Origin: Linnemannia hyalina
Lineage: Eukaryota > Mortierellomycota > Mortierellomycetes > Mortierellales > Mortierellaceae
Length of the DNA stretch: 64,000 nucleotides
NCBI GenBank assembly: GCA_019671135.1
Contig: JAHRHY010000001.1
Location: 1,922,001 to 1,986,000 of the forward strand
Direction: 5' to 3'
Position numbers and translations under genes: made by a program
Shown here: piece after piece, positions 1 to 64,000 of the stretch
Layout of the letters: each line of letters opens with the position of its first letter
Position numbering within the stretch: position 1 is the first letter of the stretch
The notes under the pieces: generated by a model
The model's database searches: none
Told to the model about the DNA's origin: nothing
The model's input: only the letters and a program-made list of their open reading frames with translations

Positions 1-1225
1 TTTCGAGGTACGTGCGTCATTTTTATCGTAAGACGACCGTGGCATATACGTTGAAATGTTGTCTTTCAATGAACTGACAGTCTTTTATTGTTTCGACTAA
101 AAGGACCTGACTGGTAACAAGATCGGACTGCTCCATGAAAAGTCTGCTGCTCGACCTATCCAGATCTGTTCACACAGGCAGAGAATCAAGGATGTGGTCT
201 GTGGCAAGAACCATGTTTTGATCCTCAGTGCCGCCGGTGAAGTCATTTCATGGGGCTCCAACGAGTACGGCCAACTCGCGCGACTGCGTACACCTTCTCG
301 CTCGCCATTACTCGGAGGTGAGGCGATCTTTGACCTTTCACCTCACTTTGTCGAAAACATGCCAGTCAACATTCTCGGAATCGGGGCCAGCAAGACTGGA
401 TCGTTTGCTTGGGATCAAGATCAGCTGTATGCGTGGGGGGACAATACCTTTGGTCAGCTTGGGTACGAATCGACGATGAGCTCGACGTCTCGATGGAAGC
501 AGTCTATCAGCAGCACTGGGACCCGCGACGGACGGGTGATTGTGGGTGCTCCAAGATCGGTCGCGTTGCACTGGAAGGGGAGGTCGATCAAGCAGGTGTT
601 TGGAGGAATGAGGCATACAGTGATCCTGTCAAGCTCAGGATTGATCATCACGATGGGGGATGACGAATTCGGACAGTTAGGCGCTACTTCTCGATCGAAA
701 CTGTCTGCTTCGTCTCTAGGTTCCGGGTCGGCATCCCCTTTGCATCCAAGCCAGAGTCATGATCTCGGACATTCACCTCTTTCATCTACCAACAGCTCGG
801 TTATGATGAACTTTGATGATCACATGTCACCATCCATGGATGCCAGTGGCGCCGGTATCTCGCCTTTGGGGTCACCAAGACTCAGGCCTCGCCGTTTGAA
901 CCCGACACTGGTCAGGGTCGGTCCTAGAGTCAAGGAGATTAGTTGCGGTGACTTTCATACAGTGATATGCTGTGAGAACGGACAGATATATGCCTGGGGT
1001 CAAGGATTTGATGGCGTTCTTGCGATTCACAACGTCTACAGCGGCAACCAGCTACAACAACCGCAGCGAGGAGGGGTTCTCTCATTGGAGGTCATGGCTG
1101 GTGGCAGCATGTCACCGAGGATGATTCATTCCGACTTATCTTTGTCCCGGGAAAAGACGCGCAAAGTGGTCTCTGTGTCAACGATGCGATATGGCGTATC
1201 GCTTGCCCTGGTTTCTAGTGCATAG
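1..1225 (+). CDS. RCC1-repeat protein, 3' part (5' end outside window)
   Basis: C-terminal part of a beta-propeller protein of the RCC1/ATS1 type. Repeat signatures are visible as SWGSNEYGQL, AWGDNTFGQLG, TMGDDEFGQLG and AWGQGFDG, each followed by the usual hydrophobic strand; a Ser-rich insertion (about 690-880) separates two blades. The frame is closed by TAA at 98-100, so the exon must start after it. I infer an intron 8-103 (donor GGTACGT, acceptor CTAAAAG) joining bases 1-7 to 104-1225, which reads F-E-D-L-T-G. RCC1 folds occur in Ran exchange factors and in many unrelated scaffolds; no Ran-specific feature can be checked in this fragment, so the role is open. The gene lies 298 bp upstream of NOP16 on the same strand. 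Confidence 0.8.
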
Positions 1226-1523
1226 ATCTCCTCGCCTTTCTTTCTCTTGAATGGGCGAAGTCCCTGGTGCCAATGTTACTTGATAGTCAGCAGTCACTTT
1301 CGAGCCAGAGAAGCACTCATTAAATTTGTCAGGAGGAATCCGAACCCAGTGAAACCCTTAACTAACACGACTGCCATATTGTTTTCATCACTAGATTGGA
1401 AGCCTTGAGTGTGCATATCTAAGGACATCCTTCAAGCCACCTTTTTTTTTTTTTTAGTAAACACAAAACGGTGCCTTGCACATACTCTCTCATCAACCAT
1501 CAACCAGACAACTATACATCACA

Positions 1524-2236
1524 ATGCCAACCGTTCGTAAGCGCCGCACCATCAAGACTCCTTCGCGCAAGGTCACCCGCAAGACCGCCAACAAGCACAA
1601 GCGCAAGGTCAATGTCATCGGCAACAAGATCATCCGCGATAACTGGGACAAGAAGGCCACCCTCCGTCAGAAGTATGCTCCTGTCTCTCTTCTTTCTTCT
1701 ATCTCAAGGCCGTTGTTTTATCGATGGAAGGAAGCATTCGCTAACTGTCTTTTTTTTTAAAATCGTTGTTGATACTTAGCTATGCTCGTTTGGGACTGTT
1801 GCAGTCATTGAACGGCGTGACAGGAGGTATTGAGGTCATGAACGAAGACGAGCTCATGGAGAACGAACAGAAATCCCTCGAGGAGCTCGCAGAATCCCTG
1901 ACGGCCGAACAAGGAATCATCCAGCGCGACGACGCCGGAAACATCATCAACGTCATTGTCGGAAAGATCAAGTCCAAGGAGGAGATTGCCGAGTTCATGG
2001 AGCGGGATATTGAGCCCGTCAAGGCCAAGACGGATGTTGTTCGGGCTTTGGAGGCACAGGCGGCCAATGTGTTGAAGGTGGAGCGGTACCAGTCCGATGG
2101 AGAGTTGGTCTGGGCTGCCAAGTTGGTCGAGAAGTATGGGGATGATTATGAAAAGATGTTTTGGGACCGCAAGTTGAACCCTAACCAGCAGACTGCCAAG
2201 CAGCTCAAGAAGCGTATCGGTGCCCTCTTGGCTTAA
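1524..2236 (+). CDS. NOP16: Nucleolar protein 16 (60S ribosome biogenesis factor)
   Basis: Exons 1524-1672 and 1780-2236 give 201 aa. The basic N-terminus (MPTVRKRRTIKTPSRK), the NKIIRDNWDKKATLRQNYARLGL block across the splice, and the C-terminal motif DYEKMFWDRKLNPNQQT are typical of Nop16, a nucleolar protein of early pre-60S particles. The intron (donor GTATGC, acceptor ACTTAG) restores Asn-Tyr at the conserved QNYxxLGL motif, which fixes the joint. The ATG follows ACATCACA and is the first one in frame with the family N-terminus. A poly-T run lies about 70 bp upstream. No missing key segment is seen. Confidence 0.93.
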
Positions 2237-2663
2237 TTCTGTGAGGGGCGAGACGAGAACATCAACCATTTTTTTCCACTTATCACTTTGTACCATAGAA
2301 ACAATCATCATTTAACAAAAGAAATGTATTCCAGCATCGAACAACACTTTTTTTTTTGTTGTCAATGACATACAGTGTTTTGTGGCTCATGGTTCCTGTG
2401 CGACTAAGTGTTCCTTTTGTTTTGCAGCCCGTGCGATTGACTTGTCTTCTTTGCTAATTGCTCTATTTGGAGACGATCATCTGTCAACCTATCTCTTCCA
2501 CTTCTTTTTTCTTTCGCCACATACCTTTCTTCTTTCTCCTCTACTTTTCTTCACCCCACCTTCACGCTCTCTTTTACACACACACACTCTCACTTTCTCT
2601 ACCTTAACAACAGCCGCCGACTTTTGATATATAACAATTAACAAAAAGAGACTTTCCTCGGCC
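2237..2663. other. Intergenic: NOP16 3' end to ATG15 promoter
   Basis: Contains AT-rich 3'-UTR sequence with a T9 run (about 2350) and, at about 2480-2600, a C/T-rich stretch ending in a short CA repeat just before the ATG15 start, resembling the pyrimidine-rich leaders of other genes here. No coding signal. Confidence 0.6.
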
Positions 2664-4962
2664 ATGCTTCGGCAGAGCGCTTATACCACCTCCATTTTCC
2701 CTATTCTCTTCCTTGCTCTCCTCTCCTTCTTGGCGTTAACCCCACTCCTCGTTACACCCTTCCCGTTCCACCTTCCCTTCTTTAAGCCCTCCACAGAACC
2801 ACCTTCACCACCGCAGGACGCTTCTTTCCCACAGCAACAGCACAACTTCCGACCTCCAGCACAACGGCACCAGCACCATCAGCATAATGATCCGCAGCCT
2901 TTGAAAGGACCCCTACCAGGACAGGAGCGCCCAGACTCGGTGCTGACCCTTCGACACATCCTCCACCACGGAGGGCACAAATACCCAAAACTGTTTCGAC
3001 AGCTGGATCTGTCTCCTGTCGACATCCTCCTCTCTGAACTCCTCACTGGCGAGTCGTTGACACATCGACTCAAAGTCAAGACGACTACTACCATCAAACC
3101 CCACGAGAACCAAGACGACGACTCGGTACAATCAGCATCAGCACTGGCAAGAGGGAAGACAAGGGAGTGGAGGGGGAAGAAGAGGAGTCAAGGGTTCAGA
3201 TCGATGGGTCTGACAGAGGACCAGTCATTTGGACCGGAGAGTTATCGAAGAGAGGTGGTCGATGCGCCCGATGTGACGGACAAAGAGACGATTGTCCAGT
3301 TGTCCAAGATGAATTATAACTCGTATACTGAGGTTACGAGTCCTGGATGGTATGACCTTGAAGGCAACTGGAACGTGGTAAGTTTCTCTTGATGGATTGT
3401 CGTTGCTGGTTTTTTTTTTTGTAACAGTTGGATGCAGGTGTTGGATTTTCAGCGACATTGAGCCAATGGGTTGGATCATGTGGTCACCCCACCGTTCCTG
3501 TTGTGCTAAAGACCTGCATCCCACTAATCCACTACTCCATCAGTATCCAAGTATGCACACTCGGACGAACTAGCCGAAAAGGCCAAGCCAAAAAAAGGGG
3601 ACAACAACGCAATACAGCCAATGATGATTGTTAACCCTTTTTTTATATTACTTCTGTCGACTTTTTGTTAGAATTCGACGTTTGGATGGGAGGAGGATGG
3701 GGTGAGGGGTCATGTGTTCTCGTCAGCAGACAATACGACGCTCATTATCGCCATCAAGGGCACTTCTGCCGCCATCCTGGGTGGAGGTGGTCCCACCGCT
3801 ACCCGCGACAAGATCAACGTAAGTTGTCTCCTTTCGCTGCCTTTTGCTTATAGATGAGGGTTGGTTGTCTTTCGTTTTTGCCTTTTGCGTTTTGTGATTT
3901 GTATCGAAAAGAAAGAAGAGAAGGGAGGGGAAGGGTGGAAGGAAGATACATTGGAATGCAGGGCGGATGTTAAAGAGGGGGAGGAGTGGTACTTTTACTA
4001 CCTTTTATGTTGACGATGTGCGATATACGCCTAGTAATGCATCCTGCCTTTGTATGGTGTGCTCTTTCACTCTTTTTGTGTCCTGTTTTTGTGTAGCAAT
4101 GAGGACACCTCTTCTTCTTCCTTTTCTTTTCGTTGGGGACAAAAGAAAAAGGTTCAGCCAATTATCCACATGTCGTAACATTTTTTTTTCTTGTTCCTTT
4201 TATCCATGTTTGTAGGACAACCTGTTGTTCTCGTGTTGCTGTGCAAAAGTCGACAGAACATGGAGAGGTGTCTGTGACTGTAGCACGGGAGGATACCGTT
4301 GTGACCAGACCTGTATCGAGAACTCTGTCAACTCTGACGATGCCTACTACAACATCGCCATGGTAAAACAACGACCCCCCCCTCGTTCACTATCTCTCAA
4401 AGCACTGGAAGAGGCTCATAGAAAAAAAAACACACCCTGTCACTAACATCGTGTTTCCATATCTTTTTGACTTGTGGGACGAAAATAGACGATATTGTGG
4501 GCGGTTCAGGATATGTACCCGGACAGCAAGGTCTGGTTAACAGGACACAGTCTCGGTGGTGGACTTTCGGCCCTCCTCGGCCTAACATTCGGCGTCCCTA
4601 CCGTAACCTTCGAAACCCCAGGCGACCGCCTCGCCGCCCAACGACTCCACCTTCCCGCACCTCCAGCAGTCGACTGGTATGATCTCCCACTCTTCCATGT
4701 CGGTCACACCGCCGATCCCATCTTCCAAGGAGTCTGTAACGGCCCCCGGAGCGCATGTTATTATTCGGGTTTTGCGCTCGAGAGTAAATGTCATACGGGA
4801 CGGACGTGTGTGTATGACCCTGTTGGGGAGGATAACTGGAGAGTGGATATCCGGACGCATAGGCTTTTTGATACGATTGAGGGGGTGTTGAAGGTCAAGG
4901 ATGTGCCAAGTTGTAAAGTTGAGGTTGGCTGTGTCGATTGTGCCATGTGGGAGTACCTGTAA
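2664..4962 (+). CDS. ATG15: Autophagy-related lipase Atg15
   Basis: Exons 2664-3377, 3672-3818, 4216-4362 and 4489-4962 give 493 aa. Atg15 is the vacuolar class-3 lipase that breaks down autophagic and Cvt body membranes. A hydrophobic N-terminal anchor (residues about 8-33) is followed by a Pro/Gln-rich lumenal stretch, the conserved [13 protein letters not shown] and [10 protein letters not shown] motifs, the Cys-rich segment [12 protein letters not shown], and the nucleophile elbow GHSLGG with Ser at about residue 357. A Cys-rich tail ([10 protein letters not shown]) is also typical. Splices are GTAAGT/TTAG, GTAAGT/GTAG and GTAAAA/ATAG, all phase 0; exons 2 and 3 are both exactly 147 nt. 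The first intron is fairly long (294 nt), so a small extra exon there is possible, but the direct join matches the family. The gene ends 141 bp from the convergent adaptin gene. Confidence 0.93.
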
Positions 4963-5103
4963 ACCACTTTTCTTTCCTTTATTTTATTTTTTTCGCCTCT
5001 TTCTTTCACTTGCTTCATTCATTTCTTTTTGTAACATAATAAAACTGTGCGGCATTCGCTTCTTTTTGCGAACTACGTCGAATACATCTACTCTACTACG
5101 CTA

Positions 5104-8100
5104 TCAAGACACAGCAAGTTCGGCAATCATTAGGAACTCAGCGGCGCGTTGTTGGACCTCAATAATCGCCAACGAAGATGACAGCATGGTCTTCGTGTTG
5201 TGCTGTTGGCACTGCTGCCGGACAACGTTCATGATGCTGGTGGGAATTGGGTTCGGCAGCGTCTTCACGCTCAGCTTGGTCAATGCGGACAGAACAAATG
5301 ACTGTATCAGCAGATCTAATTGTGGTCAACGTGAAAACACATCGAAGAGGGGCAAAAAAAAGGGGAGGGTTAGAATATCGAACAAGTATGAAAAAGATTA
5401 CCCGCGCATGCACCCCCCTTTTTTTTTCAAGACGACGAATGAAAACTATGATTGATGATTTACCTTGGTTGACGAGGAGGCATCGAGCAAGGGCTTCAAG
5501 GACCGAGGCGAGATCAAACTCTTTTTCTTCCACGTCCGCACCCGAGGTCGTCAACTTATCACCAAACTCGCCGAGCGCCCAAAACACAACGTAGGCAAGC
5601 GCTGGCTGGCGACATGGAGCCGTAGAGTCCAACGTGGAAGAGAGGTTGTAGTCTTCCTGGACAAGTAGCCTCATAGCCTGTTGAGCCGCCAGGATAGACA
5701 GGCGCGAGTTGACAAAGCCTGGGCTCCTGGCACCTAGAAAGAGGAACGGAGGCGTAAAGGCGGGAGAACAAAGCAGAGAGGCGGGGAAGGAAAAAAAAAA
5801 AAAAAAAAAAAACATAATTTTCTTCTTTCTGTTAGTCGATCGTGGTCGGACATTTATCGGAGGGATACACACATCCATGCATCTAGGTAAGTCATCGTTC
5901 TGTTTGTTTTTTACGTTAATGGGTCCCACAGTAAGCAAAGAGAGGAGGTTAAAAAAAAAATGCGAGTGTGCGTAAACTTGCCTCGTTCGAGTACGCCCAT
6001 GACCTTTTCTGCGGTCTGTAGTGTGATCGTTGTCCCGCCTCGAGCCAACAGATCAAATATCAATTTCAGGTACCACTCCTCAGACGGACCGAACCGCTCT
6101 GCTGCATCCAGGATCTGTCCTAGAATCGTTTCCTTTCGGCTAGGAAACCACGACGATAGTTGTAACTGTTGCTGCTGATGATGTTTTTCGTTCTTCCGCG
6201 AGGAAGACGCCGATCCCAGTTGAGAGCTCGCTCCTTGGAGGCCACCATCCTGCTCTTGAAAGAAGGCATAAACCAGTCGATCAATAATGTTCTGGGCATT
6301 TTCAAGCGTCAACATCCGATACAACAGGTCCAGAGCTCGCCTTTGGATCGCAGCATCTCGACTCTCAAGAGCCTGAACCACCGCGCTCAGAAGATCCTCT
6401 GTCCACCAGGCATCTGACCAGGCATCAGGGTTGACTTGACAGAGCATCGAGATGCCGAGGTATTTGAGGTTAGGGTTAGTCGAGGTGGCGAATCTGGGGA
6501 TGGACAGAAGCGGGTTTCGTGTGCTTTCCTTGGACTGGCATAATTCGAGGATGATGGCGGGGTGAAAGCTGTTGAGTGTCCGAAGCACTTCGAAGAACAC
6601 TCCTGTTCATCGTGAAGGGGCGATAAAAAGAAGCGACGGAGCCAGGAAGATTGTAATTAGAGAATGGATATGAAAATTAGCGTGAGAGAATAAGGTCTGG
6701 GTCATTCAACCTGAAGGTGTAAAAAAAAAAAAAATGATGACTAGCGTAGCAGATTTTTTGTTGGTTGTGGTACAAGGAAAAAGATGTCTTTTTTGAAGAC
6801 AGCCTGGACAGTCGGGGGGATATTGGGGACAGCCAATGGCGAGTAAAGGAGGGGCTCGATCATCATCATAATCTCAGTATTTGAATGAAAAAGAACGCTA
6901 ATGTGGACGAGACAACCAAGAGATGCAAAAGAGAACAAAAAGAAATAAAATGCCTCATAGTATCTCTCTCTGCTGCTGCAATTTGAATGCGACAAAGAAG
7001 TAAAGAAAAGAAGGGAAGAAGAAAAAACGAGGGAGAGAAAAAGGACTGAAAGAAACGAACAAAATGAACGGGTTACACATGGGAAATGGTGAGCACAAAA
7101 GATGAAGGCGAAAGAGATATCCTCCTTGCAAACGGCCAATAAGGTCAGCTTGTGAAATGGGAACAAAGAAACAATTGTTCGTAACTCCATCGGGGATCGA
7201 AAGAGAAAAAAAAAATGAACGATAGTCGGGACATGTATGGACGGTTGTCGCTGGTGTGTCGCGGTGCCTGGATTTCTTTTTTCTTTTTCTTTTTTTTTCT
7301 TGTTATTGTTTGTGATGATGAAGGGAGAGAGTACAGTGACGATGGCAGCAAGAAAGAAAAAGTCGGTTGTTTGTTGTTGTTGTTGTTGTTGTTAATGTTG
7401 CGGCCTGCTTGAAAGAACGAGCAAGTTTCCTCTTGTTGTTGCTGCTGTAGAACTTCAATGTGCTCCCATCTCGTTCTCCCGCATGTTGTTTTTACTCACG
7501 CATTCGCCTCACACACAGCTTATGTGATCCTGAAAGGAGAGAGATATCTCCTTTTTCCGGAGCACGCCAGCTCAACCCAGCAGGTAGGGAAAACAAGAGG
7601 CCTCGACTTACCAAACGCCGCATCCACTCCTTGGCTGGCCTTGTGGAAGACTCTGAGGACCACAGGCGTCATGGCCGTACTTGCACTTAGAGACAAATGA
7701 GACACAATCAATTGAGTACCAATTAGTGAGTGAACAAAGGAGTTTTAACCAGATCTCTCTCCCAGTCAGTCAGTCAAAAACACTCCTAGCCAAGTCAAAA
7801 CTCATGAATCTCAACTCAGGACCAGGAAGGGATGTCGTATTCGGTATACCGCAAGAACGTAACGAAGTCAATTCTGTTGAGTTACCTAAGGTCATCGTGT
7901 CCCAATTGAGCCATGATCATCAGGCACCGAATCTGGATCCAAGGCGCTGCCATGCCGTGGTACAGATATCCCTTGGGGAGCTTCCCATCAACGACCTGCT
8001 GCAAGATCTTAATCAACACCGGCACAAGCTCCTTCATCTCCCTTGCATGGTCCTAAAAGACATTTAGATCACGGATTGTTATTCGCTAATGTTGGTACTC

Positions 8101-8736
8101 GTATCGCCCCCTTCTTCTTTGATCTGCAGGTTAATCTTTTTGTTTTTGTTTATGAAAGATAGCGGTTTTTTTTACCTTGACTGCAATGGCAAAGAATCCA
8201 AGAGCAGCTGACATGACGCTTGGTTCTGGATCATAGAGCGAGCCCTTGATCTGGTCGAAGTAAGGCAGGATCAGATCTATGTCGAGGGTATAAAAGTTCT
8301 TCAAGGCGATCAACGCTCGCTTGCGAACAGACTCGCTAATAACACAACATGCAAAGACAAAGATTGGAGTCAACGAAAGCGTTGGATCTTGTTCAGCTTC
8401 ATTAAAGTTGCAACATGATAAGGCATCTAGGCGAATTGAAACCAAAGGATTCCGCTCTATTTGCCAATACAAGACTGAATAAAGGAAAGAAGGACTTACT
8501 GTGTGTGGGAAAGGGCGTTGAGGACATGGCTCACCATGGACGGGATCACATCTGGCAACGTCATGTTGCAGAGAGTGACAAGAGCCACCACGACGTGGTG
8601 ATAGTTGCTGCTAGTCAAATCCTAGAATAGATACAGTTGGGCCATGGAGCAGAGGTTAATCCGCTTGCCTCCGCATTGTCCCTTTGCCCTGTCTCTTGCA
8701 GGTAGATATAAGGCATAGATAGCATTGGACTTTTTG

Positions 8737-8768
<32 letters not shown>

Positions 8769-9593
8769 CAAACAGTCGTCCCAGCCATTACACTCGTCCA
8801 AGACACATGCAATCCTATTACCTTTTGCAACGTGTTGACTAACATGATGTTGAGCTCATTCCCCTCCTGGAGCAGCAGATAACAGGCCAGGTACCCTATT
8901 TCGTACATTCATTTACCACGTTCCACACATTTTCTGTTAGTCGAGTGTGCATACATCCATATACCGGGCGAGCTTCCCAATGTACACATGAATGTTCCTT
9001 CATATCGTACCTGCTCGTTTCTCGCCAACTGTCTGTCCACTTTGAGCGAGCTTAAGAGCATAGATGGCTCCAAACTGGACATCCTGGCCCATCATCTCGC
9101 CATATATTAGCCTTAACATATTGTCTTTCATGGCCGCCTAGGAGAAGGCAAAACGGAGTAAAGCACATTAGAATCCACAAGAAGGTACGGACTCTGACTG
9201 AAAAAGGTGGCTGAGAAGACCAATATTCCCGTATCTAGGCTTTCCATCGTTTCAACTCCTTTTCCACGTCCAAGAACATTGCCGTAGGTGGGAGAGATTT
9301 AAATGGCGAGATATGATCGTATTTGACGGGTAAAGTACCGTTGACAAGCTAGGATTGGAAATGTTCAGACGCAAGGCATCGAGAGACTCTTCCGAGAACG
9401 CCGTGGCATCGGCAGCCTACAGAAAAAGAAAAACGTTGTGATACGCGTTAAAAGGCATGACCAAAAGGAGTGTGGTATCATCCATAATGAAATCGCGAGG
9501 CAGTTCGAAAGGGGAGCTGAGGCCTACTGTGCGCCCTGGGTCAGTTGATTGTCCTGTTGTCAGGGTTGAGAGTAGCTTTCGAGAAAATTCCAT
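5104..9593 (-). CDS. Adaptin large subunit, AP-4 epsilon-like, trunk only
   Basis: Eleven exons on the minus strand: 9593-9528, 9416-9339, 9137-9011, 8895-8822, 8621-8500, 8335-8176, 8052-7886, 7685-7612, 6602-5982, 5733-5464 and 5315-5104, giving 656 aa. Adaptins form the alpha-solenoid trunks of clathrin-adaptor (AP) complexes. Diagnostic segments are MLRLIYGEMMGQD, AIYALKLAQSG, SVRKRALIALKNFY, the AAPWIQI motif and NLKYLGISML. The KLAQ and APWIQI forms fit the epsilon subunit of AP-4 better than gamma of AP-1, but this is by eye. The stop follows VQQRAAEFLMIAELAVS, so no hinge or ear is encoded; known epsilon chains are far longer. One intron (5981-5734) uses a GC donor (GAG|GCAAGT). Intron 8 (7611-6603) is about 1 kb, with (TTG)n and poly-A/T runs; intron 4 holds a (CT)14 run at 8737-8764. 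N-terminal exons 1-2 are the least certain. Confidence 0.8.
8737..8764. repeat. (CT)14 microsatellite in adaptin intron
   Basis: Uninterrupted CT dinucleotide run inside the intron between 8822 and 8621 of the epsilon-like adaptin gene; on the coding strand it reads (AG)n. Confidence 0.95.
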
Positions 9594-10897
9594 GGTTTGT
9601 GGTCAAAATGAAGAATGGAGGTATGTGAATGAGCTCGGGACAATGCTGAGTGAGGATTGGAGTGTTGAATAAAAGACTAAAGGGTGATGTTGGCGATGGT
9701 TGGTTTGGTGTTTTGGTGTTGCATGTAAACTATGCTGGGTTTGGCAGGAGATGCACAAGGCAAAATAAGAAGGTGGCGTCGAGAACTGGAGTGAGAGCAG
9801 TTTGCTGGTGGCAACTCGCCCGAGGTCAGACGTACAAAAGACACGCATACACAGAGAAGATAACGTGAGGGGAGAGCAAAAAAATGTCGTCGTCACTCTG
9901 TCACTTTTCTCTTAGTGCATGTTTTTCCCGGCCCGGTGCCTCTTGCTCTCCCCACCCACCCACCACTAGCTCTCTCTCTCTTGCTCTTTCCCTCTTTTCT
10001 TCTCTCTTTCCCTCTCTCACTTCCTCCCCTCCCCCCTTCCCTTTCTCTTTCCCATTCCCTTTCCCACCGCCAGCAGAAGTGCCTTGCTCTGCTTGTCAGT
10101 GTGCTTCTCTGTCTCCCCCTCTCTCTCTCTCCCACTCTTCTCTCTTATTCGGATTCATCACTCCCCCACCTTCCTCCCAACTCCTACTTCATCCTTCCCC
10201 CCCACCCTCCTCCTCTCAGAAGCAGACTGATCAATTACACTTGCTTTGTCGTCTTCATCTTAATCATATTGTGAAAGTGATCATTGTCCCTCGGATCTTT
10301 CTTTGCTGTTTTGTGATTCAAGTCCGTCCGTCCGTCCTTTCTTTTTTTTTCTATTTTCTTTTTCTTCTTTTCCCTCCATTTATTTTCCTCTGTCTCTCTG
10401 ACCTCCCGCAGCATTTTTTTTTCCCCTTTTCCTTGCCAGTCAGTCACCCATTTCCTTTGTACCCTTGCCTGAACACTCTGCCCTTTGTCCTTAGTCCCTT
10501 TCCCTCCTCTCTCTTTCCCTTCAACCCCTTCTTTTTTTTCCCTTTCCTTGATGTATATCTTTCCCTTGCATCAAACAACCATGCCCGTCCTTTAATACTC
10601 CTACTCTCTCTTACTTCCTTCATATCCGGCTTGACTTTTCTTTTCAAGACATCCAACCCAGGCTTATCTCTTTCCCACTTCCCCACTCTCCACTCTTATC
10701 CATACAACTCTCCACTCTTATCCATACAACTCTCCACTCTTATCCATACAACTCTCCACTCTTCTCTTTCCTTCAAATCAAAGGGAAAGAAACACGCCAC
10801 CACTCCAACACATTCACTCTCTTACCCGCAGCAGCAGCAGCAGCAGCAGCAGCAACACTCCCTCCAACATCATTACCCCACACCACTCCTCAACATC
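9594..10897. promoter_or_regulatory. Divergent promoter and long pyrimidine-rich leader
   Basis: Lies between the adaptin (leftward) and WNK kinase (rightward) starts. From about 9930 to 10680 the + strand is strongly C/T-rich and almost free of stop codons, so a long open frame runs through it without protein-like content. Near the WNK start it holds a 22-bp tandem repeat and a CAG run (about 10829-10854). Pyrimidine-rich tracts of this sort are common in fungal core promoters and 5' leaders. Transcription start sites cannot be placed from sequence. Confidence 0.6.
10685..10763 (+). repeat. 22-bp tandem repeat, 3.6 copies
   Basis: Three perfect copies of a 22-bp unit beginning ACTCTCCACTCTTATCC, at 10685, 10707 and 10729, then a 13-bp partial fourth copy. 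It sits 135-213 bp before the WNK kinase ATG, probably in its 5' leader. Confidence 0.95.
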
Positions 10898-13800
10898 ATG
10901 GGTTCTTCAACTCCAAGCGACTCCAACGACGCCGACGGAGAGGCCCCTCTCGAGACCGACCCCTCTAATCGATTCCAACGCCTAAGCGACATCCTTGGCG
11001 AGGGCGCCTACAAAAACGTCTATAGAGCCTTCGACCAGGAGGAAGGTGTCGAAGTAGCCTGGAACCAGCTCCGCATCGACCACCTTACCAAAAAAGAGGC
11101 CCAAAAGATCCTCTCCGAGATTGAAATCCTCCAGTCCATTCGCAACGACCACATCATCAACTTTTACGCATCCTGGTCAACCAAGGCACCCAATGGCGGA
11201 GAGCGCGTCGTCTTTGTCACCGAGCTCATGTCATCAGGAACCCTCAAGCAGTACCTCAAAAAGACACTCAAGGGCACCCTCAAGCCCAAGGTGCTCAAGT
11301 CCTGGTGTCGTCAGATCCTTCAGGGACTCGTCTACCTCCACACCCACAACCCGCCCATCATCCACCGCGACCTCAAGTGCGACAACATCTTTATCAACGG
11401 CAACAACGGACAGCTCAAGATTGGCGACCTCGGACTCGCTGTCGTCCGCCATAGGACCCACGTCTCGTCTGTCCTCGGCACTCCCGAGTTCATGGCCCCG
11501 GAGCTCTACGACGAAAAGTACGACGAGAAGGTCGATATCTATGCCTTTGGCATGTGTGTGCTGGAAATGGCAAGTTATTACTCTTTGAGTGTATTTTTGT
11601 TGTCTGGTTTATTGTTTGAACGTCGACTTTATGACAAATTACCGTTGGGCGACTGCGTCGCACACGCCCAAAAACAACATGCACTCCGCACTGTTGTGGT
11701 GGAATGACGCACAGTCGATGCGCTTCCATGCATATCCCCGCTAATCTGATAGCAACGATCGCTACCTTAATGGGTCAAATCAAGTGCCTGTCAGAGTGGA
11801 ATAACTAACGCTTTTCTTCCTTTTTCCATCTTCTCATCTAAATATACCCATATATCTGCTGTTCCATCCTTGGCTGGCAAACGCTCTCTGTGCTCCGACT
11901 TGCTGTGCTCTACCTCCACAACATCCAGGTCACAAAGGAATATCCGTACTCCGAGTGCACCAACCAGGCTCAGATCTACCGTAAGGTCACCAAGGGTATC
12001 AAGCCCGCGTCGCTTGAACACGTTAAGGACCTCGAGACCAGGGAATTCATCAACCGCTGTCTCGACCACAATGACCACACGCGTCCTTCCGCACAAGAGT
12101 TGCTCGACTCGGACTTTTTGAAGCCCTGCGCCAATCTGCCTCTTATCCCGACATCAGCCGCAAGTCTCTACATCCACCTCGGACGCTCCATGTCTGAGGG
12201 CATCGAGATGACAGATAGTCCAATGTCTACCTCCGCTGGTAACTCTTCCAATCGCTCCTTTTTTGCAGAGCCTTACCCTCAAACTCACATGTCGCTGGCG
12301 ACGTCTCCTACTTCGGCTCTTCTTACTCCATTGCCCGCTGCGCTCCCAAAGACTCTCCCATCGCCCGTCAAGATGGACACTCAACCCATCGCTATACCCG
12401 CAGCTACAACAGCGTTCACGACCACAACTACAGTCGATGCCGATAACAAGACATACCACATCCGCTCCAACCTCTTGCCCCAAACGCCGACCTCCACAGA
12501 ACAATCATCAACAGAAGCTACGCAGGTTCAAGGGGCCGACCCGCAGGAGTCAACATCGAGTCAGTCTCCGAACTCGCAGGAGGACATGAGCACGGAACCC
12601 CCAACTCTGCATTCACATGCCAACTCAAAAACTTGCAACATCCAAGTGGTGCAGTATGGAGAGGCAATCGGCGACCAACTGAATCTCAAGATGATTTGCA
12701 CATGTCCTGTGGCGGGTCCTCGGGATGTGAACTTTGCGGCTGGCACGCACGAAATCAAGTTTCCATTCGACATGAGCATCGATACAGTCGACGAGGTAGT
12801 TGCAGAGATGATTCGCGAGCAGATTCTGTCAGGAGACGACCGCGAGGAGGCCACATCCAAAATTCAAGAGTTGATCGACGACGTCGTCTTGTCGCGAAGA
12901 GAGCACAGCCGTCATATCAAGGAGAAATCACGGTCGAGCAGGAGTCCTATCCCCCACAAACATGGACATGGACACGGACACGGACGTTCTGGCGCAGGTC
13001 ACTCTCGGACGCCCCCCAATAACTTCAAGAATGGTCACAACCGCCAGTTGAACGTGCCTTCCGTCTATGACATGGACCAGTATGGAACCTCGCCCACAGA
13101 GTCATTGTACGATCACTACTCTTCCGTCGGCTCGAACGTATCAGGCGGCTGGAACGACAACGTCTCGCCTGTTGAATCAGACCAAGGTTACGGAACTGCT
13201 CCTCCTCAACCTTTCCAGCAACCCCCTCTTGTGACCGAGGCAACCTTCCCACCCCTCCAGCACGCACAACCTCCTCGGAGTGTAGGACAAGACGACGTGC
13301 AATATAATGGCGAAAGAACCGATAAATACCATCAGGCGACCTATTCTGAAGCCGTCCAGCATCCCGTCGTCGGACAGCATCCTCTCTCGCCTCCTCTTCC
13401 CAACCGTGAACTTTCGCCTGCTACCACTTCACGTCCTCAGAGCGTCTATGTCCCGGATAAGGCGCCCGCCCCGCAGTTTAGTCAGGATTCGGCGGCCCTT
13501 CAGTTGAACGGTGGCTCCTACAGGGCTACGTTGCGCGATATTGAGACAGCAGCAGCAGCAGTCACCAAGAAGGCGAATAAGGGCGCAGAGGATGTTGGAT
13601 ATACATCTCCGTATCGTCACGGAGTGTCCAGCTCCTCCATCAACTACCACCGTCGCTCGCCGTCCGCTGACACGTCTGTTATGATCAGCTCTGCAGCGTC
13701 AGCACCATTGTCAGCCCCCTTGCATAACAGCCCCTCAGAGCCTCTTATGAATTCACCCAGTCCATTCCAGCCAGTCGGCGACCACCATCGACCGAGTATT

Positions 13801-14439
13801 TCGTCCACGATTTCAGCCACTAGCAGTCCCGAGATTCGCCCAATAAGTGCACGGAGCTCGATTGCGGCGACACTGGATGGCAACGGCGTGCAGTCGAGCA
13901 CTGGGTCTCGGTCAGCCGCCTCAGTCCCTGCCTCAAGCATGGGACGACCTGCACTTGCACCACTCTCCATCCCCGGGAGCGTCCTATCTCAGGAGCCACA
14001 TCGGTTGCCGCACTCGACCAACGAGGGTGAACATCATCCTCAACAGTCGCACCAGCATGCCCTCACCTCACTCCCCAAGCCTCAGCAACAGCAGCCACTG
14101 CTGGAGTCGACGCTGATGAATCATACCCTGAAGGATGCGGCCTCGGCCTCTGGCAGGACGCAACACCCGGATCGCATGAATGCGGCCTACACCAACGGAT
14201 CGAACTATTCGAGCTGCCCGGAGATGTCGGACGACGATGAGATTTTGGATGAGGACCTGAAGATCTTGAAGGACCAGCAGCGACAGGAGCTTGAGTTGAT
14301 GCGGCTGCACCATGTTCAGCAATGGGAAAAGATGATGAAGCTCAAGGAACAGAAGGGTTTGCAGGAGCGGACGCGACGCAAGAGCGATATCAGTGCGACC
14401 CCTCGGCCACCTTCCTCCGCGTCTACTCCTGTACAATAG
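10898..14439 (+). CDS. WNK-family Ser/Thr protein kinase
   Basis: Exons 10898-11569 and 11929-14439 give 1060 aa. The kinase domain (residues about 26-290) has the WNK hallmark: the usual subdomain II lysine is missing (EVAWNQL) and a lysine sits in the glycine loop (GEGAYKNVY). Other motifs are [13 protein letters not shown] in place of DFG, and GTPEFMAPE. An OSR1_C/CCT-like module follows (about 475-570: [30 protein letters not shown]), then a long Ser/Pro/Gln-rich region and a C-terminal coiled coil ([20 protein letters not shown]). WNKs in animals sense chloride and osmotic stress; that role here is inference. The intron has a GC donor (ATG|GCAAGT) and rejoins [12 protein letters not shown], a strongly conserved segment. 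The ATG chosen is the first before the kinase fold; the open frame continues upstream only through low-complexity leader. Confidence 0.93.
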
Positions 14440-15190
14440 TCCTTTTTCTTTGTCTTTTTCTTTGATTTGGTATTTTTCTTTTCCTCGTTTTCTGAATTCT
14501 TTTTTTCTAATCGCCTTGTATCAACACCCTGCTTTTTCTTCACTTACTCACTCCGTCGTATTTATCGCGTCTTCTGTAATGTCTCACTTTTTCTGTTGCT
14601 CCTCCACTGTATAACAACTACAACCGCAAATAAACTATTTTACAAGTTTGGCATTGTAATATAATAAGACGCGTCGGACCATGGAGCTGGGATCCCAACT
14701 GTGGCTGTGCTGTTGGACGCTTTTAGAGCAGATCATGTGATAGAAGCTAAAGCCACCCTTATGTTTTTTTGTGTGTGGACTTGGTCGAGGTGGTTACTCA
14801 CCGATTATTTTTTTTGCATTTCCTCATTTCCTAACACCATCACTCTTCACGCCGAACCTTGCACCCAGCAGCATTCACTTTCACCACTCCCTTGCTCGTT
14901 TTCACCAGCGGTTCTCTTTTGCTGTTTGACAGTCTGGACTGTGGATGTGCCTTGCCGACAACACCTGTTATCCCCCATCTCTTTTGACGCGTGCCTGACA
15001 TCCATCTACAACAAAGGAACTGCCAGACACGCGTTTCGGGGCCTTGTCTTTCAGTGGAACCCTTCACTCGCTCTCTATTGCGCTTGCTTATTGTGTTCTT
15101 GCACGCAGCGTCCTTCTCATCCTCATCGCTGGCTATTTATTTTACACCTCACACTCTTTGCCGCCCTTCACTCTTTTCTACCTCATCGCT
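14440..15190. promoter_or_regulatory. WNK 3' end and CDC25 promoter with ACGCGT boxes
   Basis: The first 200 bp are T-rich 3' flank of WNK, with AATAAA near 14630. Three perfect ACGCGT (MCB-type) hexamers then lie at 14669-14674, 14987-14992 and 15029-15034, at -522, -204 and -162 from the CDC25 start. In yeasts ACGCGT is bound by MBF and gives G1/S expression; binding here is inference. Confidence 0.55.
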
Positions 15191-17634
15191 ATGAGCACTC
15201 ACTCTACGCACCAAACAAAGACCGCCACAGAACAGAGCATGCCCGACAACAAAATTTCAACTACATACACCTCTATTATTAAACACCCCTCGACAGAACG
15301 ATCACGCCCCTCTTCTCTGAATATGAGCATGTAAGCAGGAAACAAACACCATGGGAAGCAATTATATTTCAGGAGGCTGATCTGCTATTATTTCATCCAA
15401 TATTGACATTGAACGCAAATTAATCTTTCTCCACCTGAACGCATTGGTTTCCTTTTTCTTTTGCCACTGTTTTACGATCGCGACACGACAGTAAACAACC
15501 CGCACAGGCACTTCAGCAGACAGAGCCACTGAATCCTCTCCAACATACCGATAGAGTAGATATCAAGAGGCCTCAGAAGCCGTTGTTTGAACCGCGCAAG
15601 AAGGCCAAGATCCTCCTGGAGACTGGGTAAATGACAATCTACACGTTGTTGTCTCACCTTTTTCAGGGACGGTTTTGTTTTCAGGCTGAAATTATCCCTC
15701 GCAATGTTTTGACCTTATTATATACTACACACATAGACATGGAAAGTCCGTCAACCACTTTTCACAGAGTGCTCGCGTTCTGCAATCGCGTCCCCATGGC
15801 ACCCCTTCAGAGCAGCCCGTGGCTCGTAACATCCTCACAAAGTCCACTCTGGAACGCCCGTTATCAAGGATATCAGGTTACAAGATCAGCACCGAGGCCA
15901 TGACTCTGGCAGGAAAATCTCGCTCAAAGGCATCTTCCAGCTCCTCAGCTTCATCGAACACATACCCTTTGCCAATACCATCGGCCGGATCATCCTCATC
16001 AACAGATTCGACACCAGCATCTACAGCAATAGCCACAGCGACGACAATAGCGAGAACTCTCGATCACCCTCGACTATCCTCCCATAAAAGCGACATTGGC
16101 TCAGCATCCCCGCTGCTTCAGCCTACTCGCTCCTTGACATTCTCGGGTCCAGTGAGTGTATCAGGAAACAAGTCCTCAAAGCAGCCTTCTTCAGATTCTC
16201 CTTTCTCAGGATCACCCTTCTTGTCCAGCAGACCACTTTCCAGGATACCATCATCGAAATCATCCTTGTCAGTATCCAAACGACTTTACCGGACGCAGGG
16301 TTTACTCCGACAGACTACCCTCGTCACTCCATTCATGACCAAGCTGGAGACGAATGCACTTTTGCCCATCAGGAAACCTACTACGTTGTCCGAGGATACA
16401 CCGTGGATGCAGAGGAACTCTACCAACAAGGATGACAAAGTAAAAAACGACACCGAGCCTCTGCATAAGGAAAGCAGTGATGAGAACGAGGATGACCAAG
16501 TTGAGGATGGGACAGTTGAAGAACTGCAGATCGGTTCTGCTCTTGAATCTTGCACAGCCGCCATGACAGCATTATCGCCACCCTCCGCCAAAAAGATCTC
16601 GAAGGCTCCTATTTCTTCGAGTCTTCGGATGCTTTACCAGCCCTCTTTCGTGGATCTTGACCCCGAAGTGATTAGCCTTTCCCTACCTAACCCTGACTCT
16701 GGAACGATTACGTTCACTCTCTCGGACGACGACAGCCACGACCACACCTCCGACGAGCAGCCCTTGGGCGGCAAGGATAAAGTCAGTCGTCCTCATGCGT
16801 CGCACAAGTCACAATCTTCCAGCTCCATTTCGACCAATACTAAACGACCGATCATGTGGCGACGACACCAGACAATGATCTCGAGTCGAAGCGAGTTCAT
16901 GAAGACTTTGGAGACGAACAATGTCAGCACAAAGAAGGCTATGGTCATTGTTTCCGATAGCTACACTCCAGACCCTTTACGCGAGGAGTGCATGATCTTG
17001 CCGTCGGCAAACTTTATCACCAAACCTAACGATACCACCCGACGCGTCAGTCCCAAAACCGTAGGTGCTCTTTTAATCGACATAATTATTGCAATGGCGG
17101 GCGAGGTCCCTGCTGCATGTACCGAGAACTAATTCTTGTCATTATACTCCAATGACATACTAAATAGGTGGTGGATGTGCTGGAAGGCAAATACAAGGAC
17201 CAATACGACCTGCTCCATATTATCGACTGCCGGTTCCCGTACGAATTTGAAGGCGGGCACATCAAGTCGGCGGTCAACATCAACACCACGGACGAATTGG
17301 ACAAGTTGTTGCTGCAGCCAGCGACGACCGACAAGCGGGTCCTTTTGATCTTTCATTGTGAATTCTCATCCAAGCGAGCACCCCGACTGTAAGTTTTACA
17401 CGCGTGTCTGTGGAATCTCTTTCAGCTGTAGTTTTATGACAATTCCTGACTTTGTATTACATTCGGGATATGTGAAATAGGGCGCGTCACCTTCGAAACC
17501 AGGATAGGGCATGGAATGTCTCGCACTACCCTGCACTGTTCTACCCAGAGGTGTATGTGATGGAGGGAGGGTACTCGAGTTTCTTTGAAGAGAACAAATC
17601 CTACTGCTGGCCAGAGGCGTATGTCAAGATGTAA
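15191..17634 (+). CDS. CDC25: M-phase inducer phosphatase Cdc25
   Basis: Exons 15191-15330, 15492-15626, 15770-17060, 17168-17388 and 17481-17634 give 646 aa. Cdc25 removes inhibitory phosphates from CDK1 to start mitosis. The C-terminal rhodanese-fold domain is complete: IIDCRFPYEFEGGHIKSAVN, the HCX5R catalytic loop HCEFSSKR (His about 585, Cys about 586, Arg about 592), and RAWNVSHYPALFYPEVYVMEGGY. The N-terminal 500 residues are Ser/Thr/Pro-rich, as expected for a regulatory region, with many SP/TP sites. Exon 3 needs the acceptor CACAGAG at 15769; the AG two bases earlier gives a frame that stops at 15903. The gene faces the Gly/Ser-rich gene with 214 bp between their ends. Confidence 0.92.
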
Positions 17635-17848
17635 CAACACCAACCTCATAACCTTGATTGATATAATTAATAGAACACATACCCTCCTTCCCCCCTCCCC
17701 CTCCTCCTCTCTTTTTCATCGACCTCGTCGTCGTCTGGTTGCGCCTCAGTTTTATATTTCATCTTTGCTCGTAATTTTCCTGTCTGTATTTCTAGTTTCG
17801 GCAAATAAAAAATTGTTCGATTTATTTATTATGTGTCCTTCTATTGCT

Positions 17849-19576
17849 TCATGGAGGAGTCCCTGTAGGCGATGTTGTTGTATTGGCATAATCGATGACC
17901 TTCCGTAGTAGTGAGTTCCTACGCATGTGTCAAACGTGGGCAAAAAAAAATGTGTAAGTGTGAGGGAAAAGAGGGGGAAGGGAGGAAGAAGGGGGGCGGG
18001 CGGGAACGATCAGAGGCGACATTGATTGAGTGTTCAGGCTGTTTCAGCGTCTTTTCATACCTGGCAGAAAAGGATTTCATAAGAGCGTCGCAGTGGAGGA
18101 TGTAGTCCTCGGGTATTGAATCCGTATCCAAGCTGGAGATCATGGATTGCTCCAGTAGTTGTGAATCACTATGTATTCGATAGGAAGAAACAAACGGTTG
18201 ATGAGACACTTTCTTTTGACGCGTGGGAATATATGGTGGGTGTGAGGAAGGGGGAGGGGGGGGACGTGGCTCAATTACCTTTCTTGGTCCCTCCTGTTGA
18301 GTTCTACGGCATCAATGACAAGCGTCCAATCCTTTGTTGCCATTGTCGTGGCTGTCGTCGTCATCGCTGGGGAAGTTGACTTGTCGTCGCTGACGCTGGC
18401 GTCTCCTCGGGTACCTTTATCAGTCGACCGCCGCGAGGTCTTGAAGGAGGATTGTAATGTAGATGAGCTCAAGGGGTTGTTCCTGGCCAGGAGTGTTCCT
18501 CCAACTGTCAGTGCTCCAGATGAGGATGAAGAGGGCGATGATGTTGAGAGGTGTGATTGTGGTGGGGAGGTGATCGAATGGGTCCGGTTATCGTCCGCTG
18601 GACCTCCTCCTCCTCCTCCTCCTCCTCCACTACTGGCCGTGTTGGTAGCTTTCAGTGAGGATGTTGATGAAGAAGACGATACTGCCCCAGCACCAGTTCC
18701 ACCTCCTGTCTCTGCTCCAGCCCCAGAAGCAGAGGCAGAAGGCGAGGGCATTGAACCCGGAGACCCACCCGATGTCACCCTCTGCGCCTGCGCCTGCTGC
18801 CCTTGCTGCCCTTCCTGTCCAAAGGACTGAACAAGCCTCACATCCATAACCTGTAAATGTGTCAAATAACTCTCCACATTCTTAATAACTCCGGAACGGG
18901 GATCAAAATCCATAGTAATGCATTGAGATTTGGGGATGGATTCCAAGATCTCGGTTTCGAGAGGGTCATTCTCGAAAATGTAATGGACTTGTGGGTGGAG
19001 GGTCCTTGTCTGGATTGTGGTGGGGATGGATGTATTTGTGGGGAAGGACAGGTCTGTAGAGGCTGAAGGTAGTCTTGAGTATGTTGACGTTGCTGTTGCT
19101 GTGGTGGTTGTGGGTGGTGTTGTTGCAGTGGTGGAGGGGATGTGGTGTTGGGGTACAGGCGCAGTCGAGGACCGGAGCATCCCTACAGACAACGGACGAC
19201 CTCCAGCTGAAAAAGACGTACCACTACCCGAGATCTCTGCCCCTGCGCCTCCTCCTCCTCCTCCTCCTCCTCCTCCTCCTCCTCCTCCTCCTGTAACTCC
19301 TGTGGATGAACTAGCGCTCCGCAAGTGTGAGATATCTGAACTCACAGACCGGGGCGGGTGTAGGCTGACCGAAGAAGACGACCTGGTCATTGTCGTCGCC
19401 ATCGTCGCATTAAGTCCTCCGATTCCTCCTCCGATTCCTCCGATTCCTCCTGTGGTTGGTACTATTGGTGCTGGTGAACTCGTTATTGCTGTTGTTGCTG
19501 CAAGGATCTCGTGAGGCGCGCTGGGTTTGTGGGCTTGGAGGGCCACAAAGGGGAGTGTTGGTACTGCTGCGGCCAT
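17849..19576 (-). CDS. Unrecognised Gly/Ser-rich protein with HYIFE motif
   Basis: Exons 19576-18279, 18168-18061 and 17918-17849 give 491 aa. I do not recognise the family with certainty. Low-complexity segments include a poly-Gly run of about 13 (from the CTC repeat at about 19252-19291) and another GGG tract near 18600. Between them is a non-repetitive block: HPQVHYIFENDPLETEI, then CITMDFDPRSGVIKNVESY, then after a linker DWTLVIDAVEL, and a helical end (QLLEQSMISSLD, LHCDALMKSFSARNSLLRKVIDYAN). The last two exons extend this conserved-looking part smoothly across phase-2 splices, which supports the model. The HYIFE-DP string resembles short motifs in some autophagy-related proteins, but that link is weak. 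No signal peptide or membrane segment. Confidence 0.7.
19252..19291. repeat. (CTC)n microsatellite encoding poly-Gly
   Basis: About 13 triplets, read as GAG/GGA-type glycine codons on the minus strand inside the Gly/Ser-rich gene. A shorter CTC run occurs at about 18605-18628. Confidence 0.9.
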
Positions 19577-19972
19577 AATTATTTTTTTCTCTTGAATGAA
19601 TGTGCCCTCCTGCTTGTGTGTGTGTGTGCGTCAGTGGTGATGCGAGCAAAGCAAAGTGAGGTGCTCCTGGTTCTTTAGTTGCTGTCTGTACAAAAAGTGA
19701 TGTCCTGTTCGAATGGTCGTCGGTCTGCGAGGATGAAATTGTGAATGCTCAAAAGAAAAAAATGGACCTGCTGCACAAGCAGCAATTGACCAATGGGTCG
19801 AAATGGCAGTCACCAGGCACGAAAGGTACAAAGTTGGTTTTTTTATGCGTGTGTGTGTAAGATGGATATGCAAATTCTAAAGGGCCAACGCGCCAAGGTG
19901 CAAGTGAGAAAGACGTAAAAAAAAGAGTGAGATAAAGAATAAAGAAGGAGTGTAAGAAGAAGATGACATGAA

Positions 19973-21336
19973 TTATGACTTGTCCTTCTTGTCCTTCTTC
20001 TCCTTCTTCTTTTTCTTCTCTTCACCGCTCTCCTTGGTAGCCTCGGTAGGTGTAGCAGCAACGACCTCCTTCTTCTCCTTCTTGTCTTTGGGCTTCTCCT
20101 CAGTAGAAGCAGCGGCGGCGGCAGCAGCAGCAGCCTTCTTCTTCTCCTTCTTTATCCTCTTGGCCTCATGTTCATCTTCTTCTGGTGCAGACCGCTTCTT
20201 TTGTGAGGAGGAATCATCAGAGAGGAGAGGAGAGTGCTTGGGGAGCATCGAGGGGCGACGGGTCATAACGGGGACCTTCATCAACGATCCTGTAACAGTC
20301 AACATGTCGTTTGTCCTGACCAGTCTGTTCGTTCCATGTTTCCCAGTTGATTACACATGATTGAGAAAGTAAAAGATGGAAGAAGAAGAGGAAGAAAAGC
20401 CATGGTTAGATCAACAAACTTCTCCTGACCTAGCTTGCTCTTCGCCATATGTAACATCACAAAACAGACTTCAGTGACGTACTCGGAGACTTCAAACTCA
20501 ATGATGCCGTCGTGTCCGATGCTCTCGTCTGTGCTCTTGTGAACCCACTCTCCATTCAGGAGGGAAGTACCCATGAGAGGCGAGTCGGGATCGCCGTTGG
20601 CGCTGTCGGATCCGCTGTAGGACTTGTTGGGGTTGAACACATATTTGTCCTTGGGGATGAACTCGGAGGGGATCGAGGCGTTGAAGGTGCCGTAGAGCAA
20701 AAGACCAATGTGATCAGGCGACTGCAAGTTGATCGTTCCGTCTATCAGATTTGATTGATTGGCCAAACCAGGATGAATCAATGGGCGAGATTTGTTAGGC
20801 TTGACTTCTCCAATGTTCCGGTACTGATTCTTTTAAAATACCAATCCATGAAAGAAGTGACACTGGCAACAAGCTGTCGATCCTGGTATAGCTGGCAAAA
20901 GGGAACAAAAAGAGACGTAGACGTACAAAGGGTGGATCCCTTGACAGGTCTCCAGACCAAGAGTTTGACCGAGATCCAGAAATGGCAGTAGGGCGAGTCG
21001 TACATGATCCTTGCCGATGTCTGCAACAGCTTCAGGTCCGAATGCGCCAACACAACACCGTCCACCTGGGGCATATATCTGTCGATAGAGAGAATAATAA
21101 ACATATATTGGTGAGTGCCTTTGTTCAATGCCGATCAAAGCAGCCTTTTCAATGGAGCTAAGGAAGACAAGTAAAGCAAACAAAATAAAAACTTACCTCA
21201 TGAGGAATCCATTCAATTGCTCGTGGATACCCTCGATAGGCTTGGTGGCGAAGCATGGAGGCAAGTGGATATATAACTTGGTTTGAACCTCCACAAAGGG
21301 TCCTGCGACCTCTCCTGTTGTTGTCGATTTGGGCAT
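19973..21336 (-). CDS. RPA43: RNA polymerase I subunit RPA43
   Basis: Exons 21336-21197, 21078-20927, 20741-20430 and 20289-19973 give 306 aa. Rpa43 is the Rpb7-like stalk subunit of Pol I that contacts Rrn3. The N-terminal RNP-like part includes LPPCFATKPIEGIHEQLNGFLMRYMPQVDGVVLAH; the OB-fold part includes YGTINLQSPDHIGLLLYGTFNASIP. The C-terminus is a Lys/Glu/Ala-rich tail with an A9 run (20109-20135 region), ending KKKEKKDKKDKS, a probable nucleolar localisation and disordered segment. The splice into exon 3 (LYGTINLQS) matches the family, and all phases close. The length is close to yeast Rpa43. Confidence 0.9.
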
Positions 21337-21999
21337 GGCTTATGTGATATGGATATATAGTGTTGTGTCCTGCTGTGTGTTTTTCGTTAATATCCGGTTG
21401 CGACCGTCAGGACGAGGAGGAAGAGGTCTCAGGCAAGATGGAAAGAGGGGAGAAGGGAAAGAGAAGGATGAGAAGGGAAAGGAGACTGGAGATGCGAGCA
21501 GTCAATCCAAATGGGCGAGTGAATGTTCAAACAAAAAAAAAAAAGACTCTTTCTACGAGGGTATAGTATGGGAACATTAAGAAAAAAAGTGCTTCGAAGG
21601 AGGCATATTGTGGTGGCTTGTGCAAACAAATTTGTTTTCTTTTTTTTTTTATTTGGTTTGCTGATCTATGTATCATATCCACGCGATTGACACTGGTTGT
21701 GGATACTAGTGAGGCAAAGGTCTGCCCTGAGGAGAGAACCATCATCGCTGCTGAGGTCCTGGTGGTACACTCTTGATATGATGATATGACTACCGCCTAG
21801 ATCAGCATGTTCCCAGTCTCGTATTGATACCACTATGCCCAATTGCGGAACACGCCTCCCTTCTCTCGAAATACGCTCGCCTTCGTTTGCCGCTTACACA
21901 TTCAAGATATTCATAACAACTGGGAAAAAAACAGGAGGTGTTTTTGTTGGATTCGTGGCTCCAGAGCTTTAATGAAGAATAAAGAGGTGTTTGTCGAAT
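21337..21999. other. Intergenic between RPL9 and RPA43
   Basis: RPA43 upstream sequence on the right-to-left strand (purine-rich at 21410-21490) and RPL9 3' flank, with poly-A/T runs at 21532 and 21641. No coding or RNA gene recognised. Confidence 0.5.
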
Positions 22000-22575
22000 T
22001 TACTCCTCGTCGGCACCCTTGAGCTGGCCCTTCTGGGAGACGTAGATACCATCCAAGAACTTACGGATATCCTTGTTCTTGACGGTGGTAGCCTGCTGGA
22101 TGTTGGCAGCGGACTGGGAGACGTTGCCGAGATCGTTACCGATCAAGGTGATCTCATCCTTCTGGTCCTTGGAGTGGAAGATGGTGACACCCTCCAACAT
22201 GGGGACCTTCATGACGATCTTCTGGCCCAAGAAGTTGCGGATCTCGACGGATCTCTCATCATCGGCGACAATAACGTTGATGGGGAAATGGGCGTAGACG
22301 AAGCGCATCTTGTACTCGTAACCCTTGGTGACACCGATGATCATGTTGTTGATCAAGGAGCGGATGGTGCGGAGGCAAGCGACGTGCTTGCGCTTGCCGT
22401 GCCAGACAACGAGGCGGAGGCGGGCGGTATCCAGCTTAACAATGTCCATCTCGACGTGACGGAAGTTCTTGTTGAGGGTACCGCGGGGACCGGTGATGGT
22501 GACCTGGCGAGCCTTGACCTCGACCTTGACGCCCTCAGGGATAGCGAGAATCTCTTCCTTGTAGATATCCTTCAT
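22000..22575 (-). CDS. RPL9: 60S ribosomal protein L9 (uL6)
   Basis: One coding exon, 191 aa, the usual length. Recognisable segments are VKARQVTITGPRGTL, VVWHGKRKHVACLRTI, GYEYKMRFVYAHFPIN and VEIRNFLGQK. It binds 28S rRNA near the factor-binding site of the large subunit. The start is MKDIYKEEI; the in-frame MQDT further upstream is excluded because an acceptor (TTTGCAG, ending at 22582) with a perfect branch site (ACTAAC near 22620) lies immediately upstream, so the leader very probably contains a 5'-UTR intron, as is common in ribosomal protein genes. The donor could not be fixed. Confidence 0.96.
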   Translation of the reverse strand: MKDIYKEEILAIPEGVKVEVKARQVTITGPRGTLNKNFRHVEMDIVKLDTARLRLVVWHGKRKHVACLRTIRSLINNMIIGVTKGYEYKMRFVYAHFPINVIVADDERSVEIRNFLGQKIVMKVPMLEGVTIFHSKDQKDEITLIGNDLGNVSQSAANIQQATTVKNKDIRKFLDGIYVSQKGQLKGADEE

Positions 22576-24310
22576 TGTGTCCTGCAAACGCGAGAGAAAA
22601 AGGATAGATATCGTTCCATGTTAGTCTCCTTTGTTCTCGCTGAGGTTTGAGGATGGGTGGAGAGGTAAAGGTTGGCGAGTATTGGGCATAGTCGCTCCTG
22701 ATTATGCTGTTATTGTTGGATCGAAACTGCCGGTCGCTGCATATCTGGAGTATCCCGAGTGAGATAGCGGCAGCTGTTTGTTGGGCATAACTGTGGTATG
22801 CAGGTCGGTAAGCTGAAAAACTACTTGTATATGGAACTGGCTGCTCCTTCACTGCTGGTTCCTGTCCACGCAGAGTGGTCCTGTTCTCTCATCAAAAACG
22901 CCCGGCGTCTACGTGTCAAAACTTGCTCATTCCAGACAAGATGGGTTTGTGAAGACTCATCCTGGTCGTAATGGAGTCCATGAGACACTTTGAGAGTCCT
23001 GCAGCCATCTGGTTCAAAAGTTCCGAGTCCCGAGAAGTATATTTGTCCGCATTGCAACACGGCGGTTGATGAGACAGTTACGAGCAGCTGTAGATGGTGC
23101 CAGTATGGTCGATATCGCCATGATGGGATGGATGGATGGGTTGTTATCGACCCATGGGTGGTATCCGTCAGATGGGATTGAATATATATGCATTTGTCGC
23201 TGTCACACTGTCATTACGCACAGAAATAAAATAGAGGAGGATCAATGAATCGCTGCCCGACAGAAGTTAATATCTTCCTCTCAAGAATTCAGTGGCTTTG
23301 TCACTAGCTTAAAACGCCACCAATTTTCATTTATCATTTTCCTTTCAATCCCACAGATTTTAAAAAAAAAAAAAGCGTTTCGTCCTTCACTCATAGCGTA
23401 TCAAGCATTTCGATAGCTACGGGGAACACAGGCAGTGAGTCAGGACGCGACTAGTTTATTACAATAGGGAGAGTCCTCTTCTCGCATACTGCGCCTCTAG
23501 AGCTGTCCCGAATGGATATAACATTTTGCGCCACATCGTCATGAGCTCTGTGTCCGCAGAGAAATGAAAAATAGAAAGAATAACTCAAGTTTGGCGCCGT
23601 CGCTCGTTCAATCTCAACAAGCAATAGACAGAATGACTAACGTTGACAGAGTTTATGAGGAGGAGGGTCAATTGACACACATTCTAACCATTGAAGTAAG
23701 GGACCCGTGATCTAGACCTCATAGGACCACTGATGGGCGTCAATTGACACACAAGCAAGCAATTGAAATTTGAGAAAACACATGCACGAACCGATTGGAG
23801 TACTTCTTGGATGCATGTATATATGCACAATCGAGACAGACACGACTTGGATAGTAAGAGCAATAAACGAAGACTCCTGCACACACGGAGGAAAACTGCG
23901 GCAGAATGCGCAAGGGGGAGACCGATCCTTTTTAGGTAGCAATAGGTTATGGAATAACCAGACAGACAACCATTCATGATGGGAAGAAACTGTCTCCAAG
24001 GGATCCAACAGTTGGAGGTACTTGTAAAGAAATAGGGTTGCTCCGATCTCCTTTTTTTTCTTGCTTTGTTTGTGTGTTATCGATGAGCGAACAGAGCGCA
24101 CAAGAAGATTTTTCGGAGGCGCTCATTTTCCCTCCTCACTCCCATAGCCGTAGTTAAGACAATCGTACTTCGTTTGACTGACTTGTCCTCTTTTCTTTTT
24201 CTTTTCTTTTCTTCACGTTCTTCTTTTCCTTTCCTTCGTTCCCTGACCTCTCCCTCCTTCGTCCCTCTTCTCGTTTTCTCCAACCAAGAACTCGACTCTC
24301 ATTCTTCACA
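22576..24310. other. Intergenic: RPL9 leader to ABC transporter promoter
   Basis: Holds the RPL9 5'-UTR intron region, a candidate 40-aa minus-strand gene (23459-23722, listed separately) and, at about 24190-24300, a C/T-rich leader before the transporter start. Nothing else recognised. Confidence 0.5.
23459..23722 (-). CDS. Candidate 40-aa protein, two exons
   Basis: Speculative. Exons 23722-23689 and 23547-23459 would encode MRSRSRVPYFNE followed by LMTMWRKMLYPFGTALEAQY and ARRGLSLL. The second exon has protein-like composition, a good pyrimidine tract and CACAG acceptor, a stop, and AATAAA overlapping the stop (TTGTAATAAA). The phase-1 junction reads through without a stop. The donor (GTTAGA) is weak, and the start could lie further upstream in another exon. 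The basic, amphipathic sequence would suit a small mitochondrial subunit, but I do not recognise it. Confidence 0.3.
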
Positions 24311-27300
24311 ATGATCGTCGCTCCTGGCCCCATGGCGCGGCTATGCGGAAACGACTCCTCAGAGGTACACACTCCCCTCATTCTCTCTGCTTTTGTTACA
24401 AACAAGCAACCGACGAACAAACGAACACACTTGCACACTGTGTGCGCTCACTCTCTGTGCGACCCTCACGACTCATCTCCCTTTCCGGCCATTTCTTTTA
24501 TATTGTCTTTTAGGCACCGTGGATCGACAATGACTTTACTCCGTGCTTCCATCAAACGTAACCTACCGCCTTACTCCCTAGGCTTGTGTTCATTAACAAA
24601 ATAATAATCCGAAGTGAGAAGGGTGCATGGACCAGGAGCAACGATGAAGAGAAACATTTTTTCTTCTGGGATCGTTTCCATCTTTGTACTACTTGTCCTC
24701 TTCGCACATTGGGTCTGGTTGATGAGCTCCTGTTTGAGCACTCTTGTTCGTCCAATGCGTTTCAACTTCCGGCCAAAGAAGGTTTTTTCTTCAGCCCGCA
24801 GTTGTTCAGCATATTCATCTGGGATAATAGCCCCGCTCTCTTTCTCTTTTTTTTACCTTCTGTCTCGGTCAATTGTCACACACACCTTCACAAGACCATA
24901 CTGACTGACACTGTTTGTCTATCCTGCCACAACGTCATAGTGTTCTCGATGCAGGAATCCCAATCGTACTCGCCACTCTGTCCTTGGTCACCATCCTCGG
25001 GACCGTCATTTTCAAACGCTTCCGCAAGAATCATACAGGAGACCAGTCTGGCTACTTGCCCATCTCAACTCAGGAGGACAACCTCAACGGCTCAGAAACA
25101 GATATCGACGACCAGGAGATCCTCGACCAGGATGATGCACCTTTGAACTCCGTCGAATCTAATATGCGCCTCGGTCAGGTGCCATCCGGACGACACATCA
25201 CTCTCCGCGACGCATTGAAGACCCTGGCTGCCTTGATATCCCTCGGAATCTCAATGACATGGCTGATTGTTCGCTCAAACGAGGACAAGAGCACCTATCT
25301 TTATCTGACTCCTTTGATCTCGACCATTGCTTGGGTAAGAGTGTTCTGCGTCATTTCAATTTGGAACGAGAGGATGCATCGACGGACACCATTCAGGAAT
25401 TCATACCGTCAAATCAACAGGATAGGACGAATAGCGACCGACGCTGCATAATGCAGTTTCCCACGAGCAAGCAAAAGTGTGTGAACACAAGGTGCCCTTT
25501 CGCTTTTCCGACTTGCAGGACCAGGCAGACAAGAAGGTGTAGAGTTGAGAGATCGCAGGAAGAATCTCCGCTCGTCCCAGGTCACAAAGTTCAGTGGCTA
25601 TTGGCTATCACAGCACCTATCCAACGGCTCCATGGATCGAAACTGGCGCCTCGACTCCTTTGCCCTCATTTGTTCGATGTACTCGACTCAAATGGGCAAC
25701 CTTACTTTGCGATGAGTCAACGCTCATACCATAGGACAGTTCATTGGTTCTAACCCGCTCGTTTTACTCTCATCTGTCTCTAGACCTATATTGCCGCTTT
25801 GACAGTGCTTCACCTTGTTCGTCCTCTCAACCCATTAGTCTCGCTCGTTCCTCACTTCTCGGCTTTCTTTATTATCAACTTGCCCATCGCCTTCTTCCGT
25901 CTTCGCTCTCAGGTCATTCACAGGACTTCGACTCTGGAGCTCATCCTAGACTCGATCTACTTTGCCGATGCTATTGTCTTAACAATTCTGGCCTTGACCT
26001 CTGGCAAGTCGACCCGCGCCTTGGTCGCTAAGCCTGGTACACGCGTTCCTTGCCCTGAGGCCTATGCTTCAGTCGTTGATCTGGCCTTGTTCTCTTGGGC
26101 CGATCCTCTTATTCGCCTTGGATTCAGCCGCCCCTTGAACAACGAGGATATCTGGGACTTCCGCCTGAGCGATTATTCCTCTGTTGTTATCCACCACTTC
26201 CGCCAATCCATTCTCGCCGCTCGTAAAAATCACCCTTTCATTATCCGCCTCTTCATCAACTTCAAGAAGAGACTGTCTGTTCAGGTTGTCTGGGCTATTT
26301 GCTGGGGTCTCCTCTCCTTTGCCGGTCCGTTTGCCCTGGAGCGCATTCTCCACTTTGTGAAGAACAGGGACACTATTTCGGTCGAGTGGGGATATGTCTA
26401 CGTATTTGGCATGTTCTTTGGAATGTTGGCTGCGACTATTACTCAGTCGCAGATGCTCTGGCATGGTCGCCGTATCTCGATGCAGCTCCGGTCTATTGTT
26501 GTCGGTGAGGTGTACGCCAAGGCTCTCCGCCGTAAGGATCGTGCTGGCCAGACCCAGAAGGAATTGAACCCCGATGCCGACTCTGACGATGAGGACAACG
26601 AGATGTTCACCTTTGGCGCCATCAACAACATGATCTCCAACGTAAGACAGTGTTCACTGATTTCTGATCTAACAACTGATCTGATCTGAAGTATGAAAAT
26701 ATCAGACGACTGATCATCACGCACTAATGTTGTGGGAAATTTAATAGGATACCTCGGAAATTTCGAACGCAAGTGCCTACTTGCAGGATATCTACATTCT
26801 CCCTCTGCAGATCACCCTTGCCATCTTGTTCCTCTACCGTATCCTGGGCTGGTCCGCCCTGGCCGGTGTCCTCACCATGGCCTGCTTCATCCCCTTCAAT
26901 CTGTACCTCACCAGCAAGGTCGAAAAGATTCAGGACGACCTCATGAAGGCCACGGACAAGCGTGCCGAGCTCATGAACGAGCTTCTTCAGGCCATTCGCA
27001 TCATCAAATTCTTCTCCTGGGAGCGCAACTTCTACCGCAAGGTCGACGAGGCACGTGAGCGCGAACTTTCTCGCTTCCGCCGTCGCTTTACCTGGTGGAT
27101 CTTCGGCACTGCCCTCTGGTTCGGCACCCCTGTCACCGTCACCATCATGACATTCTTCACCTACACCAAGATTGCAGGAAACGTCTTGACACCCGAGATC
27201 GCCTTCCCAGCCTTGGCCCTCTTCAACGTCCTGCGCGCTCCCATGGATGCCTTCCCCGAGATGTTGTCGCAGTGCTTGCGCTGCAAGGTCTCTGCTGCCC

Positions 27301-30300
27301 GTATCGACCGCTTCTTAGATGAAGAGGAGGTTCTTGTCTATGCCAACGCCTCCGCCAAGCCTCGCAAGAACTTGCCTACCGACCCCATTATCGGATTCAA
27401 GAACGCCACATTCTCGTATGCTGGAAAGGCTGAACAGGATGCTGCCAACGCTGCTCACGATAACGGAGAGACTTTGAACGGACACCACTTCGAGCTTAAG
27501 GATCTGAACCTGGAATTCCCCGTCGGCGAACTCTCCGTGATTACTGGACCCACTGGAAGCGGAAAGACTTCTCTCTTGCTCTCTCTTCTCGGCGAGATTA
27601 ACCCCGTCAAGGGTCAGGCCTTCTTGCCCCGCCGCGACTCACACGACATCAACCCTGTGACTGGATTGACCAACGGGATCGCCTATGTCGCCCAGCAGGC
27701 TTGGCTCCAAAACAACACCGTCCGCAACAACATCTTGTTTGGATCGCCCTTCGAGCAGCGCCGTTACGATCAGGTTGTTGAGATGTGCGCCCTTAAGCGC
27801 GACTTTGAGATCCTGGAGCATGGAGACCAAACTGAAATCGGTGAGCGCGGTATCACGCTCTCTGGAGGCCAGAAGCAGCGTATTGCCCTGGCCCGTGCCA
27901 TTTACTCGAGAGCTGGACACATCTTGTTGGACGACTGTCTTTCCGCTGTGGATGCCCATACCGCCAAGTGGCTCTTTGCCAAGTGCTTGATGGGTCCATT
28001 GATGCAGGGTCGTACCCGTATTCTCGTCACTCATGCCGTCTCGCTGACTTTGCGCGGTGCTGCTCATGTTGTTGTCCTCAGAAACGGATCTGTTGTTGCA
28101 AGCGGAACCTCAACTCAGGTGTTTGAATCCGGTGTTCTCGGCGACGACGTAACCAATGAGGAACAGATCATGGACGACCACCCTACTGAGGAGCGTACTG
28201 TTGCTGGACTGGAGGATGCTGAAGACGACAATGGCGCTCCTGGATCTTCAACTGTTTCTTTGACTGTTGCTGGCAAGAAGAAGGCTCATACTGACGACGC
28301 TTCAACCGACTCGACCATCCCTGTTGTTGAGAGGAAGAAGCTTATGGAGGATGAGGGCAAGACCGATGGCTCTCTCACTTGGAATGTGTACCGCATGTAC
28401 TACGGCTCGATGGGGGGCATTCCATTCTGGATTTTCCTCGCCAGTGCTTTCCTCTTGATGCAGGTCGCTCAAGTTTCCGCTGACACCTGGCTCCGATTCT
28501 GGGCTGGCGCTTCTGAGGATAAGGGGGGCAATGTCAACGCCGCTGCCACCTTTGCCACTGCCTCAGTCACCTCTTATGCCGACTCTACCTCCGGTGTTGC
28601 CTTCAACGCCTCTGGTCTGTTGATGTCGTTTGCCTGCCAGTACCGCGGTGACCACACCTACTTTGGCAATCACCCTCAGCGTGTCTGCCGTCAAGAAATT
28701 TTCGATAACAGCCAGCCTGTCAGCCCCATCTCTGCCTTGTACGAAGCTTCCGCTTATACCGACTTCTCTGCCCTCGGCGGCGACAAGCCCAACAAGCAAA
28801 TCCACGACTTGAACTACTACCTCGGAATCTACGCGCTCCTCTCGTTCGGTTACATTTTCACCATTATGTGCCGTCAGATGGTCCAGTACAAGGGTTCAAT
28901 TGACGCCTCCCGCTCGATCCACCGTCGCCTGTTGTCCCAGATTTTGAACTCGCCTGTCCGCTTCTTCGATACCACTCCCCTCGGCCGAATTATGAACCGC
29001 TTCACCAAAGACATGGGTACCATTGATGAGGATGTCGCGCCCATCTCGTCCAACTTGATGTTTGACTTTTTGGGTACTCTGACTGTCGTTATTGTCATTA
29101 GCGTCATCACTCCCAGGTTCTTGTTCCCAGCCTTTATTATCACGATCTTATTCGTCGCTATGGCCAACCTCTACCTCCGTTCCTCGCGTGAGTTGAAACG
29201 TATCGAGTCCATTACCAAGTCTCCCATCTTTTCGCACTTTGGCGAGTCTCTTTCTGGTGTAGCCACAATCCGTGCCTATGGTGCCGAAAAGCGTTTCCAG
29301 CACGAGAACCTCGAGCTCTTGGATGAACACAACCGTCCCTTCTTCTACCTCTGGGTCTGCAACCGCTGGCTTTCGATCCGCGTGGATGTCCTCAGTTCGC
29401 TTGTTTCGTTCTTTGCCGGTCTTTTGATTATCATGAACACCAGCATTGATGCCGGTCTTGCCGGTCTCTCGCTCTCGTACTCCCTCACTTTCACCGATCA
29501 CATCCTCTGGCTCTGCCGTCTCTACTCCGAAATGGAGATGAACATGAACTCTGTGGAGCGTGTCCGTGAATACATGGATTTGCCTCAGGAGCCACCAGCA
29601 GTGATTGAGGGTGCCCGCCCTCCTCCAGGTTGGCCCAACAACGGCGAGATCAATGTCGAGCACCTCGTGATGCAGTACTCGCCCGACGACCCACCAGTCA
29701 TCCGCGATGTGTCCTTCCACGTCAAGCCTAGGGAGAAGATTGGTATTGTTGGTCGCACAGGAGCAGGAAAGTCGACGTTGGCTGTGGCGTTCTTCCGGTT
29801 TATGGAGTTGACTGCAGGAAAGATCACTGTTGACGGTATCGATATTTCAACTCTTGGAGTCCACGACCTCCGATCGTCGTTGACGATTATCCCCCAGGAC
29901 CCGGTCTTGTTTATCGGCACCATCCGCACCAACTTGGATCCCTTCAACGAGCACAATGATGCAGCTCTCTGGGCGACCTTGAGACGTGTGCACTTGATTG
30001 GTGAGGATGGCGCCGAGTCCAACTCGTTCGGCAACCTCGACAGTGAAGTCATGGAGAACGGCAGTAACTTTTCTCAGGGCCAGCGTCAGCTGATTGGCCT
30101 TGCCCGTGCGTTGTTGAAGCAGAGCAAGATCATTATTCTGGATGAGGCCACTGCCTCGGTTGATCACGAGACTGATGCGCGTATCCAGGCGACAATCCGT
30201 GAGGAATTCAGGGAGTCGACGCTGCTGACGATTGCCCATCGGTTGAGGACGATTATCGACTTTGACAAGGTGTTGGTGATGGACCATGGTCAGGTTGTCC

Positions 30301-30449
30301 AGTTCGATACCCCCTGGAAGCTGATCCAGGAGGAGGGAGGCATCTTTAGGAACATGTGCCAGCGGTCTGGCGAATTTGACCTCTTGATTGAGATGGCGGG
30401 GGCTGTTGAGCGGAGTCAAAGCAGTAGCGGTGGTGGTGCCCACAAGTGA
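24311..30449 (+). CDS. ABCC/MRP-type ABC transporter
   Basis: Exons 24311-24364, 24514-24557, 24941-25334, 25784-26641 and 26748-30449 give 1683 aa. The order is TMD0-L0-TMD1-NBD1-TMD2-NBD2, the full ABCC layout, as in vacuolar or plasma-membrane pumps for glutathione conjugates and drugs. The spliced N-terminus CGNDSSEAPWIDNDFTPCF is typical of fungal ABCC proteins and fixes exon 2. NBD1: Walker A GPTGSGKTS (about residue 715), signature LSGGQKQR (about 821), Walker B ILLDDCLSAVD (about 845) with Asp in place of the catalytic Glu, as usual in ABCC NBD1. NBD2: GRTGAGKST (about 1452), signature FSQGQRQL (about 1558), ILDEATASVD (about 1578). So only NBD2 looks fully hydrolytic. The substrate cannot be read from sequence. 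Confidence 0.93.
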
Positions 30450-30674
30450 ACAAACGGGCGTTTTTTGACGCCTTTGTAGGATTCTTTATTACTATTTTCG
30501 CTGTTATTTTTTGCACTTTGTACCATTCTGCTTTTTCTTCACCTTTTGCATGCATACTGTTACCCAGTTCTTCCTACTCATCCACTTTTTTCATTTTCAA
30601 AAATTAAACCTCATTGCATCTATTATGTTTTAATTAAGTGAAAAAATGAAAGGGCAAAGGCTGGCTGGCTATTT

Positions 30675-32498
30675 CTAATTGTAGACGACGCGATCCGGCT
30701 GTGCAGCGATATCCTCATTACAATACCGGTCCTGATTCACTTGGATCCCATAAACATCCGGCATCCCATGACAAAGCTCCCGACCATACCCCATCCTCTT
30801 GACCAAATACGTCAAAGCTGCCTGGTCCTGACGATGGTTGGCACGGGAGGAGCCCTCGGGGGCGATACAGTCCTTTGTCAGAGAGCACTGAACCCATTCC
30901 CGCATGATTCCGTCACGCATGGTATGGTTCCGAACATCGAACGCCATGGCGGCGCCGTTACAGTTGGATTCTTTGGGGTCGTAGTTGTCCATAGAGTCGT
31001 GGTAGTAGCTGAATAGGCCCGGGTGGGTCCATGTCTGCATGTCGCTCTGGGATTGCGGGGACCACATACCGTTCTGGAGGAGGAAGCTCGGGAGCCAGCG
31101 GAGGAAGGGCACGCTGATCCTGTCGCCTGAGTCGAGCCAGAGGACGATTCCTTGTTCGTGGCGGGGTCCTTTTGTTGTAGAGTTTGTTGTTGGGTTGTTG
31201 TTGGAGAGTGGTGGTGCGGATCCAGGATGTTGCTGTTGGAGATCGGTTGGAGGCAACATCCCAGAAGAAGGGGAAGCAAGGACCCGCTGACTGACTTCCT
31301 CAATGATCCCGGCCTTCCATCCATACTCTCCGCGGGTCGGCGTGCCGAGTTGCCAGAAATCGGGGTATTTTTGGAAATCGAGATCGACCGCTTGGTCGAT
31401 AAGCCCATCGGCCTCGACCAGGGCCTGGAAGCGTCTCTTCCTCCTCTTTGTGGGACCCATGCCCATGTTGTAGACGATCACGGTCGGGCGGATCTCGAAC
31501 TCTATTGAGGTTTCTCCTGCTCCTCCTGCTCCTAAGCTCTCATGATCGGGGATGTTGTTGGAGGAAGACTCATCGATTGGTGTTGTTGTTGTTGTTGACT
31601 GCTGCTGTTGTTGTTGTTGCAGATCCTCGATGGTTGGGTTGCCTCCGACTTCCAGGGGTGTGTTTGCATCCCCCTCTTCCTCGGTATGCACTTCGTTGTC
31701 GTCCTGTGCATCGCCTAAATCCTCGTCTCCCTCATCCAGCTGTCTTCGGCTGTGTGGTTCGTTCCTGCTGCTCCTCCTCCTCACTTTCACCATTGCTCCT
31801 TCCTCCTCCTTCTGATCTTGATCCTGATCCAAACCCTCAACTCCACCCTTGACAACCTTCCTCACTCCAGGATTCTTGCCACCAAGCACCTTCTTTCTTG
31901 GTCGAATATCCTCCAGATCCAGACTCGTCGCCAAATACTCCCCACTCAACCTCTGCCTCTCCTCTCCCCTTCTCCGATCCTCCCTCGGATCCGTCTCGAG
32001 TTGATCTAGGGTCGTCTTTATATGGTACAGGAAGGCTTCGAGTGCGCAGATATGATTCGCGCTGGCGGCTGTTACGATTGTGATAGGGATTGTTAATGGG
32101 CGACGGGATTCGAAGGAGGCTTCTATGGCGCTGAAGTGTGGGAGGCGAATGTTTTCTGACTCTTCTGTGAAGGGGGGGTTTTTTTAAGTTGGGTGTTGAA
32201 GATTGGTTTTGTAGCATTCCGTTGAAGAGTGGGGAAGGTAAGAGAAAAGGAATGGTTGTCAGTGATTTGTTGTTGCTTGGTTGTGATAATAATTGTGCAT
32301 TTGTTGAACTGTGGGCTTGTTTGTCGACTGGAAGTGAGAGAAGTGGGGAGAAAGGAAGAGGAAAGGATCAAGACAAGGGAGAGAGAGGGGGGACTCACTG
32401 TCGGTGTAGAGGTAGAACTGGAGGAAGCCAAAGGCGGTCAAGAAGGCCGAAAAGACGACCGTGGTCTTGAGGTGTTGTTTCTTTAATGGGTTGTACAT
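30675..32498 (-). CDS. Type II membrane protein, DUF1647-like putative glycosyltransferase
   Basis: Exons 32498-32399 and 32164-30675 give 529 aa. A single N-terminal signal anchor (TTVVFSAFLTAFGFLQFYLY) suggests a Golgi-type II topology. Then comes a beta-strand/loop typical of nucleotide-sugar binding (LTIPITIVTAASANHICALE), an acidic and Gln-rich linker of about 100 residues (about 150-270), and a second block: YGWKAGIIEEVSQ, IVLWLDSGDRI, NCNGAAMAFDV and RQDQAALTYLVKRMGYG. The WLDSG and RQDQAA motifs resemble the DUF1647/TOD1-like glycosyltransferase group. The ATG was placed at MYNPLKK because the frame upstream offers only a TTG. The enzyme activity is inferred. Confidence 0.75.
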
Positions 32499-33434
32499 TG
32501 AATGGTCCAACTATGACAGAGTGAAAAGATTTCAGGAAGAGTGAGGAAGGTGGAGGAGGGGATAGAGCGGAACGAGTGGATGGATGATAAACAAAAAGTG
32601 GTGCGAAAGGGGATGGAATAGAATGACGGACGGAGGAACAGAAGAAGAAAAGAAAAGAGGAGAAAGAAGAGGAGTTCAGTGAAAAAGAAAAAGGCGTTCT
32701 ATTCTTGTCGTCGCACCCTTTCAAAACAAGAAACAACACCCCTGGCCCACACTTCCTCCTCTTCTTTTGTACACGGGCGCACATACACCGAGTACGTACA
32801 GTACACATTGTGAAATCGAACGGTGCCACTTGATACCATTCGACTTTCCTCTCTCTTACATACGGATACACTTTATCCCCGGAGAGTTCGGATGGGCGGA
32901 TAAAAAGGAATCACAGAAACAGACACGAACGTGCGCCCACTCTGATTCATCCTTGCTGGTAGGTATTCTTCCTCTGGAGCCCAGAACAGCCTTTTTCACT
33001 GTACTGTAATCTATTATTCTCCAAGCTCAACATCATACGCCATCCATCGGGGAACCTTAACTGTGTCTCATCATGCGCGTATGAAAACGCAATGGAGAAA
33101 ATACTGTAGTTTGCTCACAACACGGATTTTATTTTGGCAGCGGGACAAACAAATCCCTAAAAAGAAACTTGGCATTCCAGCCTAACCCAACTCGATAACT
33201 TGAACTGTGCAAGCTCAACTCTACAACCAACCCCACGCGACCAATTGTGTACCATGTAGCTAGCATTAAAAGCAACCATTATTAATACTTTCTTTTCACG
33301 AGCATGATCTCTTTTGACAAAGCATAAAAAAGAAAAGACTGGCCACACGAAAGACGCAAAATAAAATAAAAACGCCTATTCTCAAAAATATGCCGTCAAG
33401 AACTTAGCGCTCTTGGAGAGACAAAAGATGATAG
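32499..33434. other. Intergenic: membrane-protein promoter to tRNA-Lys
   Basis: Purine-rich leader of the leftward gene (32520-32680), then mixed sequence without recognisable genes. The tRNA-Lys Pol III stop signal (TTTT on the minus strand) is at about 33424. Confidence 0.5.
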
Positions 33435-33507
33435 CGCCCAACGTGGGGGTCGAACCCACAGCCTTCAGATTAAGAGTCTGACGCTCTACCGATTGAGCTA
33501 GCCGGGC
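33435..33507 (-). tRNA. tRNA-Lys (CUU)
   Basis: 73 nt. Acceptor GCCCGGC pairs with GTTGGGC, allowing two G-U pairs; the discriminator is G. The D arm is GCTC/GAGC, the anticodon loop CTCTTAA with anticodon CTT at 33474-33472, and the T arm GTGGG-TTCGACC-CCCAC. No intron. It is identical to the copy at 49620-49692. A minus-strand TTTT follows closely as Pol III terminator. A retroelement nest begins 100 bp upstream of its 5' end. Confidence 0.97.
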
Positions 33508-33551
33508 TGATGTTACTTCATGTTTCTTGACATTTTTGATACCATGGTATG

Positions 33552-33575
33552 TCAGAAGCAGTCATATCACGTGCT
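33552..33575. promoter_or_regulatory. 24-bp block upstream of tRNA-Lys, copy 1
   Basis: Perfectly identical to 49738-49761 upstream of the other tRNA-Lys. It starts TCAGAAGCAGTC and ends ATCACGTGCT, so it contains the E-box core CACGTG. It starts 45 nt from the tRNA 5' end here and 46 nt at the other locus, while the intervening bases differ. It could be an upstream Pol III control element or a relic shared by both sites. Confidence 0.6.
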
Positions 33576-33593
33576 GCCGACGCCACCAATATC

Positions 33594-33607
33594 CACGCTC
33601 AAAAAAA
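33594..33607. repeat. Target-site duplication, left copy
   Basis: CACGCTCAAAAAAA, repeated exactly at 34770-34783 on the far side of non-LTR element copy 1. Confidence 0.9.
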
Positions 33608-34769
33608 CGGTCTTCCGGACCCCAATGTTTCCCTTTTACTTCCGGGCCACCGAGGCTCGACCTTGGCTTATGTCCACAACAGGCACGCAGTCTTCACCTT
33701 TTACAGCAACAGCAAGGACTCTCACCAACGCACACATCATATCAAAAAGCTGCATGGAATGCTGCCCACTCTGAACTCCATGCAGGCTCGCAAGCCCAAC
33801 CTGTACCCAACATGCGTGTGCCGACGATGCGAGCTCGAGAAGGAGGATACCGATCACGTCTGGAAATGCCCTTCGGCAGCTGAGACCACCACTGAGATCT
33901 GGAAGGAGGCCATGGGCAAGATTAATGAGTGGGGTGTGCAGGCGACAAACAGCTACAACGCAGCCAGGAAGCGAGAATACAAACGCGCGGTGGACAGAGG
34001 TCGTCAGGTACCGAGGCCAGTACCCATACACTGGTGGCCCCCTTCGGATGCGGATCATGTGCGAGGATTTTCCTCCATCGGTTGAGCTCGAGCCGTGCAC
34101 AGCGGTAGTCCAGCTCCCGATCGAGACGAGAAACCGATGTGGAATGTGTCGGATCTCCTCCGCGGCATCACCCCTTGAGCATGTTGACTGAATGGTCCGC
34201 GGTCTTCCGGACCCCAATGTCCATCGCCAAGACAGTCCTTCACAAGTTTGTTGGCTACCTGGAGGCGCAGGCCTCGGAGCTGATCTGGAAACCTCGGTGC
34301 TCCGCGACGATCGCGTGGGAACAAAGCCAGGGCATCTCTGCCAAGGACAAGACATCCAAGTACACAGGCCCCCGAGGTGACTGGAGTCAAGGATACGGTT
34401 ACATCACGCACGATGGTTTCTGTCCGTGTGGCGCTTCGCTAGCCACACATTGTGAAGGAAGGTGCCCTGGGGCGACCAAGGACCCACGCGCTGCTGACGA
34501 GCGGTTGTTGGAGAGTTTGTTAGGAAGGAGGAGGTTGTCAATGATGGAGAGGATGGGAAGAATCCCCTTCATTCGTATCTAGTTTTATTTTCTTCCGTTT
34601 AAGCTGTGAAGAGCAGCGACAATTGTTGCGCAGAGCCAGGTCCTGGACCGGACTGCGACTGGTGGATGGTGCACTGAAGAGTTTGGTCTGTAGTCCCCTT
34701 TTTACTTCCAAATGACTTCTCTATGCTGTTTGTCAGAGAAATAAAATTGTGTACGAAAAAAAAAAAAAA
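33608..34769 (+). mobile_element. Non-LTR retrotransposon copy 1, 5'-truncated
   Basis: Flanked by a perfect 14-bp target-site duplication and ending in poly(A) after ATAAAATTGTGTACG. From 33656 it matches copy 2 (offset 17165) with only about a dozen differences, so it is young. It carries the end of ORF2 with the Cys/His knuckle CVCRRCELEKEDTDHVWKC (stop at 34085) and a second frame, 34139-34582. The first 48 bp (33608-33655) are a patchwork: 33608-33628 repeats 34200-34220 of the same element, and 33629-33643 resembles its own 3' UTR near 34694. It sits upstream of, and points away from, the tRNA-Lys gene. Confidence 0.9.
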
Positions 34770-34783
34770 CACGCTCAAAAAAA
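34770..34783. repeat. Target-site duplication, right copy
   Basis: Exact repeat of 33594-33607, directly after the poly(A) of copy 1. A further ACACGCTC with flanking A-runs lies at 34795-34802, possibly an older duplication. Confidence 0.85.
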
Positions 34784-34806
34784 ATCAAAAAAAAACACGC
34801 TCGAAA

Positions 34807-35274
34807 AAGGCCTCGGAGGTAATCGCAAGCAGCTCTTGGAGAGTTTGTTAGGAAGGAGGTTATCAAGATTGGAGAGGAAGGGAGGAATCCCCGTTAATTT
34901 TATTTTGTCGTCCGTTTAAAACTGTGAAGGGCAGCGACAATTGTTGTGTAGAACCAGGTTCCGGGTCTGTAGCCCATTTACCTCCAATTTCCCTTTGTGC
35001 TGTTTGTGTCACAGTATCATAGTCTGTTGTGACCCTAGATCATTAGCATCATCTAACCACTGTCCCATCTAACCACATTATCACCTAATTACATCCCCAC
35101 CTAACCACATCGCCACCTAACTAATCACCACCATCCTGGAGCCCATAGCCTAGCACATATAAATACCCTGGCTCCCCTGTACAATAAACACCATCCGTTT
35201 CTGCCTCCTGCTCTTGTCTATTACCCTTCTTCTGTTACTATTACAGTTTGTCAGCGAAATAATATTACAAAAAA
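34807..35274 (+). mobile_element. Old relic of the same non-LTR family, split by a solo LTR
   Basis: From about 34832 the sequence follows the 3' end of copies 1 and 2 (GGAGAGTTTGTTAGGAAGGAGG, GGCAGCGACAATTGTTG and GTGCTGTTTG) with many substitutions and small gaps, so it is much older. It is broken at 35006 by a solo LTR and resumes at 35251 as TCAGCGAAATAATATTAC plus A-run, the diverged 3' terminus. It has no reading frame left. Same orientation as the young copies. Its own target duplication is not clear. Confidence 0.8.
35007..35245 (+). mobile_element. Solo LTR, 239 bp
   Basis: Begins TGTCACAG and ends CTATTACA (TG...CA), bounded by a perfect 5-bp duplication GTTTG at 35002-35006 and 35246-35250. 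Removing it and one GTTTG restores the relic non-LTR element, which proves the insertion. It contains a TATA-like CATATAAATA (35156-35165) followed by AATAAA (35183-35188), fitting U3/R, and several degenerate CACCTAACCAC-type repeats (35050-35130). No second LTR or internal region is present, so it arose by LTR-LTR recombination. Strand is assigned from TATA and AATAAA order; the superfamily is not determined. Confidence 0.88.
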
Positions 35275-35520
35275 GTCGATACTCACAAAAAACAATGAGA
35301 GAAAAGTAGGCATGTCGCTTTGCAAACATCGAAGGACGACACTGAAAAATCCAAAAGAGCACACATGGACACGTTGTGTATGCTATACATTGAATGTTTT
35401 ATTGTCTATGAACTCTATTGGGTTACGTTTGAACTGGTATCTGGTATATGGTTGAATGGCTGTTGATATCAAGAACGAGAAGAAAAAAGAAAGCAAGAAA
35501 GATGGCTGCGGAAAGCGACC

Positions 35521-37040
35521 TTAAGGCGAATCAGGGGCAACGTTGATCATGGAATGATGGATATGATCCTCAGATCCGGCAACCTTCAAAGTTTCGACCA
35601 ACCGCGACTTGTCCTGCTGAGCATCCTTCAACTCTGCAATCTTGACTGCACAGAAATCTTCATAGTCCACAAACAATGGCAATTCGGTGACGATAGGATC
35701 CAAGTTGACATCCATGAAATGAACGGTGAACCGGAGGATTTGAGAGATATCGAGCCAGGAGAGACCGCGGTCGGTGGGGATGAGCTGGAAGTTGTCGAGG
35801 TGGATGTCCATGTTGATGGGCTTGTCCCGTCCAAAGTCCATGTCGTTGTCGTCGTTCGAGATCTTCTTGTGGGCGGAGACTAGGCGGGAGGCGTTGACTG
35901 TGAATGGGACTCCTGGAAAATGACTAATGAGGTGGAGAAAGGAGAGAAAGAAGAGTTAGCGAAAATCAAGGGGAATAAAAAAAAAAGGATGCGATCCGGA
36001 AAAGGAAAAAGGTAGGTCGTCGGATCATGCCATGCAATGCGAGGTGATGTTGGAACAGATTGACTACTAAAGCCCCTTTCTTTGCAATCTCTCTTTCCAT
36101 ACACTTTCCCTCTCAAAGCCTCAAAGAGCCCTCGCCGTTCTTTTTTCCGGGGAATTCAATTCATATTTGTGTAGCCAGCTGACAACCAAAACGATAACTC
36201 AAAAAATCGAAAAAGAGAGGAACTTACGCATTCTCTACGGTGGGATGGGCTTGCTTGGTGATATAGTTAATCTCCTCAGTCTGGACAATCGCACAATCAA
36301 TCTCCTTGACCATGTACAACTTATCCCGCGCTTTCATCTCAACAGTGGCCCTCAGCTTATCCTGACCCATGCTAACACGAGAAGGAGCCGTCAACTTGCA
36401 CCGGAACTGCTTGGGCATATCCGTAGAAGCCGACAACATAGCAGTCGTCTCGGTGCGGGGCACAATCTGTCGACGGATGATGAGCTCGTGCTTGACGGTA
36501 CGGGTGGAAGATAACATATAGTCGCGCTTGAGGGTTGCGTGGATCTCGTACTTCCAGTCAATCTCGTGAGTGTCGAGGCGGTTGATCATGGTGGGGGGCA
36601 GGTCGCGGGCGCGAGGGAGGTCGATACGGAAGGGGATGCGCTGGGTGCCAGAGTGCTCAAATTCAATACGGCCCTTGCCGTTGGCGTCGTTAGCAGCGAC
36701 CAGGTCGGCGTGGGTTTCGATCAGACGTTCGTAGACGACGGGGGTCTTTGTGGAGTCGGGGAAAGCGAGACCGACTATTTTTATGATATGATCGAGAGAG
36801 ATAAAGTCAGAAAACAAAATCGGACATCAGGGGAGCAGGGGAGCAGGTGACGAAAAGGAAGTGATGGTTAATAAACATACCATGTCCATGAATGCCAACT
36901 GTGGCAACCTTGAAGTGCTCAGCGCGGTCCATCTGGATAACAATCGCTCCTTCGACGGTCTGGCTGAGGTGAGAATCGGCCTTGATGTCAATGATGAAGG
37001 GCTGCTCGGTATTGAGCTCAATGTCAAAAGTGAAACCCAT
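35521..37040 (-). CDS. Arrestin-fold protein, copy A
   Basis: Exons 37040-36881, 36774-36228 and 35923-35521 give 369 aa. The N-terminal half (FDIELNTEQPFIIDIKADS, VEGAIVIQMDRAEHFKV) fits an Arrestin_N beta-sandwich; the second half (FRCKLTAPSRVSMGQDKLRATVEM, PGVPFTVNASRLV, HLDNFQLIPTDRGLSWLDI) fits the C-domain. Such proteins act as cargo adaptors for ubiquitin ligases or as scaffolds in endocytosis. No PPxY motif is visible, unlike copy B. The ATG at 37040 is supported by immediate entry into the first beta strand. It lies in tandem with copy B, 1.04 kb apart. Confidence 0.8.
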
Positions 37041-38080
37041 GTTGTATATAATTCGGTGTGTGAGAGTGGTGTTGATGTTGGTTGCAAGAAAGAAAAGAAA
37101 AGAAAAGACTAGGAAGAAGAGCTGGTGTGAAGAAGTAGTGTTGAAGAGGTGGATTGATGAGAAAAAAAGAAAAGAAAATTGCAACCCGCCCCTTCCTTTT
37201 TATATTCGACACCGTGGAATTAACTTCGCCCGAAGATGTACGATGACAAGGATAGCATGCTGGGCGCACTGCGGCTCACTTCGTGGCAAACTCTTCTCTG
37301 GCGAAGACTCAAGGTTGCATTGTGTGAATGCCCTCAAATGAATACCAACAACAAATCAACCAGTCTAGCCTCCTCCTGTGCCCCCAGTGCGTCATGGTCA
37401 AGCACTCAAGCCTGTCTGACCACCCAACGTCCGTCTCTCTCCCTTTCTTTCTTCCTTTTGTTATTTTTGCATAGCCTATTGAGAGCATTTGACACCCCCT
37501 GTACAGTACTTTCTCCTTCAAAAGATTTCTTATTTTCAGAACAGATAAGTAGACTCAGCCCTTGGCGTGTGAGCAGCACAAGAGCTGCGGGTATTGTTTT
37601 TTACCAGGTCGACACACTGGACGCAGGCAATGAAAGGCAAAAAAAAGCAGGCAAACAAAAAGTCGACAAAAAAGGCGATGACGACCTTTCTCATCACACG
37701 ACACGATGAAAAAAAAACAGGAGGATACTATTTCCAAGGAGAATGAAGAAGGAAGTTTTTTTTACCATTGACAAGGATGGAGACTTTCTGGGTATGATTG
37801 ATCATTTCGTGTTCACTTTTATTTTGTGTTCTGGGTAATAACAATAACAACTTGCACCGCCCAACATCACAGGCACTCGTTCTTGACAATTTGGGAAAAC
37901 TCACATTCCGTGTTCGTTTATTAATACTGAAGGCAGTGTCCAATGGGGAGAGATACGACCGAGCACAGCTAGCATAGCAGTGGGAACAGCGCGAACATCA
38001 ACCATGACAGCTGGGTATTTTGGGTGAAGGAACTAAGACCGCTCAGCATCGGATGTACGCTGTGGGTGGAGAAGGTTTCA
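37041..38080. other. Intergenic between the two arrestin genes
   Basis: Purine-rich leader of copy A (37085-37180) and 3' flank of copy B. No coding, RNA or repeat feature recognised. Confidence 0.5.
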
Positions 38081-39477
38081 TCAGCATTGAGAATAAGGTA
38101 TGGGCTGCTTCTCGTCCTCGTAATCGTACATGGGCGGCATGTCATCGACAAGGTCAGGAACAAGTGGCACGCGCTCAGGATACAGTGCTCGATGGAGTTC
38201 GTTACGACTGACACGACTCGTGTTGGAGTCAAGGAGAACTGACTCTTCGTCCCCATAACCGGGGGGTTTGCTGCCATCGGGCTCTGCCTGCAGTGACCAG
38301 GGCTCGTCCAGGACATTGCCGACTTGAATGGGCGCCATGACCACCAGGTTCCGCACAGTCGAATCGGCAAACTCGATCGTGAAGCGAACACCGTGTGTGA
38401 TCTTGACCCAGTCGAGGGTCTCCGTCGCGACCAATTCGTTGGAGAGAATGTCCAGGTCCAGCTCAACAGGGTGCTCCCGCCCCCAGGCCGCCGAGAACTC
38501 TTCCTGGTCCGGATTTGTAAGTGTAACGGTATTGCTGAAGGTCTTGGCGGCATCCGATGAAATCATGGGATTCATGTCCTCCACAATGCCCGCAACACTA
38601 CAATTTCGGAGGGAACGGATGGAGTCAGCTTCTATTCGACGCTTTGCATTCCAATGACATATTACGCGTGAAAAAGACGATTGCCTTACCTCGCTGAGAC
38701 CCCTTCTGTTATGTTATTATTAGTCATTTGGATCTTTTCCTGCTGAATGGCCATGGCAACGATACTCTTGACCCTGCTTGCTGAATTGAGGGGATGCATA
38801 AAGACTCTGGCTGAGATCTTCGTGTCGGTGGTGCTCATGAATTTTGGCACTAACATCGAGCACTCGATTTCGTTGGGTCGCTTTGCCGAGTATCGTGCGT
38901 CGGAAAGATCGGATTGTGGGACGAGCAGTCGCTTGAACGTGATCGGTTGTCGAATGGTCTTACGGCGACCAAGCAGAGATGAGGGCACCGCCACCGTGAT
39001 GAGCTCGTAGCCCCAGATAAGGCTGAACGCCTTTAACAGTGAACAGTCTGTTGTCGAAATGTTTCCCGGGATAGATATCTGGAAGGGAATGGTGTAGTCC
39101 CCGGGTTGGTAGAGCGTCGCTGTTTTGATAGCCTGGACCTCAATGCGGTGGAGGGTGATAGGTTCGCTCTTGACTGTCCTCATGGTAGCCGATTCGAATG
39201 CTACGGGTTATACAGGTATAAGTTAGTACCGACTGAGTCAATTGAGATAACCACGTTGTCTTTCTCATGTGTTGGGCGGAGCAACAAATAAAGGCAAGAG
39301 GGTATGCACACCTTCTCCGACAAACGTGACAGAGAGTTGCTTGAGCTGGACAGCCTTTTGAACTTGCAGGCGAAGCGAGCCCGAGATATCATGGACAACC
39401 GTGGCACTTGCCGGTCCCAACAGCTCAATGACGTTGGGGACCTTTGTGTCCAGGCTTGTCTGCACCGTGAAACTCAT
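38081..39477 (-). CDS. Arrestin-fold protein, copy B, with PPxY motif
   Basis: Exons 39477-39312, 39200-38690 and 38597-38081 give 397 aa. The N-domain (VHDISGSLRLQVQKAVQLKQ, LSVTFVGEG, TIPFQISIPGNI) and C-domain (ISARVFMHPLNSASRVKSIV, LDLDILSNELVATETLDWVKI) parallel copy A. The C-terminal tail has DDMPPMYDYEDE, a PPxY site of the type used by alpha-arrestins to bind WW domains of Nedd4/Rsp5 ligases; that function is inferred. The exon 2/3 junction (GVSA-SVAGIVED) is the weakest point, since the bases before it (ACTAATAATAACATAACAG) look like intron end, so exon 2 could be shorter. Confidence 0.78.
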
Positions 39478-41161
39478 GATAATGGTCGTTCAAAACGGCT
39501 CAACGGCGGCGGAAAAGCGGGATAAGGGAAGGACAGTAGAAGAGATGAAAAAGATAAAGGGGTTCGTTCAATTCGCGTCGCCACACGTTTTCCTGTGCGA
39601 GTGTGTTGAAAAGAAGGCAAGTTGGAATGAGGAAGATAGATAAGGGGAAGTGTTGAGTGAATGAATGAGACCTGGGATGAGTGAAGGACGAGAGATGATG
39701 AGAGGGAGAAAAGAATGAGTGGGTGTAAAGAAGGAAAAGAAGTGAGTCTGGTGTCGGTGGGAAACGTGGTGCGTTTGGTTAATTGCTCACACGCACACCT
39801 TTTGTTGATTGTTTATTGCCTTTGCTATCTCTCCTCTTGTCATTCACCATTCGCCATTCGACGGCGAGAGTCGAGAGTTCTGTGCACCCACGCCCACGCA
39901 ACCTGTGCATGTTCCTCTCCGCAACAAAAGCAAAACGTAGCATCGTTTCCAAAAGAAGCGCGCCAAGAGTAGAGTCGACTAAATGCCTCTTTCTTTCTTC
40001 TTTTGTTCGTATCATTGCCCACGCAAGTGTCGATCGTTGCAAGTGTTCATGTCTGTCCTAGGTATCGTTCATCGTCAAGTAGAGAATGCATGGTTGCTAC
40101 AAGGACAGAAATATGAAGAATGATAACGAAAATGTTTATTATTTTTCCCATGTGTGTCTGTGTATCTGAATCTGCCATGGCTGCAACAACCGACCAGTCC
40201 AGACTGACTAGAAAAATCAGAACAACGTCAACGACAAAGAACATGATTCACCCGCTGCAGACAAGAGCACTTCCTCTTCCGATCGTCTGTTGTTGACTCT
40301 ATCAACATCCTCTTGTGCACCCAAGGGCTGTAGTCTTGACCTTTGATGATAAAGGCATCACTCCTACGGCCTTGGTGCTTGTATACATCCCTACACCGCT
40401 CTCTTATCCTTACACTCTCTCTCTGCCTTCTGTGCATACCCATCCTACATCCCAACCACCACCCATTATGAATATTGTTTAAGTAATAAGAGAAAAAGAA
40501 AAAAAAAAACTTTTTTGTAGATTCTTTGAAGCAGGAGACCACGTTCGCGAGTGAGCCCCGTTGAGTTACAATCATCCTCTTCATACAAAGAGGACAACCG
40601 CAATCGCATGACTGTAACCATGACGAACGCCAAACCACAAAAACGAGACCGTTGAGGAGCATTCATCCCTCTTGCGAGAGAATCTTCACCCAAAACATAA
40701 CAGATCCATCTTTTGTGGATTTGGACTTGACCAGTAATGAAATTATTGGCGACACTTTCTGTCAATTCGGGTCCGAGGACTTTCCCTAAAGCATTTCAAT
40801 TGTGTTTGGGTCGAGGTCTACAAGGAGTTCCCCTAGAGGAATCCAAGTAGCCAGTCGTCGTAGAAATGTGATGCTTCAATATGCGATTCTGCGTGTGGTG
40901 CTCCTGATCAAAGAATAAAAAAGTTGAAGGATCAAAAAACAGCGCCAGCGAAAACTTTTCATATAGAAAAAAAAATGAAAAGAAGGAATGGCGATTCACC
41001 GAACGGAATTAGATCGTAGGAGTTGCAACTCACACTTGTGTGCCAACAATCAACAACCATCGCGGAGATCAAACAGCAAAGCGACAGACAAGCATGGATC
41101 GATACATATGTATTACATATGGAAGTATGACTATCTACCGTCAAATACAAGAAGATCAGCT
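39478..41161. other. Intergenic, 1.7 kb
   Basis: Copy B leader, then AT-rich sequence with an A12 run near 40500. Two minus-strand open frames (40228-40662 and 40466-40765) have no recognisable motif or splice support. Nothing firm. Confidence 0.45.
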
Positions 41162-42191
41162 CTAGTGGCCACGACGCGTCCTTGCACTCCTCTTTCGCTT
41201 ATTATACTTTGCCTGAAAGGACGAGTCCGTTCCACCGGTAGCACTTCGCATATTGGCATCGACTTCTGCCTGGTTGGGTCCGTTGCTCTTTGCGTTGCCA
41301 AACTGATCGCCAGCGGCACGGTAGTACGACTGTCCAGGCATGTTGGCTAGTCGAAGAGGCGTGTTTGCAATCTCGGGAGGCAGCACTCCACCGGCACCAC
41401 CAGACTTGCCGACAATCTTTATATCCGCGCATCCCATGTAGAACTCTGCTTGTGTCGCCGCTGCATTGATCCAGCTCCAGCCTATTGATCAGTTGACAAC
41501 GGTTAGTTGATTGCTTAGTTTCTGGGCAGTGATATTGCGGTCGCATTTTATCACGTCAAAAAGTACAGAGAGAGAAAGTGGCGTTTTTTTTACCAAAAAT
41601 GCAGCTGTCGCAAGAAGGCAAGTTCTCAGGCAGCTTGACAGGCCAGTCGTAATACATATCCGGGCAGGAACCATGGTACCGTGCAAAGACACCAAACGTC
41701 TTTCCTTGGTCATAGCTCAAACTGAACTCGCACAGGCCGCCAGCATGGCGCGCCTGGTTGGATGAAGGTGTAAGTTGAGGTTGACCGTCGGAACCAAACT
41801 GAGCATTGCCGAAACGAACGTTGATGACCTGACCAGCATTGAAGGATTGGACCACTTGTTTGTCTGGTGGGTAGCCTCCACATGGAAACGTCTTGCCGAT
41901 GCCTCCGCCACAGCCGTCGTAGAGTGGTGCATCTCTGCAGTTGTAGTCAACAAAGCCACTAATGTACAATAGAATTCAGTCGTTAACAGCTTGCCTTGGC
42001 AGAAATATGTAGGCTGTCCTGGTTGAGAAAAGACATGATGTAAAGCCAGGTTATTACGTGTTGGGGTTGAAGGGGTGTCCTCTTGGCAATGGGTATATCA
42101 TGGAAATGTGGGCATCGGTGACGGTGACGCTCGTAAAGGCGAGCAGTATGCCTAGAAAGAGACGACACTTTTTGCTCAGTGAATGGTCCAT
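41162..42191 (-). CDS. Secreted LPMO-like protein (AA11-like), copy 1
   Basis: Exons 42191-42058, 41958-41594 and 41481-41162 give 272 aa. A signal peptide (RLFLGILLAFTSVTVTDA) would leave His as the mature first residue (HISMIYPLPRG), the first half of the copper histidine brace of lytic polysaccharide monooxygenases. The second His lies in ARHAGGLCEFSLSYD, like the HGGG-C motif of chitin-active AA11 enzymes. Other shared motifs are TFPCGGY and SCPDMYYDWPV. The C-terminus is basic (KYNKRKRSARTRRGH). Introns are phase 2 and 1 and close cleanly. Family assignment is by motif; the substrate (chitin or similar) is inferred. A paralogue lies at 53028-53783. Confidence 0.82.
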
Positions 42192-43541
42192 TGCTATGTG
42201 TTGTTCCTGTTGTTTGATGCCGACGATAGATCAAGAGTGTTGTCGATACGAGTGTGATGACAGAAGAAGAAAAAGAAAAAGACAAAAGTGAGGGCGAAAG
42301 GTATGCAGTGATGAGGAAAGGAAGAGTGAAGATGCAAAAGGAGGACGATGGCTTCAGCAATTGTATTTTTATCCGTAGGAAAAAGGCCCAATTCCGTTTC
42401 AACAGCTCTTTCTTTCTTTGCATTCGAATATCCTTCATCATCCATCTTGACTTTGCTAAGCTAATGGTGATGGTCGGTTCAAAATCGATTGATTGCGATG
42501 CCCATCCCCAACCGCCCTGGCTACTCTCACCTTCATGGTTCTGGGAATATCCTGCCCTTTTTTATATACTGATAATAACTCGTACCGTATGGATTACGGT
42601 TTGCCGTGTCTATCTTTACTTCTTTCTTGCAAGGCGTTTAATGTTTTGCCGCTCCTAGGCCGCTCTTTCTTTCATCGAGTTTAATTGGCCCTCGGGTAAC
42701 GTGCGAGTGGTGAAGCTGCGATCTTGTGATGTGAACTCTTGCAACAGGCTCTTCCTTACTACGCGTTCTGATCAATAGTCATTTCACCCCAACATCTTCA
42801 AATCAAAAAGTCGAATAGGAGTTGTACCAATTGTGAAAGGGCTAGTCTCCACCTCTTCTCTCCCCTTTAGCTACTCTTTCAAAGGGGTGTCCGTTGATTT
42901 CATATCTTCTTGCTACCAAGCGAGCAAACAAGAACCGCATGCAGTCCTTGTTCTCTGATTACGGAGCGGGGCATAAAAAACCCCGACATCATACATCATA
43001 CATCACGCATGAGGCTGTAATGTCTTGGCTGTCGCTCTCATGCGCAAAAAAAAGTGTGTCTAAAAACAAAGACAGGTTGTCTCATCCGCAATGTGTGTTG
43101 AATGAACAAAGGGAAGGCGAAGACTCGAGCAATTGAATCAATCAGAAAAAAAGCCAACAACAGCACCAGATAGCTACACCCTCTGACGTTTGAATGCCAA
43201 GCAGCAGCCATACACACGTGCCGCGGCACAGTACATGTCCTTACTCCACCTCTCTCTCCATTGCCCCCCTGTTGTTTGTGGAATGTGATGAAGCGAACGT
43301 TCCTACTGTGTGACCAAAGTAATTTTTTCTTGTCTCCACCTCAATTCATTTTAGGAGGTATTTATGCATCGGTTATACTTTATTATTTCTGTGGGGTTGG
43401 GAGAAAAGGGGTAGGATAGAGTAAGAGTAAGAGAGGAAGGAAGAGTGTGTACAAAGGTTGAAAAAGGGGAGTAATGAAAGGGATTAAAAGTGGTAGGATA
43501 CAACAAAACTTGAAGAAAGAAGAGAAAAAAGGCCTTTGACT
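42192..43541. other. Intergenic, 1.35 kb
   Basis: LPMO copy 1 promoter and the 3' flank of the TLC gene. An ACGCGT hexamer near 42760 and short A/T runs are seen; no gene recognised. Confidence 0.45.
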
Positions 43542-44339
43542 CTACTCGGACTTCTTGACGACCTGTTTCGTAAAGTAAAAGGAGTTGACGGAACGGAGCC
43601 ACTGCTTGGCGAGGATGAGCCACCAGACGACGTTCATGAAGAACATGGTGGTGGTGGTAATGGTGAACTTTTTGCCGATGTGGAAAGGTGCTTCGTACCA
43701 GGTCATACCGAGCTTGGTGCCAATGGCGACGCCCATCCACCAGTTACCAAAGATCCTGCACCAGAAGTAGGTGACCATCAAGGCAGTGTCGATGAAGCGC
43801 TTGAGTCTCGAGTTGACGAATGTCCTGCCATTGCTCTGGAGAACCCAACGGAAGTGCAAGATGGGTGTGCTCATGTTCATGAGCGACAACATTCCGATAA
43901 AGTAAGGACCGGGATTGTTGATGGTGAGTGCATAGAGGTAGTAGGCGGATCCAAGGATGACGGAGACGTGGTGAAAGAGAATCAAGTTGCTACCGACGCC
44001 GAACTTTGCGCGCTGGTAGAACTCAAAGGCCGTATCCTGGGTGAGGTATCCGAGCTCGAGTCCGACGAGGAAGGGCGTAAGAGCGGTCTTGTAGGTTGAG
44101 ATATCGTTCTTGGACCAGTCAACGGTGAAGAGGAGGTAGAGCCCTGTGCAGGTCATGATGGTCGAGTGGACCGAGGCGACAATCTTGTTGCAGAGATGGT
44201 ACTGCTTCTGGGTGTCTGCCTTGGGCGGGAGGATGTTCTTGACAGCCTGCATCCGTCCGAGCGTTGTGAACAGGAATGGGTAGAAGGTGAGAGCCCCGAT
44301 CAGCGATGGAGGGATGTGTGGTGAGTTGAGGATGTCCAT
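43542..44339 (-). CDS. TLC-domain (TRAM-LAG1-CLN8) membrane protein
   Basis: A single exon of 265 aa. Several hydrophobic helices cover most of the protein (PSLIGALTFYPFLF, STIMTCTGLYLLF, SAYYLYALTI, FIDTALMVTYFWCRI, MFFMNVVWWLILA). The segment LILFHHVSVILGSAYYLY, with a His pair in a helix, and the downstream LHFRWVL, fit the TLC fold. The fold is shared by ceramide synthases and TMEM56/TLCD-type lipid regulators; the ceramide-synthase Lag motif is not evident, so a TLCD-like lipid role is more likely. The basic KKSE tail could be an ER-retention type signal. It is transcribed away from RPB9. Confidence 0.8.
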   Translation of the reverse strand: MDILNSPHIPPSLIGALTFYPFLFTTLGRMQAVKNILPPKADTQKQYHLCNKIVASVHSTIMTCTGLYLLFTVDWSKNDISTYKTALTPFLVGLELGYLTQDTAFEFYQRAKFGVGSNLILFHHVSVILGSAYYLYALTINNPGPYFIGMLSLMNMSTPILHFRWVLQSNGRTFVNSRLKRFIDTALMVTYFWCRIFGNWWMGVAIGTKLGMTWYEAPFHIGKKFTITTTTMFFMNVVWWLILAKQWLRSVNSFYFTKQVVKKSE

Positions 44340-45195
44340 GGTGCACTTGTCAGGCGGTCTGAAGTATGTGAGAGTCCGTCGTCTGTCTGTAATCTGTTCG
44401 GGTATGTTTCTTGGTCTTGAGGATGAGTTGGGTGGAGTTGTGAGAAGAAGGGAGGAAGGGATGAGAAAAAGGAAAAGGAAAGAGGAAGAAAAGAAACGAG
44501 ATGATGAAGGGCAGACAAAAAGGGAAGATAAAAGCGTTCAAAGAGGGAAGACAGTTGGGGTTGGGTCGACTGGAGCGACTCAGGCGTGTTTATGTATGTC
44601 CAAAAGGACAGAAACGCAACAACGGGCTGAACCTTGTCTCATTCTCTTTCAGTGGGACAAAAAAAAAGATTACTAAATAGAATCGCTCCCCATACCACCA
44701 TCTGTCAGCACACCCATCGGTCTCCCTTCTTGTTTCTTTCTTTTTTTATGTTGCTTCTCTTGTGGTTTTAACGCAATTAATTTGGAGCTTGTAACCGTCG
44801 CTATTCTGGGTGTCCAACTGTGGATTGAGATCGAACAAGCTCAACACACATCCCGTCAGGCAAGCAGGGTGACCAATTATTCGCCTAATAGAGAACCTTG
44901 AGCAACCGGCACAAAGATCATCCAGTCGAGCGGGAACCCCGCTGTAGTCTACTAATGCCATGTCCGTCGTTATCAACGATAATCATGAATACACGCCTTG
45001 TATCCTCAGTTGGCACAAGGACATCTACTTCTGCCTTCGCCCTTTTTCCAATCAAATTAAAAACAAGGTGACGTCGACATTGCCACTGATTTTTTAGTTA
45101 TTTCTTCCCACTCGTTGCTACTTTTTCTTCTTTTCCACCATCATTCGCTCAGTCCTGCTACCATCCGCCTCAGGACTCAACCAGACTCTCTTACA
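44340..45195. promoter_or_regulatory. Divergent promoter region TLC gene / RPB9
   Basis: Purine-rich leader of the TLC gene (44430-44530), then AT-rich and finally C/T-rich sequence before the RPB9 ATG. No further gene recognised. Confidence 0.45.
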
Positions 45196-46095
45196 ATGCC
45201 TTCTTTCCTTTACTGCTCAGAATGGTAAAGTAAAGCGTCGACATCAGGACAGAATGATAGGCGGCAGGAGGATTGCTCATGGTCCAGGAAGGAGCATTAA
45301 CGCAAACGCAGATCCCATCACAAGAGGCGATCGCGCTTTGGCCGGCGCATGAGAAAAAAAAGGCCCCCTTCGTCTTTTCTGACACGCCCACTTTCTTTTC
45401 TCTTCTCTTCTTTTATCCTCTGTGCCTTCTTACAGCAACAACTTGTTGTACCCACGAGAAGACCGGTCGAACCCTGATGTTCGAGGACGGAGCTTGATGT
45501 TCGCCTGCCGGAATTGTGATTACCAGGAGAAGGCTGACAACCAGTGTGTCTACAGAAACGAAATCGTCCATGCACCAGCGTATGTGTTGGACTGAAAGCA
45601 ACAAAAAAGATAATGATGAGGTAACTGGATAACCAGGAGGAAGACAACACGAGTACTCATACAACTTATAACTTGTGCTCGTTTCGACCTTTTAGCGAAC
45701 AAACTCTTCTTGTCCAGGACTTGAGCACGGATCCGACTTTGGTATGTGGAACTGCCTTTTTCATGGCTGCGCCGAATCATAGGTGCAGGCACTGAAGCAA
45801 GGCATGAACAAGCCAGAGAGTATCACTATACTAACTGCTATTTACCGTTTTCTTCACACTCACACGAACAACACCGCACCTGGACTACTCAACAACTACC
45901 TTGGATTCAATCTGGAACCTCGTTTACTATTCATCGGGATGGCCTTGATAACAGCCAAGAACAAGGATGAGATGCAGCAAGTGCGGACACGAGGAGGCAG
46001 TTTTCTTCCAAGCGCAAGGAAACAGCGCAGAGACAAAAATGACCTTGTACTACATCTGTTGCAACAAGGCGTGCGGTCATCGCTGGTTCTCATAA
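45196..46095 (+). CDS. RPB9: RNA polymerase II subunit RPB9
   Basis: Exons 45196-45224, 45436-45579, 45696-45741 and 45955-46095 give 119 aa. Rpb9 has two zinc ribbons and supports transcript cleavage and fidelity. The first ribbon reads [15 protein letters not shown] and [14 protein letters not shown]; the linker is [18 protein letters not shown]; the C-terminal ribbon is [13 protein letters not shown] and [13 protein letters not shown]. All four exons are short, so the gene has no single long open frame, but each junction falls exactly at a conserved position. Compared with known Rpb9, about five residues (NPDVRG region) are added between RS and SLMFACR; the DNA there has TGATGTTCG twice, 20 bp apart, suggesting a local duplication. 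Confidence 0.93.
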
Positions 46096-46460
46096 CCGCG
46101 CTCTGTCCAAGGCGAGGATGATCCTGCCGTACTCAACCTACACACCCGACTTCACACTCGCAACTCGCCATCGACCAATATCTTCAGCAGAAAAGGAAGA
46201 AACAACAAAAACCTAGTAGTAACCACCAAAAAAGAAAGCATGGATGGCGAACACTTTGGATGGAGGCGTTGCGAGTAGACAGTTTGTTCAAGCGGATGCG
46301 TTTCAGAGTTCGAAATAATAAAAAACACATCAAGGAACAACACTTTCAAGAATGGCACTAGGCTATTAAATGAAACGTGTGATTTATTCCATGAACGAGG
46401 TACAGGATACAAAGGAGGCAAGACAAAAAGACAAAGGATGTAGCGTTCAACTGGATGAGA
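46096..46460. other. Convergent gap RPB9 / stomatin-like gene
   Basis: Shared 3'-flanking sequence, AT-rich, with a T/A run near 46315. Nothing else seen. Confidence 0.5.
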
Positions 46461-48212
46461 CTATTTCTGATGAGCGGCTTGGTCAATAGAGACACCACGC
46501 TTCTTGGTAATACCGTCATAGATGGTAAGCGCCTAGCAGTGACGAGAGAAAGGAAAAAGAGAGATTGTCAGCACATTGTCGTCGAGGATAACACCAGTCA
46601 GTGGGACAACAGTACTCAGGCTCAAAGGCGTGGGTGCATTACCTGAGCAACCATGGAGGAGGCATCACTGGCAGGAGCTGGCAGGATCAAGGTAGTGCTC
46701 TCCTTGGCGAGCTTGGAGAAGGCATCGACATACTTGTCAGCAACCGTCAACGAGACCGCATGGTGTCCACCCTCACTGTTAGTGATGGCCTCGGCAATAC
46801 GACAGATGCCCTCGGCGTTTGCTTTGGCGCGGAGGAGAATTGCCTCTGCTTCGCCGGTGGCTTGGTTGATCTGCTCAGCCTTGTTGGCCTCTGATTGCAG
46901 GATCACGGATTGCTTCAGACCTTCTGCAACGTTGATTGCTGCTTGACGCGAACCTATTTTTTTTGGAGCGAGGGGTGAGTCGAGCATTAGATTATTAGCA
47001 TGCCAGGTCAGGGTTCACCACAGGTCGCATAAAATCAAACAAATATGTAAACGCGAGCGAGGGATGGAGATGGTTTACCTTCAGAGTCCAAGATCTGAGC
47101 ACGCTTGGTACGTTCAGCAGAGACCTGCTGGTGCATACTCTCAACGACCTTAGCAGGAGGGTGGATATCACGGATCTCATAACGCAAACAGCGGATCCCC
47201 CAATCTGCCGCGGCGCCATTAATAGCCTCGACAATGTTGGAGTTCAGGTGGGCACGTTCGGCAAGGGTGCGGTCAAGGGTCATGAGACCGATCTCGGCAC
47301 GCATGGTTGTTTGAGCCAGTTGGGAGACTGAGAATTCTGCGTCCTCGACGCCGTAGGAGGCCTTGTAGGGGTCTACAACGCGGAGGTAGAGCACTCCGTC
47401 CAAGTCCAGTGTCACATTGTCTATTTTATGTTCACCATGTTGAAGGACTAGAAATATTAGCGGGAGTAACCCACAGAGCGCGACAGAATCAAGGCTGAAA
47501 ATGTGTGACGAAACAAAAAATAATGATGTGAAGAAGACGGCATGGTAGAAACTCCTTGTTCTCATACCTTGAGTGATGGCACGCTGGCTAGGGATTTCAA
47601 TGGCAACCTCCTTGAGACTCTTGACATACTTGACCTGATCAATAATAGGCATCAAGACTTGCAGACCTGGTTCCAGAGCCCGATGGAATCGACCCATCCG
47701 CTCAACAATCCATGCTTCTTGCTGAGGAACAAACTTGATCACCTATTTTTTTTTATGGGCAAGTAGGAGTCAATGCATGAAAGAAGATTAGTGGGCGTGT
47801 CGCAGTGGACGGAAGAAAAAAGGTTTATTTCCACGCGTGTGGGTTACCATTCTCCAAGAAGAAAGGAATCAAAAAAATATACCGTGTTCATGGGCAGGGA
47901 TTGTCTTTTTCCACTGTTGTTGCTGTTGAACGATCGGCGGATCATGCGCGCAGAGCCAACCGCGGGGACCTAGGAATCGGCGAGGGAGGAGGGATGCGTA
48001 GATGATGAGTACGCGAAGTGTGTATAAAAGCATGCGCTTTTTTTTTCTGTTGACGTTGGTCGTTGGATTGAAAGCTGGTAGCGAGCATGACAGCAATAAA
48101 AGTCTGAGGGTTTTTTTATGTTGCTTACCATGCGAGTGGTTCTGGCCAGGAGGGGTGAGGCGGTGGCAGCTGAGGTGAGTTGGGGAAACTTGGTGACAGT
48201 AGCGCGAAGCAT
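46461..48212 (-). CDS. Mitochondrial stomatin-like protein 2
   Basis: Exons 48212-48129, 47742-47568, 47420-47079, 46953-46643 and 46532-46461 give 327 aa. Exon 1 encodes a mitochondrial presequence (MLRATVTKFPQLTSAATASPLLARTTRM). The SPFH/band-7 domain follows (VIKFVPQQEAWIVERMGRFH, LKEVAIEIPSQRAIT, DNVTLDLDGVLYLRVVDPYKASYGV, LAQTTMRAEIGLMTLDRTL), then the coiled-coil region with AEGLKQSVILQSEANKAEQI and the STOML2-type C-terminus SKLAKESTTLILPAP. It organises cardiolipin-rich inner-membrane domains in animals and fungi. Every splice is in a conserved segment. There is an A/G-rich leader (48240-48370). Confidence 0.93.
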
Positions 48213-48988
48213 TTTAGTTTTTGTTGAATGAGTTATGATAGACAGAGAATGAGAGAGTGTGAGAGTGTGAGAGAGAGGGTAAGTAAGAGAAGGAAAGAGA
48301 AAGAGAGGAGATTGTTTGCTATGAAAAAAGAGAAAGAGCTATAGAGATGAGAAAAAGAGAAAACACGAATGGGGTAGAAGGTCTCGCGCCTTAAATACAA
48401 ACTGCTTATCAGGTAGGCAGCCTTGATTCTTCACACAGAAAGCAAAAAAAGGAAATTTTCGCGTTTGGGCTGAGTCGATTTTATGGCATGCTTGCTCTTC
48501 GATGGTGGAGGGCGTACACAAACGGGAAGACACACACAAATGACGAACTTGCTCTTACAATCATACCATGACTTGACTGAAAAAGAGCATTTTCTCTTCT
48601 CTTCTCTTCTCCATTGCACTTTGTTCGGGTCGGTCAGAAAACAATTAACGGAGGTAACAGGAACAGGCAACGTTACGATTAAGTCAATTCTCAATTGCCT
48701 TTTCACGCGAAAGCTATCATTTGGTAAGTAATAATATCCCATTGTTGCAGACCGAAAACAAGTATAACATTACTCTACGCTAGAAGAACAAAAGGGCTTT
48801 CATACCTTGGGTCTGAGAGCAGGTCGGCGAGATGCATGCCCAGAGAGGGGAGGGCATTGTAGCCTTCTACGAACCCTCTGTCGCTGTTCGCTGAACCCCC
48901 CACTTGCTCAGGTATGTCGCAAACATTGCTATTGAAGGGGAGGGGGAACGTCTTCCCTCTCCGACCAGGCATGTCTCTTTGAAGGTAA
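48213..48988. other. Intergenic upstream of the stomatin-like gene
   Basis: Begins with a purine-rich (GAGA-type) leader at 48240-48370; the rest shows no gene. The boundary with the transposase-like relic at 48989 is approximate. Confidence 0.45.
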
Positions 48989-49276
48989 GCGACTGAGAGT
49001 CAGTCGCTTCTCGTTGAATGCACCAACTCCGAATGCGAGGCCTTCAAGTTCGGATACTCAATTCGTGGACGGGACTCTAACGCCGCTGTGGCAATTGTCA
49101 TTGCCGGATACTCGAACCTCAAGTCGGACAAACACCGCAAGTCTGACAAGCGCAAGATACTCCATCCATTCGCCTCATGGTTGCAACTACCAGTTACCAC
49201 CAACAACTTGGATCCTGCTATAATTCCGAAGGCATCAGTCCTGATCCGAAGGACCTCATCAGTGACCAGATATTGA
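48989..49276 (+). pseudogene. Possible Fanzor/TnpB-like nuclease relic (C-terminal fragment)
   Basis: Open frame of about 95 codons without a start. It reads LVECTNSECEAFKFG, then SIRGRDSNAAVAIVIAGYSN, then a basic stretch and LHPFASWLQLPVTT. The CX4C half-ribbon followed by RDxNAAxxI is the arrangement of the zinc ribbon and third RuvC motif in TnpB-type and eukaryotic Fanzor nucleases. Only the tail remains; upstream in frame is a TAA, and no ends or inverted repeats were found. Recognition is by eye, so a chance likeness or another transposase family is possible. Confidence 0.4.
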
Positions 49277-49619
49277 AGGGTTCTTGTATTGTTTATTTGT
49301 AGTGTTAGCATGAATGTTTGTTTTTTATTCTCATGCTAACACAACTTCTGCACGTCTTTATTTGAAAGGCTCTATCCTTGTTCCTCCACTCCAGACCAAT
49401 ATCAGGCCCCACATCTCGATGTGAAACTGCAATGGAAAATCTCCTTCTTTGTACCTGTATCGTATTTCTTACTTGACAGACCAGCAGCATTCACTCCTCT
49501 CTCGCCAAGACGTTGATGAAAAATAATAATAAAGAAAACCGCAAAGAAAGCCTTGTCAAGCACAATACCATAAAAAAACAAACTTGGAGGGAGCAAAAAG
49601 AAGATGCTTCGTATGAAAG

Positions 49620-49692
49620 CGCCCAACGTGGGGGTCGAACCCACAGCCTTCAGATTAAGAGTCTGACGCTCTACCGATTGAGCTAGCCGGGC
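49620..49692 (-). tRNA. tRNA-Lys (CUU), second copy
   Basis: Identical 73-nt sequence and cloverleaf to 33435-33507, anticodon CTT. A minus-strand TTTTT terminator lies about 18 nt downstream. Upstream (rightward) are the same 24-bp block and another nest of the same retroelement family. Confidence 0.97.
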
Positions 49693-49737
49693 AGATATTT
49701 ACTGAGATTTTAAAAACTATTTTAGTGACATAACAAC

Positions 49738-49761
49738 TCAGAAGCAGTCATATCACGTGCT
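49738..49761. promoter_or_regulatory. 24-bp block upstream of tRNA-Lys, copy 2
   Basis: Identical to 33552-33575. A second, palindromic site ATCACGTGAT follows at 49783-49792, so this locus has two CACGTG cores within 50 bp. Confidence 0.6.
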
Positions 49762-49809
49762 CTCAGTCACCTTTGCTAATTAATCACGTGATAAATTGCG
49801 CCAACGGCG

Positions 49810-49845
<36 letters not shown>

Positions 49846-49850
49846 CTTCT

Positions 49851-49884
49851 ACAGAGAAATAAAATTGTGTACAAAAAAAAAAAA
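49851..49884 (+). mobile_element. Minimal (about 22 nt) non-LTR insertion with poly(A)
   Basis: 49851-49872 equals the last 20-22 bases of copies 1 and 2 (GAGAAATAAAATTGTGTAC), followed by A12. It lies between GCC-T31-CTT (49812-49848) and GCC-T10-CTT (49885-49900), which read as a target-site duplication whose T-run has changed length. It is therefore an independent, extremely 5'-truncated insertion rather than a piece of copy 2. Confidence 0.75.
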
Positions 49885-49905
49885 GCCTTTTTTTTTTCTT
49901 TTCCT

Positions 49906-49918
49906 TGGCGATCCAAGG
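49906..49918. repeat. Target-site duplication, left copy
   Basis: TGGCGATCCAAGG, repeated exactly at 51938-51950. The target also holds a short inverted repeat CCTTGG-CGAT-CCAAGG (49903-49918). Confidence 0.92.
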
Positions 49919-51250
49919 AGACTGCAGCAGAAAAAGGAAAAGGAAGCACTCCGTCAACAACACCGCTTGGTCGTCGCTCGCCTAAAAGAGATCCTATCCA
50001 GCCTCAAGGAAACGAAACCACGATACAGACCAGCCTTTGACACAGATGCTAGCTTTCCTTTGCAAGAACGCCATCAAGTCCAACCACCGCCTGTACCAGG
50101 ACCCCCGACCACACAGATCGGCCCCCTTTGCCTGTCTCCAGGAGAGGCGGCGTCAATGCGCGTAGTTCAGGACACACACGTCGACAACTCTACCCCTCGC
50201 GTCCTGTACTCTGACGGATCTCTTCTGAACTCGGGAACGCTAGAAGTATCCCAGGCCTTTGGAGTGGTGGATCTCACTCAGGACAACCCTCTGACAGTAC
50301 AAGGACGAACGGACGGTCACGCATCCTCGGCTAAGGCCGAGCTCATGGGCTTATTAGCCGCAGTCTTGTCAGCACCACCGGAACAGGACATTGTGGTCAA
50401 GCTGGACAATCAGTCAGTGGTGGAACAGTATAGTCGCCTGGTGAAGAATCGTCGGGACACCTTACCGAGGAAGCGATTCAGGAGTACATATGCGGGTATC
50501 TGGGCGGTGCTTTGGCAGGCTGTGGAATCTCGGCCAGGCAGGGTCGAAGTGGTGTGGATCAAAGGTCACAGCAACATCCACGGAAACGAACTTGCGGATC
50601 AGGCGGCGAAGGTGGCAGCACAGAGTGGTTCAGTGCCCTGGATGGTGGATCTCACTCAACAGACGGATATCACGACCTTTGCACATTGTTACGGCGGGAT
50701 TGTTGAAATCGATCTACGTCAGCTCCTCAAACAACAATCGACAATCCGTCACCATCAGGCCTGGACGTCACAGAGGCGGGTCAAGAGGGCGATCCCTGAC
50801 ATCGATGACGTGGAATGGAACTCGACCTTGGCTTATGTCCACGACAGGCACGCAGTCTTCACCTTTTACAGCAACAGCAAGGACTCTCACCAACGCACAC
50901 ATCATATCAAAAAGCTGCATGGAATGCTGCCCACTCTGAACTCCATGCAGGCTCGCAAGCCCAACCTGTACCCAACATGCGTGTGCCGACGATGCGAGCT
51001 CGAGAAGGAGGATAACAATCACGTCTGGAAATGCCCTTCGGCAGCTGAGACCACCACTGAGATCTGGAAGGAGGCCATGGGCAAGATTAATGAGTGGGGT
51101 GTGCAGGCGACAAACAGCTACAACGCAGCCAGGAAGCGGGAATACAAACGCGCGGTGGACAGAGGTCGTCAGGTACCGAGGCCAGTACCCATACACTGGT
51201 GGCCCCCTTCGGATGCGGATCATGTGCGAGGATTTTCCTCCATCGGTTGA
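49919..51250 (+). pseudogene. ORF2 3' fragment: RNase HI domain and zinc knuckle
   Basis: Uninterrupted frame of about 443 codons with no start of its own. The RNase HI core is complete: YSDGS, AKAELMGL, VKLDNQSVVEQY and GHSNIHGNELADQAAK, which supply the D-E-D-D catalytic set. A Cys/His motif CVCRRCELEKEDNNHVWKC lies about 150 residues later, as in many non-LTR ORF2 proteins. The open frame also runs upstream through poly-T and A-rich flanking DNA to 49796, but that part is not element sequence. The frame ends at TGA 51248-51250, present in both copies. Confidence 0.85.
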
Positions 51251-51303
51251 GCTCGAGCCGTGCACAGCGGTAGTCCAGCTCCCGATCGAGACGAGAAACC
51301 GAT

Positions 51304-51747
51304 GTGGAATGTGTCGGATCTCCTCCGCGGCATCACCCCTTGAGCATGTTGACTGAATGGTCCGCGGTCTTCCGGACCCCAATGTCCATCGCCAAGACAG
51401 TCCTTCACAAGTTTGTTGGCTACCTGGAGGCGCAGGCCTCGGAGCTGATCTGGAAACCTCGGTGCTCCGCGACGATCGCGTGGGAACAAAGCCAGGGCAT
51501 CTCTGCCAAGGACAAGACATCCAAATACACAGGCCCCCGAGGTGACTGGAGTCAAGGATACGGTTACATCACGCACGATGGTTTCTGTCCGTGTGGCGCT
51601 TCGCTAGCCACACATGATGAAGGAAGGTGCCCTGGAGCGACCAAGGACCCACGCGCTGCTGACGAGCGGTTGTTGGAGAGTTTGTTAGGAAGGAGGAGGT
51701 TGTCAATGATGGAGAGGATGGGAAGAATCCCCTTCATTCGTATCTAG
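51304..51747 (+). CDS. Retroelement downstream frame (147 codons)
   Basis: Intact in both copies (34139-34582 and here). The useful part starts LSMLTEWSAVFRTPMSIAK and contains a second Cys/His cluster (CPCGASLATHDEGRC), ending MERMGRIPFIRI. The ORF2 frame just before it, past its TGA, reads KPMWNVSDLLRGITP and joins LSMLTEW only after a -1 shift at a CCCC run (51350s). So this may be the real ORF2 C-terminus, separated by a stop and a frameshift, or a third ORF. Confidence 0.5.
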   Translation: MECVGSPPRHHPLSMLTEWSAVFRTPMSIAKTVLHKFVGYLEAQASELIWKPRCSATIAWEQSQGISAKDKTSKYTGPRGDWSQGYGYITHDGFCPCGASLATHDEGRCPGATKDPRAADERLLESLLGRRRLSMMERMGRIPFIRI

Positions 51748-51937
51748 TTTTATTTTCTTCCGTTTAAGCTGTGAAGAGCAGCGACAATTGTTGCGCAGAG
51801 CCAGGTTCTGGACCGGACTGCGACTGGCGGATGGTGCACTGAAGAGTTTGGTCTGTAGTCCCCTTTTACTTCCAAATAACTTCTCTATGCTGTTTGTTAG
51901 AGAAATAAAATTGTGTACGAAAAAAAAAAAAAAAAAA

Positions 51938-51950
51938 TGGCGATCCAAGG
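51938..51950. repeat. Target-site duplication, right copy
   Basis: Exact repeat of 49906-49918 directly after the poly(A) of copy 2. Confidence 0.92.
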
Positions 51951-53027
51951 CAACGCCAGGAGTATTTGTTACACATCAGGTTAGTAATTGACTGACTCCT
52001 GCTTGGATATCTAGAGTGTCCATACCGTCTATTTATTCAGGGCGCACAAAGTAAAGGGGAAGGAGAAGGGGGAAAATGGGACGACGTTTGCTGGGTGAAG
52101 AAGGAGTATGGAGAAGGAAAGGAGGAGGAGATGGTGGGCGCAGGATTCTGTGAAAGTAGAAAGACAAGGGGGATAGGGCGAGACATGATTGATAGGGATA
52201 GATACGGCAACAGTGGAATGAGAGAGAGACAAAGTGGGGTCGCATATAATATGTTGGATGCGGCGTTCGTGAAGGTGGGAGAGGAGAGCAACCCGGGGTT
52301 TTTTTCGTAAGCAATGTGAGCGCCGCAGACGATGCGTCTGTTGTTGTTCACACTCCGTCTAATTGCTACCGAAAAAAAACCAGCGCCTCACTTATCAGCC
52401 AGAAATGAAAAAGGTTCGGGTTTGATTTGAACTCTTGGTTGTGGAGTGTGGAACTGGGAACTGGGAACTGGGAAGGGTAATAGGAGAGGACAATCGGATG
52501 TTCTGTGGTTTTCGATCGTGTTATTTTTGTTCCTTCCTTTGTCAGTTCGTTAGAAAGATAATAATTCTCCTACTTGGCCCCCAATACTCCTATTTCGCTT
52601 CCGTCTCAATTACTTCTTGCCTTTCCATCTATTGTTAGTGAGTTCAGTTGAAGGCCCCGCCACTCGGAACGATGTCGGTCCATGTTTCTCTTATAAATTA
52701 AAACAGGCTTTTGTTTTTTAGTTTGTTGCGGCTTTTGCGTGTGTTTGTGTGAATGCGAGTGTGTTGAAAATGTGGTGAAAGTGTGGTTTTATTACAGTAC
52801 AAGTGAAGGAAATAAGTCTACAAAGGTATAAAGTGAAAAAGTCGTTTGGGGTTTTGTTTTTTTTTTAATGTGAAGAAAGAGGCCGGCTCTTGCTGGACAA
52901 GGGGAGGAAAAGGTTGGAACTAGACGTTTGGGCAAGAGACTACGAGTTTTTTTTTTTTATCTCTGCACAAAGTTGTATCAACACTTTTTTTCAACGACTT
53001 GGTAAAAGAGAGCGGAAAAAAGGATAT
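51951..53027. other. Intergenic, 1.1 kb
   Basis: Flank of the retroelement, a purine-rich block (52040-52160), a three-fold AACTGGG direct repeat (about 52449-52472), and T-rich 3' flank of LPMO copy 2. No gene recognised. Confidence 0.45.
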
Positions 53028-53783
53028 TTAGTTTTTGACGAGGCCGAGGTCGATACCCTTCTTGCCAGCCTTGCCACCGTAGGCGTAGAAGCCGTTGGTG
53101 GAGCGAGCACGCTCATCCTTGTTGGGGCCGGAGGACTTGCCACCCTTGCCATCACCACGGGCATGGGTTCTCTGGTTGACATTGCGGCCGGGGACATCGA
53201 CAATGGTCATGTCGAGCTCGGGGAGACGGCCCTTGGCGCTACCGTTGGTGATCTGGATGTTGGCGCAGTGGTGGTAGAACTGGTTCGTGGCATAGGCAGT
53301 CCAGGACCAGGCGAACAGGCACTTGTTCGAGTCATTGCACGAGGGGACGTTCTTGGGGATTTGGACGGGCCACTCGTAGTAGACATCGGGACAGGTCTTT
53401 GTGTACTGTCCAATAACCTTCCAGGACTTTCCACCATCGTACGAGAGCGAGAACTCGCAGGCTCCACCACCGTGGCGAGCAGTGTTAAGACCGCCCTTAG
53501 GGGGGAACTTTGTCCAGCTGGGAACACCATAGACCCAGAAGCGGACGTTGATGGTCTGACCAGCTCTGTACTGGGTCACGGGTCCCTTGGGGTAGCCACC
53601 GCAAGGGAACTTCTTGCCCTTGAAGCCAATGAAGGCGTGGACCTGGCTGCTCTGGTTCTTGGTCCAGGGACCGGCCTGACCGGGAGGGTTGGACATGGCC
53701 ATGTGGGCGGCGGTGGAGGGGATGAAGGAGAGGAGGGCGGAAGCGGCGACAACAGCGCTGCCGAAGATGGAGAGGACCTTCAT
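53028..53783 (-). CDS. Secreted LPMO-like protein (AA11-like), copy 2
   Basis: A single exon of 251 aa. The signal peptide MKVLSIFGSAVVAASALLSF-IPSTAA leaves HMAMSNPPG, so His is again the predicted mature N-terminus, as the LPMO copper site needs. The second brace His is in TARHGGGACEFSLSYD. KFPCGGYPKG, TCPDVYYEWPVQIPKNVPSC and AWSWTAY match copy 1 in order. The C-terminal 70 residues are Gly/Lys-rich and disordered-looking. It lacks the two introns of copy 1, so either introns were lost or the genes diverged long ago. Chitin or a related glycan is the likely substrate, by inference. Confidence 0.85.
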   Translation of the reverse strand: MKVLSIFGSAVVAASALLSFIPSTAAHMAMSNPPGQAGPWTKNQSSQVHAFIGFKGKKFPCGGYPKGPVTQYRAGQTINVRFWVYGVPSWTKFPPKGGLNTARHGGGACEFSLSYDGGKSWKVIGQYTKTCPDVYYEWPVQIPKNVPSCNDSNKCLFAWSWTAYATNQFYHHCANIQITNGSAKGRLPELDMTIVDVPGRNVNQRTHARGDGKGGKSSGPNKDERARSTNGFYAYGGKAGKKGIDLGLVKN

Positions 53784-56700
53784 TGTTAGATAGAGTGAGA
53801 GATGAGGTGAAGAGAGGGTGCGATTGAGAATTTAGACGAAAAGCAGGAGGAGAGAGTTGGAGTCGGAGGAAGAGTAGACGAAGGTTGTGCAGGGGAAGGG
53901 AGGAGGTAAGGGTGTTCGGATGCAGGGGAAACGAGCGAGTGTCGTTGGAAGGGGGTTGTCGAGGATGACGGGAAGGGTGTGGATTGAAGGAACAGAGGAA
54001 AAAAAAAAGTCAGAAAAAGAAGGCCGTTGATTGCTTTTATATGCTTTTCTTCCCTTGGTGTTCCATCATCTTCCCTGCTTCAAATGAAAAATCCAATAGA
54101 GGCTGAAAAAGGGTACTGAGGGGTATGTTGTTGCTCTGGACAATGCGTAAGTTGCCGCTGTTGAGACGACCAACAGGCACTTAGTCATTCAGGAACGCCT
54201 TTTGTCGAATGTCTCAATTGAATCGCTTGATTGATTAATCAATTAATCGAACTGTCACTGAGAGAGCAGACACGAGCGCGTTGTTTTATTCTTTTATTAT
54301 TGAACATTGAAGATATTACGCCTGAACGAAAAGAAGAATGGCCGCCGCGGGTTGCCTACCGTACTGGAAGCAATTGAATGCTGCACAACGGTCAACAGCT
54401 TGCCACTTTTGCAGTCTTCATCCGCAATTCTCGTTGCAAGCCCTCCAAAGAAGAAATTTTGTTGGCCCCTACTCACTCTCATCTGCCCATAAAGAAAAAA
54501 AATTGTCCCTGGAATGCTGTCTTGCTTTTTTTTTTCTCACTGTGCCTGCCAATGCCCATGTCCCTTCAAAAAGAAACGTAGACCTTCCTTTTTCTTTTTC
54601 TCACCTCTCCTCTGCTCATTCTCACACTCCTCAAAGAGAGGTCCTACGATGTAACTGGTCATTCTCGATATTCTTTTCGTTCATGTCTCTGGATGAGGAG
54701 TACAAGACCGAACGACAAAGAAGAGTCTGCATATCGGTTGTTGTCTTTGTGTCCACCTCTTGCTCTCATTCACACTTCACAATCATCCACACTCTTCGCC
54801 CTCTCTGTTCTTCATCGATGGAGTACTTTCACCAAACTCATCCTCACTTTCATGAATCACTGATTATTCCACTTGTTGTGCATATCCAATTGTCTGCTGG
54901 ACGGACGGATAGACGGTATACATGGGCATGGTGGGTGTAATCGCCATTCTGGTTGGCTCATACTTTCTTGTTTTTCATTTTGTTTACTGGCATGCCGTGC
55001 TCTCGCCAAACAACAGCATCTCTATCTCTCTCTCTCTCTTTTTCTATCTCTCTCTCTGTGTCCCATTCATTTGTATATGTACATAACCTCCAAAGGCCTA
55101 CAGAAAAAAGGAAGGCGGGACAAAATGCTGCCCATCCCAACGCCCTGCATGTCTAACCAACAAACCCAACAGACCCCCAAATGCAATTTAGAGAATTCGC
55201 AGATGGGAAATGACAAAATGGAAGGAGAGAAAAGAAAAAAAACGGTGGTGAGCACACAACCAGCCTTGCGCCGCACCCGCACCCGCGCCCTACACCTTCC
55301 CTACCTTTTGTTCTTTCTCCGTCTGGCTTCTATTACTTATTATTCTACTCCGAGGGAGTGTGTGCGCGGGGATATGTGCTCTTTTTGATTTCGACACTGG
55401 TTCTCTCGCCACCCACAAACAAAGATAACTATTGTCAGGCTGCCCTTTGTACCCTCTTTTCTGGACCCTGGCCATTTTCATTTCGTATGTTCATTTCGTA
55501 TGTTCATTTCTTTCATATGAAGTTTTCGCACTAGTTGAGATGACTCTGTAGCGTGGATACATTGACATTGAGAAGTGACATGCGACAAAAATGTACATTT
55601 TCGGGTAGTCCATTTCGTTAGTCTTTGTTTTCCTGGGTTAGGTTCTGAGAAATACCAAGGAAGAACCTAGACCCCCAGACTAACTCTCTTTCTTCCCCAG
55701 GTTGACCGAAGGTCGATGACGAGGGAGAGTCAATTTTGCTCAATTTGTTTGTGGCAAAAAAAAAGTTGTTGGCTCTCAGCAACAACAACACACCCAAAAA
55801 ACACACGCACAACTGTATTTACTCGTGCTCTCAACATTTGGCTTGGTTTGGTTTTTCGGTTGACACTTCTCTCATAACAAACACACATACACACACACAT
55901 ACGCACACGCACTCCCTTCCTTTGATCACTCTCGGGTCCATACAACACACCATACTGCCACACAAGCTTCGCCTCCAAGTCCAAACTCCATGCAAACCAC
56001 ACGCTCACTTTTTTCTTTGGTAAAAGAAAACAGAGAGATCGAACAGCAGAACAGCAGTCGACGCAATAATTGCGAGCGAAAGGAGAGATGAATGATGGGA
56101 AGGCAAAGGTAAGAAAAAAAGATGTTATCATATATTGCATGCAGCCATGGTTAACCACAAAGGATGTGTATGTGCTATACCAACGGGATAGGAGGCTATA
56201 TTTGTTGATCTGTTGTCCGGGAATAGGAGAATAAAAAGAGATGAGATGACCATGCCGTTCGCTTGTATTAGAGGCGTTCCTTTTGTTTTGGTGGGGGGTG
56301 TGTGGTATAGACGAGAAGGAGGAGGATAATAAAGAAAGGTCAAGGGCCCTGCAGGTGCGTTTTTCTGTATCTGCAAAGCGGAGTGGCTAGAGGAGAAGGT
56401 ACAGAAGGGAGCGATACCCCGCCCCCTGACGTGTCACAAAAAAACCTGGCATGCTGACAGACGACAAAGGTGCATGGTATGGTATGGTATGGTATGGTAC
56501 GTGGATCTCGTGCTGGTATTTCTGTCCCAGCCACGCGCGAGCGAATCGAGCATTGTCCTCCCTTACGTTTCTTCCGTTGTTCCAGGATCACCTTCCATTA
56601 CCTCTATTCGGACTTTTTCGTCCCATCCTTAGGTTTAAGTTTCAATTAAACCTTTGTTTTTTTGACCTTGCATGGGTCAAGAATGGACGAAAGAAGGAGG

Positions 56701-57604
56701 GAAGGGAAAAGGAAGGACAACAGATCAAGACAACGTGTACATTTCTGTGGCATGTTGGCTAGTGAACGTAAAATAATAAACTAGGCACCGTTTCAGATGC
56801 ACATAAATCAACAATCGAAGGAGTCACCATACCGCATGCACTTCTTCCCGTCCTTCCTTCTGCACCCCTATGCCACTATACCACTATACCCTTGTTCCTG
56901 CCCCTAGTCTGGCTTTCAGCCCCTGGACAATATCCATTCCCGCTGTCTTTTCGTTAGCATATCTCTCCTACCCTTGCCCTTTTCTGTCATGTTGGGAATT
57001 CAGGCACAGCAACAAAAACGCACCATAAATTAGGCCCAATCCTTATTAGCATTGTTTTACGTTATCTTTCTCAAGATAAGGGACCGAGGGAGAAAAGGCT
57101 TCTCTGACTCTGTTTCTCTCATAGTCATCCTTGGGCTATTTCACACTTGAAACGATTCCTCTCAAGCATGATGTTGGTCAATTCGTACTGCCTCCATTAT
57201 TACCTTTTTTTTTGTTCAATTAGAAGGCGAGGGTAAGTGGGTGACCCTTGCGTTTTCGGCTTTTCGCACATTGCGCTAATATTCAATTAAGTGGCGGCAA
57301 ATCTTGCAATGGAAATGGAATTGGGCTGTGGGGTTGGAGACGTAGGCAGGGGTTGTGGGTGTGGCAGTCCAAAGTTCCAAACGGGAGGACCAGTTGGACA
57401 GCGCCATCATTCCATTCCTAGACCACTTTTCACATTGACAATTGACACGCAATCTACCCTGGAAGGAGTAAATTGGCTGTACCTTTTGTTATGTGCATCA
57501 ATATTGCTTTATTTGAGATCGGAAAAAAATATTCTTGCATGTCCTTGTCCGTTTCCCGATTAGATGGTTTGGAGAGGGACGGAAAGAGAGGGGAAGGAAG
57601 TACG
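53784..57604. other. Largest gene-free stretch, 3.8 kb
   Basis: Contains LPMO promoter sequence, a CT-rich run (55020-55065), a two-copy 13-bp repeat CATTTCGTATGTT (about 55480-55507), a CA-rich run (about 55880-55912) and a GGTAT pentanucleotide run of about five copies (56474-56499). Several 60-200 codon open frames have low-complexity or biased content. I see no protein family, tRNA or snRNA motif. It may hold long untranslated regions or an unrecognised multi-exon gene. Confidence 0.4.
56474..56499. repeat. (GGTAT)5 minisatellite
   Basis: Tandem pentanucleotide ATGGT/GGTAT run within the gene-free stretch. Confidence 0.85.
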
Positions 57605-59246
57605 TTAATACAGCTTGGTATAGATCGGGAGCAGGGCCGACAGTTGAACATGCTGACGGCAGAGAGGGCACTCAGGCTATTATGAATAGAAATAAATGGG
57701 TTAGCTATAGTCCCTTCTAACGCGTTCGTTTTTTTAGCTCTCTTGCTTTTCACGCGATTGGTTAGAATCAAACGGCACTAAAACGACTTAAAATCGGGGA
57801 GCCACTTGCCTTATTCTGGCACCACTCACGGATACAGGTCCAACAGAACAAATGTCCACATGGGGTTGCAGTCGTGTTAGTCCTTGGATCCAAACACAGG
57901 GTGCACTTGCGCACATTTGCCTGTGCGGTGGTCTGTTGGAAATCTTCTTCCTCTTCCTCTTCCTCTTCCTCTTCCTGTTGTTGAAACTGCGAGGCCGCAC
58001 CCTTCTCGCCAAGAGTGTTACCCGCAACTAAGGCAGCGGCCGAAGCCTTTTCCTGGGCCTCAGCAGCTAACTGTCGGCGCCATTGGAAGAGCTGGATCGC
58101 CAACTGAATGACGATCAACACCCCCAGGACTTCGTATCCTGACCGCTCCTCTCCGGGTGACAGCTTCCTGTTGAAGATGTACCGAATTCCTGTCACACGC
58201 TTCGAGAAGCTGTAGTAGGCGCCAAAGAAGTAAAAGACAGCCAGGTGGGCCGAATGTCCATGGGTCTTGAAAAAGGTCTGGAATGTTGGCAACCAGTTGT
58301 GGACAAAGGTCTTGAGTTTTATCATTGCTGCCGAGGGCTCCTTCTTGGGTTCTGCGTTCGAGAGTGCAGCATCCAGGCGGTGTCCCTGGTGGTGGTTGTG
58401 TCGCTGGGGTGGTTGGGGTTTTGTGCGCCTCCTCAGTTCCTGCGCTCCTTTGGAGTAGATGTATGGGATCAACACATGCCAAAACACAAGTGCCGACCGA
58501 CGCTATTTCGTGATTAAAGAAAAGCACATATAGCCAGTGTTACGAAGATGTGCGACTTATTTAGACGGATTTCTGGCAGCACCAATTATCTCCGCATTCT
58601 TCGGACCTGCACTGAAAAAGTAAACTTACAGGAAACGAAGGAAAGGTGCCAGAGGAACTGTTGATCTGCATGATATCACAGTACTCCTCTCCGAGTGTCT
58701 GTGTCCCGAGCAACGTCGTCAATGTGTAGTAGCAAAGATCCGAGAACACTTCCACCTCCGTGTGGTACATGTGCTGTGTGCGACTTCCTAAGTGACAGTT
58801 TCAATCAAATAATGGATCGGTTAGCGTTCATCCTAGCAAGGGGTTTGGCTTTTACTCTTCTAGGTTGTCAATGCTTGTTCGTTCCGATCGGCTGGGTGCA
58901 GGGCGCAACATACCAAAGATCTCACGGACTGCATCCTTGACCTGATCTTTCAAGATTTGTTGGTAATATGAATCCTTCTGGTTGGCACGGACTAAAGCGA
59001 ACAAAAAGTGGGGTCAGACAGTCAGTATGCCGATTGATACCATTCGATATGAGCGACACGATCAAGATGCTCGAATCCCTTACTGATATCGGGCTGAGAT
59101 GCGCTGGGAAGTGACAGGTTGAACTGAGGAGGAGGAGGGGCGTTTCCTTGGGCTCCAGGTCCAGCCGGGGCTGAGGAAAGTGTGCTTGCGACTGCCGTGT
59201 GTGACCTGTCTGCGGAGTTTGACGATGGTTGACTTGGAGTCGACAT
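57605..59246 (-). CDS. PEX10: Peroxin 10, peroxisomal E3 ubiquitin ligase
   Basis: Exons 59246-59084, 58991-58914, 58787-58630, 58502-57810 and 57676-57605 give 387 aa. Pex10 forms, with Pex2 and Pex12, the membrane RING complex that ubiquitinates Pex5 for recycling. The start of the membrane part reads IRANQKDSYYQQILKDQVKD; ELYxYxLTTL-type sequence follows (CYYTLTTLLGTQTLGEEYCD), then hydrophobic helices, an E10 run (57946-57978) and a C-terminal RING at about 333-380: CTLCLD, CGHLFCWTCIREWC and, from the last exon, PECPLC. The last intron has a GC donor (AAG|GCAAGT) and is needed to complete the RING; without it the frame ends in LSRFSAV and loses the last Cys pair. It shares a divergent promoter with TIM23. 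Confidence 0.93.
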
Positions 59247-59814
59247 TGCGTGTAAGTGTGAGTGATGACAACTAGGAAAGCGACGCCGTTTGTCCTTGAG
59301 AAGAGGGCTTTAAAGCAATGAGAAGTGTGAAGGAAGGTTGGTGAAGATGATGGCAGTTTTGAGTGGAGGAGAAAAAGGCGGGTGCAAGGGAATGCGGGCT
59401 AGTTCTTTCTTTGAGAGCGAGCCGGCCTTCTTTTTTCCTTACACGAAGTAACGGTTGAGAGGATGCCGATATCATGTGACATCGGCAAAAGTGACTGTCA
59501 TCGAAGAGAAAGGAACGGAAAACAAATCACCATCTGCGGTGACAGAAGCGACTCCTCGACAGCCCCGCTTCTCCTTCCCCAACGTTCCCCGATTGTTCTT
59601 TTTTTCCCACTTTCCCATTCATTGACTCTTCTTTCTCCTCTTCTTCCTTTTTCTTCCTTCTCCTTCCTCGACCTTTACTCACTCTGACTCCCGCCGACAC
59701 CTCTAGACCCTTCAGGAACAAGCAGAATACTCGAAGCAAACAAGCCAGTTCTCGTCTCAGCATCAACTTACCAGATCAGTCCCTCACCAACACCCACCAC
59801 ATAATATACACATA
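59247..59814. promoter_or_regulatory. Divergent promoter PEX10 / TIM23
   Basis: 568 bp between the two starts, C/T-rich on the TIM23 side (59560-59690). No single motif stands out. Confidence 0.5.
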
Positions 59815-60809
59815 ATGTCCCACCACACCACCAATATCGAGGAGGAGGAGACCTTTGCTCCCATCTATGCCAACCAGGAGGACTTCGACCCTAACGACAC
59901 CGTCAGCTCCTTCCTCAACACCTCATACGACCCCACTCGTCTGCACCCCCTGGCCGGCCTTGGTGGTGGACTCGACTACCTCAACCTCGAGGACAGCGAT
60001 GGTCTCCCAGGCACACAGAACGGCGTCGTGCCAAGCAGAGGCTGGGCCGATGACCTCACCTACGGAACTGGTGTCGCCTATATTACTGGTAAGCACCTCT
60101 CTTTTTCAAAAATGAAGGAAGACGAAAAGGAAGTGTTTGCAGGAGAAAGGCAGACTTGATCTGTGCTGAGCAAGTGTTTTGTACAAAACGGTCGATCCGA
60201 AAAAGTATGGGGTGACTAATATTGATTCTTTATTGACCACTCAATAGCTTTGAGCATGGGAGGTGCCTTTGGATTCTATGAGGGTCTCCGTTCATCCCCA
60301 AGCCCTGCCATCAAGATCCGTCTCAACACTGTCTTGAACGGCATGACCCGTCGTGGACCTTTTATCGGAAACTCGGCCGGTGTCATGGGTAAGAGACCTG
60401 ATCAGTGCTTATTTTTGGTTCAAGCAAGAGAACGAAATACAGGAACAGGTCTTTGGATCAAGAGTGCTAATTCCTCCTTTTTCTGCTCTTAATAGCTTTG
60501 ATGTACAACGGAGTCAACGGTATCATTGGCAAGGCTCGTGGCTACCATGACCCCTTGAACTCGATCGCTGCTGGCGCCATCACTGGTGCTGTCTTCAAGT
60601 CGACCGGTAAGCCCTCTCACCGATCTCCTTCTCCGGTGACATTCGAATAGCACGGACAAACACAATGCACATAAACGGAATTTGCTCTAACCTTTCATCC
60701 TCTCTCCATTTCGATCTTTTTAGCTGGTTTGCGTGCCGCTGGATCAGCAGGAGGTGTTTGCGCAGTGGCAGCTGGTATCTGGGCCTTTGGCAGAGAGAAG
60801 TTCATGTAA
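59815..60809 (+). CDS. TIM23: Mitochondrial import translocase subunit Tim23
   Basis: Exons 59815-60088, 60248-60388, 60496-60606 and 60724-60809 give 203 aa. Tim23 is the channel subunit of the presequence translocase. The hydrophilic N-terminus is followed by four short membrane helices: GVAYITGALSMGGAFGFYEG, IGNSAGVMGALMYNGVNGII, LNSIAAGAITGAVFKST and AAGSAGGVCAVAAGIWAF, rich in GxxxG motifs as in the Tim17/22/23 family. All three introns are phase 1 and split a Gly/Thr-Ala junction in the same way (G|gtaag ... ag|CT). Confidence 0.95.
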
Positions 60810-61050
60810 AATCCCCTCCTTCCCCCACCCCTCTTCCCTGCCAAAAACTAGCACCTTTTTAGATCGGGATACCACACTTTCCCATTAGTTGTCTTTTTAT
60901 CGCATTATCCACCCTATTATCATTTTTGCTTGTTTTCTTCCATGTTGTTTTACTCAAAGAAATAGAAAAGCTGTACAATATACACATTCAAACCATCTGC
61001 CACGACTTTCACTACAACGCTTTGTGAGAACGAATTCTTTATATTGAGGT

Positions 61051-62580
61051 CTACGACCGAGGAGGACGTTTCTCGAGGGGGATATATCCTTGTCCTCGAC
61101 GCATTCGGAACTGGAGACAACTCTTGTTTCCTCCAAGCCCATCCTGCGTCGTGAACGTTCGTATCTCTACGATACAGGAAGCAAGGACAAGAAGTAGAGG
61201 TATTAGACAGGACTCTCAGGTGTCATAGAAGAAACACAAGGCTGGCTTCATTTGTCAGAGTGGGAGGGGTACCTTGATATCCTATGCCTTGAAGGCCTGC
61301 CCGAAGGACGAGTGCAATGATGTCTGGGATCGCTGCCTCCATACCAATCAGTGTAATCTCTTCATGCTCTTTCAACGACCGCACGATCTATTCGTAAGAT
61401 CAAAACGGCAAGCAGTTGGTGCAAGGTGAAGGCATAGGTTAGTTTATCCGGATATAGAGCAAGGGAATTGCAGCGACAACAGGTAATCTCAGGACGAACC
61501 AAAAAAAGAAACACGTACCCAATCGAGGTAGGCATCAGATCCTTGTTCCATGGTAGATACTCCATCCTTAACCACATGTCGTACAGGAAGGATGACATCT
61601 GTGAGACAGATAAAAGCAGTCGCTTCCATTCCTGGGATAATGTCGCTTGCAGAGGCTGTTCCTGCACTCGAGGATCCTCCTGCATTTGCTGACCCATTAG
61701 CGGCACTGTTGCTATTGCTCGATCCCGAACTTGCGTGGTCGGTCGACCCCTTGCGCGTCTTTGCGTTGGTTGTCGATGCGTGAGATCCTTGCGCAGACGT
61801 CTTGGAGAACGATCCAGACCGTGGCTTCGCTCCTGACGCTGCCGCAGTCGCTGCAGAGTTGTTGTCTCGTTGCTGTTGAAGCTGATGCTGGTGCTTCCCT
61901 GATCCATGTGCCGAAGAAGATCCCTGTGCAGCAGAGGTTGTTGTTGGTGTATTTGAAGATGATGACGATGACCGATTCTGCTCCTTGTTCAAAGGACGGC
62001 CTGTCTGCGCATTGGCATTCTTGATCCTCCGAGAAGTGTTGTGAGGGGTAGGGTTGTGAAGGTCGTTGTTCTTGCCGCCATGGTTACCGGACTGCAGACC
62101 TGATCCTGTTGTTGATGATGCTTGTTGTTGTTGCTGTTGTTGTTGCTGTTGTTGTTGTTGTTGTTGTTGTTGTTGTGGGTGTGGGTGTCGAGACTTGTTG
62201 CTGGGTCCGTTAGTCCGTTGCTGCGGATCTCGCTTTTGATCGGATTTCTGATGTCCTCGTTCTCCTCCTCCGTTCTGGTGATGCTGGTGCTGGTTTGATT
62301 GTTGACCGTTCTCTTGTCGTGGCTGTCCACGGCTCTGTTGCTTCTGTTGGGGCCTCGGCTTATTATTATGTACAGAAGACTCCTTGATATTCCCGTTCGA
62401 TCGGGTCTTGGGTGTTTCAGAAGGTTGGTTTAATAACAAAGACGAAGACGACGACGACGACGGTGTTGGTACGGTGTCAGGAATAGGTGCGGCACCTCCA
62501 GTCTGAGGCTGCTTGGAGATGTTGAATGATGGAGTGAATTCTTTGGCGGTTGCCTTGAGTGACATTGATCCGGTCGTCAT
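61051..62580 (-). CDS. Poly-Gln/Ser-rich protein with possible Alba-like end
   Basis: Exons 62580-61519, 61387-61273 and 61166-61051 give 430 aa. Residues 1-310 are low-complexity (Gln, Asn, His, Ser), with a poly-Gln run from (TTG)n at about 62129-62175. The C-terminal 120 residues are ordered-looking: DAYLDWIVRSLKEHEEITLI, GMEAAIPDIIALVLRAGLQG, then YQEIRTFTTQDGLGGNK and FRMRRGQGYIPLEKRPPRS. The pattern (strand, GMxxAI helix, strand, basic RGxGY loop) resembles the Alba fold of DNA/RNA-binding proteins, but I cannot confirm it. The end of the model is convergent with TIM23, 241 bp apart. Confidence 0.7.
62129..62175. repeat. (TTG)n/CAA microsatellite encoding poly-Gln
   Basis: About 15 triplets, with two CTG interruptions, inside the first exon of the Gln-rich gene. 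Confidence 0.9.
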
Positions 62581-62961
62581 GCGAGGTGAGGAAGAAAAGA
62601 GAAAAAAACTCTCACCATCTCTTATTCCCTTTTCCTCTCCCTGCTGTCCCTGCGCAGGTGTGAATGGAGAGAGAAACAGCTAGGAAAAGCAGTCTTATTT
62701 TGTGCTTGTTTGCGGACAGGCATGCCAATCAAACATGCACGAGCGGGTGGGGAAGGGACTAAGGGGAGGGGGCAAAAGAAAGCTTTCACTTCGCATTGCA
62801 TGTTGGTACTTGGTAGTACATGTGTGAGACTGGATGGCGAGAGGTGCTACTGGATAGGAGTAAAGAGTACTTTCCAAAGGTCTCTGATACCGCTGATTAA
62901 ACATGAAGTATCAGTCAGAGACGTTGGGTGATGTTGCCACCAAATCGTGATCAGTAAAGCC

Positions 62962-63027
62962 GAAGCTCTGAACCCATCCCCTCCTCCGCTCAATTTTTCA
63001 CTACTGAGGGGCTGGGTTCAGAGCTTC
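62962..63027. repeat. Inverted repeat / hairpin with flanking direct repeats
   Basis: Left arm GAAGCTCTGAACCCA (62962-62976) pairs exactly with TGGGTTCAGAGCTTC (63013-63027); after one mismatch, CCCCTC pairs with GAGGGG, giving 21 paired bases around a loop of about 22 nt. TCAGTAA occurs on both sides (62951-62957 and 63026-63032). It could be a miniature element, a terminator-like or a structured RNA signal. It lies in the 632-bp gap between two minus-strand genes, which otherwise shows no feature. Confidence 0.7.
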
Positions 63028-63212
63028 AGTAACGCCCAGCACAACTCTTTCATCTCGGAAGAACTTTCGTACACGCGCACAGGTACAGTACAACCCCCGA
63101 ACAGAGGAAAAAAAAAAGATCGCTCACACACAACAAAGAGTTAAATGAATGGATGCAGATTATGTTTATGAGTGTATGTGATGGGTGAGTGAGCGTGCGG
63201 AGTGATGTGATA

Positions 63213-64000
63213 TTAAAAGCGCTTGGGAGCGGCGGTGACAGGGTTGGAGGCAAACCCAGCGGGTAAGTTCCTCTTGGCTTGAGGTGGCGCCGATGAGGGG
63301 TCGACCAACTGGGGCACCGAAGCACTATGCCTCAACATCGATTGCCGGTGAGGGACGGTCAAGGACGGGAGGCGCTCTGCACCCGACTGAATGACAAGCG
63401 GAGATCCTAAGGAGCCGGAAGGGCGGAGCGCAGGTGAATTTGGACGGCTGGAATGAGGGGAGTCGTAAAGGACGACCGAGTCGCGCTGGTGGTTGGGATG
63501 GTTGCCCGAGTAGTCCATCAACGAGTCCAAGGACATCGATGGGGCCATGACGGTGGCCGATGACATTCTGTTGTTCTGTGAGTAGGTCATCATGGGAGGG
63601 ACGATCCTGTCAGATTGCATGGTAGGTGGGGGTGGAGGCGATCTGGAGCCGACGAATGGCAAAGGTGCGGATCGGATTTCGGTCTGGTGAAGGGGATTGT
63701 GGATTGCTGGCGACAGGTTGCTTGAAGGAGGGCGATGGAAAGTTTGAGACCGCGATATCCTCAGGTCTTGTCCGAGGGGAGGGGAGAGGGAAGAGGAGGA
63801 GGAGGAGGGGCCATGCGCAGGAGCAAGGAAAGGAGCCACGGGCACAGGGTCGACTTTATCGATAGAGTTGAGCTCAGGGCTTGAACTCAACTCGGACATT
63901 GGGTGGTCGTCCCTAATATGGCCAGCAGAGCCACTGCTTAGCAAGTCCATCGAGATCCTGCTATCGTCGATTCTGTGGCGGAAGGGGTTGGACAGGGACA
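63213..64000 (-). CDS. Ser/Pro-rich protein, 3' part (5' end outside window)
   Basis: The frame is open from the window edge (SLSNPFRHRIDDSRIS...) to the stop, at least 262 codons. Many SP/TP and RxxS-like sites (SRSQTFHRPPSS, PRHRQSMLRHSASV type), a Pro run (RSPPPPPTM), and no ordered domain in the visible part. Such tails are common in fungal signalling or cytoskeletal regulators; the domain that would identify it lies outside. The stop follows NPVTAAPKRF. Confidence 0.75.
   Translation of the reverse strand, partial: SLSNPFRHRIDDSRISMDLLSSGSAGHIRDDHPMSELSSSPELNSIDKVDPVPVAPFLAPAHGPSSSSSSLSPPLGQDLRISRSQTFHRPPSSNLSPAIHNPLHQTEIRSAPLPFVGSRSPPPPPTMQSDRIVPPMMTYSQNNRMSSATVMAPSMSLDSLMDYSGNHPNHQRDSVVLYDSPHSSRPNSPALRPSGSLGSPLVIQSGAERLPSLTVPHRQSMLRHSASVPQLVDPSSAPPQAKRNLPAGFASNPVTAAPKRF

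Follow-up and report, generated by a model that had tools for sequence, protein, structure and literature searches.

Copies of a LINE retrotransposon occupy a narrow zone upstream of tRNA genes in the fungus Linnemannia hyalina

LINE copies beside two tRNA-Lys genes

The window analysed here is a 64,000-nt stretch of the genome of Linnemannia hyalina (Mortierellaceae). In it ARAGORN detected two tRNA genes, both tRNA-Lys(CTT) on the minus strand (33434–33507 and 49619–49692), and BLAST placed matches to one LINE family, all on the plus strand, at 33608–34769, 34828–34964, 49852–49884 and 49919–51937. Other matches in the window were short, simple-sequence ones of 30–38 bp near 20.4, 57.9 and 59.6 kb. 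Both programs agree with the preliminary description, which had placed one LINE family at four positions upstream of the only two tRNA genes and nowhere else in the 64 kb; the early-diverging fungus it had supposed as host is indeed a member of Mortierellaceae.

At the first tRNA gene, the spacer between tRNA and LINE carries a CACGTG motif (33568–33573) and, on the plus strand, a GCCACCAA motif (33582–33589). A 5'-truncated, poly(A)-bearing LINE copy of 98% identity follows (33608–34769, plus strand), starting 101 bp from the tRNA 5' end and flanked by a 14-bp target-site duplication (TSD; 33594–33607, identical to 34770–34783). Its initial 21 bp (33608–33628) are a piece from elsewhere in the same element and its main aligned part begins at 33656, a 5' junction that appears template-switch-like. 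An older relic of 77–78% identity lies next outward in the stack (34828–34964, plus strand). The spacer of the second tRNA gene contains CACGTG at 49754–49759 and again at 49785–49790. Beyond it lie a mini copy so extremely truncated that nothing but the 3' end with its poly(A) remains (49852–49884, plus strand; T-rich 13-bp TSD at 49812–49824 and 49885–49897), and a 2-kb 5'-truncated copy, 227 bp from the tRNA 5' end, with the 3' part of ORF2, the 3' UTR and poly(A) (49919–51937, plus strand; 13-bp TSD at 49906–49918 and 51938–51950). By reading, its RNase H-coding stretch spans approximately 50200–50630. The window therefore holds three perfect duplications (14, 13 and 13 bp), and not the two of 13–14 bp originally counted.

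Elsewhere in the family, ORF2 is open across 2,468 codons in one copy. Pfam searches identified an APE endonuclease (PF03372, E = 2e-14) and a reverse transcriptase (PF00078, E = 2e-16) in copy C4, and RNase H (PF00075, E = 4.5e-11) in copy L026, in keeping with the initial assignment to RNase H-bearing LINEs. With 5' truncation, poly(A) tails and TSDs all present across the family, the element is, judged by its sequence, an APE-type RNase H-bearing LINE with the order APE–RT–RNase H. The nearest solved structures by sequence in the PDB were those of LINE-1 ORF2p. In the RT tree, which holds no panel of named clades and has long branches flagged, the family stood apart from six L1-like rows, with support of 100/100 for a 10-row set including Entomortierella and of 99/100 for 31 rows, Rhizophagus included, against the six L1-like rows; by this tree, the RT clusters with a LINE lineage of Mortierellaceae and Rhizophagus. 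No relatives turned up in a search of viral contigs.

Association with tRNA genes across the genome

We scored the 40 copies best matching the LINE 3' end, the best 40 of 266 candidate places, which represent 36 loci. At 31 of these 36 loci the LINE 5' end lies 97–165 bp upstream of a tRNA gene, as expected from the excess at 80–250 bp that had been anticipated. The mean distance is 136.8 bp (SD 17.3; BLAST, 30 loci), measured to the first non-homopolymer LINE piece after dropping poly(A)-only matches; the remaining locus, at a tRNA-Trp gene, was placed by an ORF1 alignment (LINE ~115 bp upstream). At one further locus, tRNA-Arg(ACG), an LTR element lies between the LINE copy and the tRNA. The stretch immediately upstream of tRNA-Gly, -Ala, -Leu and -Thr, considered as a possible part of the LINE, also proved to be LTR and was rejected.

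No tRNA was found at four of the 36 loci (L019, L023, L039 and L035/L045/L047); the first three are one duplication (~99.5% identical), and around L035/L045/L047 no tRNA was found in ~9 kb. Rfam returned nothing at gathering level for the six loci that initially showed no tRNA, and in a permissive search of five loci the matches were confined to the L043 tRNA, already known, and to sub-threshold hits of miRNA models in L019. Insertions elsewhere thus survive too. The suspicion that most copies might lie far from tRNA genes is nevertheless untrue of the copies examined (best 40 of 266). The tRNAs at the LINE loci comprise 32 genes, 15 isotypes and 23 anticodons, so that of the proposed tRNA-Lys target the tRNA gene stands, while the specificity for Lys does not. 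Zones 90–250 bp upstream make up <0.2% of the genome even for 600 tRNAs. The association is far beyond chance, and chance clustering, the alternative first offered, gives way to a pattern that recurs in the rest of the genome.

In the reciprocal direction, 12 of 15 tRNAs sampled independently of the LINE had LINE sequence within ~630 bp upstream, in one case a piece of 26 bp only. The sample formed the second portion of a manually compiled list of 35 out of 63 tRNAs, from which already-fetched tRNAs, four located on C34, divergent pairs and several clustered tRNAs had been omitted; two sampled loci (L052 and L062) have spacers 94% identical, bringing the independent count nearer to 11/14. A same-orientation piece at 114–241 bp was present in 11/15, again within the anticipated range, and the twelfth positive tRNA (L056) had a reversed piece at 305 bp. 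These distances are wider than the zone of the best copies and do not simply follow age. Against the 12/15 tRNAs, no LINE was found upstream of U6 or 5S genes in five stretches (Fisher p = 0.004), including 0/4 for 5S genes, a small sample.

Could one ancestral tRNA-plus-LINE unit have multiplied through gene conversion, or through segmental duplication, the latter already put forward as grounds for doubt? Some loci are indeed related, namely L019/L023/L039 and the spacer pairs L030/L033 and L052/L062 (94% identical per pair). The tRNA genes, however, differ (32 genes, 23 anticodons), only 13 similar spacer pairs occur among 52 spacers, with four of those loci sharing an LTR, and the loci vary in truncation point and TSD, the related pair L030/L033 included. 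Segmental duplication was rejected as the source of most loci because their spacers are mostly unrelated, and a single ancestral unit as the general explanation is barely conceivable.

Orientation, stacks and the placement of insertions

Almost all copies point away from the tRNA: 72 of 73 counted in stacks, or 68 of 69 after subtraction of two B-element pieces and two doubly counted copies. This count omits pieces <60 bp and pieces short of the 3' part; some short pieces are reversed (L024, L051, L054). TSDs of 9–16 bp flank 18 of 34 tRNA-proximal copies, compared with 6 pairings of at least 9 bp among 1122 across loci; in the other 16 proximal copies none of at least 9 bp was found. LINE junctions often abut A or T tracts. 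An empty-site comparison is provided by an LTR that is split by the LINE copy in L029 and unsplit in L043. The copy closest to the tRNA was more similar to the reference than the one behind it in 15 of 18 stacks (p = 0.008), the exceptions, with a more diverged copy nearest to the tRNA, being L010, L014 and L024; the B element (two stacks) and a copy from the stack of a neighbouring tRNA (one) were not accepted as comparators.

These regularities bear on whether the LINE is targeted at all, or inserts broadly and survives only in harmless DNA beside tRNA genes. Some copies away from tRNAs do exist, and short spacers could be tolerant of insertions. Survival alone, however, predicts neither a single side of the tRNA with one orientation (68/69) and a 97–165-bp zone, nor occupancy of 12/15 sampled tRNAs and stacks in which the innermost copy is usually the least diverged, and we consider it very improbable.

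We therefore favour, with high confidence, a reading in which the LINE uses target-primed reverse transcription to insert within a narrow zone ~97–165 bp (mean 137) upstream of tRNAs of many isotypes, its 5' end nearly always facing the tRNA, probably through a Pol III tether. What the sequence itself shows of this reading is the link to tRNA genes, with its distance and orientation, together with the 5' truncations, the poly(A) tails, the TSDs and the repeated use of the zone. A protein of the element (ORF1, ORF2 or both) would be tethered to a factor or complex that forms on the tRNA gene, with the Pol III initiation complex (TFIIIC/TFIIIB) as the likeliest candidate and another tRNA-promoter factor as a possible one, and the endonuclease would nick at a set distance and not at a fixed sequence. 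Transcription of the inserted LINE would run away from the tRNA, and through reuse of the same zone the copies pile up outward, the least diverged one usually lying next to the tRNA. A non-coding B element of ~1.07 kb, which has only the 3' UTR in common with the LINE, also lies ~175 bp upstream of tRNAs (C47:1670629 and C50:676532), suggesting that the LINE proteins may supply its targeting in trans.

Targeting may also be real with a different ruler: an upstream feature, such as a factor on CACGTG / CGCCACCAA, a positioned nucleosome or poly(dA:dT), in place of the core Pol III complex. Among 45 spacers (52 minus 7 redundant or LTR), GCCACCAA occurred in 15 and CACGTG in 17, compared with <1% of the background set (2000 pieces of 110 bp from the window); A/T tracts adjoin many LINE junctions, and the LINE site is well outside the 40–54-bp zone given for TRE5 in the available text of PMC5911963. 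In the 15 spacers with exact GCCACCAA, its position correlated with the start of the main LINE part (Spearman 0.65, p = 0.008), but less so with the first LINE piece (0.43, p = 0.11; 0.30 without the sampled locus L051), and the correlation is post hoc and partly forced, motifs past the junction being uncounted. Exact GCCACCAA is, moreover, missing from 30/45 spacers, and at L010, L014, L029 and L037 the first ~100 bp are LTR with neither motif, yet the distance is kept (125–143 bp). The spacing between CACGTG and GCCACCAA was 14–15 bp in three spacers and took other values elsewhere, so that a fixed spacing was not upheld. Such an upstream ruler is possible, if unlikely. Its more specific form, an independent fungal tRNA targeting with its own ruler (a host factor on CACGTG / CGCCACCAA, not TFIIIB) and a SINE-like passenger carried in trans, we regard as doubtful, giving it less weight because the correlation of motif and distance fails under one of the two measures. 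If true, the outward stacks at most tRNA genes would preserve past activity layer by layer, and the whole Mortierellaceae/Rhizophagus LINE lineage might share the targeting.

Comparison with known tRNA-targeted elements

The Pol III tether that we prefer has a precedent in TRE5-A of Dictyostelium, described in the available text of PMC5911963 as an APE element with an oligo(A) tail, inserted upstream of tRNA genes and transcribed in the direction opposite to them, whose ORF1 protein contacts TFIIIB; by this example, a protein of the L. hyalina LINE may contact TFIIIB/TFIIIC. The LINE here is likewise an APE non-LTR element, upstream of tRNAs and oppositely oriented. According to the same text, however, the zone of TRE5 is 40–54 bp upstream (97–165 bp in L. 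hyalina), its ORF2 has a zinc finger at the end and is listed without an RNase H (present here), and it also hits extrachromosomal 5S genes, compared with 0/4 5S stretches here, a small sample. Its host is an amoebozoan, ours a fungus. By both distance and ORF2 structure, the L. hyalina LINE falls outside the TRE5 family. NLTR-A of Dictyostelium purpureum and NLTR-B of Polysphondylium pallidum are, like the present LINE, tRNA-targeted with APE, RT and RNase H, but their zones are 2–6 and 39–64 bp upstream; the comparison is by description only, from the available text of PMC5911963 and PMC5006619.

Among fungal elements, Ty1, Ty3 and other LTR elements use an integrase, whereas the LINE here would use target-primed reverse transcription. 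Zorro1–3 of Candida albicans and Ylli of Yarrowia are fungal non-LTR retrotransposons too; unlike the present LINE, Zorro1/2 are subtelomeric and Zorro3 lies at poly(A) sites, and for Ylli the parts available of PMC7175516 and PMC5014426, the sources for these elements, mention no tRNA preference. In the present RT tree, LINEs of Rhizophagus irregularis, R. clarus and Mortierellaceae fall in the same lineage; many of them encode a single long protein that combines APE, RT and RNase H.

The class of tRNA-targeted non-LTR elements is defined, in the text available of PMC5006619, by several copies at a similar distance from tRNAs, and we find 31/36 loci at 97–165 bp and LINE sequence at 12/15 sampled tRNAs. 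The portion of PMC5911963 available lists tRNA-targeted non-LTR retrotransposons for social amoebae only, its fungal entries being LTR elements, and we found none beyond dictyostelids among the top-ranked matches in the open-licence literature, a search that may have missed an earlier print record. The class is thus already known from dictyostelids, while a fungal tRNA-targeting LINE at this distance is apparently new. It would offer a natural setting in which to test how an APE-type LINE is guided to its site when there is no fixed target sequence. Its stacks give insertion order by position, and its passenger, sharing the 3' UTR only, allows targeting supplied in trans to be told apart from any contribution of the RNA itself. 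The fungal case would show that LINEs have reached tRNA genes in another branch of eukaryotes.

LINE copies and tRNA genes across the genome

The survey covered a genome of 51.5 Mb in 50 contigs, within which the window corresponds to C1:1922001-1986000. In the window, both tRNA-Lys genes and the four LINE insertions were present in the orientation given by the preliminary description, which had also counted two perfect target-site duplications; there are three. Elsewhere in the 64 kb, the LINE was absent beyond short simple-sequence matches. Searching the whole genome with the LINE 3' end (window 51251-51920) yielded 58 matches, 40 of them spanning nearly the full query. Of 266 candidates, the best 40 were scored; they occupy 36 loci, of which the window contains two and the rest of the genome 34.

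A tRNA gene lies on the LINE 5' side, on the opposite strand, at 32 of the 36 loci (ARAGORN): directly at both window loci and 28 of the 34 others and, once longer stretches were read, as tRNA-Trp at L022 and tRNA-Arg at L027 (L-numbers denote genomic stretches with local coordinates). These genes carry 23 anticodons and comprise Lys, Arg, Gly, His, Thr, Val, Ala, Asp, Ile, Ser, Trp, Asn, Leu, Met, and Phe. The excess upstream of tRNA genes, first proposed for tRNA-Lys, is borne out in 31 of the 36 loci of the best 40 copies, while its restriction to tRNA-Lys gives way to 15 isotypes. In 31 of 36 loci, the nearest LINE 5' junction lies 97–165 bp from the mature tRNA start, with a mean of 136.8 bp (SD 17.3) at the 30 loci measured by BLAST, taking the first LINE piece other than poly(A); at the tRNA-Trp locus, aligning the truncated ORF1 to longer homologues placed it at ~115 bp. 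At the tRNA-Arg locus (L027), tRNA and LINE are separated by an LTR retroelement whose LTRs are 99.9% identical to each other.

Four loci were without a tRNA. Three (L019, L023, L039) represent a single duplicated block, and the stretches examined there contained no tRNA; the block measures at least 2.9 kb, holds one LINE copy, and lies on C44, C42, and C29 at ~99.5% identity. The fourth, C17:731597, had no tRNA in ~9 kb, and its LINE is followed by a B element (see below) and, by reading, a Ty3/gypsy-like ORF.

Reciprocally, 15 tRNA genes were sampled regardless of LINE from the best 63 of 1,552 Rfam tRNA candidates, and ~630 bp upstream of each was examined. LINE sequence was found at 12, starting 114–222 bp off in the usual orientation at ten; one further piece, only 26 bp long, lies at 241 bp, and another (L056) is reversed at 305 bp. 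The ~630 bp upstream of the tRNAs in L048, L057, and L061 held no LINE. Because older copies can be close (L049 and L054, 86–87% identity, at 114 and 125 bp) and younger ones farther (L051 and L053, 97–98%, at 191 and 202 bp), the spread in distance is not simply age. None of five U6/5S upstream stretches (one U6 and four 5S, some of the latter maybe pseudogenes; ~350 bp each) held LINE, versus 12 of 15 for tRNAs (p = 0.004, Fisher test). The LINE site is chosen by position relative to tRNA genes.

Repeated insertion at the same tRNA genes

The copies bear signs of repeated target-primed reverse transcription: varied 5' truncation points, poly(A) ends, and target-site duplications of at least 9 bp at 18 of 34 copies nearest the tRNA, versus 6 of 1122 mismatched pairings. 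Eight of 30 such proximal copies start with a 21–31-bp piece from another part of the LINE. At L029, the LINE splits an LTR with a 12-bp duplication, and the intact LTR in L043 serves as an empty-site comparison. Of the successive copies stacked at single tRNAs, 72 of 73 counted are oriented away from the tRNA, or 68 of 69 after dropping two B-element pieces and two copies double-counted at L024, where two tRNAs share the same facing. The tRNA-nearest copy shows less divergence from the reference than does the next copy in 15 of 18 stacks (p = 0.008), as expected if new copies enter at a fixed distance. Each new copy would then enter at the same place relative to the tRNA, displacing older copies outward.

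Long A/T tracts occur at the insertion zone in the spacers (between tRNA start and nearest copy) of L009, L012, L017, L031, L033, L041, L051, and L054, and in the window at ~49815-49845. L051 and L054 also contain a reversed 21–31-bp match to the LINE 3' end plus poly(A), possibly tail-only insertions. Between two convergent tRNA-Phe genes, just downstream of one, a LINE 3' fragment of 68% identity (L024 7606-7743) may come from a relative that is old or has a different target. An inverted 104-bp copy of the tRNA-Arg 5' region (L043 1924-2027) follows a LINE 3' end at L027 7499-7602 and is joined, by reading, to apparent LINE endonuclease coding sequence.

Companion elements and the setting of distance

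The B element is non-coding and measures ~1,070 bp with its poly(A); it carries a 13-bp duplication and shares with the LINE only its last ~195 bp (75%), the LINE 3' UTR. It has at least five copies at 100% identity over the 880 bases searched, among 21 matches. The tRNAs at C47:1670629 and C50:676532 each have a copy ~175 bp upstream (C47:1669571-1670450 and C50:675496-676353, the latter 84% identical); others lie within LINE stacks at L015 (~3975-5045) and L010 (5174-5521), and at L035 967-1802. Judged from sequence, the simplest reading is a SINE-like passenger that would be moved by LINE proteins. A ~730-bp LTR (L043 2053-2781; L027 2766-3497; L010, L014, L029, L037; C22:1023-1571) lies upstream of tRNA-Gly, -Ala, -Leu, and -Thr, with a spacer of 8–21 bp before its start. 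At tRNA-Arg it starts ~100 bp upstream, and 6 bp separate it from the 5S gene at C22:898-1016; it resembles an LTR retrotransposon targeted to Pol III genes.

We infer that the LINE is tethered to machinery bound at tRNA genes; its distance ruler may be the Pol III complex or, instead, a factor acting upstream. Two spacer motifs, GCCACCAA (15 of 45) and CACGTG (17 of 45), each occur in <1% of background pieces. The position of GCCACCAA correlates with the insertion point under one measure (0.65, p = 0.008) but not under the other (0.43, p = 0.11), and LTR-filled spacers keep the insertion distance without GCCACCAA. CACGTG is probably a host promoter element, since it is also present at LINE-free tRNAs (L048, L061). 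Together with CGCCACCAA it recurs in the spacers, as at window 33568-33589, perhaps as a host tRNA promoter element.

LINE anatomy and comparison with known elements

The C4 copy, adjoining tRNA-Trp, is ~9.3 kb long and 5'-truncated within ORF1. Pfam gave no match on this truncated ORF1; an RRM (PF00076) was found in three of five ORF1 relatives scanned, and, by eye, a CCHC knuckle is conserved in the ORF1 alignment. An ORF1 protein of the LINE is 100% identical to a Linnemannia hyalina record across 52% of the query. ORF1 stop and ORF2 start overlap (TAATG), and ORF2 runs for 2,468 open codons before a 190-bp 3' UTR. Pfam identified APE endonuclease and RT domains in the C4 copy and, in L026, an RNase H domain. 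The ORF2 of the L026 copy (2932-8562, minus strand) contains an extended serine-rich region together with an 18-aa (54-bp) repeat, noted by reading and through repeated BLAST matches at the 5' edge of copies.

The nearest RTs are those of an ENA record (74% over 73% of the query), Linnemannia elongata (70% over one third), a JGI record (54% over the full query), and Entomortierella parvispora (44%), with more distant ones in Rhizophagus. In an RT tree of 37 rows, carrying a long-branch warning, the LINE family and Entomortierella cluster together (100/100), and support of 99/100 separates the Mortierellaceae/Rhizophagus set from six L1-like rows.

A review lists, in the portions available, tRNA targeting by non-LTR elements in dictyostelids only, its fungal table entries being LTR elements (PMC5911963); a tRNA preference is not reported for the fungal LINEs Zorro and Ylli in the excerpts available. 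We found no fungal non-LTR case among the papers listed from the open-licence literature, which does not prove absence. The dictyostelid zones lie 40–54 bp upstream (TRE5), 40–150 bp downstream (TRE3), 2–6 bp upstream (NLTR-A), and 39–64 bp upstream (NLTR-B) of tRNA genes, according to the same portions (PMC5911963). The rows of the RT tree include no dictyostelid elements, and it is therefore host, distance, and domain make-up that point to a LINE independent of the TRE and NLTR elements.
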